A DNA stretch of 56,765 nt from Opitutia bacterium (GTDB taxonomy: Bacteria > Verrucomicrobiota > Verrucomicrobiia > Opitutales > Opitutaceae), in NCBI GenBank assembly GCA_947472765.1, contig CANJCM010000022.1, positions 1-56,765 of the forward strand, read 5' to 3'. A program made the translations under genes and the position numbers. Under the pieces are notes generated by a model. It was not told the origin of the DNA. It saw nothing but the letters and a program-made list of their open reading frames with translations, and searched no databases. Shown here piece after piece: positions 1-56,765 of the stretch (position 1 is the first letter of the stretch; every line of letters starts with the position of its first letter).

Positions 1-2682
1 CCGCAAAAGCGGTCATTCGTCTCGCATGCCCACTCGGACCATGTCGCCCCGCACGGTGAAATTCTCTGCTCCGCGGGCACGTCGCGGCTGATGCACGCCC
101 GCATGCCCGGCCGGCGCGTCGAGCACGTGCTGCCGTTTGCCGCGCCCGAGCAGCTCACCGTCGACACCAGTGTAACACTCTATCCCGCCGGTCACATTTT
201 CGGCTCTGCCCAAAGCCTGCTCGTCCACGAGACGCATGGGTCACTGCTGTACACGGGTGATTTCAAATTGCGCCGCGGACGCTCGGCTGAGGCCTGCGCC
301 ACCCCGCCCGCGGATGTCCTCATCATGGAGACGACCTTTGGGCGACCGCACTACGTCTTCCCGCCCACGGAACAGGTGCTTCGCGACATCGCGGCATTCT
401 GCCACGAGTGTGTTGACGACGGCGTGACCCCGGTGCTGTTCGGCTACAGCCTGGGCAAGAGCCAGGAACTGTTGTGCGGTCTCGCCGAGGCGCGGCTGCC
501 CGTGATGCTGCACCCCGCTACGCTGCGGCTCACCCGCGTCTACGAGGAACTCGGCATCACGTTTCCCTCCTACCGCGCCTTCGCCGCGGCGGAGCTCGCC
601 GGGCATGTCGTGATTTGTCCGCCGCAGTCGCCAGGCTCGGCCTTCCTGCGGCAGATGCCGCGGCGGCGGACGGCCGTCGTCACGGGCTGGGCCATGGATC
701 CGGGCTCAATCTATCGCTACCAATGCGATGCCGCGTTTCCACTTTCGGATCATGCCGACTACCCCGACCTGCTGCGATTCGTGGAGGCGGTGAAACCGCG
801 ACAGGTTTACACGCTGCACGGTTTCGCCCGCGAGTTTGCGGCCACCCTGCGGGATCGCGGCATCGAGGCGTGGGCAATCGGCGAAGACAACCAGCTGGAG
901 CTCTCGATGCCGCGCGCGAGCCCCTCCGTTTCGCTGACCACGGACACCGTGGGCACTGCTCTTGCCTGCCCTCCGGAGCGGCCGGAATGTTTCGCTCGCT
1001 TCGCCCTTGTCGCGGAACAGGTGAAGTCGACGCCGCGCAAGCTGGAGAAGATCGAGCACCTGCGTGCTTACCTCGCCGAGCTTGCGCCGGACGACGCCGC
1101 CCGGGCGGCGCTCTTCTTCACTGCCCGGGCTTTTCCGCAGTCGGATGGCCGCGTCCTCGGCATGGGCTGGGCCGTGATCAAACAGGCCCTGCTGGCCGTG
1201 TCCGGGCTCACCGAGGCGGACTACCGCGCCGCATATCAGCGGTTCGCGGACGCGGGTGATGCCACCGAAGCGCTGCTCGCGGCGCGCCCCGCCGGATCAA
1301 CCGCCGTCGTCCCGGCCAGTCCCGCCACGCTGGCCGATCTCGCGGATTTCTTTGCGGCGATTGCGACGGCCCGCGGCCCCGCGCAGAAGCTCGAAGTCCT
1401 GCAGGAACGACTGGGAAAGCTCTCACCCACCGAGGCCAGGTACCTGGTGAAGATCGTCACCGGCGATCTGCGCGTCGGATTGAAAGAGGGACTCGTGGAG
1501 GAAGCAGTGGCCGCTGCCGCCGGGCAGCCGGTGGAGGCCGTCCGCTCGGCCAACATGCTCGCAGGCGATATCGCCGCCGTCACCCACGCCGCCCGCATGG
1601 GAACGCTGGAGGCGATCGAAATGCGGGTGTTCCAGCCCGTGCAATTCATGCTCGCGAGTCCGGAGCCGACCGCGGAGGCCGTCCTGGAACGACTCGCCCC
1701 GCCGCTTTGGCTCGAGGAGAAATACGACGGGATCCGTTGCCAGGTGCACAAGCAGGGGAATCGCGTCGAACTCTACTCCCGCGACCTGAAGCGAATCACC
1801 GGGCAGTTTCCCGAACTCGTGCGGGCGGCGGAAAAACTTCCCGGCGACTTCATGGGCGATGGCGAACTGCTCGCGTGGCGCGACGGTCGCGCGCTGCCGT
1901 TTGCGGAATTGCAGAAGCGGCTGGGGCGCCAGGGCGGCGATGACTTCTTCCTCGGCATGGAGATCCCGGTGTCAGTCTCACTCTACGATCTCCTGTGGTT
2001 GAACGGACGCGGTCTACTCGCCGAACCGCTCGGCACCCGTCGCCGGTTGCTGGACGAGCTGATGTCATCGTTTCCGCCGGGCCCGGCGAACGTGCTCCAA
2101 CCCGCGCCCGTCCGCGAGGCGCATACGGCGGTGGAGATCGAGGCCGCGTTTCTCGCTGCGCGGCAGCGGGGCAATGAGGGACTGATGATCAAGGATCCAC
2201 AGAGCTTCTACACGCCCGGACGCCGCGGACTCGCGTGGCTGAAATTGAAGCAGGCGTTCGCGACCCTCGATGTCGTCGTGGTCGGCGTCGAATACGGACA
2301 CGGCAAGCGCCGGGATGTCCTCAGCGATTATACGTTCGCGATCCGCGACCCCGAGCGCGACCGGTTGCTCACCTTGGGCAAGGCCTACTCAGGCCTCACC
2401 GACCTGGAGATCGCGGCGCTCACCGAACATTTTCTCGCGCATACCCTCGACGTGAAGGGCCGCTACCGGAGCGTGGTGCCCGATACCGTTCTCGAGGTCG
2501 CCTTCGACTCGATTCAGGCCAGTCCGCGACACCAGAGCGGTTTTGCCCTTCGGTTTCCGCGGATCGCGCGAGTGCGTCCCGACAAGCCGGTGGCAGAGAT
2601 CGATACGCTCGAAAACTGCCGTCGCCTCGCCGCGGCGAGTTTCGCCCCGGAGGCCCCCGGGGCGGTGACTCCGGAAATTTAA
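1..2682 (+). CDS. Metallo-beta-lactamase exonuclease fused to ATP-dependent DNA ligase (5' truncated)
   Basis: The frame is open from base 1, so the true start lies upstream. Residues 9-14 of the visible part read HAHSDH, the metal-binding HxHxDH signature of the beta-CASP/metallo-beta-lactamase nucleases, followed by TGDFK and a later SDHADY motif. From about residue 335 the protein becomes an ATP-dependent DNA ligase: an N-terminal helical domain (LVKIVTGDLRVGLKEG), motif I EKYDGIR with the adenylated lysine at visible residue 574, motif III DGELLAW, motif IV EGLMIKD and motif V WLKLK. In many bacteria these activities are two adjacent genes, called ligase-associated exonuclease and ligase, and act in DNA end repair. 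Here they are one continuous polypeptide of at least 893 residues. The ligase half is certain. The nuclease substrate is inferred from the family. Confidence 0.92.
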   Translation, partial: PQKRSFVSHAHSDHVAPHGEILCSAGTSRLMHARMPGRRVEHVLPFAAPEQLTVDTSVTLYPAGHIFGSAQSLLVHETHGSLLYTGDFKLRRGRSAEACATPPADVLIMETTFGRPHYVFPPTEQVLRDIAAFCHECVDDGVTPVLFGYSLGKSQELLCGLAEARLPVMLHPATLRLTRVYEELGITFPSYRAFAAAELAGHVVICPPQSPGSAFLRQMPRRRTAVVTGWAMDPGSIYRYQCDAAFPLSDHADYPDLLRFVEAVKPRQVYTLHGFAREFAATLRDRGIEAWAIGEDNQLELSMPRASPSVSLTTDTVGTALACPPERPECFARFALVAEQVKSTPRKLEKIEHLRAYLAELAPDDAARAALFFTARAFPQSDGRVLGMGWAVIKQALLAVSGLTEADYRAAYQRFADAGDATEALLAARPAGSTAVVPASPATLADLADFFAAIATARGPAQKLEVLQERLGKLSPTEARYLVKIVTGDLRVGLKEGLVEEAVAAAAGQPVEAVRSANMLAGDIAAVTHAARMGTLEAIEMRVFQPVQFMLASPEPTAEAVLERLAPPLWLEEKYDGIRCQVHKQGNRVELYSRDLKRITGQFPELVRAAEKLPGDFMGDGELLAWRDGRALPFAELQKRLGRQGGDDFFLGMEIPVSVSLYDLLWLNGRGLLAEPLGTRRRLLDELMSSFPPGPANVLQPAPVREAHTAVEIEAAFLAARQRGNEGLMIKDPQSFYTPGRRGLAWLKLKQAFATLDVVVVGVEYGHGKRRDVLSDYTFAIRDPERDRLLTLGKAYSGLTDLEIAALTEHFLAHTLDVKGRYRSVVPDTVLEVAFDSIQASPRHQSGFALRFPRIARVRPDKPVAEIDTLENCRRLAAASFAPEAPGAVTPEI

Positions 2683-3095
2683 AATCGCCGGACCCGGCCG
2701 AACCCCCACGCTTCCCGCATGCGAGGCCGCTCCACGACATCGAAGCCATCCGTCCGCACCGAGGTGCAGGCGGGAAACGGACTCGAATCGCGTCAGGCGG
2801 TGCGGGTAGTCGCAGCAGGGATCCTCGTGGCGTCGGATTTCACCGCGCCGCGGGGTTACGTTGAAATCACCGGCCATCATCATTCCGTGAAGGAATGGAT
2901 TAACGGTGCGGGTTCGCGGCTCAAATGTCCGGCACCCGTGTCGTCACCTCACCGCCTGATCCTGCCGGCTCTTTCGCCGTGGGTTGGAGGAACCGCATGG
3001 AATCAACACCGAACTCCCGAAGATACCCTCTGGGCAATCTCGCCCATCCGCATTCTCCCGTTCGAGTCCGGTCGTCCTGCCCGGACCGCTTCGTC
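2683..3095. other. Intergenic stretch with no supported gene
   Basis: This 413-bp gap lies between the ligase stop and the signal peptide of the DUF3108 gene. The open frames in it on both strands are arginine/serine/proline-rich and resemble no family I know. The downstream gene's frame also stays open upstream to about 2925, but that extension places non-hydrophobic sequence in front of a clear signal peptide. A GTTCGAG string near 3060 looks like a tRNA T-loop, but no acceptor or anticodon stem can be built around it. I see no terminator or hairpin repeat here. Confidence 0.5.
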
Positions 3096-3929
3096 ATGAG
3101 ACTACACACCTTGCTCGCACTGGTTCTGGCCGCCGTGACCTCCAGCCGTGCGGCGGTGCCGCCGAGCAGTCTGGCGGTGCAGGATCGAGAGCATCTCAGT
3201 TACCGAGTCTCCTGGGCCATCGTCCGTGGCGCCGGAAGCATCAAGATCGATGCCCGCCGCGATCCGGGGCGCGCCGACCGGCTCGTGGTGACGACGACGA
3301 CCGCCACGCGCGGGCTGGCGCGCATGCTGATGGCGTTCGATGCCAAGGCCGAGTCGCTCTACGACCTCGGCACCGGCCGGCTGCTTTCGTTGCACGAATA
3401 TTCCAAGGCCAAGGAGAAGGAGAAAGAGCACAGCGTGATCTTTGATCATGCGGCGCGTTCCGCCGCCTACACCGAACGCGGTGCCACCGAGCCGCGCGCC
3501 CTGCCGATGCCGGAGGGCGAACCGTCGGACCTGATTCTCGCCCTGCTGCAAACCCGGACCTGGAACCTCAAGCCCGGCGAGAAGCGTGATGCCCTCGTGC
3601 TCTTCGGGGACGACTTCTATGAACTGACGATCCACGCGCTGCGCTACGAGGACGTCTACACGTCGCTGGGACAGTTCAAGACCCTCGTGCTCGAACCGAA
3701 GATGGAGAAGACGCCGCCGAAGGGCATGTTCAAGCGCGGCAGTTCGGTTCGGGTGTGGATTTCCCAGGATGAAAAGCGGCTGCCGGTGCGCTTCGAGGTC
3801 GAGTTCAACATCGGCACCGGCGTCGCCACGCTCGACTACTACGAGCCGCCTGGCACCGCGAAGTTGGGGGTGAGTGCACCGCTTCCCGCCTCCCTGCCCG
3901 CCCCGGATGCGAAGAATCCTCGTCCTTAG
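3096..3929 (+). CDS. DUF3108 domain secreted protein
   Basis: This is a 277-aa protein starting at an ATG directly before a signal peptide (MRLHTLLALVLAAVTSSRAA), which is why the start 171 nt further upstream was rejected. The body has the look of DUF3108 proteins: LSYRVSWAIVRGAGSIKID near the start, the tract EYSKAKEKEKEHSVIFD, and a C-terminal beta-rich part with KTLVLEP and VRVWISQDEKRLPVRFEV. Proteins of this family are periplasmic or outer-membrane associated and their role is not established. The last 23 nt overlap the start of the glycosyltransferase gene downstream, so the two are probably co-transcribed and translationally coupled. Confidence 0.8.
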   Translation: MRLHTLLALVLAAVTSSRAAVPPSSLAVQDREHLSYRVSWAIVRGAGSIKIDARRDPGRADRLVVTTTTATRGLARMLMAFDAKAESLYDLGTGRLLSLHEYSKAKEKEKEHSVIFDHAARSAAYTERGATEPRALPMPEGEPSDLILALLQTRTWNLKPGEKRDALVLFGDDFYELTIHALRYEDVYTSLGQFKTLVLEPKMEKTPPKGMFKRGSSVRVWISQDEKRLPVRFEVEFNIGTGVATLDYYEPPGTAKLGVSAPLPASLPAPDAKNPRP

Positions 3930-4803
3930 AGGCGGAGCGCTCGGTGACTTCATTGTCACCCTTCCCGCCCTCGCCCTGCTGCGCGAACGCTGGCCCGAGG
4001 CACAAATCGAGCTCGTCGGCAACCGCACCGCCGCCGCTGTTGCCCAGGCTCGCGGCCTGCTCAACACGGTCCATTCGCAACACGAGGCCCGCTGGGCCCC
4101 GCTTTACATCGAGGGTCGTCTGCCGGAGCCACTGGCGGGGTGGCTCGCGGACTTTGATCTCGTCATCAACTTCTGGCCGGACCCCGACGGCACCCTCGCC
4201 CGGCATTTTCCGCGGCGCGACGGTCAGGTGTTCGTAACGGCGGCCCCGTTGCCCAGCCACGGCCCGGCGGCCGCGCACTACAGCGAACCGCTGCGCCAAC
4301 TTGGAATCGGGCCGCAGCAGACTTGGTATCCGCTGCGACCTGCCCACGCGTCCATGTCATCACCGCAGGGCGTGGCCTTGCATCCGGGCAGTGGTTCGCC
4401 GCGGAAGAACTGGCCCGCGGAACGCTGGCTCGAGGTAATCGAAAGCCTCAAGTGTCCCGTGACCCTCATCCTCGGCGAAGCGGAGTTCGAAACCTGGGAA
4501 CGCCGCCTCGAGCAGCTCCGCCAGCGACCGGGCCTTGTGACGCTGGCGAATCCGCCCTTGGAGTCCCTCGTGGCGGCGGTGGCGCGGAGCGCGCTTTTCC
4601 TTGGGCACGATTCCGGCGTCAGCCACCTTGCGGCCGCGACCGGGATCCCGTGCGTGCTGCTGTTCGGCCCGACGGATCCGGCGATTTGGGCGCCGCCGGA
4701 GCCGGCGGTGCGGACGCTGCAGCGCGGCGCGACCGTGGACCTGATCCCGGTGACAGACGTCCTCGCGGCGATTCGGCAGGCTTTGCCGTCGGCCCTCGGT
4801 TAG
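3907..4803 (+). CDS. Glycosyltransferase family 9 (ADP-heptose:LPS heptosyltransferase-like)
   Basis: This 298-aa protein has the GT9 layout. The N-terminal Rossmann start is MRRILVLRGGALGDFIVTLP, with the conserved GxLGD-type loop. The C-terminal nucleotide-sugar domain has VALHPGSGSPRKNWP and then FLGHDSGVSHLAAATGIP, the typical HD.G.sHLAaa.g.P motif. GT9 enzymes transfer heptose to the lipopolysaccharide inner core at the cytoplasmic face of the inner membrane. The acceptor here cannot be read from sequence. The start chosen is the ATG right before the GT9 motif; an in-frame ATG 11 codons earlier would add only proline-rich residues. The start overlaps the DUF3108 gene by 23 nt, and the 3' end overlaps the antisense tail of the glycosylase gene by 185 nt. 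Confidence 0.88.
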   Translation: MRRILVLRGGALGDFIVTLPALALLRERWPEAQIELVGNRTAAAVAQARGLLNTVHSQHEARWAPLYIEGRLPEPLAGWLADFDLVINFWPDPDGTLARHFPRRDGQVFVTAAPLPSHGPAAAHYSEPLRQLGIGPQQTWYPLRPAHASMSSPQGVALHPGSGSPRKNWPAERWLEVIESLKCPVTLILGEAEFETWERRLEQLRQRPGLVTLANPPLESLVAAVARSALFLGHDSGVSHLAAATGIPCVLLFGPTDPAIWAPPEPAVRTLQRGATVDLIPVTDVLAAIRQALPSALG

Positions 4804-5329
4804 GCGCGAGCAGTACAAACCGCCAGGGCTTCGCCGCCCAAATGGGACCGGCGTAGTCGATGCCGACTCGCGGCGTGACCTGAAGCAGTGAGCGATCGAC
4901 CCGGACGCCCCAATCCTCGATCCAAAGTCCGGAGTCAGCGTGGGCGGCGGTGGCGTTCAGCAGGCGATCGATGCCGAGCGTCTTCGTGACGCGGCCCGGA
5001 CCCGGCGCGCCCTCGACCCCGCGGATGAGCACCGCGGCCGGCCAGTCGCGCGGGCCCACCACGAGGTTGAGCATCTCATGGATGCCGTAACAGAGATAGA
5101 CATACCAAATTCCGCCGGCGCCGTACATGACCTCGGTCCGCCGGGTGCGGCCGGCGCGCGCGTGGCAGGCGAGATCGGATTCGCCGTGATACGCCTCCGT
5201 CTCGGTGATCATCCGTGCCTCCTCGCGACCGTCGGGCCACCGGCGCACGAGGTGCTTGCCGATCAGCCAGCGGGCGAGCGCCACCGTGTTCCGGCGCGTG
5301 AAAAAGTTTTTATCAACGATCCGCCGCAT
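4619..5329 (-). CDS. mpg: DNA-3-methyladenine glycosylase (AAG/MPG type) with extended C-terminus
   Basis: This 236-aa protein excises alkylated purines in base-excision repair. It starts MRRIVDKNFFTRRNTVALARWLIGK and contains the family's active-site blocks: ITETEAYHGESDLACHA, GIWYVYLCYGIHEMLNLV and AVLIRGVEG. The fold ends at about residue 175 with YAGPIWAAKPWRFVL. No stop follows there. The frame runs on for about 60 arginine/proline/alanine-rich residues that are simply the antisense of the glycosyltransferase 3' end. The catalytic part is secure. Whether the tail is a functional extension is doubtful, and loss of the ancestral stop is the simplest reading. Confidence 0.9.
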   Translation of the reverse strand: MRRIVDKNFFTRRNTVALARWLIGKHLVRRWPDGREEARMITETEAYHGESDLACHARAGRTRRTEVMYGAGGIWYVYLCYGIHEMLNLVVGPRDWPAAVLIRGVEGAPGPGRVTKTLGIDRLLNATAAHADSGLWIEDWGVRVDRSLLQVTPRVGIDYAGPIWAAKPWRFVLLAPNRGPTAKPAESPRGRLSPGSGPRSRRAAASAPPAPAAPKSPDPSGRTAARTGSRSRPQGG

Positions 5330-5428
5330 GTTTTCGATTCGCGCTGCGAGGGAATGTCGCGTCGCCTGTGCGGAAGCAATGACACTCGGGCCACCGTTTC
5401 AGTTCAGCTCCTCGGGGCCCAGCGCCGC

Positions 5429-6841
5429 ATGAGCGCAACGGCCAGCCCCCCGACGCGCACCGCGGCGCTGGAGCGCAAGGCCGACCTTCTTCGTTCGCTG
5501 CGGCTGTGTACCGCCGAGGGCATCATGGCGATGCCCATCGTGACGATGTCTCTGCCCGTGAATGTCTTCATGACGGCGCTGGTCGCGAAGGCCTTCGTGC
5601 TGCCGAAGACGACCATCGGCCTGATCAGTGCGCTGCCGTTTGCGGGCAACTTCCTGCAGATCTTCGTGGCGTCATTCCTCTCCCGGTGGAAGCCGCCGAA
5701 GACCATCTCGATCTCCGCCGCCACACTGCATCTCCTGTCGTGGGTCGCGTTCGGGATCATGCTGCCGTGGATCCCGCGGGATGATCCGAACCGCGCGGGC
5801 CAGATGATTATCGTCTGGTTTCTCATCACGAGCTGCTTCGGCGCGATCGCGGGCGTGACCTGGAATGCCTGGGTCCAGGAATGGGTGCCGTACCGGCTGC
5901 GCGGAAAATTCTTCGGCCGGCGCAACGGCATGACGCAGATCTCCACCACCGTGTTCCTGCTCGCGACCGGCTGGGCCCTGGTGCACGGCGGCTACGCGAT
6001 CCGGGTGTTTCAATACATCATCGCCGGCGCCGTCTTGATGCGGATTTTCTCCCTGCGCTGGCAGTGGATCAGTCCAACCCGGGCACGCCGCCACACCGAA
6101 ACCGTCGCGCTCCCGTTGCGCGATCAGGCGAGGACGGTCTGGGAATCCAAGTCGTTTCTCGTGTTCATCGCGTTCGGCGCGGTGTGGTCCTTCGCCGCCA
6201 ACTGCTTCGGACCTTTCTACCACGTCTTCATGTTCGAGCAGATCGGACTCTCGGCTTTCGACGTCGGCATCCTTTCCACCATCGCCCAGCTCACCGGCGC
6301 GCTCTCGTTGCCCGCGTGGGGATTGCTCCTGGATCGCTACGGCAACAAGTCGGTCATGGTGGTCTCCATGATCCTCTGGCAGGCGTCGACCTGCACCTGG
6401 ACCATCCTGACGCCCGACAACAAATGGCTGCTCTACGGCATGTGGATCGCCGGCGGCGCCACCGGCGCGGGCTTCATCCTTGGACAATTCACGATTCTGC
6501 TCCGCCTGATTCCGCGCCAGGCCAAGAACCTCGCGATCGGGACCAATCTCGCAGTCACCTCTCTGGTCGCCGCGGCGGCTCCGATTATCGGGGGTAACGT
6601 GCTGACGTGGGCGCTCGGACGCTGGTCGGATGCACTCGCCGTTTATCACGCTTGCTTCATGCTGATGCCGATTGTGTCGCTCTCGGGCTGCCTGCTGTTG
6701 CTGCGCGTGCAGGAACCGCAGGCGCAGCCACTGACGATGGTGTTCGGCGCGATGCGAAACATTCGCACGCTCAGCGGCGTGTTCGGTCTCGGATTTCTCG
6801 TGAACTACGTTTTTTACCGGGCCGAAAAACGACGGCCGTGA
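5429..6841 (+). CDS. MFS transporter
   Basis: This 470-aa integral membrane protein has about 12 predicted hydrophobic segments, for example MPIVTMSLPVNVFMTALVAK, FLLATGWALVHGGYA, FIAFGAVWSFAANCFGPFYH and IVSLSGCLLLLRV. The loop PYRLRGKFFGRRNG after the fourth segment matches the basic loop between helices 2/3 or 4/5 in this superfamily. The frame is open for another 163 codons upstream, but that part is the antisense of the glycosylase, so the ATG at MSATASPPTRTAALE was chosen. The gene is divergent from mpg with about 100 bp between the starts. The substrate cannot be told. A second, unrelated MFS gene lies near 51.5 kb. Confidence 0.85.
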   Translation: MSATASPPTRTAALERKADLLRSLRLCTAEGIMAMPIVTMSLPVNVFMTALVAKAFVLPKTTIGLISALPFAGNFLQIFVASFLSRWKPPKTISISAATLHLLSWVAFGIMLPWIPRDDPNRAGQMIIVWFLITSCFGAIAGVTWNAWVQEWVPYRLRGKFFGRRNGMTQISTTVFLLATGWALVHGGYAIRVFQYIIAGAVLMRIFSLRWQWISPTRARRHTETVALPLRDQARTVWESKSFLVFIAFGAVWSFAANCFGPFYHVFMFEQIGLSAFDVGILSTIAQLTGALSLPAWGLLLDRYGNKSVMVVSMILWQASTCTWTILTPDNKWLLYGMWIAGGATGAGFILGQFTILLRLIPRQAKNLAIGTNLAVTSLVAAAAPIIGGNVLTWALGRWSDALAVYHACFMLMPIVSLSGCLLLLRVQEPQAQPLTMVFGAMRNIRTLSGVFGLGFLVNYVFYRAEKRRP

Positions 6842-6915
6842 ACCTGCTTCAGCGTCGCTTGCGCTAAACTTTGGCACCCGGCCGTTTCACCGTGGCGGAA
6901 AAGGGGAAATAATCC

Positions 6916-6946
6916 TTGCGTTCATTTCCACGAAACCGCTTATTCC
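6916..6946 (+). promoter_or_regulatory. Possible promoter of rplU-rpmA
   Basis: In the 117-bp gap before rplU, TTGCGT at 6916-6921 is followed after 18-19 bases by TTATTC/TATTCC at 6940-6946. This is a weak fit to sigma-70 boxes, about 13 nt before the ATG. The region is AT-richer than its surroundings. Only the position and the partial match support it. Confidence 0.3.
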
Positions 6947-6958
6947 GCAGTTTTATTT

Positions 6959-7273
6959 ATGAAAGCGACCATCAAGACCCAGGGCCAGCAGTTCACTGTG
7001 ACCGAGGGCGACATTTTGACCGTCAATCGCTATCCGGGCACCGAAAAGGGCTCCACGGTGGAGATTAAGGACGTCCTCGCCGCGGGCGAAGGCGAGAATT
7101 ACAAGGTGGGTACGCCGACGCTGTCCGGCGCGTCCGTCTCGGTGAAAATCCTGGAGAACAAGCGCGGTGACAAGGTCATCGTGTTCAAGAAGAAGAAGCG
7201 GAAAGGCATGGAGCGGAAACGCGGCCATCGCCAAGAGCTCTCAGTCATCAAAATCGAATCGATTAACGCTTAA
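6959..7273 (+). CDS. rplU: 50S ribosomal protein L21
   Basis: This is 104 aa, the normal length for bL21. It starts [20 protein letters not shown] and carries the family's [16 protein letters not shown] basic tract, where most L21 proteins have Kxxkx[KR]kGHRq, followed by the C-terminal IKIESI strand. L21 binds 23S rRNA in the large subunit. It lies 14 nt upstream of rpmA in the usual rplU-rpmA arrangement, with an AGGAGA ribosome-binding site before rpmA. The Obg GTPase gene that often follows in other bacteria is absent here. Confidence 0.97.
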
Positions 7274-7287
7274 GGAGACTATTCGTC

Positions 7288-7533
7288 ATGGCGCATAAGA
7301 AAGGTCAGGGCACATCGACCAACGGCCGCGACAGCCAATCAAAACGGCTGGGCATCAAGATGTTTGGCGGCCAGGTCGCCATCGCTGGCAACATCCTCGT
7401 CCGGCAGCGCGGCTCGAAGCTGCATGCGGGCAAGAATGTCGGCACCGGTCGCGATTGGACGCTCTTCGCGTTGAAGGACGGCACGATCAAGTACGACAAG
7501 GCGCATCGCAGCGTCTCCGTCGTCACGGCCTGA
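7288..7533 (+). CDS. rpmA: 50S ribosomal protein L27
   Basis: This is 81 aa and starts [20 protein letters not shown], then [20 protein letters not shown] and the conserved tract [20 protein letters not shown]. bL27 sits at the peptidyl-transferase centre with its N-terminal tail near the tRNA acceptor ends. There is no cleavable N-terminal extension of the Firmicutes type: the protein begins directly with AHKKG. A strong intrinsic terminator lies 26 nt after the stop, so the rplU-rpmA operon ends here. Confidence 0.97.
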
Positions 7534-7558
7534 GTTCATCTCGAAACGAAAAATTTTC

Positions 7559-7587
7559 AGGGCCGGTCCTAAAGACCGGCCCTTTTT
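7559..7587 (+). terminator. Rho-independent terminator of rplU-rpmA
   Basis: A perfect 9-bp stem, GGGCCGGTC pairing with GACCGGCCC, closes a 5-nt CTAAA loop and is followed by five T residues. It lies just downstream of the rpmA stop. Confidence 0.92.
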
Positions 7588-7665
7588 CGTGCCCGGATGC
7601 GAGGGTCTCGCATTCGCACGCGCCGAGGCTTGCCGCCACCCCTCCGATTGTCAGCGTCGCCAGCC

Positions 7666-8046
7666 ATGGCTGACCGCCTCGCCGAACTCCTTCGCCAACG
7701 TGCGCTTTTGCAGGAGCACCTCGCGTGGCTCGACCAGGAGATCGCGGCGGCCTCGAACCGGGTTGTCCCGGCGGAAGCCCCTGCTCCCGTTTTGCCCGTC
7801 GCCGCGCCCGCCACCCTTCCCGTGGCGGCCCCGCGCCCCGCGCAGGCGGTATTGTCGATCCCGTCAGTCCCGGCTGCCGTCCCTCCCGAGGCTTCGCCCC
7901 TCGGCGACGACATCCTCGATCAATACCGGGTGCCGCCGCAGTCGCTGCAGACGGATGTCCGCAAAGGCTGCCTGCTGTATTTCGCCGGCGCGTTCGTCCT
8001 GCTGTTCGCGGTGGTCACCGTTCTCTATCTCGCGTTCCGAAATTAA
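7666..8046 (+). CDS. Small protein with proline/alanine linker and C-terminal membrane helix
   Basis: I do not recognise a family. The 126-aa product starts MADRLAELLRQRALLQEHLA, a short amphipathic/coiled helix, and continues with a proline- and alanine-rich linker of about 45 residues. It ends with CLLYFAGAFVLLFAVVTVLYLAF, a single membrane helix three residues from the C-terminus. It is therefore likely a tail-anchored inner-membrane protein with its N-terminal helix in the cytoplasm. The ATG at the helix start was chosen over one 23 codons upstream, which adds only arginine-rich residues overlapping the post-terminator DNA. Confidence 0.6.
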   Translation: MADRLAELLRQRALLQEHLAWLDQEIAAASNRVVPAEAPAPVLPVAAPATLPVAAPRPAQAVLSIPSVPAAVPPEASPLGDDILDQYRVPPQSLQTDVRKGCLLYFAGAFVLLFAVVTVLYLAFRN

Positions 8047-8176
8047 CGTCGGACGGCCAGCGAGAGGCCGATCTGTCCAGACATAATCCCGCCTGTTCCG
8101 TCCGATGGCGGTCTGACTGCAGGGCCGGCGTTTTCCTGGTCATCGACGAGTGTTCAGTTGACGGCGGCCGCCGCGC

Positions 8177-8368
8177 TTACTTGTCGGAGTGGATCGCCCG
8201 CAGGGCGGCAATGCACAGCACGACCCCGGGAAGGAGGAGGGCATATAGCCCGGGGGCTTCCCGGGCCCATCTCATCTCGTCCAAAAGGAGCCAGACGCTG
8301 CGGAAAACCAAGACCGAGGCGAGCAGGAGCAAAAGCTCCCACCAGATCAGAGAATTTCGATTCTTCAT
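8177..8368 (-). CDS. Small two-helix membrane protein
   Basis: This 63-aa product starts MKNRNSLIWWELLLLLASVL, giving a first membrane helix. A short loop (DEMRWAREAPG) is followed by a second helix, LYALLLPGVVLCIAALRAI, and a charged end. The composition is that of a real membrane protein, unlike the arginine-rich shadow frames on the other strand. I recognise no family. It sits alone between a plus-strand gene and the minus-strand channel gene, 179 nt after the channel's stop, so it is probably transcribed separately. Confidence 0.5.
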   Translation of the reverse strand: MKNRNSLIWWELLLLLASVLVFRSVWLLLDEMRWAREAPGLYALLLPGVVLCIAALRAIHSDK

Positions 8369-8547
8369 GGTGGCCCAACTAGTAGTCCGGCCTCGGGAGA
8401 CTTCGCCACCGCGAACCTCCTTTGGTCGCGGGAATTATTCGGGCCGGTAGTTGGGAAGACCGCCGCTTGCCGCCGAACGCCGTGGGACTGCCGTTGGCAC
8501 CAGGGCCCCCGCTGCATTTCTCGCCCGACGGGTGATTGCTGGTGGTT

Positions 8548-9390
8548 CTAGACGGAACGGCCCGGAGCCGGGCAGGAACCGGCGGTCGGAGCAGTCGAGT
8601 TGCGCGAACGAGAGTTCAGGATCGCGTCGAGTTCTCGGACAAGTTCGCGCACGCGCTGCTCACTGGTGTCCGGCGCAAGCGAACGGTGATCTTCGATGTC
8701 CTGCACCTTCTGATAGTTGTTGATGACGGCACCAACGATGAGGTTTACCAGCAGAAACGTCGCGATCACGATCCATGATACCTGGAAGGCCGTGAAAGCC
8801 CCCAGGGGCTGCCCAGCCTGGGCAAGCTCGTAGCGCATCCGGGTCCAGTCATCGCCGGTGAGGATGCGGAAGAGCGTGAAGCAAGACTCATGGATGCTGG
8901 CGAAGTAGGGTTGCATGGGGTGGCCGACGCCTCCGAACAGCTTCACCCCGATGACCGCGTAAACGTAGAAGAGGATGGTCGCGAGCAGCGCCACGTACTT
9001 CATGCTGGCGACCGATCGGAGCAGCACGGCGACGATCAGCCGCAGTTCCGGGATGGTCTTGACCAGCCGCAGCACGCGGAACACGCGAAGTATGCGCAAC
9101 ACCGGTCCAATGCCATTGGACGCCGGAACGAGCGCAGCGATGACGATCAGAAGGTCGAAGATGTTCCAACCGTCGCGGAAGAACGCCGACGTCGAGTCGC
9201 GAGCCAGGAATCTCAGGACGATTTCCACGAGGTAGATGCCGACGCAAACCGTCTCGATCGCCGCGATGGCCTGAAGCGCCGTCGCATCCGTCAGGTAGGT
9301 GCTCAGGCCGATGAGCACCGCGTTGACGATGATGACGGCAACGACGAAGTTGTTGAAGCGCGAGGATTGGACCAACGTTCGGAGGTTCAT
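8548..9390 (-). CDS. Voltage-gated cation channel, single-domain bacterial Nav/Cav type
   Basis: This 280-aa protein is one six-helix domain of the NaChBac superfamily. S1 starts at FNNFVVAVIIVNAVLIGLS. S4 carries a voltage-sensor ladder with a positive residue at every third position: R99, R102, R105, R108 and K111. The pore region FTLFRILTGDDWTRM places the selectivity filter TGDDW at residues 178-182, and S6 is FLLVNLIVGAVINNYQ. After S6 comes a polar, probably coiled-coil tail with VRELVRELDAIL, the usual tetramerisation element. NaChBac has TLESW at the filter and CatSper-type pores have TxDxW, so a filter with two aspartates may favour calcium. That is inference. The gene is 44 nt downstream of terC in the same direction. 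Confidence 0.9.
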   Translation of the reverse strand: MNLRTLVQSSRFNNFVVAVIIVNAVLIGLSTYLTDATALQAIAAIETVCVGIYLVEIVLRFLARDSTSAFFRDGWNIFDLLIVIAALVPASNGIGPVLRILRVFRVLRLVKTIPELRLIVAVLLRSVASMKYVALLATILFYVYAVIGVKLFGGVGHPMQPYFASIHESCFTLFRILTGDDWTRMRYELAQAGQPLGAFTAFQVSWIVIATFLLVNLIVGAVINNYQKVQDIEDHRSLAPDTSEQRVRELVRELDAILNSRSRNSTAPTAGSCPAPGRSV

Positions 9391-9434
9391 GTCAGTTCTT
9401 CACCCGGTGGGCGGCACGGTGTTGGCGCGGTTCC

Positions 9435-10634
9435 TCAGTGCCTCGGTCGCGAGCTCCCCGCAGTTGCCGCCCTGGCGGGAATCGCCACGCTCAGCACCGT
9501 TGCCAGCGCCAGCATGCCGACGACGACCAGCAGCGACACCGTCGTGTCGATCTTGATCGGATCGGCCTTGGCCATTCCGATTACGTTCAGGTACGGCGGT
9601 ACGCTCAGCAGCAACAGTTTCACGCCCACAAACGCGAGGATCAGGATCAACGCCGGCTTCAGGAACCGGAACTTCTGGATCAGTGCCGCCAGGCAGAAGT
9701 ACAGCGCCCGCAAGCCAAGAATCGCGAAGATGTTGCTCGTGAAAACAATGAAGGGGTCCGGGGTGATCGCGAAGATGGCCGGGATCGAGTCCACCGCAAA
9801 CACCAGATCGGTGATCTCGACCATGATCAGCGCGAGGAACAAGGGCGTGATCGCCCAGGCGGCGCTCAGCGAGCCCGCCGGTGCCGGGTCCATCACCTCT
9901 GTGCCGGCCGCGTTCTTCGTGTACGTCGGCTTGAGCGTCCGCTTGGTGAAGAACTTCTGCCCGTCGTGGAACTCCGTGACCCGGAAAAACCGTTTGCACA
10001 GCCGCACCGCGATGTTCTGCGAGACGTCGTCGTTGCCCTTGATCAGGGCCATCTTCAGGGCCGTCAGGATCAGGAACCCGCCGAACACGATCAGGATCCA
10101 CTGGTACTTCAGGATCATTCCAGCGCCCAGGAAGATCATCCCGCCGCGCATCACCAGCGCCCCGATGATGCCCCAGAAGAGCACGCGGTGCTGGTACTTT
10201 GGCGGCACCGCAAAGAACGCGAAGATCAGCGCGATGACGAAGATGTTGTCCATCGCGAGCGACTTCTCGACCACGTATCCCACGAGGTACTGCTTCGCCG
10301 CTTCCATTCCCTGCACCTCACCCGACACGATGAGCGGTGCACCGGCCTTGATCGCCTCCGACAGGCTATACTTGGCCGTGTCCAACCCCAGCCCTAGCCA
10401 GTGGTTCTCATACGCCATGTACACAAACCCGCTGAAGGCGAGGCCGCAGGTCAGCCAGATGACCGACCACGTGACCGCCTCTTTCATGGCGACCTCGTGG
10501 GCTTCGCGGTGAAAGACGCCAAGGTCCAGCGCCAGAAACACGACCACCAGACCGATGAACGCCACATACGCCCAGATCTTCAGATCGGCGGGATTCGACG
10601 TCGCGGTGGTGGCAAGGAGCAGCAGTTCATTCAT
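9435..10634 (-). CDS. TerC/Alx family integral membrane protein
   Basis: This 399-aa protein has about nine hydrophobic segments. Two conserved acidic membrane motifs define the family: VVEKSLAMDNIFVIALIFAF in the first half and VEITDLVFAVDSIPAIFAIT in the second. TerC/Alx proteins are linked to manganese export and to loading of exported metalloproteins. The exact ion here is unknown. The start is the ATG of MNELLLLATTAT; eight upstream codons in frame carry no hydrophobic or conserved sequence. The HPF-like gene ends 13 nt upstream, suggesting co-transcription. I looked for a yybP-ykoY manganese riboswitch upstream and did not see one. Confidence 0.88.
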   Translation of the reverse strand: MNELLLLATTATSNPADLKIWAYVAFIGLVVVFLALDLGVFHREAHEVAMKEAVTWSVIWLTCGLAFSGFVYMAYENHWLGLGLDTAKYSLSEAIKAGAPLIVSGEVQGMEAAKQYLVGYVVEKSLAMDNIFVIALIFAFFAVPPKYQHRVLFWGIIGALVMRGGMIFLGAGMILKYQWILIVFGGFLILTALKMALIKGNDDVSQNIAVRLCKRFFRVTEFHDGQKFFTKRTLKPTYTKNAAGTEVMDPAPAGSLSAAWAITPLFLALIMVEITDLVFAVDSIPAIFAITPDPFIVFTSNIFAILGLRALYFCLAALIQKFRFLKPALILILAFVGVKLLLLSVPPYLNVIGMAKADPIKIDTTVSLLVVVGMLALATVLSVAIPARAATAGSSRPRH

Positions 10635-10647
10635 GACGAAATCGCAT

Positions 10648-11082
10648 CTACTGGCCACTGACCGAAAGGAAACTGAATTCCCCGCGGGAGGGGTTTAGCG
10701 GGTGCCACACCCTGGTTCTTCGGCAGCGCCCGGGCCGGGTGGTCAACGCCCCGTCCACTCCGCGGACGAGGAGCACAGAGAACTCCCGTTCGACGGGGAT
10801 GAATTTCTCCAGCACCCGTGTGCGCCGCGACCATCCCCGGCAGAAGCGCCGCCCCGCCTGCGCCGGCGATGGCCGCCCGCAGGCCACGGCATGCAGGTCG
10901 GGCCCGGGAACGCGCAGCTGAATGCTGGCCGGGTAGCGCGGGCTGCCTTCCTGGTGGTCGGTGAACCGGACCGTCGCCTCCTCAATACGCTGGCGGTCGG
11001 CCAGCGCAATGAGACGGGATTCGATCAGGAACTCGAGCGCGGCGGAGCGGCGCGTATTGCCAGGCTGGATGGTGAGTTTCAC
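10648..11082 (-). CDS. HPF/RaiA-like ribosome-associated protein, unusual C-terminus
   Basis: The first 75 residues look like the small hibernation-factor fold found in short Hpf relatives: MKLTIQPGNTRRSAALEFLI, then IEEATVRFTDHQEGSPRYPA, then IQLRVPGPDLHAVACG. Family members continue with an amphipathic helix of the type AVQKALAEL. Here the continuation is arginine-rich (GRRFCRGWSRRTRVLEKF) and then extends about 45 further residues with no family resemblance, up to a stop 13 nt before the terC start. Either the C-terminal part is divergent or an old frameshift has altered it. HPF proteins bind the 30S decoding site in stress. I am confident of the N-terminal half only. Confidence 0.5.
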   Translation of the reverse strand: MKLTIQPGNTRRSAALEFLIESRLIALADRQRIEEATVRFTDHQEGSPRYPASIQLRVPGPDLHAVACGRPSPAQAGRRFCRGWSRRTRVLEKFIPVEREFSVLLVRGVDGALTTRPGRCRRTRVWHPLNPSRGEFSFLSVSGQ

Positions 11083-11539
11083 TCCGCCAAGGTAGCAGCC
11101 TTTGCCTGCTTCGAATAATACTAAGGTAGACAGGATCCATTAGCTTAAAGCTAAGTGGCTCACTCGATCCGGGAGTGCCTGAATTATCACCATCGGCGCG
11201 GTTTCTGGATGGTGGCGCGCGGCGGAGAATCTCCGCGTCTCGCCGCCGTCATGGCGCGCATGGTTGCCCCGGGCCCTGAAAGTGACCCGGCAGGAACTTC
11301 GGGCGGTCACCGACTTCGTCGGCGGGCCATCGTCGGCACCTGGCAGGATTCGATCTCCAAGAAGTTGCGATCGAAGCGGATGTTTTCCCCGGCGAGGTGG
11401 TCGCTCCGAACCGGGGCTTCGCCCAAAAGACAGGCGGGCTTGCATGGGGCCCGTTCCCAACGAAGTGGGGCTCGACAGAAATTCCCGCAGGGGCGTGGTT
11501 CGTCCACGCCCGACGGCCCAAGGCGTTTCTCAGCCGTCT
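11083..11539. other. Intergenic stretch with one REP-like hairpin, no supported gene
   Basis: This 457-bp gap lies between the HPF-like gene start (minus) and the pheA stop (minus). The open frames here on both strands are arginine/glycine/proline-rich shadows. The region from 11140 to 11300 is rich in short inverted repeats, such as GCGGAGA/TCTCCGC near 11222-11236. A clean hairpin at 11491-11511 belongs to the repeat family described separately. Confidence 0.5.
11487..11511 (+). repeat. REP-like hairpin, GCAG head
   Basis: GCAG at 11487-11490 precedes an exact 8-bp stem, GGGCGTGG/CCACGCCC, with loop TTCGT. It matches the hairpin at 45666-45690 in stem layout and in the loop's TCGT, with a compensating base-pair change at the top of the stem. 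It stands alone, without an inverted partner. Confidence 0.6.
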
Positions 11540-12619
11540 TTAAGTGGCGGACGGATAACTGCCGAGCCACTTCACCAGCGGACAGAACTTCCGCAACTCC
11601 GCGACCGCCGCGCGCATGTTCTCGTCCTCGTAGTGCCCGGTCACATCGAGGAAGAAGTAATAATCCCACGGACGCTTCTTGCTCGGACGCGACTCGATCT
11701 TCGAAAGATTAATCCCGCGCTCGGCCAGCGGCATCAGCATCTTCAGCAGCGCGCCGGAATGCGACGCCGCCTCGTCACCGAGGGAAACCAACAGGCTCGT
11801 GATGTCCTTGCCGCCGCCGACCGCGCCGGACGGCTTCCGGCCAATCACGAAGAACCGCGTCGTGTTGTCGGCCTTGTCCTGAATGTTTCGCTCCACGACC
11901 GGCACGCCGTAGTGCTCGGCCGCAAGTTCTCCCGCCACGGCCGCCGCGCCCTTTTCCTCCTTGGCGCGCTGGACGGCGCGCGAGGTGCTCGGCGCATCAA
12001 TCAACTGGGCATGCGGCAGATGCCGCTGCAGCCAGTTCCGGCACTGGGCCAGCGCCTGATCCTTCGAATACACCCGCTCGATGCCCTCGAGCGGCGAGTT
12101 CGAGATGAGGGCGTGGTTTATCTCGAGATAGATTTGAGCGACGATCTTGAGGTCGCTCTCCACAAAGCTGTCGAGGGCCTCGCGCACCGAACCCTCGGTG
12201 GAGTTCTCGATTGGGATCACCGCGTAGTCGGTCTCCCCTTTCTCCACCGCCGTGAAGATGTCGTGAACACTCGCCATCGCGTGGTAATCGACCGAGGCGC
12301 CGAACTTCTTCAGCGCGGCCGAATGCGTGTTGCTGGCTTCGGGCCCGAGGTACGCGATCATCAGCGGCTTCTCCAACGCGATCGCCGCGGACATGATCTC
12401 CCGATAAATCGCGCGCAGGGCATCGTTCTTGATCGGACCCTGATTCTGGCCGGTCACCTTGCGAAAAACCGCGTCCTCGCGCTCGGCGACGTAAATCTGT
12501 CCACCCTGGCTGCGCTTCACTTTTCCAATTTCCGCCGCCAGTGCGAGGCGCTGGTTGAGGAGCGTCACCAGCTGCTTGTCCAGCCCATCGATCTGATCGC
12601 GAATCGGCCCGAGGTCCAT
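11540..12619 (-). CDS. pheA: Bifunctional chorismate mutase / prephenate dehydratase
   Basis: This 359-aa enzyme makes phenylpyruvate for phenylalanine synthesis. Residues 1-85 are an AroQ-type chorismate mutase (MDLGPIRDQIDGLDKQLVTL, ending REIMSAAIALE). Residues 87-270 are the prephenate dehydratase domain with IAYLGPEASNTHSAAL, then VIPIENSTEGSV and NTTRFFVIG. The rest is an ACT regulatory domain, including SGALLKMLMPLAERGINLSK and IESRPSK, the ESRP motif that binds phenylalanine. Feedback inhibition is therefore expected. The start is the ATG at 12619, five bases after the scpB stop; longer frames would overlap scpB. It is the second gene of a scpB-pheA operon. Confidence 0.96.
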   Translation of the reverse strand: MDLGPIRDQIDGLDKQLVTLLNQRLALAAEIGKVKRSQGGQIYVAEREDAVFRKVTGQNQGPIKNDALRAIYREIMSAAIALEKPLMIAYLGPEASNTHSAALKKFGASVDYHAMASVHDIFTAVEKGETDYAVIPIENSTEGSVREALDSFVESDLKIVAQIYLEINHALISNSPLEGIERVYSKDQALAQCRNWLQRHLPHAQLIDAPSTSRAVQRAKEEKGAAAVAGELAAEHYGVPVVERNIQDKADNTTRFFVIGRKPSGAVGGGKDITSLLVSLGDEAASHSGALLKMLMPLAERGINLSKIESRPSKKRPWDYYFFLDVTGHYEDENMRAAVAELRKFCPLVKWLGSYPSAT

Positions 12620-12624
12620 GGTGG

Positions 12625-13536
12625 TTAGGGCGTGAGTTTGGTTTCCTCGTTCGCGGTGGCGGCCGGAGCCGCCTCCGTGGACTCGACGGAGGCCGGGGTG
12701 TCGACGCTCAGGGTCGCGGCTTCGAGCGGCAATTGCTCGTTCGCCAGGCCCATGTCCGTGTCGTCCGGCGTGTGTGAATTCGTCGAGGTCTTGAGCCACT
12801 CGTCGATCTGGCGCGACGAGAGCACGTCGGAGGCCGGCAGTTCGTCGAGTGACTTGATGCCAACGAATTCGAGAAACTGATCGGTCGTGCCGTATTGAAT
12901 CGGCCGGCCGGGAGTGTCCGCGCGGCCGACCACGTAAACGAGCTCGCGCTCGAGCAGCTTGTTGACGCCCGCCTCGGCGGAGACGCCGCGAATGGTCTCG
13001 ATCTCGCCGCGCGTCACGGGCTGCCGGTACGCGATGACCGCCAGCGTTTCGAGCGACGACTGGCTCAGCTTCACCGGCGGCGGTTCCTGGCGCAGGATGC
13101 GGACCCAGCGCGCGAAACGCGGATGCGTTACGAGTCGGTAGCCGGCGTTGCCCTCGATCAGCAGAATCCCGTCGTCCGCAGCTCGGAGGTCGGCGGCGAT
13201 CTCATCCATCGCCTCGCGAATCTGCGTGGCCGTGATCAGCGACGGCACCTCGGCGTAGAGTTCGGGATCCTGCGGCGTTTCGACAAATACCTCGGCCGGT
13301 TCGACGGGGACCTCCGCGGGTGCACCTTCCGGAGCAGTTTCCGCAACCGGATCGGCGGCGACGGCTTCAGATGAGTCAGGCGTCGCGTCCGGGGCTTCGT
13401 CCGCTTGTTCCTCCAACGGCAGGGCCGACGCGGAATCGTGAAACCGCGTGAAGGCGGCCTGGACGTCCTTGATCGCGAGCGGCTGATTGGACGACAGCAG
13501 CAGTGCTTTCAGGACTTTTTTCAGGTTGAAGGCCAT
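12625..13536 (-). CDS. scpB: Segregation and condensation protein B
   Basis: This 303-aa protein is the ScpB winged-helix subunit of the SMC-ScpAB chromosome-condensation complex. MAFNLKKVLKALLLSSNQPL opens the first winged helix. The core motifs SSLETLAVIAYRQPVTRGEI, then IRGVSAEAGVNKLLERELV and the Y.TT..FL.fFGI-type YGTTDQFLEFVGIKSLDEL are all present. An acidic, proline-rich insert of about 55 residues (from ALPLEEQADEAPDA to QDPELYAEV) interrupts the first winged-helix domain, and a low-complexity tail of about 50 residues follows the core. The ATG at 13536 directly precedes the fold. The gene is divergent from ilvD across 150 bp. No scpA is in the window. Confidence 0.92.
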   Translation of the reverse strand: MAFNLKKVLKALLLSSNQPLAIKDVQAAFTRFHDSASALPLEEQADEAPDATPDSSEAVAADPVAETAPEGAPAEVPVEPAEVFVETPQDPELYAEVPSLITATQIREAMDEIAADLRAADDGILLIEGNAGYRLVTHPRFARWVRILRQEPPPVKLSQSSLETLAVIAYRQPVTRGEIETIRGVSAEAGVNKLLERELVYVVGRADTPGRPIQYGTTDQFLEFVGIKSLDELPASDVLSSRQIDEWLKTSTNSHTPDDTDMGLANEQLPLEAATLSVDTPASVESTEAAPAATANEETKLTP

Positions 13537-13686
13537 GCAGGGAAAATCGCGAGCAGTGATGCGGCGGCTTAACCGGCACGCAATAGGAATTTCTTTCGCG
13601 GCCATTGTGCGGTTGCGCCGCGAGTTTGACCCGGAACGCGCTTGCCCGGCCGTGGGCGCTCTGGTCTTCTGCGACCGATTTTATCC

Positions 13687-15390
13687 ATGAGCTCCGCCCC
13701 TGATTCCACCCGCAAATATTCCTCTGTCGTCCATGACGGCCCAAGCCGCGCCGGCGCGCGCTCCATGCTCCGCCCGGTCGGATTCTCCGAAGAGGATTTC
13801 AAGAAGCCCGTGGTCGGCATCGCCTCCCTCTGGAGCATGGTCACGCCCTGCAACATGCATCTCGACCAGCTCTCGCGCGACGCCGAGAGCGGCGCGAATG
13901 CGGCCGGCGGCAAGGCCATCGTCTTCGGCACCATCACGGTGTCCGATGGCATCAGCATGGGCACTCCGGGCATGCGTTACTCGCTCGTGTCGCGCGAGGT
14001 GATCGCCGACTCGATCGAGACGGTCGCGGGCGCGGAGGGCTTCGACGCCGTTGTCACGGTCGGAGGTTGCGACAAGAACATGCCCGGCTGCGTCATGGCC
14101 CTCGCGCGCCTGAACCGGCCCGGCGTTTTCGTCTACGGTGGCACTATCATGCCGGGCTTCCACCCGGACTCGAAGAAGGAGTGCGACATCGTTTCCGTGT
14201 ACGAGGCGGTCGGTCAACACGCCGCGCACAAGCTCGACGACCAGGGCTTGGAGAAGATCGAGGCCTGCGCCATTCCCGGACCGGGCTCCTGTGGCGGCAT
14301 GTACACCGCCAACACGATGGCGTGCGCCATTGAAGCGCTCGGCATGAGCCTCCCGAACAGCTCCTCCCAGATCGCAATTTCCAAGGAGAAGAAGGAGGAC
14401 TGCATCAACGCCGGCTCGGCTGCGGTCGCCTTGCTCAAGGCCGACATCAAGCCCCGCGACATCATGACGCGGAAGGCGTTTGAGAACGCGATCACCGTTA
14501 CCATCTCGCTCGGCGGCTCCACCAACGCGGTCCTTCACCTGCTCGCGATGGCTCATAGCGCGGGCGTGAAGCTCTCCATCGACGACTTCACCAAGATCGG
14601 CAAACGCGTGCCGGTCCTCGCTGATCTCAAGCCGTCCGGCAAATACGGCATGGTTCATCTCACCCGCATCGGCGGCCTCACGCCGCTGATGAAGATGCTG
14701 CTCGATGCCGGCTTGCTCCACGGCGACTGCATCACCGTCACGGGCAAGACCATCGCCGAGAACCTCCGCGGCGTGAAGCCCTACCCCACCGACCAGGACG
14801 TTGTCCGTCCCCTCTCGAATCCGATCAAGCCGGACAGCCACCTGCGCGTCCTTTACGGCAACCTCGCCCCAACTGGAGCCGTCGCGAAAATCTCCGGCAA
14901 GGAAGGTCTCGAGTTCACCGGCAAGGCCATCGTGTTTGAAAACGAGGAGTCGTCGCTCGCCGCGATCCTCGACGGTCGCGTCAAGGCCGGGCACGTCGTC
15001 GTCATTCGTAACGAAGGTCCCGTGGGCGGCCCGGGCATGCGCGAGATGCTCTCCCCGACCGGCGCCATCATGGGCAAGGGCCTCGGGGCGGACGTCGCGC
15101 TAATTACGGACGGTCGCTTCTCCGGTGGCAGCCGCGGTTTCGTCGTCGGTCACATCACCCCGGAAGCGGCGCTCGGCGGCCCGATCGGAATCATCAAGAA
15201 CGGCGACTCGATCACGATCAACGCGGTGAAGAACGAGATCACGATCAACATTCCGGCCAAGGACTACAAGGCCCGCCTGAAGGCCTGGAAGCCGAAGAAG
15301 ATGAAGGAAACGCGTGGTGTGCTCGCCAAGTATGCCAAGCTGGTGACCAGCGCCTCCGAAGGTGCCGTGACGGACAAGAATCTCTTCTGA
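13687..15390 (+). CDS. ilvD: Dihydroxy-acid dehydratase
   Basis: This 567-aa enzyme catalyses the third common step of isoleucine/valine synthesis, converting 2,3-dihydroxy acids to 2-keto acids. It is of normal IlvD/Edd length. Iron-sulfur ligands are visible in [19 protein letters not shown], with cysteines at residues 128 and 135. Other signatures are [23 protein letters not shown], then [15 protein letters not shown] and [19 protein letters not shown]. The ATG at 13687 follows a short AT-rich stretch. The gene is followed by pgi after 88 bp with no clear terminator, so the two may be read together. Confidence 0.97.
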
Positions 15391-15478
15391 GATTGCCTCG
15401 TTTCGCGTCCGGCCGCCGCGCGCGCAGCGCCGGCCGGGTGCAACTGGTCTTCTGCGCGCTCCTCCTCCCTCCGCTCCC

Positions 15479-17062
15479 ATGACCTGGTCCCGCTTCAAGG
15501 CTCACCACTACCCGAACGCGGATCTGGGCGTCGCGCTCGATATCAGCCGCATCCCATTCCCGGATGATTTCCTCACCGGGATGGAGCCCACGATGCAACG
15601 AGCGTTCTCCGATCTCGTGAAGCTCGAGGGCGGCGCGATCGCCAACCCGGACGAGAACCGGATGGTCGGACACTACTGGCTGCGGGCGCCGCATCTGGCG
15701 CCGGCACCGGACATCGCCGAGCAAATCACGTCGACACTCGCGGCCATCAAGGCGTTTACGGCCAAGGTTCACGCGGGCGAGATCGCCGGACCCAAGGGCA
15801 AGTTTCGCCACCTGCTTGTCATCGGCATCGGCGGCTCGGCCCTCGGACCGCAGCTGGTGAGTCACGCGCTCGGCCAGCCCCGCAAGGATCGGCTCTCGGT
15901 CACGTTCTTCGACAACACCGACCCCGACGGCATGGACTACGTGCTCGGCGGACTGCGGCGCCAGCTCGCGAAAACGCTGGTGCTCGTCATTTCGAAATCG
16001 GGTGGCACCGCCGAAACGCGCAACGGGATGCTCGAAGCCATCGCCGCGTTCCAGACCGAGAAGCTCGATCACCGCCAGCATTTCGTCGCCATCACCGGCG
16101 CCGGGTCGAAGCTCGACCAGACGGCGACGGCCGAAAGCTGGCTGGCGAAGTTTCCGATGTGGGACTGGGTCGGCGGCCGCACAAGTGAACTCAGTGCGGT
16201 CGGCCTCCTGCCCGCGGCCCTCCAAGGCATCGACATCCAGGCGATGCTCGATGGCGCAGCCGCAATGGACGATGTCACCCGTTACCCAGTGACGGCGCAG
16301 AACCCCGCGGCGCTCATGGCGCTGATGTGGTACTTTGCATCCGAAGGCCGCGGCGCGAAGGATCTCGTGGTGTTACCCTACAAGGATCGGCTGCTGCTGT
16401 TCTCGCGCTACCTCCAGCAACTCGTGATGGAATCGATCGGCAAGGAGTTCGATCTCTCCGGCCGCGTGGTGAACCAGGGCCTCTCCGTCTACGGCAACAA
16501 GGGTTCGACCGATCAGCACGCGTACGTCCAGCAGCTTCGCGAGGGCGTGAATAATTTCTTCGTCACCTTCATCGAGGTCCTGAAGGACCGCGACGCCAAG
16601 ACCTCGCTCGAGGTCGATCCCGGTGTGACCAGCGGCGATTATCTCCAGGGCTTCCTGCTGGGAACGCGCGAAGCGCTGACCGAAAAGAACCGGCACTCCA
16701 TTACCCTGACCATCCCGGACGTCTCACCCCGCACGCTCGGCATGTTGGTCGCCCTCTATGAGCGCGCTGTCGGTCTCTACGCCTCGCTCGTCGGGATCAA
16801 CGCCTACCACCAGCCCGGTGTCGAAGCGGGCAAGAAGGCCGCCGGCGGCGTGATTACGCTGAAGCGGAAAATCACGGCGGCCCTGAAGGCGGCGGGCGGG
16901 GCATCGTTCACCGCCGAGAAACTTGCCCTCGAACTCGGTGCGGTCGAAGAGACCGAACTGGTTTTCAAGATCCTCGAGCACCTCGCGGCCAACAAGAGCA
17001 GCGGCGTGCGGAAACGGGCGCGCCACCCTTGGTTCGAGTCCCAATATCGGATCTCGGCGTAG
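15479..17062 (+). CDS. pgi: Glucose-6-phosphate isomerase
   Basis: This 527-aa enzyme interconverts glucose-6-phosphate and fructose-6-phosphate. It contains the phosphosugar-binding SIS elements [17 protein letters not shown] and [16 protein letters not shown], and the PGI signature region with [14 protein letters not shown]. Further on are [38 protein letters not shown] and [13 protein letters not shown]. The C-terminal part ([14 protein letters not shown] to [13 protein letters not shown]) resembles the winged-helix-like end seen in Pgi of Verrucomicrobia and relatives. The start is an ATG eight bases after a CTCCTCC tract. Confidence 0.96.
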
Positions 17063-17137
17063 GTCGGGGCCCGGTCCGGCCGCAATCAACACCGCGCTCT
17101 TGCAGAACGCCCTTTCGACTGTATTAGTCACCGCACC

Positions 17138-17302
17138 ATGACCTCGCTCAAGAAGACCGTCCTCGTCGGCCTCCTCGTGTCGTTCGGCGCTTTGCTGGGC
17201 GGATGCTCCACCAACGGGCCCAAGAAGTCGGCCATTCCGTGGAGTGCTCCCGCCGCGTGGGAAGGTCAGATTCCTGGCATGGGCCAGCCGATGGGTCGCT
17301 AA
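17138..17302 (+). CDS. Small lipoprotein, 54 aa
   Basis: This short frame starts MTSLKKTVLVGLLVSFGALL and continues GGCSTNGPKKSAIPWSAPAA, an unmistakable lipoprotein signal with the lipidated cysteine at residue 23. The mature part is only 32 residues, ending IPGMGQPMGR. It therefore resembles entericidin-like or Opitutaceae-specific small lipoproteins, though I cannot assign a family. Codon third positions are GC-rich, as in neighbouring genes. It lies 75 bp after pgi and 36 bp before a strong terminator, so it can be expressed as a short transcript of its own or as the end of the ilvD-pgi unit. Confidence 0.78.
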   Translation: MTSLKKTVLVGLLVSFGALLGGCSTNGPKKSAIPWSAPAAWEGQIPGMGQPMGR

Positions 17303-17337
17303 GGCCCGGTATATTTTTCGCCCTCGCGGGCTCTTCG

Positions 17338-17363
17338 AAATCCGGCTTCGGCCGGATTTTTTT
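17338..17363 (+). terminator. Rho-independent terminator with UUCG tetraloop
   Basis: AATCCGGC pairs with GCCGGATT around a TTCG tetraloop and is followed by a run of seven T residues. It lies 36 bp after the small lipoprotein stop and 46 bp before rsmI. Confidence 0.93.
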
Positions 17364-17408
17364 GTTGGGGGTCGGGAAAGCCGCGTGGAGTATCCCCCGC
17401 CCGCTTTC

Positions 17409-18125
17409 ATGTCCGCCAGCAATCCTTCCCTCACGCCCCAGGCCGGCACGCTCTATGTTGTCGCCACGCCGATTGGCAATCTGGCCGACTTGACCGAACG
17501 GGCACGGGCAATTCTTGGGGCGGTTGATCTTGTCGCCAGCGAGGACACGCGGACCACCGGTGCCATGCTGACCCGGCTCGGGATGCACAAGCCGCTCGTC
17601 GCCTATCACGAGCACAACGAAGCGGTCGCCGCCATTACGCTGGCGGATCAGATCGCGGCAGGAAAATCCGTCGCGGTCGTCAGCGATGCCGGGACGCCCG
17701 GACTCAGCGACCCGGGATTTCGGATCGTGCGGGAGTGCCGGCGGCGCAACCTCCCGGTGATTCCTGTTCCCGGAGCCAGCGCGCTGACGGCGGTGCTGAG
17801 CGCCAGCGGGCTGCCGACCAACGGATTCCTCTTTGTCGGTTTCCTGGCCCCGAAAACCTCCGCCCGGATCAACTTCTTCACGCAGTACCGCGATTTTGCC
17901 TACACCCTCGCCCTCTACGAAAGCTGTCACCGCATCGACAAGGCCGTCGCCGATCTGGTGACGACGCTCGGACCGGATCGCGTGATCTGCGTCGCGAAGG
18001 AAGTGACCAAGTTGCACGAGACCTTCTTCGTCGGCCGCGCGGGCGATGTGCAGACGCGGCTCAGCCAGGCATCGCTGAAGGGCGAGTTCGTCCTGCTGGT
18101 CGCGCCCGGTGACTTCGTGCTGTGA
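17409..18125 (+). CDS. rsmI: 16S rRNA (cytidine(1402)-2'-O)-methyltransferase
   Basis: This 238-aa protein is of the tetrapyrrole-methylase fold and methylates C1402 of 16S rRNA with SAM. Motifs in order are GTLYVVATPIGNLADLTERA, then LVASEDTRTTGAML, VAVVSDAGTPGLSDPGFRIV, then VIPVPGASALTAVLSASGLP, NGFLFVGFL, and the late CVAKEVTKLHETFFVG. It lacks the C-terminal extension of the E. coli protein (286 aa). The start is the ATG of MSASNPSLTP, since the frame further upstream runs back through the terminator. Its stop overlaps the next gene in the four bases GTGA, which points to coupled translation. Confidence 0.95.
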   Translation: MSASNPSLTPQAGTLYVVATPIGNLADLTERARAILGAVDLVASEDTRTTGAMLTRLGMHKPLVAYHEHNEAVAAITLADQIAAGKSVAVVSDAGTPGLSDPGFRIVRECRRRNLPVIPVPGASALTAVLSASGLPTNGFLFVGFLAPKTSARINFFTQYRDFAYTLALYESCHRIDKAVADLVTTLGPDRVICVAKEVTKLHETFFVGRAGDVQTRLSQASLKGEFVLLVAPGDFVL

Positions 18126-19066
18126 ACGCTCCGACGCACGCTCCGGTTGCCGTCGTCGACCTCGGCAGCAATTCGATCAAGCTCCTGGTCGCACGACGGA
18201 ACGCCCGGGGCGAGGTCGTGCCGCTGCACACCCGCACCATTGATGCACGGATTGGCGCCGGCATGGCGCGCGCCGATCCCGTCCTCGGGGAGGCGGGGAT
18301 GGCGGCTGCCATCACTGCCGTGGCGACGCTGCTTGCCGAGGCCGCGCCCCATCAGTGCGGCGAGGTTGCAGTGGTCGCTACGAGCGCGGTTCGTGATGCC
18401 CGCAACGGCGGGGTATTCGCGGAGAAACTCCGGGCCGCGACCGGTCACACCCTGCGCATTCTCTCCGGTGCCGAGGAGGCGAACCTGATTGGTCGCGGGC
18501 TCACCGCGGATCCCGCCCTCGCCGATCAACGGGACTTCTATGTTTTCGATCTCGGCGGCGGCAGCCTCGAGTGCCTGGCATTTCGCGAACGCTGCATCGT
18601 GCAGGCGGTCAGCGTCCAACTCGGTTGCGTGCGTCTGACCGAGCAATTCGTTTCGCATCCGCAACTCCCCTTCCCAACCGGCATCCGCACCGCGGTGGAG
18701 AATCATGTGGTGGAAAGCGTCCGCGGCGCCGGTTTCGACTTTCCGTTGACGCGTCCGGCCTGCGCAATCGGCACCGGCGGGACAGTCACCACGGCCCGTT
18801 CGATGCTAGCGGCTCGCGCCGGCCGGACCTTCGCGGAGACGAGCGCCGATCTGTCGATCACGCAGTTGCGCGGGATCTTCGAGCAACTGCTTCCGCTGAC
18901 GCTCGAGGAACGTTGTGGGGTGCCGGGCCTGCCGGCGACCCGGGCGGATGTGTTTCCGATTGCGCTGCTGACGCTCCTGACGCTCGCAGAAGTCGGCGGA
19001 TTTTCCGTGTACCGGAATTCGCTCTACAACCTCCGCTACGGCCTGGCCGCGGAGATGCTGCCCTGA
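18122..19066 (+). CDS. Ppx/GppA family phosphatase
   Basis: This 314-aa protein is of the actin-like ASKHA fold (exopolyphosphatase / pppGpp phosphohydrolase family). The phosphate-1 loop is VAVVDLGSNSIKLLVARRN, the middle motif VVATSAVRDARNGG and ILSGAEEANLIGRGL, and the phosphate-2 motif FYVFDLGGGSLECLAF. The HD-like C-terminal domain of long Ppx proteins is missing, so this is the short type. Substrate (polyphosphate or pppGpp) is not decidable by eye. The start is GTG, overlapping the rsmI stop by four bases. Confidence 0.9.
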   Translation: MNAPTHAPVAVVDLGSNSIKLLVARRNARGEVVPLHTRTIDARIGAGMARADPVLGEAGMAAAITAVATLLAEAAPHQCGEVAVVATSAVRDARNGGVFAEKLRAATGHTLRILSGAEEANLIGRGLTADPALADQRDFYVFDLGGGSLECLAFRERCIVQAVSVQLGCVRLTEQFVSHPQLPFPTGIRTAVENHVVESVRGAGFDFPLTRPACAIGTGGTVTTARSMLAARAGRTFAETSADLSITQLRGIFEQLLPLTLEERCGVPGLPATRADVFPIALLTLLTLAEVGGFSVYRNSLYNLRYGLAAEMLP

Positions 19067-19078
19067 CGCCGCCAACCT

Positions 19079-19236
19079 TGCACGTCACGGATAGCCTGGA
19101 TTCCGAAGTTAAGCGGATTGGCGTGGCCCTGTCCGTGAGGACAGGGCCTCCTTGATCGTTTCGCCTAAAGCCGTCCCGCTGCTCACGCAGCGGTCTACGA
19201 AGGCGACTTCGGAGTCCAAGGATAGCGTTACGTGCA
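19079..19236. repeat. Long imperfect inverted repeat enclosing two hairpins
   Basis: The outer arms (about 31 nt, 19079-19109 and 19206-19236) share TGCACGT at the outside and TCCGAAGT at the inside, with about three quarters of positions pairing. Inside lies GTGG-headed GGCCCTGTCC/GGACAGGGCC, a perfect 10-bp stem with GTGA loop at 19125-19148. A perfect 7-bp stem CCGCTGC/GCAGCGG with loop TCAC follows at 19176-19193, with CTAC (the reverse of GTAG) at 19195-19198. Folded, it is a three-way junction. It sits between the convergent phosphatase and rluD-like genes and could serve as a bidirectional terminator, but its layout also fits the paired REP-like elements elsewhere in the window. Confidence 0.75.
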
Positions 19237-19285
19237 GCGGTTGCCCGCTCCGGGCGGGCAGGTGACGAAGGAAGGCGGGCTCCGA

Positions 19286-20308
19286 TCAACGCCGGGACTC
19301 GTGTTCGTGGAACGGCGGCGGGACGCGCTTCTTGCCGGCCTTGGGCGGGGCCGCCAGCGAGGCTTTGGCCTTGGCGGAAGCGCGGGCGATCTTCCGCAAC
19401 TGGGCGAGCTGGGCGTTGAAGTCGTCGGGCAGCGGGGCGCGCAGATCGAGTTCCTTGCCGGAAATCGGATGCGCGAGCACGAGATGCTCCGCGTGCAGCA
19501 TGACGCGTTTGGGCTGTTGCTTGAGGCGCGCGTCTTCCTTCCAGCCGTAAAGCGGATCACCGAGCAGCGGAAATCCGAGTGACTTCAGGTGCACGCGAAT
19601 CTGGTGCGTACGGCCGGTGAAGATTCGCAGCCGGACCAACGCGGCGACATCGCCGAAGGCCTCTACGCGCTCCCAGTCGGTGCGCGCGACCTTGCCGCCC
19701 TCGGACACCGTCATCCGATGGCGATGCGTGGGGTGCCGCGAGATGGCGCGATCGATGGTGCCACTGAGCAGCGGCGGCACACCCGCGACGAGCGCAAGGT
19801 ATTCCTTCTTCAACGTGCGCGTGGCGAACTGATCGGCGAGCGCCCGATGGGCCTTGTCGTTCTTGGCGACGACGATCACGCCGGTCGTTTCCTTGTCGAG
19901 ACGATGGACAATCCCGGGCCGTTCGACGCCACCGATTCCGCTTAGCGTGCCGGCACAGTGCGAGAGGAGAGCATGGACCAGCGTGTCCTCGCCGGTCGCG
20001 GCGCCCGGATGCACGACCATCCCGGACGGCTTGTTCACCGCGAGCATGTGCTTGTCCTCGTAAAGCACCTCCAGCGGGATGTCCGCGGGCGTCATGTCGG
20101 TCGGCGTGATCTCGGGAAACGAAAAACTGATGACGTCGCCCCCCACTACGTTGTCGTCGCGCCGGATCGGAACCCCGGCGCGTGTCACCAGCCCCGAGTC
20201 GAACGTACGCTGCAGCGCCGTGCGGCTGTGATCGGGGAACGCCAGGGCGAGTGCCTTGTCGGCGCGCAACCGGCGGATGCCCTCGGGAACGGTGTAAGTC
20301 TCGGCCAT
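19286..20308 (-). CDS. RluA/RluD family 23S rRNA pseudouridine synthase
   Basis: This 340-aa enzyme converts uridine to pseudouridine in rRNA. Residues 8-75 are an S4-like RNA-binding domain (LRADKALALAFPDHSRTALQ). The catalytic domain carries VLYEDKHMLAVNKPSGMVVH and HRLDKETTGVIVVAKND with catalytic Asp138, and later RIFTGRTHQIRVHL and GDPLYG. The order of S4 plus catalytic domain and the length match RluD, which modifies helix 69, but RluC-type specificity cannot be excluded. The last 45 residues are a lysine/alanine/proline-rich basic tail. The ATG of MAETYTV was chosen because upstream codons run into the neighbouring channel gene. Confidence 0.93.
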   Translation of the reverse strand: MAETYTVPEGIRRLRADKALALAFPDHSRTALQRTFDSGLVTRAGVPIRRDDNVVGGDVISFSFPEITPTDMTPADIPLEVLYEDKHMLAVNKPSGMVVHPGAATGEDTLVHALLSHCAGTLSGIGGVERPGIVHRLDKETTGVIVVAKNDKAHRALADQFATRTLKKEYLALVAGVPPLLSGTIDRAISRHPTHRHRMTVSEGGKVARTDWERVEAFGDVAALVRLRIFTGRTHQIRVHLKSLGFPLLGDPLYGWKEDARLKQQPKRVMLHAEHLVLAHPISGKELDLRAPLPDDFNAQLAQLRKIARASAKAKASLAAPPKAGKKRVPPPFHEHESRR

Positions 20309-20367
20309 GTCCGCTCCTGCTTGCCGTCGATGCGGCGCCGAAGCGACAGGAAAACCCGGGCGACCGG

Positions 20368-21252
20368 CTAGAGCTTTTCCCCGCAGTGCTTGCAATAAGC
20401 CGCATCGTCCGCGTGGTCGCCGCGTCCACAGGCCGGGCAGGCCTGGGTGTTGCGGGACTTCCGCTGGGCCTCGGCGAGTTCGATCGTCACGATTCCGGTC
20501 GGGACGGCGAGGATGCCATAGCCCGCGATCATGAGAATGGATGCCACGATTCGGCCCAGCGGGCTGTGCGGTGCGATGTCACCGTAGCCGACGGTGGTCA
20601 TCGTCACGACGGCCCAATAGATTGAGGTGGGGATACTGGTGAACCCGGACTCCTCCCCCTCGATCAAGTACATCAGCGCGCCGAAGATGAGGACGACGGT
20701 GACCACGGCGCCGAGGAAGATCGTGATCTTGCGCGCGCTCGCCTGCAGGGCGGCCCGCAGCAGCGCGGCCTCACCGACGAACTGCGTGAGCTTGAAGATC
20801 CGGAAGACCCGCAGCAGCCGAAGCGCCCGCACGACCTGCAGCGACTGGGTGCCCGCGACGAAGAGGCTCAGATAGGTCGGAAGAATCGCGAGCAAATCGA
20901 CGAGCCCGTAGAAGCTGAGCGCGTAGCGCCATGGGCGCCGGACCGCGACAAGCCGGAGCACATATTCCACGGTGAAAAGTCCGGTGACACCCCACTCCAC
21001 CGCCCGAAGCAGGTCCCCCCAGCGATCGCGGACGGAGTGAATACTCTCCAGAGAAACGGCGATCACGCTCACCGAAATCAGGAGGAGGAGAATCGTGTCG
21101 AAGCGCCGGCCCCCCGGCGTATCGGCCTCGAAAACGATCGTATGCAGCCGTTGCCGCCAATCGGATGCTCCGGCGGCAGGACGCTCGATGGACGTGGTCC
21201 GTCCGCCGGCGGGAGAAACGTCGACGGCCGGGGAGCTGGGTTTCACATCCAT
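20368..21252 (-). CDS. Voltage-gated potassium channel (Kv-like) with C-terminal zinc ribbon
   Basis: This 294-aa protein has six membrane helices. S4 is VVRALRLLRVFRIFKLTQF, and the pore helix and filter are YWAVVTMTTVGYGD, with TVGYGD at residues 220-225, the potassium signature. After S6 (IVASILMIAGYGILAVPTGI) a short cytoplasmic tail ends in ACPACGRGDHADDAAYCKHC. Its four cysteines at 272, 275, 287 and 290 form a small zinc ribbon. The ATG of MDVKPSSPAVD is preferred. An N-terminal 30-residue low-complexity segment precedes S1. The gene ends 59 nt before the rluD-like start. Confidence 0.92.
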   Translation of the reverse strand: MDVKPSSPAVDVSPAGGRTTSIERPAAGASDWRQRLHTIVFEADTPGGRRFDTILLLLISVSVIAVSLESIHSVRDRWGDLLRAVEWGVTGLFTVEYVLRLVAVRRPWRYALSFYGLVDLLAILPTYLSLFVAGTQSLQVVRALRLLRVFRIFKLTQFVGEAALLRAALQASARKITIFLGAVVTVVLIFGALMYLIEGEESGFTSIPTSIYWAVVTMTTVGYGDIAPHSPLGRIVASILMIAGYGILAVPTGIVTIELAEAQRKSRNTQACPACGRGDHADDAAYCKHCGEKL

Positions 21253-21343
21253 GAAGCGCGGGCCACAGACAGGGTTGCCATGAGTCCAAAACCTGTCACC
21301 CCGAACGCCGGCCGCAAGCATCCACGCGGCCGTGTCGTCACAA

Positions 21344-21361
21344 CGCCGGTCTCCCGGCTAC
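21344..21361 (-). repeat. Short REP-like hairpin with GTAG head
   Basis: On the minus strand GTAG is followed by CCGG, a short loop and CCGG, giving a 5-bp stem with TCTC loop (GCCGG/CCGGC at 21345-21358). It abuts the stop of the outer-membrane protein gene. It is weaker than the other copies and may be a remnant. Confidence 0.35.
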
Positions 21362-22267
21362 CTAGAACCCGCCGCGCAGTGAGAGAACGAAACTGGCCGC
21401 GCCGTCGCCGTTGAGCAGCAAGTTGCGATCCTCGTATTCGAAGCGTCGGTCGAGCATCCAGCCGACTGAGGCCTGTGCGGTCAGCCCGGGAGTGAGCTGC
21501 CAGCGTCCGCCGACCGACAATCCGATTTCACGAAAGTCCACGCGCTGGTTGTCGAGCAACGGCCGTCCGCGCCGGCGGCCGAAGTCCTCGGCGACGCGAA
21601 ACGTGCCGCCTCGAAGACCCGCTCCCGCGTGCAGCGACAAAGTCTTCGACACGGCGTACTCCACCCGCGGCTCCGGCGGAAACCCGACGAACGTCCAGCC
21701 CGGCGCGAACTGCCAGCGCACTCCGGGTCCGCCAATAATCGGGCTCGGGCGCCACGGATCCACAAGCAGCGCAATGCCCCACTGGAAATCCCGACTGCTG
21801 GCGGAAAGCAGACGGAGCGAAAGTGGCGCGTTGAAATCAGATCCGTCGATGTCCTTGAAGTCACTGTAGAATCCGGGCGAGGCGTCGACTCCGAGCGACC
21901 ACTTGGGCGAGAGCTGGCGATCGTATCCGAGCCGCAGCACGAAGGATTGCAGCCGGTCCGGTACGTCGGCCGTGCTCCCGGAAAGATCGAGTCTCCGCCA
22001 CGCGCCGCCAAACGAGACGGAGGAGTCGCCGTCGAGCTTCACCCGCCGGGTTAATTCTCCGCCAAAGATGGAGTGCTGGATGCGCCCGAGGGCCCGCGTC
22101 CCCTCTGCGATGTCAGCCGAACCCGCACCGGAGAACTCGGTCCGCCACTCCCATGGTCCGGAAGTCGTCCCTCCGGGGCGTCCAGGTTGCCCGTGCAGCC
22201 ACGGTGCCGAGAGGAAAGCCAGGACGACAAGCAGTGGACCAGAGAGGCGACGAAGTGAGAGTGGCAT
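21362..22267 (-). CDS. DUF6268-type outer membrane beta-barrel protein
   Basis: This 301-aa protein has a signal peptide (MPLSLRRLSGPLLVVLAFLSAPWLHG). Alternating hydrophobic/polar strands rich in glycine and aromatic residues follow (VSFGGAWRRLDLSG, FVLRLGYDRQLSPKWSLGVD, GASFVLSLRGGF). It ends in phenylalanine, the usual last residue recognised by the BAM complex. The repeated pattern and length resemble DUF6268 proteins, which are common in Verrucomicrobia and Planctomycetes and have no known function. It is transcribed separately from the channel gene, with a small hairpin between them. Confidence 0.72.
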   Translation of the reverse strand: MPLSLRRLSGPLLVVLAFLSAPWLHGQPGRPGGTTSGPWEWRTEFSGAGSADIAEGTRALGRIQHSIFGGELTRRVKLDGDSSVSFGGAWRRLDLSGSTADVPDRLQSFVLRLGYDRQLSPKWSLGVDASPGFYSDFKDIDGSDFNAPLSLRLLSASSRDFQWGIALLVDPWRPSPIIGGPGVRWQFAPGWTFVGFPPEPRVEYAVSKTLSLHAGAGLRGGTFRVAEDFGRRRGRPLLDNQRVDFREIGLSVGGRWQLTPGLTAQASVGWMLDRRFEYEDRNLLLNGDGAASFVLSLRGGF

Positions 22268-22450
22268 GGTTCGGTTAATTTACGTGCAGCGCGGCAAGGC
22301 GGTTGCCTGGTCCGGTTGGAATATGGCGGGAGGAATCCACAAGGTTTGGGTGACCGGAGGGCGCCCGATCCGAACGCGCTGACCACATCTAGTTCCTAGT
22401 ATAGTCAGGGCCGGCCGGCCGAAGTTCGCCGCGCTCATTCGCGAGCAGCC

Positions 22451-23428
22451 TCAAGAAGCGATCAACCCTTCGATCCGGCCAATCAGCTCCCGGCGCATCG
22501 CCGCGGGAACATCGGCCACTTCCCAGCCGTTCCGGGCGACCGTGGCCAGCTCGGCGCGGGTAAAGTTCATCTCGTTGGCCAGGGTGGCATACTCCTCGTT
22601 GAGCGAGTTCGCGAAACAGAGCGGATCGTCCGTGCTGACCGTACAACGGACGCCCGCCGCCATCAGCGCCCGCAAGGGATGCGCCTGGAACGACGGCACG
22701 ACCTTCAAGCCCACGTTGCTGATCGGACAGACGTCGAAGGTCACCCCGCGATCGGCGGCGAGCCTGACCACTGCCGGATCCTCGATCGCGCGCACGCCAT
22801 GCTGGATGCGCGTCACCCCGAGCACCTCGATCGCCTCGCGCACCCGGGCGGCACCGTCGAATTCTCCCGCGTGGCATTTTGTGACTTTGCCCGCGTCCCG
22901 GAGCCGCGCCCAAACTGCGGCCGTGTCCGGATGCGTGGGCATCTGCTCGAAGCCGTGCAGGTCGACCCCGGCGAGATCCTTCCACGTGTGCAACTGGTCG
23001 ATCGTCGGGCGCAGTTCCCCGCCGAGATCGCTGCGGAGCATCCCGCAGAAGATCCGCACCTCGAGTCCGGCCGGCGCCGCGGCGCGCAAGGCCGCGATGA
23101 TCTCCGGACCAGGCACGCCGATGAATTGGGTCACGGGCAGGTGAAAGCTCGTCTCCACATAGCGGACATTCTGGGCCACGTGACCGGCGAAGATCGCCTT
23201 GCCGGCCTCGTAATAGCGTTCCGCGGAAGTGAACCACGGCAGCGCGTGATCGAGGAGGATCTTTTCGAAATCCGGGAACGTCGCGTACCGATAGCTCCGC
23301 GCGCGGAATGGTGGATTCGCCGGCCATCGGTCCGGCTGCCATGCCGTCAGCAGTTCATACGGTAATGCGCCTTCGACGTGGAGATGAGTCTCCGTCTTGG
23401 GCAGCGACTGGATGAAGTCGTTGATGAA
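22451..23428 (-). CDS. add: Adenosine deaminase, no conventional start codon
   Basis: The frame encodes 325 residues of a complete adenosine/adenine deaminase. [13 protein letters not shown] has the zinc ligands Hx[21 protein letters not shown] has the HAGE motif, RIQHGVRA follows, and STDDPLCF has the two aspartates. It hydrolyses adenosine (or adenine) to inosine (hypoxanthine) and ammonia in purine salvage. The N-terminus expected from the family, [17 protein letters not shown], begins at 23428. Upstream of it the frame stays open for about 22 codons into a 7-nt repeat array but holds no ATG, GTG or TTG before a TGA. The first in-frame ATG, at 23179, would remove the zinc-binding HxH and give a dead protein. 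Translation from ATC or CTG, or a gene damaged at its start, are the alternatives. Confidence 0.85.
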
Positions 23429-23489
23429 AGTTGAGGGCTGAGAGATGAGGGCTGACTCGGAGTTGAAAGTTGAGGCTTGAGAGATGGCT
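23427..23489. repeat. Degenerate 7-nt tandem array at the adenosine deaminase start
   Basis: Nine consecutive heptamers can be read on the plus strand, for example AAAGTTG, AGGGCTG twice, AGAGATG, GTTGAAA and GTTGAGG, most with a TTGA or CTGA core. The array starts within the first codon of the deaminase-like frame and fills the place where the start codon and ribosome-binding site should be. Confidence 0.7.
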
Positions 23490-23540
23490 CAACCTTCAGA
23501 CTCAAGCATTGGGAGCCCGCGGCGGAACGGGCCGATGCGA

Positions 23541-24668
23541 TCAGCGGCTCGATTTACCGAGCAGGTAATCCGGATTCAGCTTGTGCAGCGATTTCGGCAC
23601 GAAGATGCCGTCCTTGCGGATGAGTTTGCCGTCGAACCAGATTTCGCCGCCGCCGTATTCCGGGCGCTGCATGCAGACCATGTCCCAGTGAACCTGCGAT
23701 TTGTTGCCGTTGCCGACATTCTCGTAGGCCTGGCCGGGCGTGAAGTGAAACGAGCCCGCGATTTTTTCGTCGAAGAGGATGTCGCGCATCGGTTCGAGGA
23801 TGTGCGGATTAAATCCAAGCGCGAACTCCCCGATATAGCGCGCGCCGGCGTCGCTATCGAGAATCTCATTCAGGCGCTTCGTGTTGCTCGAGGTGGCCTC
23901 GACGATGCGGCCCTTGCGGAACGCGAGCCGGATGTTGTCGAACGAGGCGCCGAGATAAACGGTCGGCGCGTTGTACTGAATGTAGCCCTCGACGCTGTCC
24001 TTCACCGGGCACGAGAAAACCTCGCCGTCCGGGATGTTGCGCAGGCCGCCGCAGGGTTGCGCGCCAATCCCTTTGATCGAGAAACGCAGATCGGTGCCGG
24101 GTCCCTTGATGTGCACGCGGTCGGTTTTCTCCATCAAACTTCCCAGTGCCTTCATGCCGGGGGTCATCCGCGCGTAATCGAGCGTGCAGACGCGGAAATA
24201 GAAATCCTCGAACGCCTCGGTGCTCATGCCGGCCTGCTGGGCCATCGCCGAACTCGGCCAGCGAAGCACGACCCACTTGGTTTTGCCGACGCGGTGATCG
24301 AGCACGGGCTTCATCAGCCGCGAAACGAGTTGGACCTTCTCGGACGGGACATCCGCACCCTCGAAAATGTTGTTGGAACCGCGGAGCGCGATGTAGGCGT
24401 CCATCTTCTGCATCCGGGCCAGCTCGACTTCCGCGTGCGGGGCAAACTGGGCCTCGACGGCCCCGATCGACATCTCGCGCGTGATGCGAGCCCGGTGCAT
24501 CTGGACATACGGGTGGGCGCCGCGGGCGCGGGCGGCCCGGATCAGGGCCACGACCATCTCGTCCGGGACGTCAAAGGCGTCGATCAGGACGCGTTCGCCC
24601 GGTTTCAGTCCGGTGGAAAATCCCGTGAGGCCCGCTGCGAGTTGGTTAAAACGAGGATCGATAATCAT
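23541..24668 (-). CDS. Aminopeptidase, M29 family
   Basis: This 375-aa protein resembles thermophilic aminopeptidases of peptidase family M29 (AmpS/AmpT/PepS). It starts [20 protein letters not shown] and has [20 protein letters not shown]. It also has [26 protein letters not shown], a stretch in which the family holds a metal-binding Glu, then [11 protein letters not shown] with a second acidic ligand. The C-terminal [13 protein letters not shown] has the conserved H-W-D. These enzymes release N-terminal residues from peptides using a two-metal centre. The ATG at 24668 was taken rather than one 13 codons upstream. It is followed by the deaminase frame in the same direction, separated by the 7-nt array. 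Confidence 0.9.
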
Positions 24669-24725
24669 GTTATGTCCACTTAACCGCGCCCGACTCAGCC
24701 CGGGCAAGGGCGAACATCAGAACAT

Positions 24726-24797
24726 GGAGGGCGGGTGCCCTCACCCGCCGAAATGATTCAATGTCCTGAAGCTGGCCGGTGGGCGCACCGGCCCTCC
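24726..24797. repeat. Inverted pair of REP-like hairpins, GGAG heads outward
   Basis: Unit one is GGAG at 24726-24729 and an exact 8-bp stem GGCGGGTG/CACCCGCC with CCCT loop. Unit two, on the opposite strand, has stem GGCCGGTG/CACCGGCC with GGCG loop and CTCC at 24794-24797. The units are 24 nt apart. The stems differ in sequence but remain fully paired. The pair lies between the M29 gene start and the lpxK stop. Confidence 0.75.
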
Positions 24798-24800
24798 AGG

Positions 24801-26006
24801 TCAAGTGCCCGCACGCACTCCGGATTGCGGAAAACAGATGCGGCCGACGGCTTCATCGAAGTCGGACGCGCCACGGAGAATCTCGATCTCCAGGCGGAGA
24901 TAATAAAGTGGCAACGGACACTCCTGGGCCGCGGCGATCCGGACCGCGTCCTTTTCGGTCGTCACCAGGCATTCGGCGCCGACCTTCGTCGCGAGGACAA
25001 AGAGTTCGGCGAGGTCCTCGGGGCCGTACCGGTAGTGGTCCATGAACCGCTCGCGTCCCATCAGGAGCGCCCCGAGATCACGGAGAAATTTCTCGAAGCT
25101 CTCCGGCGTCGCAATGCCGCTGAACGCAAACACGCGCTTGCCCTTGAGAAACGTGAGCGGCTGGCGGCTGTCGCCCTCGCCGACCGCGGCGCCGAAGCGC
25201 TGGAGATATTTCGGCCGGTGGGCGCACTCGATGATGTCCACGCCCGGATTGTGCTCTTCGATGATTCGCTCGAGCTCCGCGTCGCGGCGACCGTCGGACT
25301 TGGTCAGGAAGACATAGCTGGCCCGGCGCAAATGGGAGATGGGTTCGCGGAGAATCCCGCGCGGCAGTAGGTGGCCGTTGCCGAAAGGATTGGTCTTGTC
25401 GACGAGCAGCAGGTTGAGCCGGCCCTTGAGCGGGAGATATTGGAAGCCGTCGTCGAGCACCAGGGTGTCACAGCCAAATTTCTTGATCGCGAAGGCGCCG
25501 GCCTTCACGCGGTTCTTGTCCACGAGGACGATTACGCCCGGCAGATTGCGGGCGAGCATGTAGGGCTCGTCGCCCGCCTGTTCACTGTCGAGCAGGAGGG
25601 ACTGGCCGTCGCTCACGATCCGCGGCGGCGGTTCCTCGGCGTGGGTGAACGCCCACCACCAGCGCTTCCAACTGGGCGGTGCCTTGCTCTTGTAGCCGCG
25701 ACTGAGGATGGCGACCTTCCGGCCGCGCTCCTGGAGGGCGCGGGCGAACTTTTCCACGACGGGGGTCTTCCCGGTTCCGCCGACGGTGAGATTTCCGACG
25801 ACGACCACGAGGCAGCCGAGCGGCTGGTCGTGCAGAATCCGCCGCTGGTAGAGCCAGAGCCGGGCCTGCGCCACGGCATTGAAGAGCCACGAGAACACCT
25901 GCAGCACGGCGCCGTAAATGGCCGGTCCGGCGCCCGCCCGCCGGCCATAAATGACGTCGACGGTGTAAAGTTCGAGGGACGTGAACTGTCGCTTGATCCA
26001 GGACAT
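24801..26006 (-). CDS. lpxK: Tetraacyldisaccharide 4'-kinase
   Basis: This 401-aa protein phosphorylates the 4' position of lipid A disaccharide at the inner membrane. An N-terminal hydrophobic helix ([20 protein letters not shown]) is followed by the Walker A of the family at residues 71-82, [33 protein letters not shown] and [20 protein letters not shown], the LDDGFQ motif, come next. Then come [15 protein letters not shown] and, near the end, [10 protein letters not shown]. Lipid A synthesis shows a Gram-negative envelope and fits the GT9 gene at 3.9 kb. No Shine-Dalgarno sequence precedes the ATG; a 23-nt hairpin ends at the base before it. Confidence 0.95.
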
Positions 26007-26029
26007 GGGTTTTTGCGCGGCAAAAACCC
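26007..26029 (-). promoter_or_regulatory. Hairpin abutting the lpxK start codon
   Basis: Read on the minus strand, GGGTTTTTGC and GCAAAAACCC form a perfect 10-bp stem around a CGC loop, and the next base is the A of the lpxK ATG. In RNA this would place the start codon at the base of the stem. A near copy sits before the divergent aminotransferase. Confidence 0.6.
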
Positions 26030-26206
26030 TAGGCGGCTGGCGCCGCGGGGGGCGTGATCGACGCAGCCCCCACCCTCGTGCCGAACTGATACCTGTGATG
26101 AAGCATGCTGCTGCCCGGGAATGAAGGTTGACGGCTGGTAGGGCGTAAACTGTTTTCCCTCAGCCTGCGCAGAATATCTGGCGGTTCCGTCACGCGGACT
26201 CGCCCC

Positions 26207-26230
26207 AGGGTTTTTGCGCAGCAAAAACCT
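26207..26230 (+). promoter_or_regulatory. Hairpin abutting the aminotransferase start codon
   Basis: GGTTTTTGC and GCAAAAACC form a 9-bp stem around a GCA loop, extended by a G-T pair, and the ATG follows directly at 26231. It is the plus-strand counterpart of the hairpin at 26007-26029, with a different loop base. No Shine-Dalgarno sequence is present between it and the ATG. Confidence 0.6.
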
Positions 26231-27319
26231 ATGAGCTACAAACTTTTCATTCCCGGCCCGATCGCCGTCTCCGAGAAAACGCTGCGCGCCATGGGCCAGC
26301 CGATGATCGGCCATCGCAGTCCCGACTTCGTCGCGCTGTACAACGCGATCCAACCCGACCTGCAGGCGCTCATGGACACCAAGGATCCGGTGTATCTGTC
26401 GACCAGCAGCGCCTGGGGCGTGATGGAAGGCTCCCTCCTCAATGTCGTGCAGAAGAAGGTCCTGAACTGCATGAACGGCGCGTTCTCGGACAAGTGGAAC
26501 GATGTCGCCCTTCGTGACGCCAAAGGCGCGACGGCGCTCAAGTTCGAATGGGGCCAGCCCGTCGATCCCGAGGCCGTTCGCCGTGAGCTCGCAACCGGTG
26601 CCTACGACGCCATCACGATCATCCACAACGAGACCTCATGCGGCTGCATGAGCGATCTGCCAGCGCTGATGAAGGTGGTCCGCGAATTTCCCGAAGTCAT
26701 CTCGATCGTCGACACCGTCAGCTCGTTCAGCGCGATGCCGATCAAGAAGGACGAACTCGGCATCGACGTCTTCATCACCGGCTCACAGAAGGCGCTCGCG
26801 ATGCCGCCCGGCCTCGCGCTGCTGTCGGTTTCGAAGCGCGCCCTCGATCGCGCCGCGAAAACCGAGGGTCGCGGATATTATTTCGACTTCGTCGAGTTCC
26901 AGAAGAACCACGAGGCCGGGATGACGCCGAGCACGCCGAGCATTTCCCACATCTACGCGCTCAAGTCCAAGCTCGAGGACATCAAGGCCGAGGGTATCGA
27001 TGCCCGCCACGCCCGCCACGCCCGGCTCAATCAGACGGTGCGCGATCACGTTCTCGCGAAGGGCTTCAAGATGTTCCCGAAGGAAGGCCATGGCTCGGTG
27101 ACGCTGAACTGTTTTGCGAACACGCTGAACTATGACCTCAGCGCGCTGAACAAGACGCTGAAGTCGAAGCACCACCTCGTGATCGACGGCGGCTACGGCA
27201 AGCTGAAGGGAAAGACCTTCCGTATCTCGAACATGGGTGACGAAACCGATGTGACGATCGCGGCGATGCTGAAGTCGTTCGACGCGGCGCTCGCCGAAAC
27301 GCCGAAGGCCGCGGCCTGA
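26231..27319 (+). CDS. Class V aminotransferase (alanine-glyoxylate / serine-pyruvate type)
   Basis: This 362-aa PLP enzyme starts MSYKLFIPGPIAVSEKTLRA with the family's PGP motif, then GHRSPDFVALYN. Further on are TIIHNETSCGCMSDLPALMK, IVDTVSSFSAMPIKKDELGI with the PLP-binding Asp, and FITGSQKALAMPPGLALL with the Schiff-base lysine at residue 187. The C-terminal FRISNMGDETDVTIAAML is the usual RIG.MG.-like end. Members interconvert alanine, glyoxylate, serine, glycine or pyruvate, or act on phosphoserine or aminoethylphosphonate. The substrate is not resolved. The gene is divergent from lpxK across 224 bp and ends in a strong terminator. Confidence 0.92.
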   Translation: MSYKLFIPGPIAVSEKTLRAMGQPMIGHRSPDFVALYNAIQPDLQALMDTKDPVYLSTSSAWGVMEGSLLNVVQKKVLNCMNGAFSDKWNDVALRDAKGATALKFEWGQPVDPEAVRRELATGAYDAITIIHNETSCGCMSDLPALMKVVREFPEVISIVDTVSSFSAMPIKKDELGIDVFITGSQKALAMPPGLALLSVSKRALDRAAKTEGRGYYFDFVEFQKNHEAGMTPSTPSISHIYALKSKLEDIKAEGIDARHARHARLNQTVRDHVLAKGFKMFPKEGHGSVTLNCFANTLNYDLSALNKTLKSKHHLVIDGGYGKLKGKTFRISNMGDETDVTIAAMLKSFDAALAETPKAAA

Positions 27320-27343
27320 GCGCACGGACAAGTCATCTTCACA

Positions 27344-27370
27344 AGGGGCACCAAGTCGGTGCCCTTTTTT
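27344..27370 (+). terminator. Rho-independent terminator after the aminotransferase
   Basis: GGGCACC pairs with GGTGCCC around AAGTC and is followed by six T residues, 26 bp after the stop codon. Confidence 0.9.
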
Positions 27371-27379
27371 CGTTTGGGC

Positions 27380-27455
27380 GTGGCACGGGTCTCCCGACCC
27401 GTGGCGGCCCGATGATTTTCCTGACGGTCTGCCCTGGTCAGCAGACCCGTGCCAC
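27380..27455. repeat. Inverted pair of REP-like hairpins, GTGG heads
   Basis: The outer 12 bases GTGGCACGGGTC (27380-27391) recur exactly as their reverse complement at 27444-27455. The left unit is a clean hairpin, CACGGGTC/GACCCGTG with TCCC loop. The right unit forms GGTCTGC/GCAGACC with an 8-nt loop. It lies just after the terminator and 118 bp before topB. Confidence 0.72.
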
Positions 27456-27572
27456 TGCGCTGCCCCGGACAAAAAGTTATCCGCGCGCCCCTCAGGATTT
27501 CGGGCGCCACCCGAAATCCGGAAAAACAATTTCTTGCAACTCGTCCCGCCGCGCTTAACGGCTCGCCCTTAC

Positions 27573-30371
27573 ATGAAGTCACTCGTCATCGCCGAGAAGC
27601 CCTCTGTGGCAGCGGACCTCGCGCGTTCGCTCGGCAAGGTGCCGAAGAAGGGCGATCACTACGAAGATGACGAATATGTCATCTCGTACGCCCTCGGCCA
27701 CCTCGTGGAACTCGAGATGCCCGAGGACATCGACAAGAAGAAATACGGTTTCTGGCGGCTGGAGACGCTCCCGATCATCCCCGAGAAATTCGGCCTCAAA
27801 CCGATCGAGGCCTCGAAGGAGCGCTTCGGCGCGCTGAAAAAGCTGCTCGCCCGGAAGGACATCACGCAGGTCATCAATGCCTGTGATGCGGGTCGCGAGG
27901 GCGAGCTGATCTTCGCGTACCTCTACCAGCTCACGAAGAGCAAGCTGCCGGTGAAGCGCGCCTGGATGCAGACGATGACCACCGAGGGCATCAAGGAGGC
28001 GTTCCGGAATCTCCGCGACGGCGAGAAGATGCAGGGCCTGCAGGATGCGGCCCGTTGCCGGAGCGAGAGCGACTGGTTGATTGGCATCAATGGCACCCGG
28101 GCGCTGACGAAGCGGATGTTCGGCTCGCGCGCGGGCAACGTGGCCTCGGTTGGACGCGTGCAGACCCCCACGCTCGCGATCGTCTATAACCGCGAACTCG
28201 AGATTCGGAATTTCAAGCCCCGCGCTTACTGGCGGGTGACGGCGACGTTCGAGGTCGCGAAGGGTCGCTACGAGGGCGTGTACCAGCGGCCGAACTTCAA
28301 GCGGGCCGAGGGCGACGATCACGATCGCATCGACCGCATCTGGGAGCAGGCGATGGCGGAGGCCGTCGTGGCCGCGTGCCAGGGCCAGCCGCTCGCCCGC
28401 GTCACCGAGGAAAAGAAGGGCAGCACGCAGGCCGCTCCGCGCCTTTACGATCTGACCACGCTCCAGCGTGAGGCGAACAACCGCTTCGGCCTGCCCGCGC
28501 GGCGCACCCTCCAGATTGCCCAGGCGTTGTACGAGCGGCACAAGATGATCACGTATCCTCGTACGGATTCGCGGGCGCTGCCGGAGGATTACATTCCGAC
28601 CGTCCGCGAAACGCTCCAGAATCTCGGCGGAGACCTGGGGAAGCATGCGCAGAAGGTCCTGGACAGTGGCTGGGTGCGGCCAAACAAGCGCATCTTCAAC
28701 AACGAGCAGATTTCGGATCACTTCGCCATCATCCCGACCGCCCACGAGACGAAGAATCTCGAGGACATGGAGGCAAAGGTGTTCGACATGATCGCCCGGC
28801 GTTTCGTCGCGGCGTTTTATCCGTCGGCCGAGTTCGATGTGACGACCCGCATCAGCACGGTGGGCCCGGCTCACGACTTCAAGACGGAGGGCAAGGTCCT
28901 CACCGTCCCGGGCTGGCTCGCGGTCTATGGTCGCACGAACGTCGACGAGGATGCGGCGGACTCCAAGTCGCTGCCCGCGCTGACCGCCGAAGATGGATCG
29001 CCGTCCCGGGCGAAGACCATCGATCCGATCCTTCACTCCGAAACCACGAAGCCACCGCCACGGTACACGGAAGCCACGCTGCTCTCCGCGATGGAAGGTG
29101 CCGGCAAGCTGGTCGACGACGAGGGACTCGCCGAGGCGATGAAGGAGCGCGGCCTCGGGACGCCAGCGACCCGGGCCGATACGATCGACGGCCTGATCAA
29201 TCAGAAGTACATGGACCGGGCGCAGCGCGAGCTGGTGCCGACGGCGAAGGCGGAGCAGTTGCTCCAATTTCTCGGCGCGGTGAAGGCCGAGGAACTGACC
29301 AAGCCCGACCTCACCGGCGAGTGGGAGTACAAGCTCCGGCAGATGGAGCACGGCAAGTTTACCCGGCCAAAGTTCATGGCCGAGATCGCCGCGACCACCA
29401 AGGGCATCATCGAACGCGTGAAGGGCTTCGAGGAAGATGACTCGATCGCGCGGACGACCGACATCCCCTCCCCGACCGACGGCAAACCGCTGCGGGAAAC
29501 ATTGCGCGGCTACAAGTCGCAGGACGGTGAGTTCATGATCTACAAGGTCATTGGCGGCCGGCGCATGGAAGAGTCCGAAGTGCGGGAACTGGTGGAGAAA
29601 GGCCGCGTCGGCCCGCTCGATGGCTTCATCTCGGCCCGGACGCGCAGCCGCTTCGCCGCCATTCTGAAACTTGTCCGGGACGAGGAAAAAAAGAAGTGGA
29701 AGGCCGAGTATGACTTCGGCGACAAGCAGGACCTCGCGACGCTGGAACCCTTCTGGAAGGATCCGGCGACGGGCGCGGAACTGTGCGAGTCGGGCAACAG
29801 TTACCTGCTGAGGGAGCGCGACGGTGATGCCTGGAAGCAGACTTTCCGCGTCGGCCGGCTGATGTGTCAGAAGGCGATCCCGCGCGAAGCGGCGATTGCG
29901 CTCGTTGCCGAGGGGAAGACCGAACTCATCCAAGGCTTTACCTCGAAGAAGGGCCGGCCGTTCGACGCCTTCCTAAAGCGTCAGGGTGAACGCATCGCCT
30001 GGGAGTTTCCGCCGCGGAAGGCGAAGCTCGACAAGGATGGCAACCCGGTGGCCCGGAAGGCCAAGGCTCCGCCGGATCTCACCAACGCCGTCGTGCTTGG
30101 GGCGAGCAAGATGCACAAGAACGGCGAAGTGCTCGAGACGCCGGAGGCTTTCTATGTGCGGCGTCCCGACCAGGACAATCGGATCGTCTTCACGCTCAAG
30201 CGCCAGCTCTGTGCGAAGGACATCCCGACCGAGGAAGCCAGGCAGCTCTTCGAGACGGGCCGTACCAACCTGATCGAAGGTTTCATGTCGAAGCGCGGCC
30301 TCCCTTTCTCCGCTTACCTCGTACTTTCGAAGACCGGGGCCAAGGCCGAGTTCGAGTTTCCGCCGCGCTGA
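27573..30371 (+). CDS. topB: DNA topoisomerase III (type IA) with C-terminal repeat domains
   Basis: This 932-aa enzyme passes single DNA strands. The Toprim domain starts MKSLVIAEKPSVAADLARSL and has INACDAGREGELIF with the metal-binding DxD-type acidic triad. The active-site tyrosine is Y328 in HKMITYPRTDSRALPEDY. LGTPATRADTIDGLINQKY and PDLTGEWEYKLRQMEHGKF complete the core. Beyond about residue 620 there are no four-cysteine zinc fingers. Instead there are several copies of the topoisomerase C-terminal repeat, such as GKTELIQGFTSKKGRPFDAF and GRTNLIEGFMSKRGLPFSAY. That architecture points to TopB rather than TopA. The ATG is at MKSLVIAEK; 13 upstream codons in frame lack conservation. Confidence 0.93.
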   Translation: MKSLVIAEKPSVAADLARSLGKVPKKGDHYEDDEYVISYALGHLVELEMPEDIDKKKYGFWRLETLPIIPEKFGLKPIEASKERFGALKKLLARKDITQVINACDAGREGELIFAYLYQLTKSKLPVKRAWMQTMTTEGIKEAFRNLRDGEKMQGLQDAARCRSESDWLIGINGTRALTKRMFGSRAGNVASVGRVQTPTLAIVYNRELEIRNFKPRAYWRVTATFEVAKGRYEGVYQRPNFKRAEGDDHDRIDRIWEQAMAEAVVAACQGQPLARVTEEKKGSTQAAPRLYDLTTLQREANNRFGLPARRTLQIAQALYERHKMITYPRTDSRALPEDYIPTVRETLQNLGGDLGKHAQKVLDSGWVRPNKRIFNNEQISDHFAIIPTAHETKNLEDMEAKVFDMIARRFVAAFYPSAEFDVTTRISTVGPAHDFKTEGKVLTVPGWLAVYGRTNVDEDAADSKSLPALTAEDGSPSRAKTIDPILHSETTKPPPRYTEATLLSAMEGAGKLVDDEGLAEAMKERGLGTPATRADTIDGLINQKYMDRAQRELVPTAKAEQLLQFLGAVKAEELTKPDLTGEWEYKLRQMEHGKFTRPKFMAEIAATTKGIIERVKGFEEDDSIARTTDIPSPTDGKPLRETLRGYKSQDGEFMIYKVIGGRRMEESEVRELVEKGRVGPLDGFISARTRSRFAAILKLVRDEEKKKWKAEYDFGDKQDLATLEPFWKDPATGAELCESGNSYLLRERDGDAWKQTFRVGRLMCQKAIPREAAIALVAEGKTELIQGFTSKKGRPFDAFLKRQGERIAWEFPPRKAKLDKDGNPVARKAKAPPDLTNAVVLGASKMHKNGEVLETPEAFYVRRPDQDNRIVFTLKRQLCAKDIPTEEARQLFETGRTNLIEGFMSKRGLPFSAYLVLSKTGAKAEFEFPPR

Positions 30372-30488
30372 CCGGCGGCCACGGTCCGGCGGCTGGGACG
30401 GGGCAGGAAGCGGGCGAGGATGTTCGGGTGCGGGGCCATCGGTTGCGCCCGTAACTTACCCGCATACCCTGCGTCTAGTCCCAGCACC

Positions 30489-31583
30489 GTGAAGTCCCAG
30501 TCCTACCTCGTCGTCGCGCTTGCGCTCAGCACCCTCGTTGGCGCGGGCGTGGCGTGGAACCAGTACCGCGAACTGGTGGAACTGCGCGCCGCGGCGTTGA
30601 ATCCCGCCGAGCGCGCCGAGTGGCAGAAACGCGCCTGGGACCTCGAGTCGCACAACCGCGAACTGCAGGATGAACTCGCCGCCCGGCAGGTGGCCGCAGG
30701 TGACAACGGGGGCAAGCGGCCCGCCGTGGACGGGGAAGCGCCGCCGGAGGGTCCGCCGCGGGGAGGACCACGCGGTGGCCGGGGACCGGGGCAGATCGCG
30801 GCGATTCGCGAACTGGTGAACAAGCCGGAGGTGCAGGCCTTGATGCGGGTGCAGCAGAAGGCGGCCATCGATTCACGTTACGCGGCGCTGTTTCACAATT
30901 TGAACCTCGCGCCCGAGCAGGTTGAGAAATTGAAGGATCTCCTGGTTGAACGTCAGACCACGCTGCAGGACGTCATGACTGCGGCACGCGAACAGGGGGT
31001 TAACCCGCGGAGCGATCCGGAAGGCTTTCGGCAGCTCATCGCGAACGCGCAGAGCGACATCAACAATAGCATCAAGTCCGTGGTCGGCGACAGCGGGTTG
31101 ACTCAATTGCAGAACTACGAGCAGACCCTGCCTCAGCGCAGCCTCGTCAACGACCTGCAGCAACGCCTGAGCTACACGAACACGCCGTTGACGCCAAACC
31201 AGGCTGATCAACTGGTCCAGATCCTCGCGACCACTTCGCCTCAGCGGGCCAACGCCGCGGGTCCAACCGGCGATTTCCCGGCGCCGCCGCCGGGTGGACG
31301 GGGCGGTTTTGGCGGAATGGCCGAAATCGGAGGACTCGTCGCCGGAGCCGTGGGTGCCGGACCGGGCGGCTTGGGAGGCGCGGGAACCGCGCGCGTGACC
31401 GCCGCGGCGGTCACCCAGGCCCAGACCGTGCTGGCTCCGCCCCAAGTTGCAGCGCTCCAGCAAATCCAGCAGCAGCAGCAGAGCCAGCAGCAGCTTCAGC
31501 AGATTCTCCGCGAGGCGGTGACCACCCCGGCAGGCCAGAGCGGTGGTGGCGGAACGCCAACCCGACGCAAGGGCGGCGGTTGA
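30489..31583 (+). CDS. Membrane-anchored coiled-coil / glutamine-rich protein
   Basis: I do not recognise a family. The 364-aa product starts with GTG (VKSQSYLVVALALSTLVGAG), an N-terminal membrane anchor or signal. A predicted coiled coil follows (EWQKRAWDLESHNRELQDEL), then a proline/glycine/arginine-rich linker and an alpha-helical domain with FHNLNLAPEQVEKLKDLLVE. The C-terminal third is glycine/alanine-rich and holds a glutamine run (QIQQQQQSQQQLQQIL), ending GGGGTPTRRKGGG. The helical part recalls periplasmic proteins that sense or chaperone, but the resemblance is too weak to name a role. Upstream codons to 30420 are open but unlike a signal. It precedes the aldolase gene by 175 bp. 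Confidence 0.65.
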   Translation: MKSQSYLVVALALSTLVGAGVAWNQYRELVELRAAALNPAERAEWQKRAWDLESHNRELQDELAARQVAAGDNGGKRPAVDGEAPPEGPPRGGPRGGRGPGQIAAIRELVNKPEVQALMRVQQKAAIDSRYAALFHNLNLAPEQVEKLKDLLVERQTTLQDVMTAAREQGVNPRSDPEGFRQLIANAQSDINNSIKSVVGDSGLTQLQNYEQTLPQRSLVNDLQQRLSYTNTPLTPNQADQLVQILATTSPQRANAAGPTGDFPAPPPGGRGGFGGMAEIGGLVAGAVGAGPGGLGGAGTARVTAAAVTQAQTVLAPPQVAALQQIQQQQQSQQQLQQILREAVTTPAGQSGGGGTPTRRKGGG

Positions 31584-31758
31584 TTCGTCCTGTAAATCGG
31601 GTTTCGTGACCCGGCCCTCGAATATGCGGCCAGCGGCAGGCTTCGGCACGGCGTTAGCTTAAGTGGGGTACGGTTCGTTGACCCCGTGTCATAGCCCCGT
31701 CCGAAAAAACCCTTGCGCGAGCCCGGAGCCGCAAGGACAGTCCCATCTCTTTCCGACC

Positions 31759-32733
31759 ATGATCGTCACCACCGCGCAGCTCTTCAAGCACGCCTACGGC
31801 AAATACGCCGTGGGTGCGTACAATATCAACAACGCCGAGCAGGCCATGGGCCTGTTCAAGGGCTGTGTTCAGTCGCAGGCCCCCTTTATCATCCAGCTCT
31901 CCAAGGGCGCTCGCAAGTACACCGACAAGCGCATGCTCGAGGCGATCATTCGCGCGGCCGGCGACGTGTTTCCCGAGGCCATCTACGCGGTGCACCTCGA
32001 CCACGGTGACGAGCAGACCTGCTACGAGTGCATCGATTCGGGCTTCTTCAGCTCCGTCATGATCGACGCCTCGCACGATCCGTTCGATCAGAACGTCGCC
32101 ATCACCAAGCGCGTCGTCGAAAAGGCGCATGCCAAGGGTCTCTCCGTCGAAGCCGAGCTCGGCATGCTCGGTGGCGTCGAAGAAGACATCAAGGTCGAGG
32201 ACGGCAATGCGTGTCTCACGGACCCGGATGAAGCCAAGGATTTCGTCAACAAGACCGGCTGCGACTCCCTCGCCTGCGCCATCGGCACCAGCCACGGCGC
32301 CTTCAAGTTCAAGGGCCGCCAGTCGCTGCACTTCGATGTGCTCGAGAAGATCAAGGCCCGCCTCCCCGGCTATCCGCTGGTGATGCACGGTTCCTCTTCG
32401 GTCCCGAAGGATGAGGTCGATCGCATCAACGCCGCCGGCGGCAAGATCAAGGACTCGATGGGCGTGGACCCGACCGAGTACCTGCCCGCCGCCAAGCTCG
32501 GTGTGACCAAGGTGAACATCGACACCGATGGCCGCCTCGTCTGGACGCGCGTGCACCGCGAATATTTCCGCGACAACCCGGGTGACTTCGATTTCCGCCC
32601 GCCGGGCAAGATTTTCATCGAGGAATACGCGAAGTTCATCGCGAGCCGCAATCAGCTCCTCGGCAGCGCGGGCCAGCTCACGGATCTCCGCGCCAGCCTC
32701 GGCGTGCGCAAGGATCAGTTCGCGAAGGTCTGA
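31759..32733 (+). CDS. fba: Class II fructose-bisphosphate aldolase
   Basis: This 324-aa zinc enzyme cleaves fructose-1,6-bisphosphate into triose phosphates. The signatures are VGAYNINNAEQAMGLFKGC at the start, YAVHLDHGDEQTCYECIDSG with zinc-binding histidine, and VMIDASHDPFDQN. SVEAELGMLGGVEED and later LVMHGSSSVPKDEV and GVTKVNIDTDGRLVW form the phosphate and substrate sites. It clearly belongs to the class IIA/IIB FbaA-like group. It is of normal length, with the start at the ATG of MIVTTAQLF. It stands alone with its own strong terminator 24 bp after the stop. Confidence 0.95.
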   Translation: MIVTTAQLFKHAYGKYAVGAYNINNAEQAMGLFKGCVQSQAPFIIQLSKGARKYTDKRMLEAIIRAAGDVFPEAIYAVHLDHGDEQTCYECIDSGFFSSVMIDASHDPFDQNVAITKRVVEKAHAKGLSVEAELGMLGGVEEDIKVEDGNACLTDPDEAKDFVNKTGCDSLACAIGTSHGAFKFKGRQSLHFDVLEKIKARLPGYPLVMHGSSSVPKDEVDRINAAGGKIKDSMGVDPTEYLPAAKLGVTKVNIDTDGRLVWTRVHREYFRDNPGDFDFRPPGKIFIEEYAKFIASRNQLLGSAGQLTDLRASLGVRKDQFAKV

Positions 32734-32756
32734 TCTCCCGGTAATTTCCAGCTTTC

Positions 32757-32787
32757 AGGCGCGGCCCAAACGGCCGCGCCTTTTTTT
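32757..32787 (+). terminator. Rho-independent terminator of fba
   Basis: AGGCGCGGCC pairs with GGCCGCGCCT around CAAAC, followed by a run of T residues to 32787. Confidence 0.93.
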
Positions 32788-32850
32788 GTGCGCCGACGTC
32801 AGCGCCGGCACCGCGGCCTGAAGCGGGTTAAAGAATGCCGTAGCCGTTTT

Positions 32851-32910
32851 GGGCGTGCACAAGGCCCGCCCCTACACGTACGGCCAGGCTTGCCATGTAG
32901 TGGCGCGCCC
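32851..32910. repeat. Degenerate inverted pair of REP-like hairpins, GTAG heads inward
   Basis: On the minus strand GTAG at 32872-32875 precedes GGGCGGGC, loop CTTGT and GCACGCCC, with one mismatched pair. On the plus strand a second GTAG at 32897-32900 is followed by GGCGCGCC-type sequence with a poorer stem. The first unit is nearly identical to the unit at 45624-45648. It lies between the convergent fba and ankyrin genes. Confidence 0.6.
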
Positions 32911-32945
32911 TCCGTTCGTTCGGCTACAGTTTGATTTAAACCGCT

Positions 32946-34442
32946 CTAGTAGCCAATCACCGGAATCGGCGCCATCGGCGGCGGAATGACCGCACCGTGG
33001 GCGAGCATCACTTCCTTGATCGCGGCGACGGTCTCGAACGATGGCTTGAAATTGCCGAACCGGTGTCCTTCCGCGACCCGCAGAGGGATCCAACCCTGCT
33101 TGCTCGGCTGGTTCCACACCTCGATCTTCGCGCCCTTGGTATCGAGGAACTTCACCACCTTGGGAAAGTTCGCGAACGCGGCGCCGTGCATCGCCGTGTC
33201 GCCATTGAGCGAGACCGCGTTGATGTCGGCACCGAGTCCCAGCAGGTAACCGATCGCCTCGACTGCCTCGTCCTCTGTGCCGGCTTCTTCCTCGGCAGCG
33301 CGCGTGCCGAGGCCCGCGGCGGCCATCAAGGGAGTCGCACCGTCGACGTTCGTAATCGTGGCATCGGCACCCGCAGCGATCAGCAACCGCATGTAGCCGG
33401 TGTCCGCGGTATCGGCAGCCAGCATCAAGGGTGTGCAACCGTTGCGATTGATGCGGCCACCGCCGGAAGGACCGCCGGTCAGCCGGGCATTCACGTCTGC
33501 TCCTTTCGCGATCAACTTTGCGATCAACTGTTCGCTGGTGGTCGGGCGCGGGTCCTGCGGAATCGGGTCGCCTTCGTCTTCGCCGCGGTCCGGCTTCCGC
33601 ACCCAGGTAAGAATATGCAGCGGCGTGTAGCCCGAACGCATGTCGCCCGGGTCCGCCCCGAGATCGAGGAGCGACGAAGCGAGTTCAAACCGGCCGTTCT
33701 CCACCGCGATCGTCAGCGCACTCGATCCCCGGCGCGGCTGCTTGTTGCCCGGCCGGATCGTCGGCGTGCTGGCGGCGTTGATGTCGACGCCCGCCTTGAG
33801 CAGCGCACGAACGATGTCCGCGTGACCGGCCCGCGCCGCGAAAAGCATGGGCGTGAAGCCCGTGTCCACCTGGCGGCGGAAGTCCGCGCCGGCAGCAATC
33901 AACGCTTCGACCACTTCGAGATGACCGTCCGCGGCTGCCCACATGAGCGCCGTCTGTCCCTGTTCGAGCGTGGCATCGACCTTGGCCCCTTTCGCCAGCA
34001 GTCCCTTCACCGGCCCGATGCGACCCGTGCGAGCCGCGGTCATGAGCGGCGTTTCACCGCCGCGAAGCGAAAGATTGGCATCGGCGCCGCCGTCGAGGAG
34101 GAGTCGGACAATCTGGTCGTTGCCATTCGTGCACGCGAGGGCGAGCGGCGTCACTCCGTAGCGATTCTGCACATTTGGGTTCGCCTTGGCGGCGAGCAGG
34201 CTCGTCACCACGCCGGCTTGCTCGTGGTGAGCAGCCCAATGCAGCGCGGTCATCCCGTCCACCTGCGCCTGGTTGACATCGCTGTCACCGAGGAGCGCTT
34301 TCACCGCCGCCAGGTCCTTGCGCTCCATCGCATCGGCCAGAGGCGCGCGCGCCGGCGCCGCGAGGAGTAGCGCACCGGAAGTGAGGAATATTCCCAGGGC
34401 CAGGCGCAGGCCGGCCAAGGACGGGCGAAGGCAACGATTCAT
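32946..34442 (-). CDS. Secreted ankyrin-repeat protein
   Basis: This 498-aa protein has an N-terminal signal peptide (MNRCLRPSLAGLRLALGIFL, then LLLAAPARA) and about ten ankyrin repeats filling the rest. Clear units include DGMTALHWAAHHEQAGVVTS, RYGVTPLALACTNGNDQIVR, GETPLMTAARTGRIGPVKGL, GQTALMWAAADGHLEVVEAL and GFTPMLFAARAGHADIVRAL. The repeats form a protein-binding scaffold; the partner is unknown. The exported location is read from the signal peptide. It is the third gene of a minus-strand operon, 17 nt after the DUF1552 stop. A functional link with the DUF1552/DUF1592 proteins is inferred from this. Confidence 0.88.
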   Translation of the reverse strand: MNRCLRPSLAGLRLALGIFLTSGALLLAAPARAPLADAMERKDLAAVKALLGDSDVNQAQVDGMTALHWAAHHEQAGVVTSLLAAKANPNVQNRYGVTPLALACTNGNDQIVRLLLDGGADANLSLRGGETPLMTAARTGRIGPVKGLLAKGAKVDATLEQGQTALMWAAADGHLEVVEALIAAGADFRRQVDTGFTPMLFAARAGHADIVRALLKAGVDINAASTPTIRPGNKQPRRGSSALTIAVENGRFELASSLLDLGADPGDMRSGYTPLHILTWVRKPDRGEDEGDPIPQDPRPTTSEQLIAKLIAKGADVNARLTGGPSGGGRINRNGCTPLMLAADTADTGYMRLLIAAGADATITNVDGATPLMAAAGLGTRAAEEEAGTEDEAVEAIGYLLGLGADINAVSLNGDTAMHGAAFANFPKVVKFLDTKGAKIEVWNQPSKQGWIPLRVAEGHRFGNFKPSFETVAAIKEVMLAHGAVIPPPMAPIPVIGY

Positions 34443-34459
34443 GGGTCGGAACGTTCGGC

Positions 34460-35806
34460 TCACACGGTGACCGGCGAGAACAGATCGGTGATCTTCCCCG
34501 TGCTGTCGGCGAATGTGTCGACCTTCACGCCGACCTTGTCGAGCAGCGTCAGGTGCAGATTCGCGAGCGGCACCGGCTCAGCGTAGCGGATGTGGCGGCC
34601 ACCGCGCATCCCGCCGGCCGCGCCGCCGGCCACGAGGATCGGGAGGTCGGTATGGTCGTGGATGTTCGGGTTGCCGATGCCGCTGCCGTAGAGAATGAGC
34701 GAGTGATCCAGCAGCGAGCCATTGCCGTCCGGCGTCGCCTTGAGCCGCTCGAGGTAGTAAGCGAAGAGCGAGACGTGGAACGCGTTGATTTTCGCCATCC
34801 GCGCGATCTTGTCCGGATCGTTGCCGTGGTGCGAAAGCGGATGGTGCGGATCGGGCACGCCAATCTCGGGATACGTGCGATTGCTCGTCTCGCGCGCGAG
34901 CTGGAAGGTGCAGATCCGGGTGATGTCGCCCTGCATGGCCAGCACCTGCAGATCGAACATCAGCTTTGCGTGGTCCGCGTACGCCGCGGGGACGCCCAGC
35001 GGGCGATCGAGATCGGGCAGTGCGTTGCCCGCCGTGTCGGCCTCGGCCTTCTGGATGCGGCGTTCCACCTCGCGGACCGTCGAAAGATATTCGTCCACCC
35101 GGCGGCGATCGGCCGGCCCGAGCTCCCGGCGCAGGCTCGCCATGTCCTCGGTCAGCCAGTCGAGCAGGCTCGCCCGCTTGCGCAGGGCGGCGCGGCGCTC
35201 GGCCAGGCTGCCGCCTTCGCCGAAGAGGCGCTCGAACACGATGCGCGGGTGCGCCTCGGACGGGAGCGGCGTCGTCGGGGACGACCAGGAGAGATTGTTC
35301 TGGTAGACGCAGGCGTAGCCGTTGTCGCACTGGCCCGTCGTCTGCATCATGTCCATCGACAGCTCGAGGGACGGCAGCTGCGTCTCGTGGCCAATCTGCT
35401 GCGCGGCGAGCTGGTCGGCCGTCGTACCGAGATAATAGTCGGAGCTCTCCGTGTGCTTCGCCTTCGCGGCGCTGAGGAAGGCGGCGTTCGACGTCGCGTG
35501 CGACCCCGGATAAGCGTTGCGCAGCTCGAGGTTGCTAAAGGCGGTGACGTGCTGCTTCACCGAGCCGAGCGAACTCAGGATCGGCGAAAGTTCGCCAATC
35601 AGTCCGTCCGTGCCGGGCAGCGCCCAGCGGGAGCGGTCGCAGCCCATTGGCATGAACACATAGCCGAGACGCCGGACGGGCGTCGCGACGGTCTTCGTGG
35701 CCGCGGTGGCGGCCGGGATCATCGCATCGAGCAGGGGCAGGGCGAGCGTGGCACCCATGCCGCGCAGAAACGTCCGACGGGGAAGCGCCTTCTTGGTGAT
35801 AATCAT
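34460..35806 (-). CDS. DUF1552 protein, Tat-exported
   Basis: This 448-aa protein is of the DUF1552 family, which is abundant in Planctomycetes, Verrucomicrobia and Acidobacteria and has no proven function. Its start MIITKKALPRRTFLRGMGAT shows the twin-arginine motif RRTFLRG, followed by a hydrophobic LALPLLDAMIP stretch. Characteristic blocks are RLGYVFMPMGCDRSRWALPG, HVTAFSNLELRNAYPGSHAT, YACVYQNNLSWSS, HHPLSHHGNDPDKIARMAKI and ILYGSGIGNPNIHDHTDLPI. The start overlaps the DUF1592 stop by four bases (ATGA), so the two are translationally coupled. A redox or hydrolytic partnership with the cytochrome-like DUF1592 protein is an inference from their constant pairing. Confidence 0.9.
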   Translation of the reverse strand: MIITKKALPRRTFLRGMGATLALPLLDAMIPAATAATKTVATPVRRLGYVFMPMGCDRSRWALPGTDGLIGELSPILSSLGSVKQHVTAFSNLELRNAYPGSHATSNAAFLSAAKAKHTESSDYYLGTTADQLAAQQIGHETQLPSLELSMDMMQTTGQCDNGYACVYQNNLSWSSPTTPLPSEAHPRIVFERLFGEGGSLAERRAALRKRASLLDWLTEDMASLRRELGPADRRRVDEYLSTVREVERRIQKAEADTAGNALPDLDRPLGVPAAYADHAKLMFDLQVLAMQGDITRICTFQLARETSNRTYPEIGVPDPHHPLSHHGNDPDKIARMAKINAFHVSLFAYYLERLKATPDGNGSLLDHSLILYGSGIGNPNIHDHTDLPILVAGGAAGGMRGGRHIRYAEPVPLANLHLTLLDKVGVKVDTFADSTGKITDLFSPVTV

Positions 35807-38196
35807 GGGGAGGTCCTCTTTTGAAACGGAGTGCTGTTGACGATGCCCAGGATCAGGGCGGAAAAACGATAATTGTCGGCCTGCGCGCGCCGGACGATTT
35901 CCCGGATCGCGGGAGCGTCGTGGGTCTCGACACCACGGCCGAGCGCGAAGATCAGGAGCTTCTCGGTCACCGTGCCGGCAAACAGGTCCGGCCGCCGCAG
36001 CAGCGCCTGCTCGAGGCCGTCGGCGCCGGTGAACTTGCTTCCATCCGGCGCCCCACCCGAGGCGTCAACCGGCCGGTAGTCCTCGCGATCCCGCCAGCGG
36101 CCGATCGCGTCGAAGTTCTCCAGCGCGAAGCCCACCGGATCCATCTCGTTGTGACAGCTCGCGCAGACCGGATTCTTCCGATGCTCGGCCAGGCGCTCTC
36201 GCATCGGCAGCGAGGCACCGACCACGTTCTCGTCGAGCGAGGGCACGTTCGGCGGCGGCGGGGGCGGCGGCATCCCGAGCAGGTTGTCGAGAATCCACTT
36301 GCCGCGAATCACCGGCGACGTGCGCGTCGCATAGGAGGTCACGGTCAGGATGCTGCCGTGCCGGAGCAGGCCGCCCCGGGAACGCGACGGCTGACCGGCG
36401 AACGAAACGCGCCGGAAGTGGCTCCCGTAGATGTTCGGAATGCCGTAGTGCTTCGCGAGCCGCTCGTTCAGGAAGGTGTAATCCGCCCCGATCAAATCCA
36501 CGATGCTGTGGTCCTCGCGGAGGATGCTCTCGAAGAACAGTTCGGTCTCCTCGCGCAGCGCCTGCCGCAGGTTGTCGTCGAAATCGATGAAGAGCCGCAG
36601 GTCCGGCGTCACGGACTCGAGGCCGCGCAGGTGCAGCCATTGCGTGGCAAAATTGGTCACGAGGTTGCGGGCGCGCTCGTCCGCGAGCATCCGCCGCACC
36701 TGCTGCTCGAGCCGCTGCGGATCCCGCAGGTCGCCGCGGGCCGCCGCTTCGAGCAGGGCGTCATCGGGAATACTGCTCCAGAGGAAGAACGAGAGCCGCG
36801 ACGCAAGTTCGACATCGCCGATCGGATAAACCGTGCCGGACGCCAGCCCCTCGGGATCGCGTTCGACCCGCAGGAGAAAACGCGGACTCACCAAAATGGC
36901 GCTGAGCGCATTCTCGATCCCGGCATCGAACCCGGCCCCCTCGGCACTGCCTTCGCGGAAGAATTGCAGCGGCCGCCGCAGATCCTCGTCCGTGACCGGC
37001 CGGCGATAGGCACGCCGCACGATGGGCGTCAGAATTTCGCGAGCCCGTGCCTCCTGTCCGGCCAGGGTGGTCGGGGCCTCGCTGGCGCCGAGTTTGCCGA
37101 AAATCTGGCGGCGGCTCGGGGTGTCCCCCGCCCCCTTGGCGTCAAAGGGCCCGGTGATCGACACCTGGTAGACGGCCGGCGCCGTGCGCGGGTGCCGGTG
37201 ATAATTGAACCGCACGAGAAACGGCTGGCGCTCGGTTTCGACGATGGCGGACGGATTCTTGGGGAAAGTGACCCCGACATCGTGCGGGCCGGCCTTCACG
37301 CTGACGCGATACTTCAGATGCGTGTCGACGGCCTCGGCGTTTTTGTCGCTGCCCGGCGGCTTCACCGTGAAGAGCGCGACGCGTTCCCGATCGACGAGAA
37401 ACTCGATGTCGTGCGGCTTCTTCAAACCCTCGACCTGCTCGTTACGATCGCGGGCCAGCCGGACCTGGATCTCGTACTCTCCGTCCTGCGGAAAAACGTA
37501 GGGAATCAGGGTGCCACCGCGCGTGCCCAGCGGGAGGCCCTCGATGTGCTCCTCCTGGGTGACGTCGGGTTTGACGCGAAATGTGTCGCCGCCGGGAGCT
37601 TTGCTCGCTCCGCCAATTGCCAGCCGCGCGATTTTTTGGGCGGCGCTGACGTAGCGATCGAGGAGCGTCGGAGAGAGATTGCCCACGGTCACGTTGTCGA
37701 AGCCGTGGCTCGGCTCGTCGTTCGGCAAAAGCGCCGTCGCGTCGATGCGCAACGCGAGCAGGTCGCGAATCGCATTCTGATATTCCGTCCGGTTGAGCCG
37801 GCGCAGGGTTTCCGTGCGTCCGGGATTCGGGTGCGCCGCGGCTTCGCGATCGAGCGTGGTGGTGAGAAATTGGGTGACCTGGCGGTAGGCCGCCTCGTCC
37901 GGACGCTCCTCGCCGACCGGGGGCATCTGCCGGTGATCGAGCTTGTTCAGCACGCGCTCCCAGATTTCCGCGTTCGCGCCCGGCTGCGAATAGTCGAGGC
38001 CCTCGAGCGAAAGCTCGGCCTTGCGGGCGCCTTCGTCATGGCAGTCCATACAGTACTGGCTGACGAGCTTCTCGAGCACGGCACCCGCCGGCGCCGCCGC
38101 GGCCGCCGCGGCCAGCCCGGTGGCGGACGCGACGAAACCGACGACCGGAATGATCCAGGATGGGGAGAGACGCGTGAAAAAACGCAGAATCGGCAT
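35803..38196 (-). CDS. DUF1592-type planctomycete cytochrome protein (DUF1587/1592/1588/1585 architecture)
   Basis: This 797-aa exported protein has a signal segment (WIIPVVGFVASATGLAAAA). A first haem-binding motif, CMDCH at about residues 49-53, is followed by LNKLDHRQMPPVGEERPDE, the usual QMPP of planctomycete cytochromes. Later come RRLNRTEYQNAIRDLLAL, the DUF1592 block ILVSPRFLLRVERDP and ELASRLSFFLWSSIPDDALL, and DUF1588/DUF1585 blocks with TSPVIRGKWILDNLLGMP. A second motif, VCASCHNEMDPVGFALENFD, lies near residue 678. Two c-type haems in the periplasm are expected. The ATG at 38196 was chosen over a TTG two codons upstream. It is the first gene of the minus-strand operon, with a 294-bp divergent region to its twin. 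Confidence 0.9.
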   Translation of the reverse strand: MPILRFFTRLSPSWIIPVVGFVASATGLAAAAAAAPAGAVLEKLVSQYCMDCHDEGARKAELSLEGLDYSQPGANAEIWERVLNKLDHRQMPPVGEERPDEAAYRQVTQFLTTTLDREAAAHPNPGRTETLRRLNRTEYQNAIRDLLALRIDATALLPNDEPSHGFDNVTVGNLSPTLLDRYVSAAQKIARLAIGGASKAPGGDTFRVKPDVTQEEHIEGLPLGTRGGTLIPYVFPQDGEYEIQVRLARDRNEQVEGLKKPHDIEFLVDRERVALFTVKPPGSDKNAEAVDTHLKYRVSVKAGPHDVGVTFPKNPSAIVETERQPFLVRFNYHRHPRTAPAVYQVSITGPFDAKGAGDTPSRRQIFGKLGASEAPTTLAGQEARAREILTPIVRRAYRRPVTDEDLRRPLQFFREGSAEGAGFDAGIENALSAILVSPRFLLRVERDPEGLASGTVYPIGDVELASRLSFFLWSSIPDDALLEAAARGDLRDPQRLEQQVRRMLADERARNLVTNFATQWLHLRGLESVTPDLRLFIDFDDNLRQALREETELFFESILREDHSIVDLIGADYTFLNERLAKHYGIPNIYGSHFRRVSFAGQPSRSRGGLLRHGSILTVTSYATRTSPVIRGKWILDNLLGMPPPPPPPNVPSLDENVVGASLPMRERLAEHRKNPVCASCHNEMDPVGFALENFDAIGRWRDREDYRPVDASGGAPDGSKFTGADGLEQALLRRPDLFAGTVTEKLLIFALGRGVETHDAPAIREIVRRAQADNYRFSALILGIVNSTPFQKRTSP

Positions 38197-38490
38197 ACGC
38201 AAGGGGGCAGCGGGGTCAGGGGATCGGCAGCGACGTCAAATGAACGTCACCACCGACCGCAAAAACATGTTCGGGGTCGCGTGCAGCGCGAGGCAAAATA
38301 TCACTTTGTTCCCAATCGCCGCGCGCTGCGATTCACCGTGGAGTTTCCAAATCCATCCGGCGCTGTCTTGACCTGCGGCGCCCGGCGAATTCGTTTGTAC
38401 CTGGCGGAAGCGACGGAGCGCGTTTCAGACCTGCTTCGCCTGCCCGCTGGCGAATCCCTCCTCCCCCGTCTATCCTGCATCGCTTCGAGC

Positions 38491-41235
38491 ATGAGCCCCC
38501 ATCGTCTTCCCTACCCTTGGCGTGTCTCCACCGTCGCCGTTTTCTCACTGCTCGCCGCGGTCGTCTCGTCGTCCGCCGCCGAACCCGACCTCGCTGCTTT
38601 CACCGACAAATACTGCTCCAGCTGCCACAACGACGTCGACAAAGAGGGTAACCTCGACCTCACAAGCCTTTCCTACTCGCCCGGCGACTCGTCCAACTTC
38701 CTCACCTGGGTCAAGGTCCACGACCGGGTGCAGGCCGGGGAGATGCCACCGAAGCAAAAGCGCCGCCCCAATGAGGCGGAGCTCGGTGGCTTCGTCCGCG
38801 ATCTGGCGACGTCGTTGACCTCCGCGGATCAGGCCGCGTCCGCACGCGAAGGTCGCGCCACGCAGCGGCGGCTCAACCGCTACGAGTTCGAGAACTCCCT
38901 GCGCGATTTGCTCCATGCGCCGGGATTGCAGGTGAAGAACGAATTGCCGGAGGACGGAGAGGCGGAGCTCTTTAACAAGATCGGCGATGCCCTCGATGTG
39001 TCGCACGTGCAGATGACGCGTTACATGAAGGCGGCCAATCTCGCCCTGCGCCAGACGCTCGCGGCGGAGCTCGCCCGGCTGCAGTTGCCCGCCCCGAAGG
39101 TGAAGCGCTACTGGGCCCGCGATGAGCGCGTCTGGACCCACACCTTCAGCCGCGTGGTCGACGGCAACCCGAATCCGGAACGCATGGCCTTCCCGGTTCT
39201 CGGCACGAAGCCCCAGCCGGAAGTGCGTGCGCTCAAGGCTCCGCTCACCGTGGGCGATTCCGATCCCGCCACCCGCGAACTCGAGGCCGTCGGCTGGATG
39301 CGGAGCAACTACCATCCGTTCCATACGATCTGGGACAACTTCCGCGCGCCGGTCGCCGGCAAATACCGCGTGCGTTGGAGCGGTTACACCATCTGGGTCG
39401 GACCCTACGGCTACAGCACGAGCACGGTGAAGAAGGAAGACGGCACCAAGGTGCTCATCGATAATCCGCGCCAGTGGAACGCGCCCAACGGCGATGATGT
39501 TTCCCCCGGTCGCCGCAACGAACCCATCACTGTCTACGCCCAAGGTCCGATGGATGTGCGCCGCGTCGGCGAATTCGATCTCACGCCGGATCCCGCCATC
39601 TACGATCTCGGGGTCATTCCGCTGGCGGAAAATGAGGCGCTCGTAACCGATGCCTCGCGGTTCTTCCGCAACCGCCCCGGCTCCGCATCCAATCCCCTCG
39701 CCCAACGCGACGGCGCGCCGGCGGTGGCTTTTCACTGGATGGAAGTCGAGGGGCCGTTGTTCGATGAAGCTTCTTCCGCGGGCTATCGCGCGCTCTTCGG
39801 CGATCTGCCTTTGATCAAGTCCGCCCGCGCCAATGCCGAGGTCACCGTGCAGACGCTGACGGCGACCTCGAATCGCGGCGCCGAGGGAGCCGGCGGTTAT
39901 GGCCGCGTCGTCCGGACTCAGGACACGCCCGTTGAAGTCGTCTCCAACCGGCCGGCCGAGGACGCGGAGAAGCTGCTCCGGGCATTCATGAAGCGCGCCT
40001 ATCGCCGCCCCGTCGACGAGTCCGAGGTGCAGCGCTATCTGGGCGTCATTCGCCAGCAGATGAAGGCCGGCCATGATTTCACCTATTCGATGATCGCGGG
40101 CTACACGGCGGTGATTTGCTCGCCCGGCTTTCTCTATCTCGAGGAAACGCCCGGACGGCTCGATGACTACGCCGTCGCCTCCCGCCTCGCTTTCTTTCTC
40201 TGGAACTCATCCCCGGACGAGGCGCTGCTCGAGCGCGCCCGCCGCGGCGAACTGCGCCAGCCCGCCCTGCTGCGCGCCGAAACGGAACGCTTGCTGAAGG
40301 ACCCGAAGTCGCGCCGGTTCGTCGAGGCGTTCCTCGATTACTGGCTCGAGTTGCGGAAGCAGGACGCCACGACGCCGTCGAATACGCTCTACCCTGACTA
40401 CTATCTCGATGAGTCGCTGGCCGAGGCCGCCCTCGATGAATCACGGTTGTTCTTCACCGAACTCGTCCAGCAGGACCGCCCTGCCCGCAACGTCATCAAT
40501 TCCGACTTCACCTACGTGAACGAGCGGCTCGCCGATCACTACGGCATCCCGAACGTCTCGGGTGCCTCGATGCGCCGGGTCGCGCTTCCGGCGGATGGCG
40601 TCCGCGGCGGCGTGATGACTCAGGCCATCGTGCTCAAGGTCACGGCCAACGGCACGACCACCTCGCCGGTCATCCGCGGCAAATGGATCAGCGAACGCAT
40701 CCTCGGCCGCCACATTCCGGCGCCGCCCGCGGCCGTTCCCGCGGTCGATCCTGACACCCGCGGCGCGGTGACGATCCGGCAGCAGCTCGAACGCCACCGG
40801 GCGGACGAGAGCTGTGCCGTCTGCCACAGTAAAATCGATCCGCAGGGCTTCGCCCTCGAGAACTTCGACGTCATGGGCGCCTGGCGGGACCGCTACCGCG
40901 GCGACGCCAAGGACAAGATGCCGGCGGTCGGCTTCGGCAAGAATGGCTGGGCCTTCGATTTTCACTTCGCGCTGCCGGTCGAATCCCAGGGCCAGATGCC
41001 CGACGGACAGAAATTCCGCGACGTCCGCGAATTCAAGCAGTTGATCCTGCGCGACGAGGCGCAGATTGCGCGCAATCTCACGCGGCATCTCGCCGTCTAT
41101 GCGACCAGTTCACCGGTGCGTTTCAGCGACCGCGCGAAGGTCGAACAGATCCTCAGCCAGACCAAAGCCGGCAGCTATGGCGTCCGCAGTCTGATCCACG
41201 CGATCGTCCAAAGTGAGCTTTTCCTGAATAAGTGA
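38491..41235 (+). CDS. DUF1592-type planctomycete cytochrome protein, second copy
   Basis: This 914-aa homologue of the divergent gene at 35803-38196 has a signal peptide (VSTVAVFSLLAAVVSSSAAE), haem motif CSSCH at residues 42-46 and EMPPKQKRRP. RRLNRYEFENSLRDLLHAPG, LAFFLWNSSPDEALLERARR and TTSPVIRGKWISERILG follow. The second haem motif CAVCH is at residues 775-779 before PQGFALENFDVMGAWRDRY. It is about 115 residues longer than its twin, mainly in the middle region between the PSCyt and DUF1592 blocks. The frame is open 890 codons further upstream, but that is antisense to the twin gene, so the ATG before the signal peptide was used. It is the first gene of the plus-strand operon. Confidence 0.9.
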   Translation: MSPHRLPYPWRVSTVAVFSLLAAVVSSSAAEPDLAAFTDKYCSSCHNDVDKEGNLDLTSLSYSPGDSSNFLTWVKVHDRVQAGEMPPKQKRRPNEAELGGFVRDLATSLTSADQAASAREGRATQRRLNRYEFENSLRDLLHAPGLQVKNELPEDGEAELFNKIGDALDVSHVQMTRYMKAANLALRQTLAAELARLQLPAPKVKRYWARDERVWTHTFSRVVDGNPNPERMAFPVLGTKPQPEVRALKAPLTVGDSDPATRELEAVGWMRSNYHPFHTIWDNFRAPVAGKYRVRWSGYTIWVGPYGYSTSTVKKEDGTKVLIDNPRQWNAPNGDDVSPGRRNEPITVYAQGPMDVRRVGEFDLTPDPAIYDLGVIPLAENEALVTDASRFFRNRPGSASNPLAQRDGAPAVAFHWMEVEGPLFDEASSAGYRALFGDLPLIKSARANAEVTVQTLTATSNRGAEGAGGYGRVVRTQDTPVEVVSNRPAEDAEKLLRAFMKRAYRRPVDESEVQRYLGVIRQQMKAGHDFTYSMIAGYTAVICSPGFLYLEETPGRLDDYAVASRLAFFLWNSSPDEALLERARRGELRQPALLRAETERLLKDPKSRRFVEAFLDYWLELRKQDATTPSNTLYPDYYLDESLAEAALDESRLFFTELVQQDRPARNVINSDFTYVNERLADHYGIPNVSGASMRRVALPADGVRGGVMTQAIVLKVTANGTTTSPVIRGKWISERILGRHIPAPPAAVPAVDPDTRGAVTIRQQLERHRADESCAVCHSKIDPQGFALENFDVMGAWRDRYRGDAKDKMPAVGFGKNGWAFDFHFALPVESQGQMPDGQKFRDVREFKQLILRDEAQIARNLTRHLAVYATSSPVRFSDRAKVEQILSQTKAGSYGVRSLIHAIVQSELFLNK

Positions 41236-41306
41236 TTCCTACCCGCTGAAATTTACGCTAAGTTCCAACCATCGAGTACCCCTTACACTCCCAGGAGCCA
41301 AATATC

Positions 41307-42647
41307 ATGACGCAAAAAACTGCCCAAGCCCCCTCCGGTCCGTTCATCTCCACCCGGCGTCCGCTCTCTCGCCGCACCTTCCTGAAAGGCTCGGGCGTCG
41401 CGCTCGCGCTGCCGCTGCTCGATCAGATGCTCCCGTCGTTCGCCCGCGCCGCCGAGTCCTCCTCCCCGCTCGCACCCGGAGCGAAGCCGCGCCGCATGTT
41501 CGCGATCTGTCAGAACCTCGGCGTGCTCCCCGATCTCTTCTTCCCGGCCAACGCTGGCCGCGACTACACCGCCAGTCCTTACCTGAAGCTGCTCCAGGAA
41601 CACCGCAATGACTTCACCGTCATGAGCGGCGTCTCACACCCGGGCGTCGACGGCAGTCATACCTCGGACATCTGCTTCCTCACGGGCGCCCCGCATCCGG
41701 GCAGCAGCTCGTTCCGCAACACGATCTCGCTCGACCAGTTCGTCGCGGAGCGGATCGGCATCCAGACCCGCTATCCCTCCATCACCCTCGCGGTCAACAC
41801 GCGCAGCCGGAGCCTTTCCTACAGCGGCACGGGCGTCGCGATTCCGCCGGAAGACAAGGCCGCCGAGGTCTTCAAGCAGCTCTTCCTCCAGGGCACGCCG
41901 CAGCAGATCGAGGCGCAGGTCCGTCAGCTCGACACCGGTCGCAGCATCCTCGACGCCGTCGCCGATCACGCGAAGGAACTTCAGCGCAAGGGCGGCCAGC
42001 GCGATCGCGAACGGCTCGATCAATATTTCACCAGCGTCCGCGATCTCGAGAGCCGCATGACGGCCTCCCGCGGCTGGGAGCAGAAGCCGAAGCCGGTCGT
42101 CAAGGAACAGGCCCCGGTCGATCCGACCGATCCGGCCGACTACATGGTCAAGACCGGCATCATGTACAGCCTCGCGCGCCTCTCGTTCGAGACCGACTCG
42201 ACCCGCGCCATCACGCTGATGCTGGATAGCGTCGGTTCGCCCGCGCTGAACGTGAAGGGCATCACCGATGGTTATCACAACCTCTCCCACCACGGTCGTT
42301 CCGAGGACAAGCGCGGCCAGCTCAAGGCGCTCGACGATGCGCACATGAAGCTGCTCGCGAAGCTGTTCACCGACCTGAAGAGCGTCCGCGAGGACGGCGA
42401 GACCCTGATGGACCGCACAATGGTTTATTTCGGTTCGAACATGGGCGACGCCAACAAGCACGTGAACACGAACGTCCCGGTGATCTTCGCCGGCGGCGGC
42501 TTCAAGCACGGGCAGCACCTCGCGTTCGATCTCGAGCGCAATTACCCGCTGCCGAACCTCTTCGTCTCGATGCTCCATCGGATGGGCATCGAACAGGACA
42601 AGTTCTCCACCTCCACCGGCACGCTCCGCGGCTTGGAAATGACCTGA
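41307..42647 (+). CDS. DUF1552 protein, Tat-exported, second copy
   Basis: This 446-aa DUF1552 protein has a Tat signal [79 protein letters not shown] and DQFVAERIG follow, with [20 protein letters not shown] near the end. It belongs to the same family as the gene at 34460-35806 but to a distinct sub-branch, since the two differ clearly in the central region. It lies 71 bp after the DUF1592 gene and 5 bp before the next small gene, so the three form an operon mirrored by the minus-strand one. Confidence 0.9.
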
Positions 42648-42652
42648 GCACC

Positions 42653-43102
42653 ATGCGCCCTTCCACCTGCCTGCTGTTCCCGTTGTTCGCGCTCGGCCTC
42701 GTGGCCGCCGAACCGGAAAAAAAGTCCGAGAAGGTCACGAAGGCCGAAGTCGAGGCCGTCGTCGCCACTCCGCTGACGGACGAGCAAAAGAACGCACTCA
42801 CCGCGATTGATGCCCGCATCGTTGGACTTGAGGCCATCGTGGCCAAGGTCGACGACGCAGACTACAAGGACGACTGCCAGAAGGCAGTCGCAGACCTGAA
42901 GAAGCGTCGGAAGGCCCTCGAGACGACCTACGATCAAGGCCTCTCCGAGGCACTGATGCATTCCGTCATCAGCCGCTATCAGGTCGTGGCACTCTGGCTC
43001 ACGCCCCCGCGCCTGCCGGCCCCTCCCGGCTTCGTGCCCGTGGCCAAGCCCGCCCCCAAGAAGGGTGCCGGCTCCTCGGACAACGCGCCCGGGACGTACT
43101 GA
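42653..43102 (+). CDS. Small secreted helical protein of the DUF1592-DUF1552 operon
   Basis: No family recognised. The 149-aa product has a signal peptide (MRPSTCLLFPLFALGLVAAE), then a lysine/glutamate-rich, mostly helical body (KKSEKVTKAEVEAVVATPLT, then VADLKKRRKALETTYDQGLS) and a proline-rich end (LTPPRLPAPPGFVPV). It starts five bases after the DUF1552 stop, so it is almost certainly co-translated with it. It occupies the place held by the ankyrin gene in the twin operon but is unrelated to it. A terminator 40 bp downstream closes the operon. Confidence 0.75.
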   Translation: MRPSTCLLFPLFALGLVAAEPEKKSEKVTKAEVEAVVATPLTDEQKNALTAIDARIVGLEAIVAKVDDADYKDDCQKAVADLKKRRKALETTYDQGLSEALMHSVISRYQVVALWLTPPRLPAPPGFVPVAKPAPKKGAGSSDNAPGTY

Positions 43103-43142
43103 GGACCTCGTAGCGGCGAACCCACGTACGCGAACAAAATTC

Positions 43143-43172
43143 AGCGCGGCCCACCGGCCGCGCTTTTTTTTG
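43143..43172 (+). terminator. Rho-independent terminator of the plus-strand DUF1592 operon
   Basis: AGCGCGGCC pairs with GGCCGCGCT around CACC and is followed by a run of T residues to 43172. It lies between this operon and the convergent sulfatase stop at 43178. Confidence 0.93.
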
Positions 43173-43177
43173 CGCCG

Positions 43178-44647
43178 TTACGGGCGCGCCGCAGCGAACG
43201 GGTCCTTCACCTCATCCAGCGATCGCAGGAGATCCCGCACGACCGTCGGCTCGGCCGCCGCGACATTCTTCGCCTCGTGCGGGTCAGCGATCATGTCGAA
43301 GAGCTCGACCTTCGGCTCCGCACTGCCCTTCACGCGATGCGCGATCAACCGCCAGCGCTCGGTGCGAACCGTGCGATCACCGGCGCCCCAGAAACCGCGC
43401 GCAGGCTTCGCCGCCGGCGCCGCCGGGTTTTCCAGCTGCGGCCGGAGACTGCGTCCGTCCAGCGGCCCGGGCGAAGGCAGTCCACAGAGTTCCAATAATG
43501 TCGGGTAAAGATCGATCGCCTCGACCAGCGCGTCGGACTTTTCACCCGCGCGGCTCATCCCCGGCACGCGAATCATCAGCGGCGAACGCAGGCCGTTCTC
43601 ATAGAGCGCGTGCTTCCCCCAGATCGCGTGCTCCCCGAGGAGAAAGCCGTGATCGCTCCAGATAACGACGATCGTGTTCTGCTCGAGGCGGAGTTCCCGC
43701 AGTGCCTCCAGCACCCGCCCCACCTGCGCATCGACGTAACTCGTCGCCGCCGCATACGCTCGGCGGAGTTCCAGCGCGTAGGCCGCATCCTGATCCGGAT
43801 CGCGACCGGCCGCGTCCTTGTAGTTGCCGCGAAACTCGCTGCTCGGATGCCAGCTCGACACCTCGTCCGCCGGCCGCGTCGTGACCTCCGGCGCCGCGAT
43901 GTCCTTGGGGTCGTGCAAATCAAACCATTTCTTCGGCGCCGCGAACGGCAGGTGCGGCTTGTACAGACCCACGGCAAAGAACCACGGCTTGTTCGAGGTC
44001 GCGAGTTCCCCGAGCGTCCGCACCGCATCGCCCGCCACCCACGCATCGGGATAGGCGTCATCCGGGCCATCGTTCATCTGCCACGCCGGACTCTTCCCCG
44101 GCACGCGCGGCCGGCCGTTGGCATAGCCGTGCATCATTTCCTCGGATGTTTTCCAGGGTGACTTCGGAATCCAGGTGCGATCCCACGCCCCCGGCAGTTC
44201 TTCCGGACCCTCCGCCCAATTCCTGCCAGTGAGATTACCCGGGTAATGGGTGATCTTGCCGAGCGCCAGGGTTTGGTAGCCATGCTGGCGCCACCACGCC
44301 GGCAAACTCTGCGCACCCCAACTCTCATGAGTCAGGCGAATGGCCTCGTTCCCCACTTGCACCAGTTGGTCCGGATACCGGCCACGCATCAGCGAACAGC
44401 GTGACGCTCCACACGTCGGCACCACGGCGTAATGATGCGTGAACAGCCGGCCCGACGCCGCGAAGCGATCCAGGTTGGGCGTGCGAGCGTGCTTCACGCC
44501 GAGCACACCGAGGTCGCTCCGCAGATCGTCGATGGCGATGAACAGAACATTGGGACGTGCCCGCTCCGCGGCGGCGGCGGACGGCAACGCGACCGGGACG
44601 AGAGCAGCCGAGACGGCGAGGGCGAGGAGGTGACGGGTAATCATCAT
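43178..44647 (-). CDS. Sulfatase (iduronate-2-sulfatase-like)
   Basis: This 489-aa exported sulfatase has a signal peptide (MMITRHLLALAVSAALVPVA). RPNVLFIAIDDLRSDLGVLG holds the DD metal ligands. The modification motif PTCGASRCSLMRGR has the cysteine at residue 79 that would become formylglycine. LALGKITHYPGN, FFAVGLYKPHLPFAAPKKWF and TIVVIWSDHGFLLGEHAIWG follow, the last with the conserved SDHG. The CxASR form instead of the more usual CxPSR is tolerated by maturases in related sulfatases. It probably desulfates a polysaccharide in the periplasm. No maturase gene is in the window. The 95 codons upstream of the ATG pair in the open frame are arginine-rich antisense DNA. Confidence 0.93.
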   Translation of the reverse strand: MMITRHLLALAVSAALVPVALPSAAAAERARPNVLFIAIDDLRSDLGVLGVKHARTPNLDRFAASGRLFTHHYAVVPTCGASRCSLMRGRYPDQLVQVGNEAIRLTHESWGAQSLPAWWRQHGYQTLALGKITHYPGNLTGRNWAEGPEELPGAWDRTWIPKSPWKTSEEMMHGYANGRPRVPGKSPAWQMNDGPDDAYPDAWVAGDAVRTLGELATSNKPWFFAVGLYKPHLPFAAPKKWFDLHDPKDIAAPEVTTRPADEVSSWHPSSEFRGNYKDAAGRDPDQDAAYALELRRAYAAATSYVDAQVGRVLEALRELRLEQNTIVVIWSDHGFLLGEHAIWGKHALYENGLRSPLMIRVPGMSRAGEKSDALVEAIDLYPTLLELCGLPSPGPLDGRSLRPQLENPAAPAAKPARGFWGAGDRTVRTERWRLIAHRVKGSAEPKVELFDMIADPHEAKNVAAAEPTVVRDLLRSLDEVKDPFAAARP

Positions 44648-44732
44648 GGAACGCCCCCGGCGTTTCCCGACGGCGCGCGTCACGTTGCGTGGACCGGTTC
44701 CGGCTGGCAATGCCGGCAACGTCCGGCCGGAA

Positions 44733-45554
44733 ATGGCGCGACTTCGCCGGCCGGGCGCGCTTGAAATCCGTCCTGTGCGCGCTGTCCGACGCCTTCTCTC
44801 CGCCACGTGTCGCCGGGTTCTTCTCCGTGCCGCGCTTCTGCTGACCGCTCTCCTCGTCGGCGCCACGCCGGGTCCGGGTGCCACCGGTCCCGTGGGCACC
44901 GTCGAGGAATTGCGCCTGGAGAAATTCGTCATGCCGCAGTTTCCAGCCTTTACCCGGCTGACCGGTCAGCAGCGTGGTGTGGTCACTGTCGCCATCGGCC
45001 GCGACGCCGAGGGCCGCGTCACCGATCTGCTGGTGCTCGATTCCACGGACGCGCGTTTGACAGAGTCGGTGCGGGACGCCGTGTCGGAGTGGCGATTCGC
45101 GCGCCCGGCCAATCAACCCTCGGTGCTCGGCCCCGTGGTTCCGCTCGTCCGCTTTCTGTTCAAGGCCGATGGGATCGCGATGACCACCCCTCCCACGGGC
45201 AACGCCGCGGGGCGATCGATTGAGACCGCGCCCGTGGTTCTACCCACGCTCGCCGACCTCGACGGTGACATGAAGCCGCTCCAGCAAATTTTCCCGGCGT
45301 GGCGCAGCCGTCCCCGCGACGTCTCCGCCGACGCCACGGTTACGATGAAGTACTTCATCGACGAGGAAGGCCGCGTGCGCGTTCCGGTCGTGCTCGAGTC
45401 GTCGGCGCCGGAACTCGGCGAGGCGGCGCTCCATGCCATCGCGCAATGGCGCTATCCTCCCCCTCGCGTCAACGGCCGGCCAACGATCGCGATCGACCTT
45501 CAGACTTTTCAGTTCGTCGCCGCGGAAAACGCGGGCGGCCGCAAGGCGAAGTAG
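44733..45554 (+). CDS. Protein with two TonB C-terminal-like domains
   Basis: This is about 273 aa from the ATG of MARLRRPGALEIRP. A membrane segment (RVLLRAALLLTALLVGATPG) is followed by two similar beta-alpha modules. The first is FPAFTRLTGQQRGVVTVAIG with VRDAVSEWRFARP. The second is VTMKYFIDEEGRVRVPVVLE with ALHAIAQWRYPPPRVNGRP. The pattern a..A...WrF.P and g.v....V is that of TonB C-terminal domains, so it is a TonB-like energy-transducing or periplasmic protein. The proline-rich spacer of true TonB is missing. The exact start is uncertain, since an ATG 29 codons upstream is also in frame. It is divergent from the sulfatase. Confidence 0.75.
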   Translation: MARLRRPGALEIRPVRAVRRLLSATCRRVLLRAALLLTALLVGATPGPGATGPVGTVEELRLEKFVMPQFPAFTRLTGQQRGVVTVAIGRDAEGRVTDLLVLDSTDARLTESVRDAVSEWRFARPANQPSVLGPVVPLVRFLFKADGIAMTTPPTGNAAGRSIETAPVVLPTLADLDGDMKPLQQIFPAWRSRPRDVSADATVTMKYFIDEEGRVRVPVVLESSAPELGEAALHAIAQWRYPPPRVNGRPTIAIDLQTFQFVAAENAGGRKAK

Positions 45555-45623
45555 CCACGTCCGCCCTCCGGGTGCTCAGGACACAGCGCCAATCAGCTGG
45601 AAGGGTAATCGCCCAGACCTCTT

Positions 45624-45690
45624 GGGCGCGCACGAGGCGCGCCCCTACACGAAAAGAAATTCGATGTAGGGGCGTGCCTCGTGCACGCCC
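45624..45690. repeat. Inverted pair of REP-like hairpins, GTAG heads inward (intact)
   Basis: The left unit, read on the minus strand, is GTAG (45645-45648) plus stem GGGCGCGC/GCGCGCCC with a 5-nt loop. The right unit on the plus strand is GTAG at 45666-45669, stem GGGCGTGC/GCACGCCC at 45670-45690 and loop CTCGT. All 16 stem pairs are intact and the two units match in 24 of 26 positions. They are separated by 17 AT-rich bases. Confidence 0.82.
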
Positions 45691-45728
45691 GATTTCAAGA
45701 CGGCCAACCGTCGTGCAACCGGGTCTTG

Positions 45729-45798
45729 AGGCGCAGACGAGCCGCGCGCCTGCACGTGGGACGAACCCTGCCTTGTCGGAGCGTGTGTCGTGCACGCC
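45729..45798. repeat. Decayed second copy of the paired REP-like element
   Basis: The stretch at 45729-45754 aligns with the left unit of the preceding pair (shared AC-GAG loop and CACG end), and 45774-45797 aligns with the right unit (shared GTGCACGCC). Stems are now imperfect. It ends exactly where the DUF1080 gene's stop begins, so two such pairs lie in tandem between convergent genes. Confidence 0.55.
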
Positions 45799-46437
45799 TC
45801 AACTCTTCGGGCCTAGCCGGCGCACTTTGATCGAGCGGAACTTCACCACGCCCGGCCCCGCCGATTGCTGCAGGCCGATTGGGCCGGCCTCCATGTGCTG
45901 GTTGTCACGGGAATCGACCGTCTGAACCCCATTTAGCTGGAGGATGAAGTGATCGCCCTCGGCCCGGATGTAATATGTATTCCAGCGATCGATCGTGGAG
46001 GGTTGATCGACGGGCCGCGTGACGTTGACGAGACTGCCGGTGGGAAACGCGCCGCCCGGTTGCTTGTCGTAGATATTCGCCTCGTAGGAATTCGTGCCCG
46101 TCACGTTCCCGGTGAGCACGCAGCGAAAATAGATTCCGCTGTTCGCCCGCTCGTTCACCCAGAACTCCGCCTTCAATTCGAAGTCCCGATACAGTTCGTC
46201 GGTGCAGAGCATGCCCGACCCGCTGCCGCCGACGGAGCTGAGTACGCCGTCGCCCGTCTCCCACTTCGCGCTGCCCCGCGGGGTCAAACCGTCGAGCGTC
46301 TTGCCGTCGAAAAGCAGCTTCCAACCCGCCGCGGCCTCGCCGGGCGTCAGCGTGTTCGCCGGCCCGGCGGTCTCCGCCGCGAAGAGCGGGCGTCCGAAGA
46401 CAAGGACACAGAGGACGAGCAGCGCACGGGGTTTCAT
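45799..46437 (-). CDS. DUF1080 (3-keto-disaccharide hydrolase-like) secreted protein
   Basis: This 212-aa protein has a signal peptide (MKPRALLVLCVLVFGRPLFA) and one DUF1080 lectin-like beta-sandwich. Its blocks are GWKLLFDGKTLDGLTPRGSA, WETGDGVLSS, DFELKAEFWVNERANSGIYF, NSYEANIYDK and HFILQLNGVQTVDSRDNQHM, with GPIGLQQSAGPGVVKFRSIK at the end. The family is numerous in Verrucomicrobia and Planctomycetes. Some members are reported to act on 3-keto-glucosides, but the substrate here is not known. The ATG of MKPRALL starts the signal peptide. It is convergent with the TonB-like gene. Confidence 0.88.
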   Translation of the reverse strand: MKPRALLVLCVLVFGRPLFAAETAGPANTLTPGEAAAGWKLLFDGKTLDGLTPRGSAKWETGDGVLSSVGGSGSGMLCTDELYRDFELKAEFWVNERANSGIYFRCVLTGNVTGTNSYEANIYDKQPGGAFPTGSLVNVTRPVDQPSTIDRWNTYYIRAEGDHFILQLNGVQTVDSRDNQHMEAGPIGLQQSAGPGVVKFRSIKVRRLGPKS

Positions 46438-46599
46438 GCGGCGCAGCGTGGGCGGCTTCCGTTCGCCGAACAAGCCGACGCTCGTGCTTCACCGAGCCAA
46501 AACACCCCGCCCTGCGGCCCCCTCTCTCGAGAGGAGACCTTTTCGAGACGCCCTTCGAAGGTCACCTCGAGAGCCGGAACAATGCCGTGGAACGAAAAC

Positions 46600-46702
46600 G
46601 GCGGGTGTGGGCACCCGCCCTCCATGGTAGGAGGATCGTTCAGACTTCCGTTTGTGCTGCTCTCAAAGAGCAATCCATGGAGGGACGGTGCCCTCACCGT
46701 CC
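46600..46702. repeat. Inverted pair of REP-like hairpins, GGAG heads inward
   Basis: The left unit has an exact stem GGCGGGTG/CACCCGCC (loop TGGG) followed by CTCC at 46620-46623. The right unit has GGAG at 46679-46682 and an exact stem GGACGGTG/CACCGTCC (loop CCCT). The pair is separated by 55 nt. It is the same family as 24726-24797: the left unit has the same stem as that locus's first unit, in opposite orientation. Confidence 0.78.
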
Positions 46703-46793
46703 AAGGATGCCTAACGTGCGACGGAACCTCCTTAGATCGGTGTAGGGCCCGGTATTCCCTCCGTTTGGCCGTGAGCTTGCCGAACCGACCCGT

Positions 46794-46816
46794 CGCCGGT
46801 CGGAGACCGGCGCTAC
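46794..46816 (-). repeat. REP-like hairpin with GTAG head
   Basis: CGCCGGTC pairs with GACCGGCG around GGA, followed by CTAC (GTAG on the minus strand). A GTAG at 46742-46745 on the plus strand may mark a decayed partner, as no good stem follows it. It lies 52 bp before the aldo-keto reductase start, within a 430-bp gap that is otherwise occupied by the pair at 46600-46702. Confidence 0.65.
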
Positions 46817-46867
46817 CCAAACAATCAGGCTTGTTGGCGCGACCGCTTCGCGTGTTAGCTGCAGATC

Positions 46868-47896
46868 ATGAGCTACGTCCCCGCCGAGAATCGCTACACT
46901 GGAATGACCTACAACGTCTGCGGCCGCAGCGGCCTGAAACTGCCGGCGCTGTCCCTCGGGTTGTGGCACAACTTCGGCGGAACGACCGTTCCCGAGAACG
47001 CGCGGGCCATGTGTCGGCGCGCCTTCGACCTCGGCATCACGCACTTCGATCTGGCGAACAATTACGGGCCGCCCCCGGGCTCGGCCGAGAGCAACTTCGG
47101 CGAAATCCTGCGTTCCGACTTCGCCGGCCTGCGCGACGAACTGATCATCTCGACCAAGGCCGGTTATCGCATGTGGCCCGGTCCCTATGGAGAATGGGGC
47201 ACCCGGAAATACCTCACGGCCAGTCTCGACCAGAGCCTCAAGCGCATGGGCCTCGATTACGTCGACATCTTCTACTCGCACCGCTTCGACCCGAACACGC
47301 CGCTCGACGAAACGATGGGGGCACTCGATCGCGCGCTCCGCTCCGGCAAGGCGCTCTACGTCGGTCTCTCCTCCTACAACAGCCGGCGCACCCGCGAGGC
47401 GACCGCGTTGCTCAAGGAATTCGGCCACCGCTGCCTGATTCACCAGCCGAGTTACTCGATGCTGAATCGCTGGGTGGAGAAGGACGGCCTGCTCGACACG
47501 CTCGCGACCGAGGGCATCGGGTGCATCGCGTTCTCGCCGCTCGCCCAGGGAATGCTCTCCAACAAATACCTCGGCGGCACGCCGGCCGGCAGTCGCGCCG
47601 CGGCCAACACTTCTCTTCGCGGCACCTTCCTCTCCGACGCCAACCTCGCGAACATCCGCGCGCTCAACGCCATCGCCCAGGAACGCGGCCAGACCCTCGC
47701 GCAAATGGCGATCGCCTGGGTCCTCAAGGATCCCCGCGTGACGACCGCCTTGATCGGCGCGAGCAAGGTTTCCCAGATCGAGGACTGTGTCGCTGCCCTG
47801 AAGAACACCAAGTTCTCGCCCGACGAACTCACCCGCATCGACCAGTACGCCAAGGACGGCGACCTCAATCTCTGGGCCGCGTCGAGCGCGGGGTGA
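46868..47896 (+). CDS. yghZ: Aldo-keto reductase, YghZ/Gpr type (L-glyceraldehyde-3-phosphate reductase)
   Basis: This 342-aa enzyme closely follows E. coli YghZ. It has GRSGLKLPALSLGLWHNFGG, AFDLGITHFDLANNYGPPPG with catalytic Asp and Tyr, ELIISTKAGYRMWPGPYGEW, SLKRMGLDYVDIFYSHRFDP and LIHQPSYSMLNRWVEKDGLL. GCIAFSPLAQGMLSNKYL and TALIGASKVSQIEDCV come from the NADPH-binding end. The family reduces L-glyceraldehyde-3-phosphate and methylglyoxal with NADPH. It appears monocistronic: repeats flank both sides, and a 7-nt array starts directly after its stop codon. Confidence 0.95.
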   Translation: MSYVPAENRYTGMTYNVCGRSGLKLPALSLGLWHNFGGTTVPENARAMCRRAFDLGITHFDLANNYGPPPGSAESNFGEILRSDFAGLRDELIISTKAGYRMWPGPYGEWGTRKYLTASLDQSLKRMGLDYVDIFYSHRFDPNTPLDETMGALDRALRSGKALYVGLSSYNSRRTREATALLKEFGHRCLIHQPSYSMLNRWVEKDGLLDTLATEGIGCIAFSPLAQGMLSNKYLGGTPAGSRAAANTSLRGTFLSDANLANIRALNAIAQERGQTLAQMAIAWVLKDPRVTTALIGASKVSQIEDCVAALKNTKFSPDELTRIDQYAKDGDLNLWAASSAG

Positions 47897-47945
47897 GGCG
47901 TTTGGGTTCTGGGTTCTGGGTTCTGAGTTTTGCGTTCATCGTTTC
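47897..47945. repeat. 7-nt tandem array starting at the aldo-keto reductase stop
   Basis: Three exact GGGTTCT heptamers (47904-47924) are flanked in phase by GGCGTTT before and GAGTTTT, GCGTTCA and TCGTTTC after. The first unit begins on the base following the TGA at 47894-47896. Confidence 0.75.
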
Positions 47946-48114
47946 GCGGCCTGAGGCCTGCGAGCCGGTCTCTCCGTGGCTGCGAGCGTGAGCGAGTGGC
48001 CCCTGGGGTGTGACGTGTGACAGGTGGGGTGTGACCACGCTTACCTGAGCCAGAAGGCCGGTCGATTCAATGGCCGTGAGCTGCGAGCGCGCGCAGAGGG
48101 ACACCGCCGGCCCC

Positions 48115-48149
48115 AATCGAAAATCGAGAATCCAAAATCGAAAATCCCC
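48115..48149. repeat. 7-nt tandem array ending at the acetyltransferase stop
   Basis: Five heptamers in phase, beginning AATCGAA and AATCGAG and ending AATCCCC; all start with AATC. The last base is the first base of the acetyltransferase's stop codon on the opposite strand (48149-48151). Confidence 0.78.
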
Positions 48150-49018
48150 TACCCCTTCTCCGCCCCGCTCGTGCTAAACACCCGCGCCGGCACTCCCGGC
48201 CGCGGATTCTCTCCGAGGAACATCCGCGTGTAGCCGCGCTGCACGCTGAATCCGATCTCCCTCATCAGCGCCGCGCCCGTGGTATTCGGCGCCGGGACGT
48301 CGATGAACATCCGCTGGCCCGCGTGCCGCCGCACCACGCCCGCCAGGAGCGCCGCGGCCGCCGCGTCGTCCCGCGCCAGCCACGGCCCGACTTGCACCGC
48401 GTTGCGTCCGGTCCGGGCCATCAGAAACCCGCGAACGACCCCGCCGGTCCGCACCACGAAACAACTCTCCGGCTCGCGTGCCGCCAGCGAGCGCAACACC
48501 GCCGGTCGCGCCACACCGAAAATCTCCGCGTCGAACTCCACCACGTCCGCCCACACCGCCGCGCCCAGCGGCTCGAGCATCGCGCGGTCCGCCGCCGGCT
48601 CCGGTCCCGCGATCCCTTGAAAACGCGAGAGATCGTACTCATCCACGAACCCCATCGGCAGATAAACGGCCCGCCCCATCGGCGTCGCATCGAGCTTGAT
48701 GCTGCGGATGCCCCGCGCCCGTAAATGGTCGAGACACCGGTTCAGCAGGACCGAGCCGATGCCATGACGCCGCTGTTCCGGATGCACCAGCACCATGCCG
48801 ATCCAGCCCACGTCCCGCCCATACGTGATCGTCGTCGCCGTGCCCACGACCTGCCCCGCCAGTTCCGCCGCGAAGCAGCCCGCCGGCTCGAACTCAAGAT
48901 AACCCTCCCAGTCCCGCGGTGTCTGGTTCCAGCCCGCAAACTCCCGCAACTGATCCGCCGCCGCCAAGTCCGCCGGAGTCAGCAGGCGGAAAGTGACATC
49001 GGGATGCGGGGATTTCAT
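48149..49018 (-). CDS. GNAT acetyltransferase with C-terminal second domain
   Basis: This 289-aa protein has an N-terminal GNAT fold: VTFRLLTPADLAAADQLREF, then WIGMVLVHPEQRRHGIGSVL with the acetyl-CoA R/QxxGxG/A loop, and YLPMGFVDEYDLSRFQG. The second half (AVWADVVEFDAEIFGVARPA, ESCFVVRTGGVVRGFLMART and GFSVQRGYTRMFLGENPR) is typical of two-domain GNAT proteins with an Acetyltransf_18-like C-terminal domain. The acceptor is unknown. The start is the ATG of MKSPHPD; an in-frame start 14 codons earlier adds only alanine- and glycine-rich residues. Confidence 0.87.
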   Translation of the reverse strand: MKSPHPDVTFRLLTPADLAAADQLREFAGWNQTPRDWEGYLEFEPAGCFAAELAGQVVGTATTITYGRDVGWIGMVLVHPEQRRHGIGSVLLNRCLDHLRARGIRSIKLDATPMGRAVYLPMGFVDEYDLSRFQGIAGPEPAADRAMLEPLGAAVWADVVEFDAEIFGVARPAVLRSLAAREPESCFVVRTGGVVRGFLMARTGRNAVQVGPWLARDDAAAAALLAGVVRRHAGQRMFIDVPAPNTTGAALMREIGFSVQRGYTRMFLGENPRPGVPARVFSTSGAEKG

Positions 49019-49150
49019 GCGTCGTGGCATTTCACCCGCCGCCCCGGCCGACGCCATCACGAACCATCACCCCGGAATTGGGGTCTGGTTTCAGCTTGTG
49101 CTCCCCGAGCGGGATCCTAGCAACTCGACCGCCTCCACCGGTCCGCCTTT

Positions 49151-49204
49151 CTTCGTCGGGCTGCCGCTCTTCGTAGGGCTGACTTCCTTCGTAGGGCTGC
49201 CGCT
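49151..49204 (+). repeat. Three 18-bp tandem units containing GTAGGGCTG
   Basis: Three units of 18 bp start at 49151, 49169 and 49187, each CTTCGT[A/C]GGGCTG followed by CCGCT or ACTTC. The third unit supplies the GTAG head and first stem arm of the adjacent REP-like hairpin, so the tandem may have arisen by slippage of part of that element. Confidence 0.65.
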
Positions 49205-49254
49205 CGCCGGCAGGCCTCTCCCGCAATAGGCCCGGCGACCAGCGCCGGCCCTAC
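49191..49254. repeat. Inverted pair of REP-like hairpins, GTAG heads outward
   Basis: The left unit is GTAG at 49191-49194, then GGCTGCCG pairing with CGGCAG(G)CC, one bulged base. The right unit is GGCC(C)GGCG pairing with CGCCGGCC, then CTAC at 49251-49254. Both have 4-5 nt loops. A heptamer array follows within four bases. Confidence 0.72.
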
Positions 49255-49257
49255 ATT

Positions 49258-49313
49258 CCTCCGCCATCCGCCCTCCGTCCTCCGCTTGCCCCCTCCCTCC
49301 CCAACTTCCGACT
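49258..49313. repeat. 7-nt tandem array at the epimerase gene start
   Basis: In-phase heptamers CCTCCGC, CATCCGC and further CCTCCG-type units grade into CTCCCTC and TCCGACT. The annotated TTG start of the next gene lies inside the array (49286). A similar C/T-rich array with the same CATCCG words is at 54464-54526. Confidence 0.65.
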
Positions 49314-50347
49314 CCACCCCGCGTGCCCTGCCCTGCGCTCCCGCGGACGCCGACATTTTCCTCAGCGAGCCGACGCCCGGCGTGCTCGAGGCCGTCAAAT
49401 CCCTCGCCGGTCCGATGCACGTCCTCGGCGCCGGCGGCAAAATGGGGCTCCATCTCTGCCTCATGCTGCAGCGCGCACTCACCGCGGCGGGCCGGCCGGG
49501 CGAAGTCACCGCCATTTCCCGGTTCACGACATTGAGGGCCCGGGACGATTTCGAACGGAACGGCGTCCGCACCCTCGCCTGCGATCTCGCCGACGAACTC
49601 GCCCTCGCCCGACTGCCCGATGCGCCGACGCTGTTCTTTCTCGCCGGCGTGAAATTCGGCACCGCGTCGAATCCCGATCTGCTCCAACAGGTCAACCGCG
49701 ACCTGCCCGCCCGCGTCGCCGACCGCTTTCGCTCTTCGCGGATCGTCGCCTTCTCGACCGGCTGCGTTTATCCCTTCGTGCCCCCGGCGTCCGGCGGCGC
49801 CCGCGAATCGACCCCGGTCGATCCCATCGGCGCTTACGCCCTCTCCTGCGTGCAACGCGAGGAGGCGTTTGCCGAGGCCTCGCGCAACTACGGTACGCCG
49901 GTCGTCTTCATCCGCCTCAACTACTCGGTCGAGTTTCGCTACGGCGTACTCGTCGACGTCGCTCAGAAGGTCCGCGCCCGGCAGCCGATCGATGTGACGA
50001 TGGGCTACGTGAACGTCATCTGGCAGCGCGACGCCCTTGCCCATGTCATCCAATCGGCCGCCCTCGCCGCCTCGCCCGCCATCCCGCTCAACGTCGCCGG
50101 ACCGGAAATTGTCACGGTGCGATCCGTCGCTTCCCGCTTCGGCGAAATGTTCGGCGTCCCGGTCGCATTCACCGGCCACGAAGCCCCGACCGCCTGGCTC
50201 AACGACGCCACGATGGCGCATGAGCGCTTCGGCGAACCGGAGGCTTCGGTGGAGCAGATGATGACCTGGATCGCGGCCTGGCTCGACTCCGGCGCTCCCC
50301 TCTGGGGCAAGCCCACCGCCTTCGAAAATCGCGCGGGCAACTATTGA
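49286..50347 (+). CDS. NAD(P)-dependent epimerase/dehydratase-like protein
   Basis: This protein of up to 353 aa is of the extended short-chain dehydrogenase type. MHVLGAGGKMGLHLCLMLQR is the nucleotide-binding turn. FFLAGVKFGTASNPDLL, RIVAFSTGCVYPFVPPASGG with the catalytic Ser/Tyr region, GAYALSCVQREEAFAEASRN with YxxxQ in place of the usual YxxxK, and VVFIRLNYSVEFRYGVLVDV follow. The active-site lysine therefore appears replaced. The start is uncertain: no ATG or GTG precedes the conserved DIFLSEPTPGVLEAV, only a TTG inside a C/T-rich 7-nt array. It is followed after two bases by the DapA-like gene, so both probably act in one sugar-acid pathway. Confidence 0.82.
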   Translation: MPPPSPTSDSTPRALPCAPADADIFLSEPTPGVLEAVKSLAGPMHVLGAGGKMGLHLCLMLQRALTAAGRPGEVTAISRFTTLRARDDFERNGVRTLACDLADELALARLPDAPTLFFLAGVKFGTASNPDLLQQVNRDLPARVADRFRSSRIVAFSTGCVYPFVPPASGGARESTPVDPIGAYALSCVQREEAFAEASRNYGTPVVFIRLNYSVEFRYGVLVDVAQKVRARQPIDVTMGYVNVIWQRDALAHVIQSAALAASPAIPLNVAGPEIVTVRSVASRFGEMFGVPVAFTGHEAPTAWLNDATMAHERFGEPEASVEQMMTWIAAWLDSGAPLWGKPTAFENRAGNY

Positions 50348-50349
50348 GC

Positions 50350-51381
50350 ATGGATCTCCGGACGCACCTTCTCTCCGGCCAGGTGATCCCTGCTCTCCCG
50401 CTCGCGCTGACCCGCACGCGGCGCTGGAACGAACGCCGGCAGACCGCCCTGCTTCGTTACTATCTCGACGCCGGCGCGGGCGGCGTCGCCGTGGGCGTCC
50501 ATTCCACGCAGTTCGTGATCCGCGATCCGAAGATTGGACTCTACGAACCGATCCTGGCCCTCGCGGCGGACACCGTCCGCACGTGGCCTTCCGGTCGTCG
50601 ACCCGTGGCCCTGATTGCGGGACTTTGCGGACTGACCCCTCAGGCCGTGAGTGAGGCACGCATCGCCGCCCGCCACGGTTACCATGCGGGAATGCTCAGC
50701 CTCGGGGCCATGGCGCAAGCCGACGAGCGCGACATCCTGCGACACTGCCGGACCGTGGCAAAGGAGCTGCCGCTCGTGGGGTTCTACCTGCAGCCCGCGG
50801 TCGGCGGACGCGTGCTGTCGCATCGCTTCTGGCGCTCGTTCGCCGCGATCCCGGAAGTCGTCGCGATCAAAATCGCGCCCTTCAACCGCTACCGGACGCT
50901 CGACGTCGTGCGCGCCGTGCTCGAGGCCGGACGCGACGACGTCGCGCTCTACACCGGCAACGACGACAACATCATCGCCGACCTCCTGACGCCGTTCGAA
51001 TTTGCCGGCCGGACGCGCTTCATCGTCGGCGGCCTGCTGGGCCAGTGGGGCGTGTGGACCGAGCGCGCGGTGGCGCTGCTCGACTCGATCAAGACGGCGC
51101 GACCGAAGTCGCGCCTCGATGCGAGCTGGCTCACACGCAACGCCGCCATCACGGATGCGAACGCGGCGATCTTCGATCCGTCACACGATTTCGCCGGGTG
51201 TCTGCCCGGCATCCACGAAGTTCTCCGTCGCCAGGGCCTGCTCGAAACGACGGCCTGCCTCGATCCGCAGGAGTGTCTCTCGCCCGGCCAGGCCGCTGAA
51301 ATCACGCGGGTGACGAAAGCCTATCCCTGGCTCGTGGACGACGCGTTCGTGGCGAAAAATCTGGCGCGATGGCTGGCCTGA
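50350..51381 (+). CDS. Dihydrodipicolinate synthase / N-acetylneuraminate lyase family protein
   Basis: This 343-aa TIM-barrel aldolase-type protein has IPALPLALTRTRRWNERRQT at the start and RYYLDAGAGGVAVGVHSTQF, the family's G..g..v.GttGE-like region in altered form. LVGFYLQPAVGGRVLS and VVAIKIAPFNRYRTLDVVRA follow, where the lysine of AIKI matches the Schiff-base lysine. The family splits or forms 2-keto acids in sugar-acid catabolism or lysine synthesis. The barrel is about 50 residues longer than DapA, with a C-terminal extension (CLPGIHEVLRRQGLLETTAC). The ATG at 50350 is 2 nt after the epimerase stop, showing a tight operon. Confidence 0.85.
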   Translation: MDLRTHLLSGQVIPALPLALTRTRRWNERRQTALLRYYLDAGAGGVAVGVHSTQFVIRDPKIGLYEPILALAADTVRTWPSGRRPVALIAGLCGLTPQAVSEARIAARHGYHAGMLSLGAMAQADERDILRHCRTVAKELPLVGFYLQPAVGGRVLSHRFWRSFAAIPEVVAIKIAPFNRYRTLDVVRAVLEAGRDDVALYTGNDDNIIADLLTPFEFAGRTRFIVGGLLGQWGVWTERAVALLDSIKTARPKSRLDASWLTRNAAITDANAAIFDPSHDFAGCLPGIHEVLRRQGLLETTACLDPQECLSPGQAAEITRVTKAYPWLVDDAFVAKNLARWLA

Positions 51382-51414
51382 GGCGCTGCCGCGGGGAGGC
51401 CGCGCAGGTCCAAC

Positions 51415-51440
51415 TGGATTCTTAGCTGCGCTCAGAATGA
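51415..51440 (-). repeat. Dispersed 26-bp repeat, copy 1
   Basis: Read on the minus strand it begins TCATTCTGAGCG and ends AAGAATCCA. It matches 54421-54446 in 24 of 26 positions. It lies between the DapA-like and MFS genes. Confidence 0.65.
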
Positions 51441-51537
51441 AAAACCTGTTTGCACCCTTTCTAGCGACTCGACGCGCAGAAAGTCTTGGTCGATAGTTCG
51501 GTCATGAGCCCATTCGCCGGCCCCCGGAGCATTCGCC

Positions 51538-52908
51538 GTGGCTGACAACACGAGCGTGCCGGCTGACGCCGACTTTTCCCCACCGGCCAGGGACACCTGC
51601 AGCCTCGAGCCGCGGTTGCAGAACCGGAATGCCTTAATTTTCGCCGGCCAGATCGCCCTGCTATACCTCGCCGCACCGGCGCTCTATGTCGGATTTCTGC
51701 AAGCCGGCTTGTGCAAGCGGCTGAACACCTCCGACACGATCGCCAACCTGCCGAGCACGATCTATCTCTTGATGGCCTTCGGCCCCGTGGCGGTGGCATG
51801 GCTGTTTCCAGAGGCGCGCCTGCTGAAGAAGGTGATGTCCTGGAACTATATCGCGACCGCCCTCATCGGAGTTGGAGTAGCGGCGGTCCTGTTGGCCACC
51901 TCTTCCGCGACCGCCATCATCGGCGCCCTCGTCGTGCACGCGGCCGTGCTCGGCATCACCAATGGCGTGGTTAACGTCCTCGGCTGGGAGGCCTTGAACC
52001 GCGGCGTGGATGCGCGGCTCCGCGGCAAAGCCCTTGGGCTCGCCTACGGTTGGGGCCCGGGCTTCGCGGTCGTCAGTTCGCTGGGCGCGCAACTCCTGCT
52101 CGACGGCAAACTCTTTGGTTGGACGCCGCCCGCGTCACTCCAGATGGGCTATCCCTACAACTACGCGTTCCTCTATGGCGGCAGCAGCATCTGCATGGCC
52201 CTGGCCGCGTACCTCGCCTTGCTTTACCGGATTCCCATCCCGCGCATCGACGTGAAGCGGGAGAGTTTCCAAACCGCGGTGATTGGCGGATTCAAGACCG
52301 TACTCCGGAACCGGCTCCTCCTCATCGCGTGCCTGGCTTACCTCCTGGTCTACTTCGGCAACATGGTGCAAAATAACATGAGCATCTTCACGCGCGAAGC
52401 CGTGGGCCGCCCCCCCGAGGACCTGGCGGGCTACCAACTCACCCTGCGCTTCTCGTTCAAGATGGTCTGTGGTTTCTGGCTCGGATGGTTGCTCGCGCGC
52501 ACCAACCCCAAAGTCCCGCTGCTCATCACCGCCGGGCTCCAGATCGCCGGCGTGCTCTGGGTGCTCTTCGTGCCGGGCTACTGGTTTTTGCTGGCGTTCG
52601 GCATCAACGGCGCAGGCGAATTGTTTGGCGTCTACTACATGAACTATCCGGCGCAGTGTTCGCCGCCGTCGCAGGTGCGCAGCAACATCGCGTTTCTCGC
52701 GTTGATCTCGACCGGAGTGGGACTCTCGCCGGTGTTCTATGGCTGGATTTCCGACACGTGGAGCCTGCGCGCCAGCTTCTGGGCGGCCCTGGTCATCCTC
52801 GTGCTCACCACCATCATGGTGATCGTCGCGCTGCCAAAAAACCCGAAGCCACGCCGGGAAGACATGCGCGAGTCCGACCTCGCACCCGATACCCTCAGTC
52901 GTGAATAA
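51538..52908 (+). CDS. MFS transporter, probable sugar-acid uptake
   Basis: This 456-aa protein has about 12 membrane segments: ALIFAGQIALLYLAAPALYV, TIYLLMAFGPVAVAWLFP, YIATALIGVGVAAVLLATSS, LLLIACLAYLLVYFGNMVQN, FLLAFGINGAGELFGVYYMN and FWAALVILVLTTIMVIVAL. GTG is used as start; no in-frame ATG fits. The sequence differs from the MFS gene at 5.4 kb. It follows the epimerase and DapA-like genes in the same direction after 156 bp, so it may import the sugar or sugar acid that those two enzymes process. This functional link is inferred from position only. Confidence 0.85.
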   Translation: MADNTSVPADADFSPPARDTCSLEPRLQNRNALIFAGQIALLYLAAPALYVGFLQAGLCKRLNTSDTIANLPSTIYLLMAFGPVAVAWLFPEARLLKKVMSWNYIATALIGVGVAAVLLATSSATAIIGALVVHAAVLGITNGVVNVLGWEALNRGVDARLRGKALGLAYGWGPGFAVVSSLGAQLLLDGKLFGWTPPASLQMGYPYNYAFLYGGSSICMALAAYLALLYRIPIPRIDVKRESFQTAVIGGFKTVLRNRLLLIACLAYLLVYFGNMVQNNMSIFTREAVGRPPEDLAGYQLTLRFSFKMVCGFWLGWLLARTNPKVPLLITAGLQIAGVLWVLFVPGYWFLLAFGINGAGELFGVYYMNYPAQCSPPSQVRSNIAFLALISTGVGLSPVFYGWISDTWSLRASFWAALVILVLTTIMVIVALPKNPKPRREDMRESDLAPDTLSRE

Positions 52909-52931
52909 ATGAAGTGCCTGAACGGGGTCAT

Positions 52932-52952
52932 ATCGAGAATTGAGAATTTTGC
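52932..52952. repeat. Short 7-nt tandem array (three units)
   Basis: ATCGAGA and ATTGAGA are followed in phase by ATTTTGC. The words resemble the AATCGAG units of the array at 48115-48149. It lies 24 bp after the MFS stop. Confidence 0.4.
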
Positions 52953-53097
52953 CCTGAAATCGTGGTCGTGCCGCGGTTGAGCGGAGCACGATACGCGTTC
53001 GAGGTGAGCACTGGCGCTCGGCGCCGGTCTCATGGCCGAGGCTTGCGCTCGCGTGTTTCGCTGGGGAACTTTGCACCATGATGCCCGCGATTCCGGA

Positions 53098-53625
53098 ATG
53101 AGAACGCAGCCCAATCCAGCAGTGAAGTTCTGCAGCCTGGTCGTCCTGGCGTTCGTCCTTTTCGGTTGTGCGACGCCACCGACACGATTCACGAGTGCGG
53201 CCTTCACGGTCGACGTTCCTCCGGGCTGGATGCCGCCGGAAGTCAGCCAGGACAGTGCCGTCGCGAGTATCTCCCTGACGAAGGAGCAATCAAAGGCGGC
53301 GTTTGTCCGGGTCCGCTGTGATCGCTTTGTGACGTCCGAAAGACCGACCTTGGAAAAGCTAATCGCCGACCTGGAGGAAACGGCCGGTTTGACGAAGGTC
53401 GCCGATCGAAGGGCGATCGGCGAAGTTCTGGATTTGAAAGGAAATGGACTGCAGGCCAACGCCGTGGCGAAGTCCGACCCAAACAAGAAAATCAGCTTCA
53501 TGGTGTTCCTCCCCAAAGCCGACAGCCGGCTGCCGAATTGTTCACTCACGGTCATCTCGGCGGACATCACGGCCGAGACGAATGTCGATCAGGTGCTTCG
53601 CAGCCTGCGTCTCGCGATCCCTTGA
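53098..53625 (+). CDS. Lipoprotein of unknown function
   Basis: This 175-aa product has a lipoprotein signal (FCSLVVLAFVLFGCATPPTR); the cysteine of LFGC would be lipidated. The mature part reads FTSAAFTVDVPPGWMPPEVS, then VASISLTKEQSKAAFVRVRC and FMVFLPKADSRLPNCSLTVI, a compact alpha/beta domain like those that follow a PsbP- or DcrB-type pattern (..f.vd.P.gW.....). No family is assigned. The ATG of MRTQPNPAVK was chosen over one 22 codons upstream that lacks a signal. It is 68 bp upstream of the channel-like gene in the same direction. Confidence 0.75.
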   Translation: MRTQPNPAVKFCSLVVLAFVLFGCATPPTRFTSAAFTVDVPPGWMPPEVSQDSAVASISLTKEQSKAAFVRVRCDRFVTSERPTLEKLIADLEETAGLTKVADRRAIGEVLDLKGNGLQANAVAKSDPNKKISFMVFLPKADSRLPNCSLTVISADITAETNVDQVLRSLRLAIP

Positions 53626-53693
53626 AACCGGGGCGGACGACTGATCCAATCCGCCCGGCTGCTCTCGCAACTCTTCTTTAACGCTCACCAAAT

Positions 53694-54281
53694 ATGCACA
53701 AAGCCCGACTGGAAGCCTTCAGCGATGGTGTTCTGGCGATCATCATCACGATCATGGTCCTGGAGCTGCATGCGCCGCATGAGGGCACGCTCGAAGCGTT
53801 GAAGACCGTGGCGGTGCCGTTCGTCAGCTACGTGCTGAGCTTTATCTACGTGGGGATCTATTGGAATAATCATCATCACATGCTGCACGCGGCGAAGATC
53901 GCGACCGGGCCGGTCCTTTGGGCCAATCTCCACCTGCTCTTCTGGCTGTCGCTGTTTCCGTTTGTGACCGACTGGATGGGTGCGAGCCACTGGTCACCGC
54001 TGCCGACGGCGGCGTACGGAGCCGTCTTGTTGATGGCGGCATTGGCCTACTGGATTTTGCAGCAGACGATCATCCGCCAGGACGGCACTAACTCGGTGCT
54101 GCAGCGGGCGGTCGGGAGCGACTTGAAGGGCAAGCTCTCGCCCCTGTTTTATCTCACCGGAATCGGTGTCTCATTCTGGCAGCCGCTGATTTCCGCGGTG
54201 CTCTACGTCGCGGTCGCGCTGGTCTGGCTGGTGCCGGATCGCCGGATCGAACGGGTGCTCGCCGAGGCCGACCACAGATAA
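53694..54281 (+). CDS. TMEM175/DUF1211 family potassium channel-like protein
   Basis: This 195-aa membrane protein opens MHKARLEAFSDGVLAIIITI with the family signature R/FSDGV-x-AI at residues 9-15. Five or six further membrane segments follow (VAVPFVSYVLSFIYVGIYWN, WANLHLLFWLSLFPFVTDWM, AVLYVAVALVWLVPD). Bacterial members have one such repeat and form tetrameric potassium-permeable channels; the lysosomal human protein has two. The NHHHMLHAA loop is histidine-rich. It is the third channel-like gene in this window. Its ATG directly precedes the signature. Confidence 0.88.
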   Translation: MHKARLEAFSDGVLAIIITIMVLELHAPHEGTLEALKTVAVPFVSYVLSFIYVGIYWNNHHHMLHAAKIATGPVLWANLHLLFWLSLFPFVTDWMGASHWSPLPTAAYGAVLLMAALAYWILQQTIIRQDGTNSVLQRAVGSDLKGKLSPLFYLTGIGVSFWQPLISAVLYVAVALVWLVPDRRIERVLAEADHR

Positions 54282-54420
54282 CGAAGTTCCTGAAGGGCTC
54301 CTAACCGGGAACCATGCAGTAAAAGCGGCGAATAGCCGCGATAATGCACTGAAAGCGAACGGCCATCTGCGGATAAATTTGGCTGGCTCCACTCGCTCAC
54401 GAGACTGTGTGAATTCCCTG

Positions 54421-54446
54421 TCATTCTGAGCGGAGCGAAGAATCCA
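54421..54446 (+). repeat. Dispersed 26-bp repeat, copy 2
   Basis: It begins TCATTCTGAGCG, differs from the inverted copy at 51415-51440 at two positions, and ends AAGAATCCA. It lies 18 bp upstream of a heptamer array. Confidence 0.65.
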
Positions 54447-54463
54447 CGGCGGATCGTAGAGCA

Positions 54464-54526
54464 TCTCCGCCATCCGTCATCGGCCGTCCGCCTCTCCGCC
54501 CCTCCGATCCTCCGCCCTCCGTCGCG
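54464..54526. repeat. C/T-rich 7-nt tandem array upstream of the PQQ dehydrogenase
   Basis: Units such as TCTCCGC, CATCCGT and CGTCCGC follow in phase, with some 8-nt slips later. The words match the array at 49258-49313. It is 120 bp upstream of the gene start. Confidence 0.6.
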
Positions 54527-54645
54527 CGCTGTGCGCGCGGCGTCCTTGGCGTTGATTTCCGCGGCGGCTTCCCGATAACTTCGCCGCTCTCCTCTTTCAC
54601 GATCACGCGGTTCGCCGCGTTTGATCCGGTGCCTGCCTGTCCCCA

Positions 54646-56271
54646 ATGAAAAATCCCCCTGCCTTCCTCCGCGCCGTCATTCTGCTCGGCGCCACGCTCG
54701 CTGGCGTACTCGGCGTCGTGACCGCGCACGCCCAGACCAACGTTCCCTACGAACGCATCCTCAAGTCGGGTGCCGAGCCGGGCAACTGGCTCACCAACGG
54801 CGGCAACTACTCCGGCCATCGCTACTCCACGCTCGACCAGATCACGTCGGAGAATGTGGCGAAGCTGCGGCCGGCCTGGATTTACCAGCAGGCCGACACC
54901 AGCAAGTGGGAGACCACGCCGCTCGTCGTCGACGGCATCATGTACATCACCGAGCGGCCGAACATCGTCACCGCCCTCGACGCCCGCACCGGTCGCGCGA
55001 TCTGGAACTACCGCCGGCCCTTCCCCGATGACGTCCGCATCTGTTGCGGCACGCCGAATCGCGGCCTGGCCGTCCTCGGTGATGCAGTCTACTTCAACAC
55101 CTTCGACGCCCACCTGGTCTGCCTCGACGCCAACACCGGCCAGGAGCGCTGGGATGTCGTGGTCGAGGATTACAAGATCGGCTACTCGATGACCGGCGCG
55201 CCGCTGGCCGTGAAGGACAAGATCCTCGTTGGCGTGGCGGGCGCGGAGTTTGGCATTCGCGGACTGGTCGACGCGTACGACGCCAAGACGGGCAAGCGCG
55301 TCTGGCGGTTCTGGACGATTCCCGGCCCGGGCGAACCCGGCAATGAGACCTGGGGACCCGGCGACGCCTGGAAGACCGGCGGCGGTTCCACGTGGGGCCT
55401 GGGCACATTCGATCCCGAGCTGAACACGATTTACTGGGGCACGGGCAATGCGGCGCCGGACTACAACGGCGACGATCGTCCGGGCGACAATCTCTGGGCC
55501 AACAGCATCGTCGCGCTCGACGCCGACACCGGAAAACTGAAGTGGGGCTTCCAGGCGACGCCGCATGACCTGCACGATTGGGACGCGAACCAGGTGCCGG
55601 TGCTCATCGACACCGTCGTCAACGGCAAGCCTCGCAAAGTCGTGGTGCAGGCGAACCGCAACGGCTTCTGCTACGTCCTCGATCGCGTCACCGGCCAGTT
55701 CATCACCGGCCAGATGATGATCAAACAGACCTGGACGAAGGGCCTCGACGAGACCGGCCGTCCGATCCTCATCCCCGGCCTCGCACCCTCCGAAGAAGGC
55801 GTGCTCGTCTATCCCGGCCTCGGCGGCGCGGTGAACTGGCCCGGGCCCGCCTACAGCCCGCAGACGAACATGATCTACGTGCAGGCCCAGGAAAACTACG
55901 GCCAGTACTTCTACAAGTACGTCACTCCCTACAAGGCGGGTGAACACTTCGAAAACGGCGGCGGTCGCAATGTGCTCGGCGCCGAGCCATTCGGTGTGCT
56001 CAAGGCGATCGATGTCACGACCGCGAAGGTCCAGTGGGAATTCAAGATTCAGTCGTACGCCCACGCGCCGGCCCTCGCGACGGCGAGCGGCCTCGTGTTC
56101 AGCGGCACCCACGAAGGCCAGGTCTTCGCGCTCGACGCGCGGACCGGCAAGGAGCTGTGGAAGTTCATGGTCGGCACGACCGTTTACGGCGGACCGGTCA
56201 GCTTCCTCGTCGACGGCAAACAGCACATCGCCGTGACCGCGGGCGCGGGACTGTTCGTCTTCGCGCTGTAA
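54646..56271 (+). CDS. PQQ-dependent alcohol dehydrogenase (quinoprotein)
   Basis: This 541-aa periplasmic protein has a signal peptide (AVILLGATLAGVLGVVTAHA). The eight-bladed propeller is visible in repeated ALDARTGRAIWNYR-, CLDANTGQERWDV-, ALDADTGKLKWGF- and FALDARTGKELWKF-type blade ends. The vicinal Cys133-Cys134 pair (RICCGTPNRG) that sits against PQQ is present. The active-site region reads PHDLHDWDANQ, with the catalytic Asp311 and a second Asp313. An acidic residue two positions after the catalytic Asp is typical of the lanthanide-dependent XoxF/PedH-like enzymes. It is shorter than typical methanol dehydrogenases (about 600 aa), has no cytochrome domain and no cytochrome gene beside it, so its electron acceptor is unknown. 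No PQQ synthesis genes are in the window. Confidence 0.9.
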   Translation: MKNPPAFLRAVILLGATLAGVLGVVTAHAQTNVPYERILKSGAEPGNWLTNGGNYSGHRYSTLDQITSENVAKLRPAWIYQQADTSKWETTPLVVDGIMYITERPNIVTALDARTGRAIWNYRRPFPDDVRICCGTPNRGLAVLGDAVYFNTFDAHLVCLDANTGQERWDVVVEDYKIGYSMTGAPLAVKDKILVGVAGAEFGIRGLVDAYDAKTGKRVWRFWTIPGPGEPGNETWGPGDAWKTGGGSTWGLGTFDPELNTIYWGTGNAAPDYNGDDRPGDNLWANSIVALDADTGKLKWGFQATPHDLHDWDANQVPVLIDTVVNGKPRKVVVQANRNGFCYVLDRVTGQFITGQMMIKQTWTKGLDETGRPILIPGLAPSEEGVLVYPGLGGAVNWPGPAYSPQTNMIYVQAQENYGQYFYKYVTPYKAGEHFENGGGRNVLGAEPFGVLKAIDVTTAKVQWEFKIQSYAHAPALATASGLVFSGTHEGQVFALDARTGKELWKFMVGTTVYGGPVSFLVDGKQHIAVTAGAGLFVFAL

Positions 56272-56287
56272 GCACCAACTCGGAGTT

Positions 56288-56350
56288 AACCACCGAGACA
56301 CCGAGACACCGAGAACCCGGTATTCTCCGTGCCTCGGTTTCTCGGTGGTT
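56288..56350. repeat. Inverted repeat containing an 8-nt tandem (CACCGAGA)
   Basis: AACCACCGAGA at 56288-56298 is the exact reverse complement of TCTCGGTGGTT at 56340-56350. The left arm continues as three in-phase copies of CACCGAGA. The right arm has degenerate copies (GCCTCGGT). It lies between the PQQ dehydrogenase stop and the next gene and could act as a terminator, although there is no T-run. Confidence 0.65.
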
Positions 56351-56421
56351 CAACGGTCAGGCTCTGACCATGACACGCCGCAGCGTCGCCGCCATCCCCC
56401 GAAACGGCCAATGATCGCGGT

Positions 56422-56765
56422 GTGAAAATCTACGTCGGACTGCCCCTGTCGGACTCGGATCGCCGGATCATCCTCGAGCGCACGCCCGGTGATCAGGTCT
56501 GGTTCGCCCACCCGACCCAGCCGACGGAAACGGATCGCCGCGCGTTCCTCGAGGCTGAGGTCGCGCTCGGGGCATTCCCGGAGGATCTGCTGACCGCCGC
56601 TCCTCGTTTGCGCTGGCTGCAACTCGGTTCGGCCGGCGTGGACAATCTGCGTCACCTCGATTGGGCCGCGGTCGCGGGACGCCTCACGTGCACCAACATG
56701 CGCGGCGTGTTTGCCGAGCCGATGGTACAGACCGTCCTCGGTGGGATCCTGGCGCTGCTGCGCGG
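56422..56765 (+). CDS. D-isomer-specific 2-hydroxyacid dehydrogenase (3' truncated by window end)
   Basis: The frame starts with GTG and runs to the end of the window, giving 114 residues. It begins VKIYVGLPLSDSDRRIILER and contains RLRWLQLGSAGVDNLRHLDW and TNMRGVFAEPMVQTVLGGIL, which match the substrate-binding N-terminal domain of D-2-hydroxyacid dehydrogenases (QxxsaGvD and N..G....vAE). The NAD-binding Rossmann part is outside the window. An ATG at 56411 is followed by an in-frame TGA after four codons, so the GTG is the only plausible start nearby. Confidence 0.8.
   Translation, partial: MKIYVGLPLSDSDRRIILERTPGDQVWFAHPTQPTETDRRAFLEAEVALGAFPEDLLTAAPRLRWLQLGSAGVDNLRHLDWAAVAGRLTCTNMRGVFAEPMVQTVLGGILALLR

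What the first reader, a model, noticed from the sequence alone, without database searches (positions are those of the whole stretch)
11487..49254. A family of REP-like paired hairpins with GTAG/GGAG/GTGG heads
At seven or more intergenic loci (11487, 19125, 24726, 27380, 32851, 45624, 46600, 46794, 49191) a GTAG, GGAG or GTGG tetranucleotide (GCAG at 11487) is followed by a 7-10 bp, mostly perfect stem and usually a 3-5 nt loop. Most are in inverted pairs, heads inward or outward. The stems differ between copies but stay paired: GGCGGGTG/CACCCGCC, GGCCGGTG/CACCGGCC, GGACGGTG/CACCGTCC, and GGGCGCGC, GGGCGTGC or GGGCGTGG with their complements. Such covariation means that the hairpin itself is conserved. 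The layout is that of REP/BIME elements mobilised by RAYT (TnpA-REP) transposases. No RAYT gene is in the window, so this would be a genome-scale family served in trans.
Basis: partly seen in the sequence, partly recalled or inferred. Interest (0 to 1): 0.75.

Follow-up and report, generated by a model that had tools for sequence, protein, structure and literature searches.

The report
REP hairpin families with matching transposases
The paired hairpins belong to at least five families of short repeats, roughly nine hundred copies in one bacterial genome, in all likelihood spread by small hairpin-reading transposases; one family bears an unusual tag, GGAG, and transposases of that class change an amino acid thought to read the tag.

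Summary
All nine sites are copies of dispersed hairpin families: not one, but at least five. Whole-genome matches (reversed-pattern control): GGAG 205 (0), GTAG-GGGCG 260 (1), GTGG 225 (2), GTAG-GGCCGGCG 354 (18), GTAG-CGCCGGTC 47 (8) in 4.97 Mb; the last three allow 3 mismatches and count some places twice, so about 155, 260 and 38 places. Copies are mostly intergenic and often in inverted pairs. The genome has two REP-type tyrosine transposases (RAYTs) bracketed by their own hairpins, one by GGAG, one by GTGG pairs. No RAYT for the GTAG families was found in this assembly, but relatives have RAYTs bracketed by the same GTAG hairpins. New here: the REP definitions I could read allow GT[A/G]G heads; GGAG heads are widespread in this phylum, and the RAYT residue aligned with E. 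coli H101 tracks head base 2: H in 79 of 83 with T, R/T/V in 58 of 61 with G. The host's own GGAG RAYT is an exception (H101, with F102). Binding and transposition were not tested.

The parts
11487..11511 (+). GTAG-GGGCG family hairpin, head decayed to GCAG
   Evidence: 80% identical to the copy at 45665
19123..19148 (+). GTGG-CCCTGTCC hairpin, a possible sixth family
   Evidence: 7 contexts in own sequence
19176..19198 (-). second hairpin beside it (GTAG + A + CCGCTGC stem); family not established
24726..24749 (+). GGAG family, stem GGCGGGTG
24774..24797 (-). GGAG family, stem GGCCGGTG, inverted partner, heads outward
27380..27403 (+). GTGG family, stem CACGGGTC
27426..27455 (-). diverged inverted GTGG partner
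   Evidence: read from the sequence
32851..32875 (-). GTAG-GGGCG family copy with a G.A mismatch in the stem
   Evidence: read from the sequence; same 25-mer elsewhere
32897..32921 (+). decayed GTAG-headed partner; end set by eye
   Evidence: read from the sequence
45624..45648 (-). GTAG-GGGCG family, stem GGGCGCGC
45666..45690 (+). GTAG-GGGCG family, stem GGGCGTGC, inverted partner, heads inward
46600..46623 (-). GGAG family, stem GGCGGGTG, left end of a 103-bp BIME
46679..46702 (+). GGAG family, stem GGACGGTG, right end of the 103-bp BIME
46794..46816 (-). GTAG-CGCCGGTC family
49191..49216 (+). GTAG-GGCTGCCG hairpin, partner of the next
   Evidence: read from the sequence
49230..49254 (-). 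GTAG-GGCCGGCG family
   Evidence: one search lists it with 1 mismatch

Best explanation
The hairpins are REP elements, often doubled into BIMEs, of several coexisting families. Each family is, or was, copied by its own RAYT, a small HUH tyrosine nuclease that binds the hairpin in single-stranded DNA, uses the four bases 5' of the stem as a guide for its cut, and moves the element to a new, mostly intergenic place. In this Opitutaceae-type genome the GGAG and GTGG families have a resident RAYT between copies of their own hairpins; the GTAG families are orphans here, or their RAYT is missing from the 157-contig assembly, and their RAYTs sit in relatives. GGAG is a separate guide class: the second guide base is read by the RAYT segment around E. 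coli positions 101-102, H101 going with T, and R or T at 101 (or an aromatic residue at 102) with G. Shown: copies, pairs, intergenic bias, RAYT bracketing, head-residue covariation. Inferred: binding, cutting, copying, and that 101/102 touch base 2.
For: Copy counts with controls. Intergenic bias. GGAG RAYT (G000:C32:35381-35830, 150 aa) with GGAG pairs on both sides, GTGG RAYT (G000:C37:20898-21563, 222 aa) between two 112-bp GTGG pairs. GGAG RAYT passes the NCBIfam REP transposase cut-off (99.5 of 80 bits); 4er8, E. coli TnpAREP with a REP hairpin, is the best match by sequence (E 8.6e-9) and by fold (E 1.2e-8; AlphaFold2 model mean pLDDT 91.6). Relatives have RAYTs with GTAG-GGGCG copies on both sides (G080 two loci, G091, G514, G496, G278) or GTAG-GGCCGGCG copies on both sides (G218, G502). 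Head base 2 against residue 101: 79 of 83 and 58 of 61; Fisher p 1.8e-31; dependent evolution on the tree LR 50.6, p 2.7e-10. With 3 or more hairpin copies per call: 57 of 58 and 38 of 39. The head caller makes 0 calls in 1005 wholly shuffled loci, 95 in 201 real ones.
Against: The host's own GGAG RAYT has H101, as have two of Lacunisphaera; four GTAG/GTGG RAYTs have R or Q. The GTGG RAYT falls just short of the NCBIfam cut-off (74.8 of 80). The pairs beside the two RAYTs have other linker lengths than the dispersed ones (GGAG 68 against 103 bp, GTGG 112 against 59-88 bp). GTGG copies are intergenic in only 24 of 35. The independent-pairs test is not significant (2 and 4 starred pairs); the tree rests on few columns. 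No RAYT for the GTAG families in the assembly. No movement was observed.
Confidence: 0.88

Rival explanations
1. The hairpins are RNA elements such as terminators or mRNA-stabilising structures, kept by selection near genes, and the RAYT link is incidental.
For: Intergenic bias; many copies lie between convergent genes (GGAG 18 of 51, GTAG 18 of 38 with both neighbours known). Stems are better kept than the linkers of GTAG and GTGG pairs.
Against: Two RAYT genes lie between copies of the very hairpins, a 55-nt linker is shared by 14 of 18 GGAG pairs, and head and RAYT residue covary; none of this is expected of terminators. A later host use of the copies is not excluded.
Confidence: 0.07
2. 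The head-residue link is only shared ancestry: a few RAYT clades happen to carry both, and residue 101 does not read base 2.
For: Heads change only about 8 times on the tree; the independent-pairs test is not significant; other columns follow base 2 as well or better inside one clade (102 in the short clade, 108 in the long clade).
Against: Dependent model preferred, LR 50.6, p 2.7e-10; column 101 is first of all columns over the whole set; the same change goes with G in both the short and the long clade; 101 aligns with a residue listed among those that meet the GTAG in E. coli.
Confidence: 0.25
3. The GTAG families of this genome are served in trans by the resident GGAG or GTGG RAYT, or by one of the five longer Y1 genes, not by a lost or unassembled RAYT.
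For: No GTAG-type RAYT found in the assembly though the GTAG families are abundant; binding by one group 3 RAYT tolerates head changes (PMC8266576, passage).
Against: In relatives these GTAG families sit on both sides of a RAYT of another clade; stems and loops differ between families; repeats round RAYT genes can break short-read assemblies (inference).
Confidence: 0.15

Closest known systems
GTAG/GTGG REPs and REPtrons of Opitutus terrae, Stenotrophomonas and Pseudomonas (PMC3733652, PMC3686654, PMC2817692; passages read)
   Same: Short headed hairpins, inverted pairs, intergenic, several families in one genome, each with its own RAYT; O. terrae has GTAG families and one that is mostly GTGG.
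   Different: Heads there are GTAG or GTGG, with variants GYAG, GYRG, GTRG, GTMG; GGAG was not among the heads in the passages read. Two families here have a resident RAYT, three have none found.
Group 3 TnpAREP / subclass 2.5 (PMC8266576, PMC6006769; sections and passages read)
   Same: Small RAYTs with short, perfect-stem REPs; conserved W-Q...D region; H101 sometimes R.
   Different: The papers look for GT[A/G]G heads and leave the R at 101 unexplained in what I read; here R or T at 101 goes with GGAG.
E. coli TnpAREP (4er8) with REP y/z
   Same: Fold, HUH motif and tyrosine, position 101 in the segment that meets the guide.
   Different: Short perfect hairpins without the E. coli bulge; GGAG or GTGG head.
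IS200/IS605 elements (IS608, ISDra2)
   Same: HUH-Y1 fold; tetranucleotide guide 5' of a hairpin (PMC8266576).
   Different: RAYT scores are below the IS200 model cut-off (33.1 and 20.2 of 55); the dispersed copies carry no gene.

Membership tests
REP element | 20-40 nt hairpin with a GT[A/G]G tetranucleotide at its foot | tested here: met
   GTAG and GTGG families
REP element (GGAG family) | the head is GT[A/G]G as published (PMC3686654, PMC6006769) | tested here: not met
   head is GGAG in all 205 exact matches by construction of the pattern, and beside its RAYT; so filed as a variant
REP element | high copy number, over 100 per genome | tested here: met
   GGAG 205, GTAG-GGGCG 260, GTGG at least 100 exact, GTAG-GGCCGGCG about 260 places; not met by GTAG-CGCCGGTC, about 38 places
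REP element | mostly intergenic | tested here: met
   52 of 55, 38 of 40, 24 of 35 against 79% coding; weakest for GTGG
BIME/REPIN | inverted pairs with a defined spacing | tested here: met
   20 GGAG pairs picked from 100 of 205 places, 19 at offset 75-76, all of mixed stem type; GTAG and GTGG pairs with variable linkers
REPtron | RAYT gene flanked on both sides by its own REP | tested here: met
   GGAG and GTGG in the own genome; GTAG-GGGCG and GTAG-GGCCGGCG only in relatives; GTAG-CGCCGGTC: none found
RAYT (NCBIfam NF047646) | score over the curated cut-off of 80 bits | tested here: met
   GGAG RAYT 99.5
RAYT (NCBIfam NF047646) | the same, for the GTGG RAYT | tested here: not met
   74.8 bits; it does pass the Pfam Y1_Tnp cut-off
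RAYT | HUH motif and catalytic tyrosine | tested here: met
   H61, H63, Y122 invariant in 10 aligned RAYTs
RAYT | binds and cuts single-stranded REP | not testable with these tools
   needs purified protein

The most novel reading that the evidence does not exclude
GGAG is a separate guide class of REP elements, not recorded in the papers I could read, widespread in this phylum; and RAYTs have switched several times between reading T and G at guide base 2 by changing residues at positions 101-102 (E. coli numbering): a protein-read letter of the guide that can be predicted from the RAYT sequence.
Probability: 0.7. Interest if true: 0.72.

Novelty: new variant of a known kind. Interest (0 to 1): 0.62.

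Why it matters
How RAYTs tell one REP from another has been studied for very few pairs. A natural set of 144 RAYT-head pairs with a base-to-residue rule makes the question testable by single swaps in laboratory proteins, offers a reason why H101 is sometimes R, and suggests that surveys limited to GT[A/G]G heads miss a class of REPs. The genome also holds abundant GTAG families for which no transposase was found, a case for the question of how REP families outlive or do without their own enzyme.

Tried and rejected
Rfam at gathering thresholds: no match in the window. ARAGORN: no tRNA. The five longer Y1_Tnp genes of this genome (305-330 aa) were considered as the missing GTAG RAYTs: no headed hairpin was called beside four of them, and beside the fifth one single GTAG copy about 0.8 kb away; the three tested score 51.7-65.9 of 80 bits on the REP transposase model, the other two were not tested. 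Set aside, not excluded.

A shuffle control in which only the sequence outside the stop-to-stop frame was shuffled was flawed, since hairpins lie inside that frame (24 of 201, then 122 in 5 x 201, still called, with the same head-residue link); with the whole locus shuffled 0 of 1005 were called. Independent-pairs test on the tree: not significant. Columns that follow head base 3: none clear (best 0.36 bits). Bases beside the elements: no sharp cut dinucleotide seen. Covariance model not built; pattern counts with controls and the free-arm pairing test were used. Heads of the first set were first read by eye (57 aligned), then replaced by a uniform caller that admits only G[TG][AG]G heads: of 201 loci 99 had no call, 5 a doubtful and 2 a mixed one, and of the 87 of the third set 31 had no call and 6 a doubtful one; all these were left out. 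One called RAYT of the third set had a gap at 101 and was dropped. On checking, I found that the three mismatch searches counted some hairpins on both strands; the counts are corrected from held sequence.
Full report
Observation. The window is contig C22 of a 4,968,708-base genome in 157 contigs. Pattern searches of the whole genome, each with the reversed pattern as control, give GGAG 205 (0) and GTAG-GGGCG 260 (1), both exact, and with up to 3 mismatches GTGG 225 (2), GTAG-CGCCGGTC 47 (8) and GTAG-GGCCGGCG 354 (18). The last three count some hairpins on both strands; from the own sequence held, the matches stand for about 155, 38 and 260 places. The five families together are thus roughly 900 places. 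A sixth type, that of 19125, was met in 7 contexts in 414,663 bases of own sequence.

Families. The heads do not belong to one varying family. GGAG copies have mainly the stems GGCGGGTG, GGACGGTG and GGCCGGTG. Among the 100 places shown of 205 I picked, by eye, 20 inverted pairs at 100 bp or less; all 20 join the first two stem types, 19 of them at an offset of 75-76 bp. In the loci held, 14 of 18 GGAG pairs have a 55-nt linker and the linkers are alike, so the pair seems to spread as a 103-bp unit, like the one at window 46600-46702. GTAG pairs also point their heads inward, GTGG pairs outward, and in both the linker varies (6 and 14 pairs). With the right arm left free, stems pair perfectly in 31 of 34 GGAG, 24 of 49 GTAG-GGGCG and 39 of 43 GTGG copies.

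Place. With a simple codon-usage gene finder, 52 of 55 GGAG, 38 of 40 GTAG and 24 of 35 GTGG copies lie outside predicted genes, where 79% of the same sequence is coding; all 15 window points tested are intergenic.

RAYTs in the genome. PF01797 finds seven genes. One, 150 aa, lies between arrays of GGAG hairpins; another, 222 aa, lies between two 112-bp GTGG pairs and ends inside the downstream one (start codons not verified). The pairs beside these genes have other linker lengths than the dispersed ones (GGAG 68 against 103 bp, GTGG 112 against 59-88 bp). The other five genes are longer (305-330 aa) and not bracketed by headed hairpins. The GGAG RAYT matches E. coli TnpAREP 4er8 by sequence (E 8.6e-9) and, as best hit, by fold (AlphaFold2 model, mean pLDDT 91.6; E 1.2e-8, TM 0.68 by query).

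GTAG families. RAYTs with GTAG-GGGCG copies on both sides are in relatives G080 (two loci), G091, G514, G496 and G278, and RAYTs with GTAG-GGCCGGCG copies on both sides in G218 and G502. The own genome has no close match to this RAYT type (best own E 4.5e-10, which is the GGAG RAYT; none at 1e-12). Of 20 family genomes searched, 7 carry 12 or more exact GTAG-GGGCG matches: own 260, G080 123, G238 54, G091 47, G278 19, G218 13, G050 12; the other 13 have 2 or fewer, among them G013 of the same genus. Of the six other than the own genome, G080, G091 and G278 have a RAYT bracketed by this family; the RAYTs found in G218 and G050 are flanked by other GTAG hairpins; G238 was not searched with this RAYT. 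For GTAG-CGCCGGTC no RAYT was found.

Host. The RAYT of L252, titled Opitutaceae bacterium, is identical to one from G080, a genome of the same family as the window's, so the host is placed in or next to Opitutaceae (Verrucomicrobiota); its species is not known.

Head class and residue. An alignment of 57 RAYTs with heads read by eye suggested that the residue after the conserved D of the W-Q-x3-x-D-x segment follows the second head base. It aligns with H101 of 4er8. PMC6006769 (section read) discusses H101 with the residues that meet the GTAG in E. coli and says that it is sometimes R. I then fixed a uniform head caller and applied it to 201 distinct RAYTs (122 from the order-wide searches and the own genome, 79 from genome contigs; 95 called) and to 87 further ones (50 called). 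The second and third sets were gathered after the rule was seen. By set, T2 heads with H: 29/32, 29/29, 21/22; G2 heads (GGAG, few GGGG) with R, T or V: 17/18, 14/16, 27/27. Over all 144: 79/83 and 58/61, Fisher p 1.8e-31; on a tree built without the motif a model of dependent evolution is preferred (LR 50.6, p 2.7e-10), and column 101 carries the most information of all well-filled columns. With 3 or more copies per call it is 57/58 and 38/39. The head changes at least 8 times on the tree and the residue 9 times. In a later batch of 37 loci, all 17 in which GTAG topped the list and the motif could be read have H; one of them is 99% identical to an earlier one.

Against. Seven of 144 do not fit. 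Three are GGAG with H101: the host's own RAYT and two titled Lacunisphaera; all three have F at 102, and in the short clade column 102 tells base 2 better than 101 does (0.91 against 0.63 bits). In the long clade column 108 is slightly ahead (0.90 against 0.84). Four are GTAG or GTGG with R or Q: L152, L201, L223, L350. The independent-pairs test is not significant (2 and 4 starred pairs). So the link is strong, but the causal residue is not pinned down, and the host's own pair does not obey the simple form of the rule.

Literature. PMC3733652, PMC3686654, PMC8266576, PMC6006769, PMC2817692, PMC12306157 and PMC8049555 were read in passages or single sections. Heads named there are GTAG, GTGG or their variants; the word search for GGAG counts 0 in the RAYT and REPIN papers listed. 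Supplements were not read, and two papers that I recall (Bertels 2017 on RAYT groups, Messing 2012 on 4er8) did not appear in the listings. 'Not recorded' means within these.

Mechanism. In the published model (PMC8266576, passages and section 3) TnpAREP binds the hairpin in single strand, the tetranucleotide acts as guide, and A3G4 or G3G4 choose CT or CC as the cut; one enzyme also cut at CA, ascribed to T2G4. If base 2 is not needed for the cut at CT, a change from T to G there would need only a change in the protein. That fits the covariation, and is inference.

Noticed in passing
26007-26029 and 26208-26230: Two near-identical perfect hairpins of another kind (GGGTTTTTGC stem, no G[TG][AG]G head) 200 bp apart; similar ones in L084 and L085 of the same genome.
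   Followed up: partly
L014:2899-3564 and 3529-3552: The GTGG RAYT frame ends inside its downstream BIME, so its last residues are encoded by the REP.
   Followed up: no
L008, L009, L010, L011, L012: Five long Y1_Tnp genes (305-330 aa) with a C-terminal extension and no headed hairpins called on both sides; two of them lie within 500 bases of a contig end.
   Followed up: partly
91-2682: An 863-aa frame with ATP-dependent DNA ligase domains and, N-terminally, a short match to the RMMBL metallo-hydrolase domain.
   Followed up: no
35821-41235: An 1804-aa frame with Planctomycete-type PSCyt1, PSD2-5 and PSCyt3 domains, followed by a DUF1552 protein.
   Followed up: no
L113, L116, L200, L216: RAYT genes of relatives set in long arrays of headed hairpins.
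   Followed up: no
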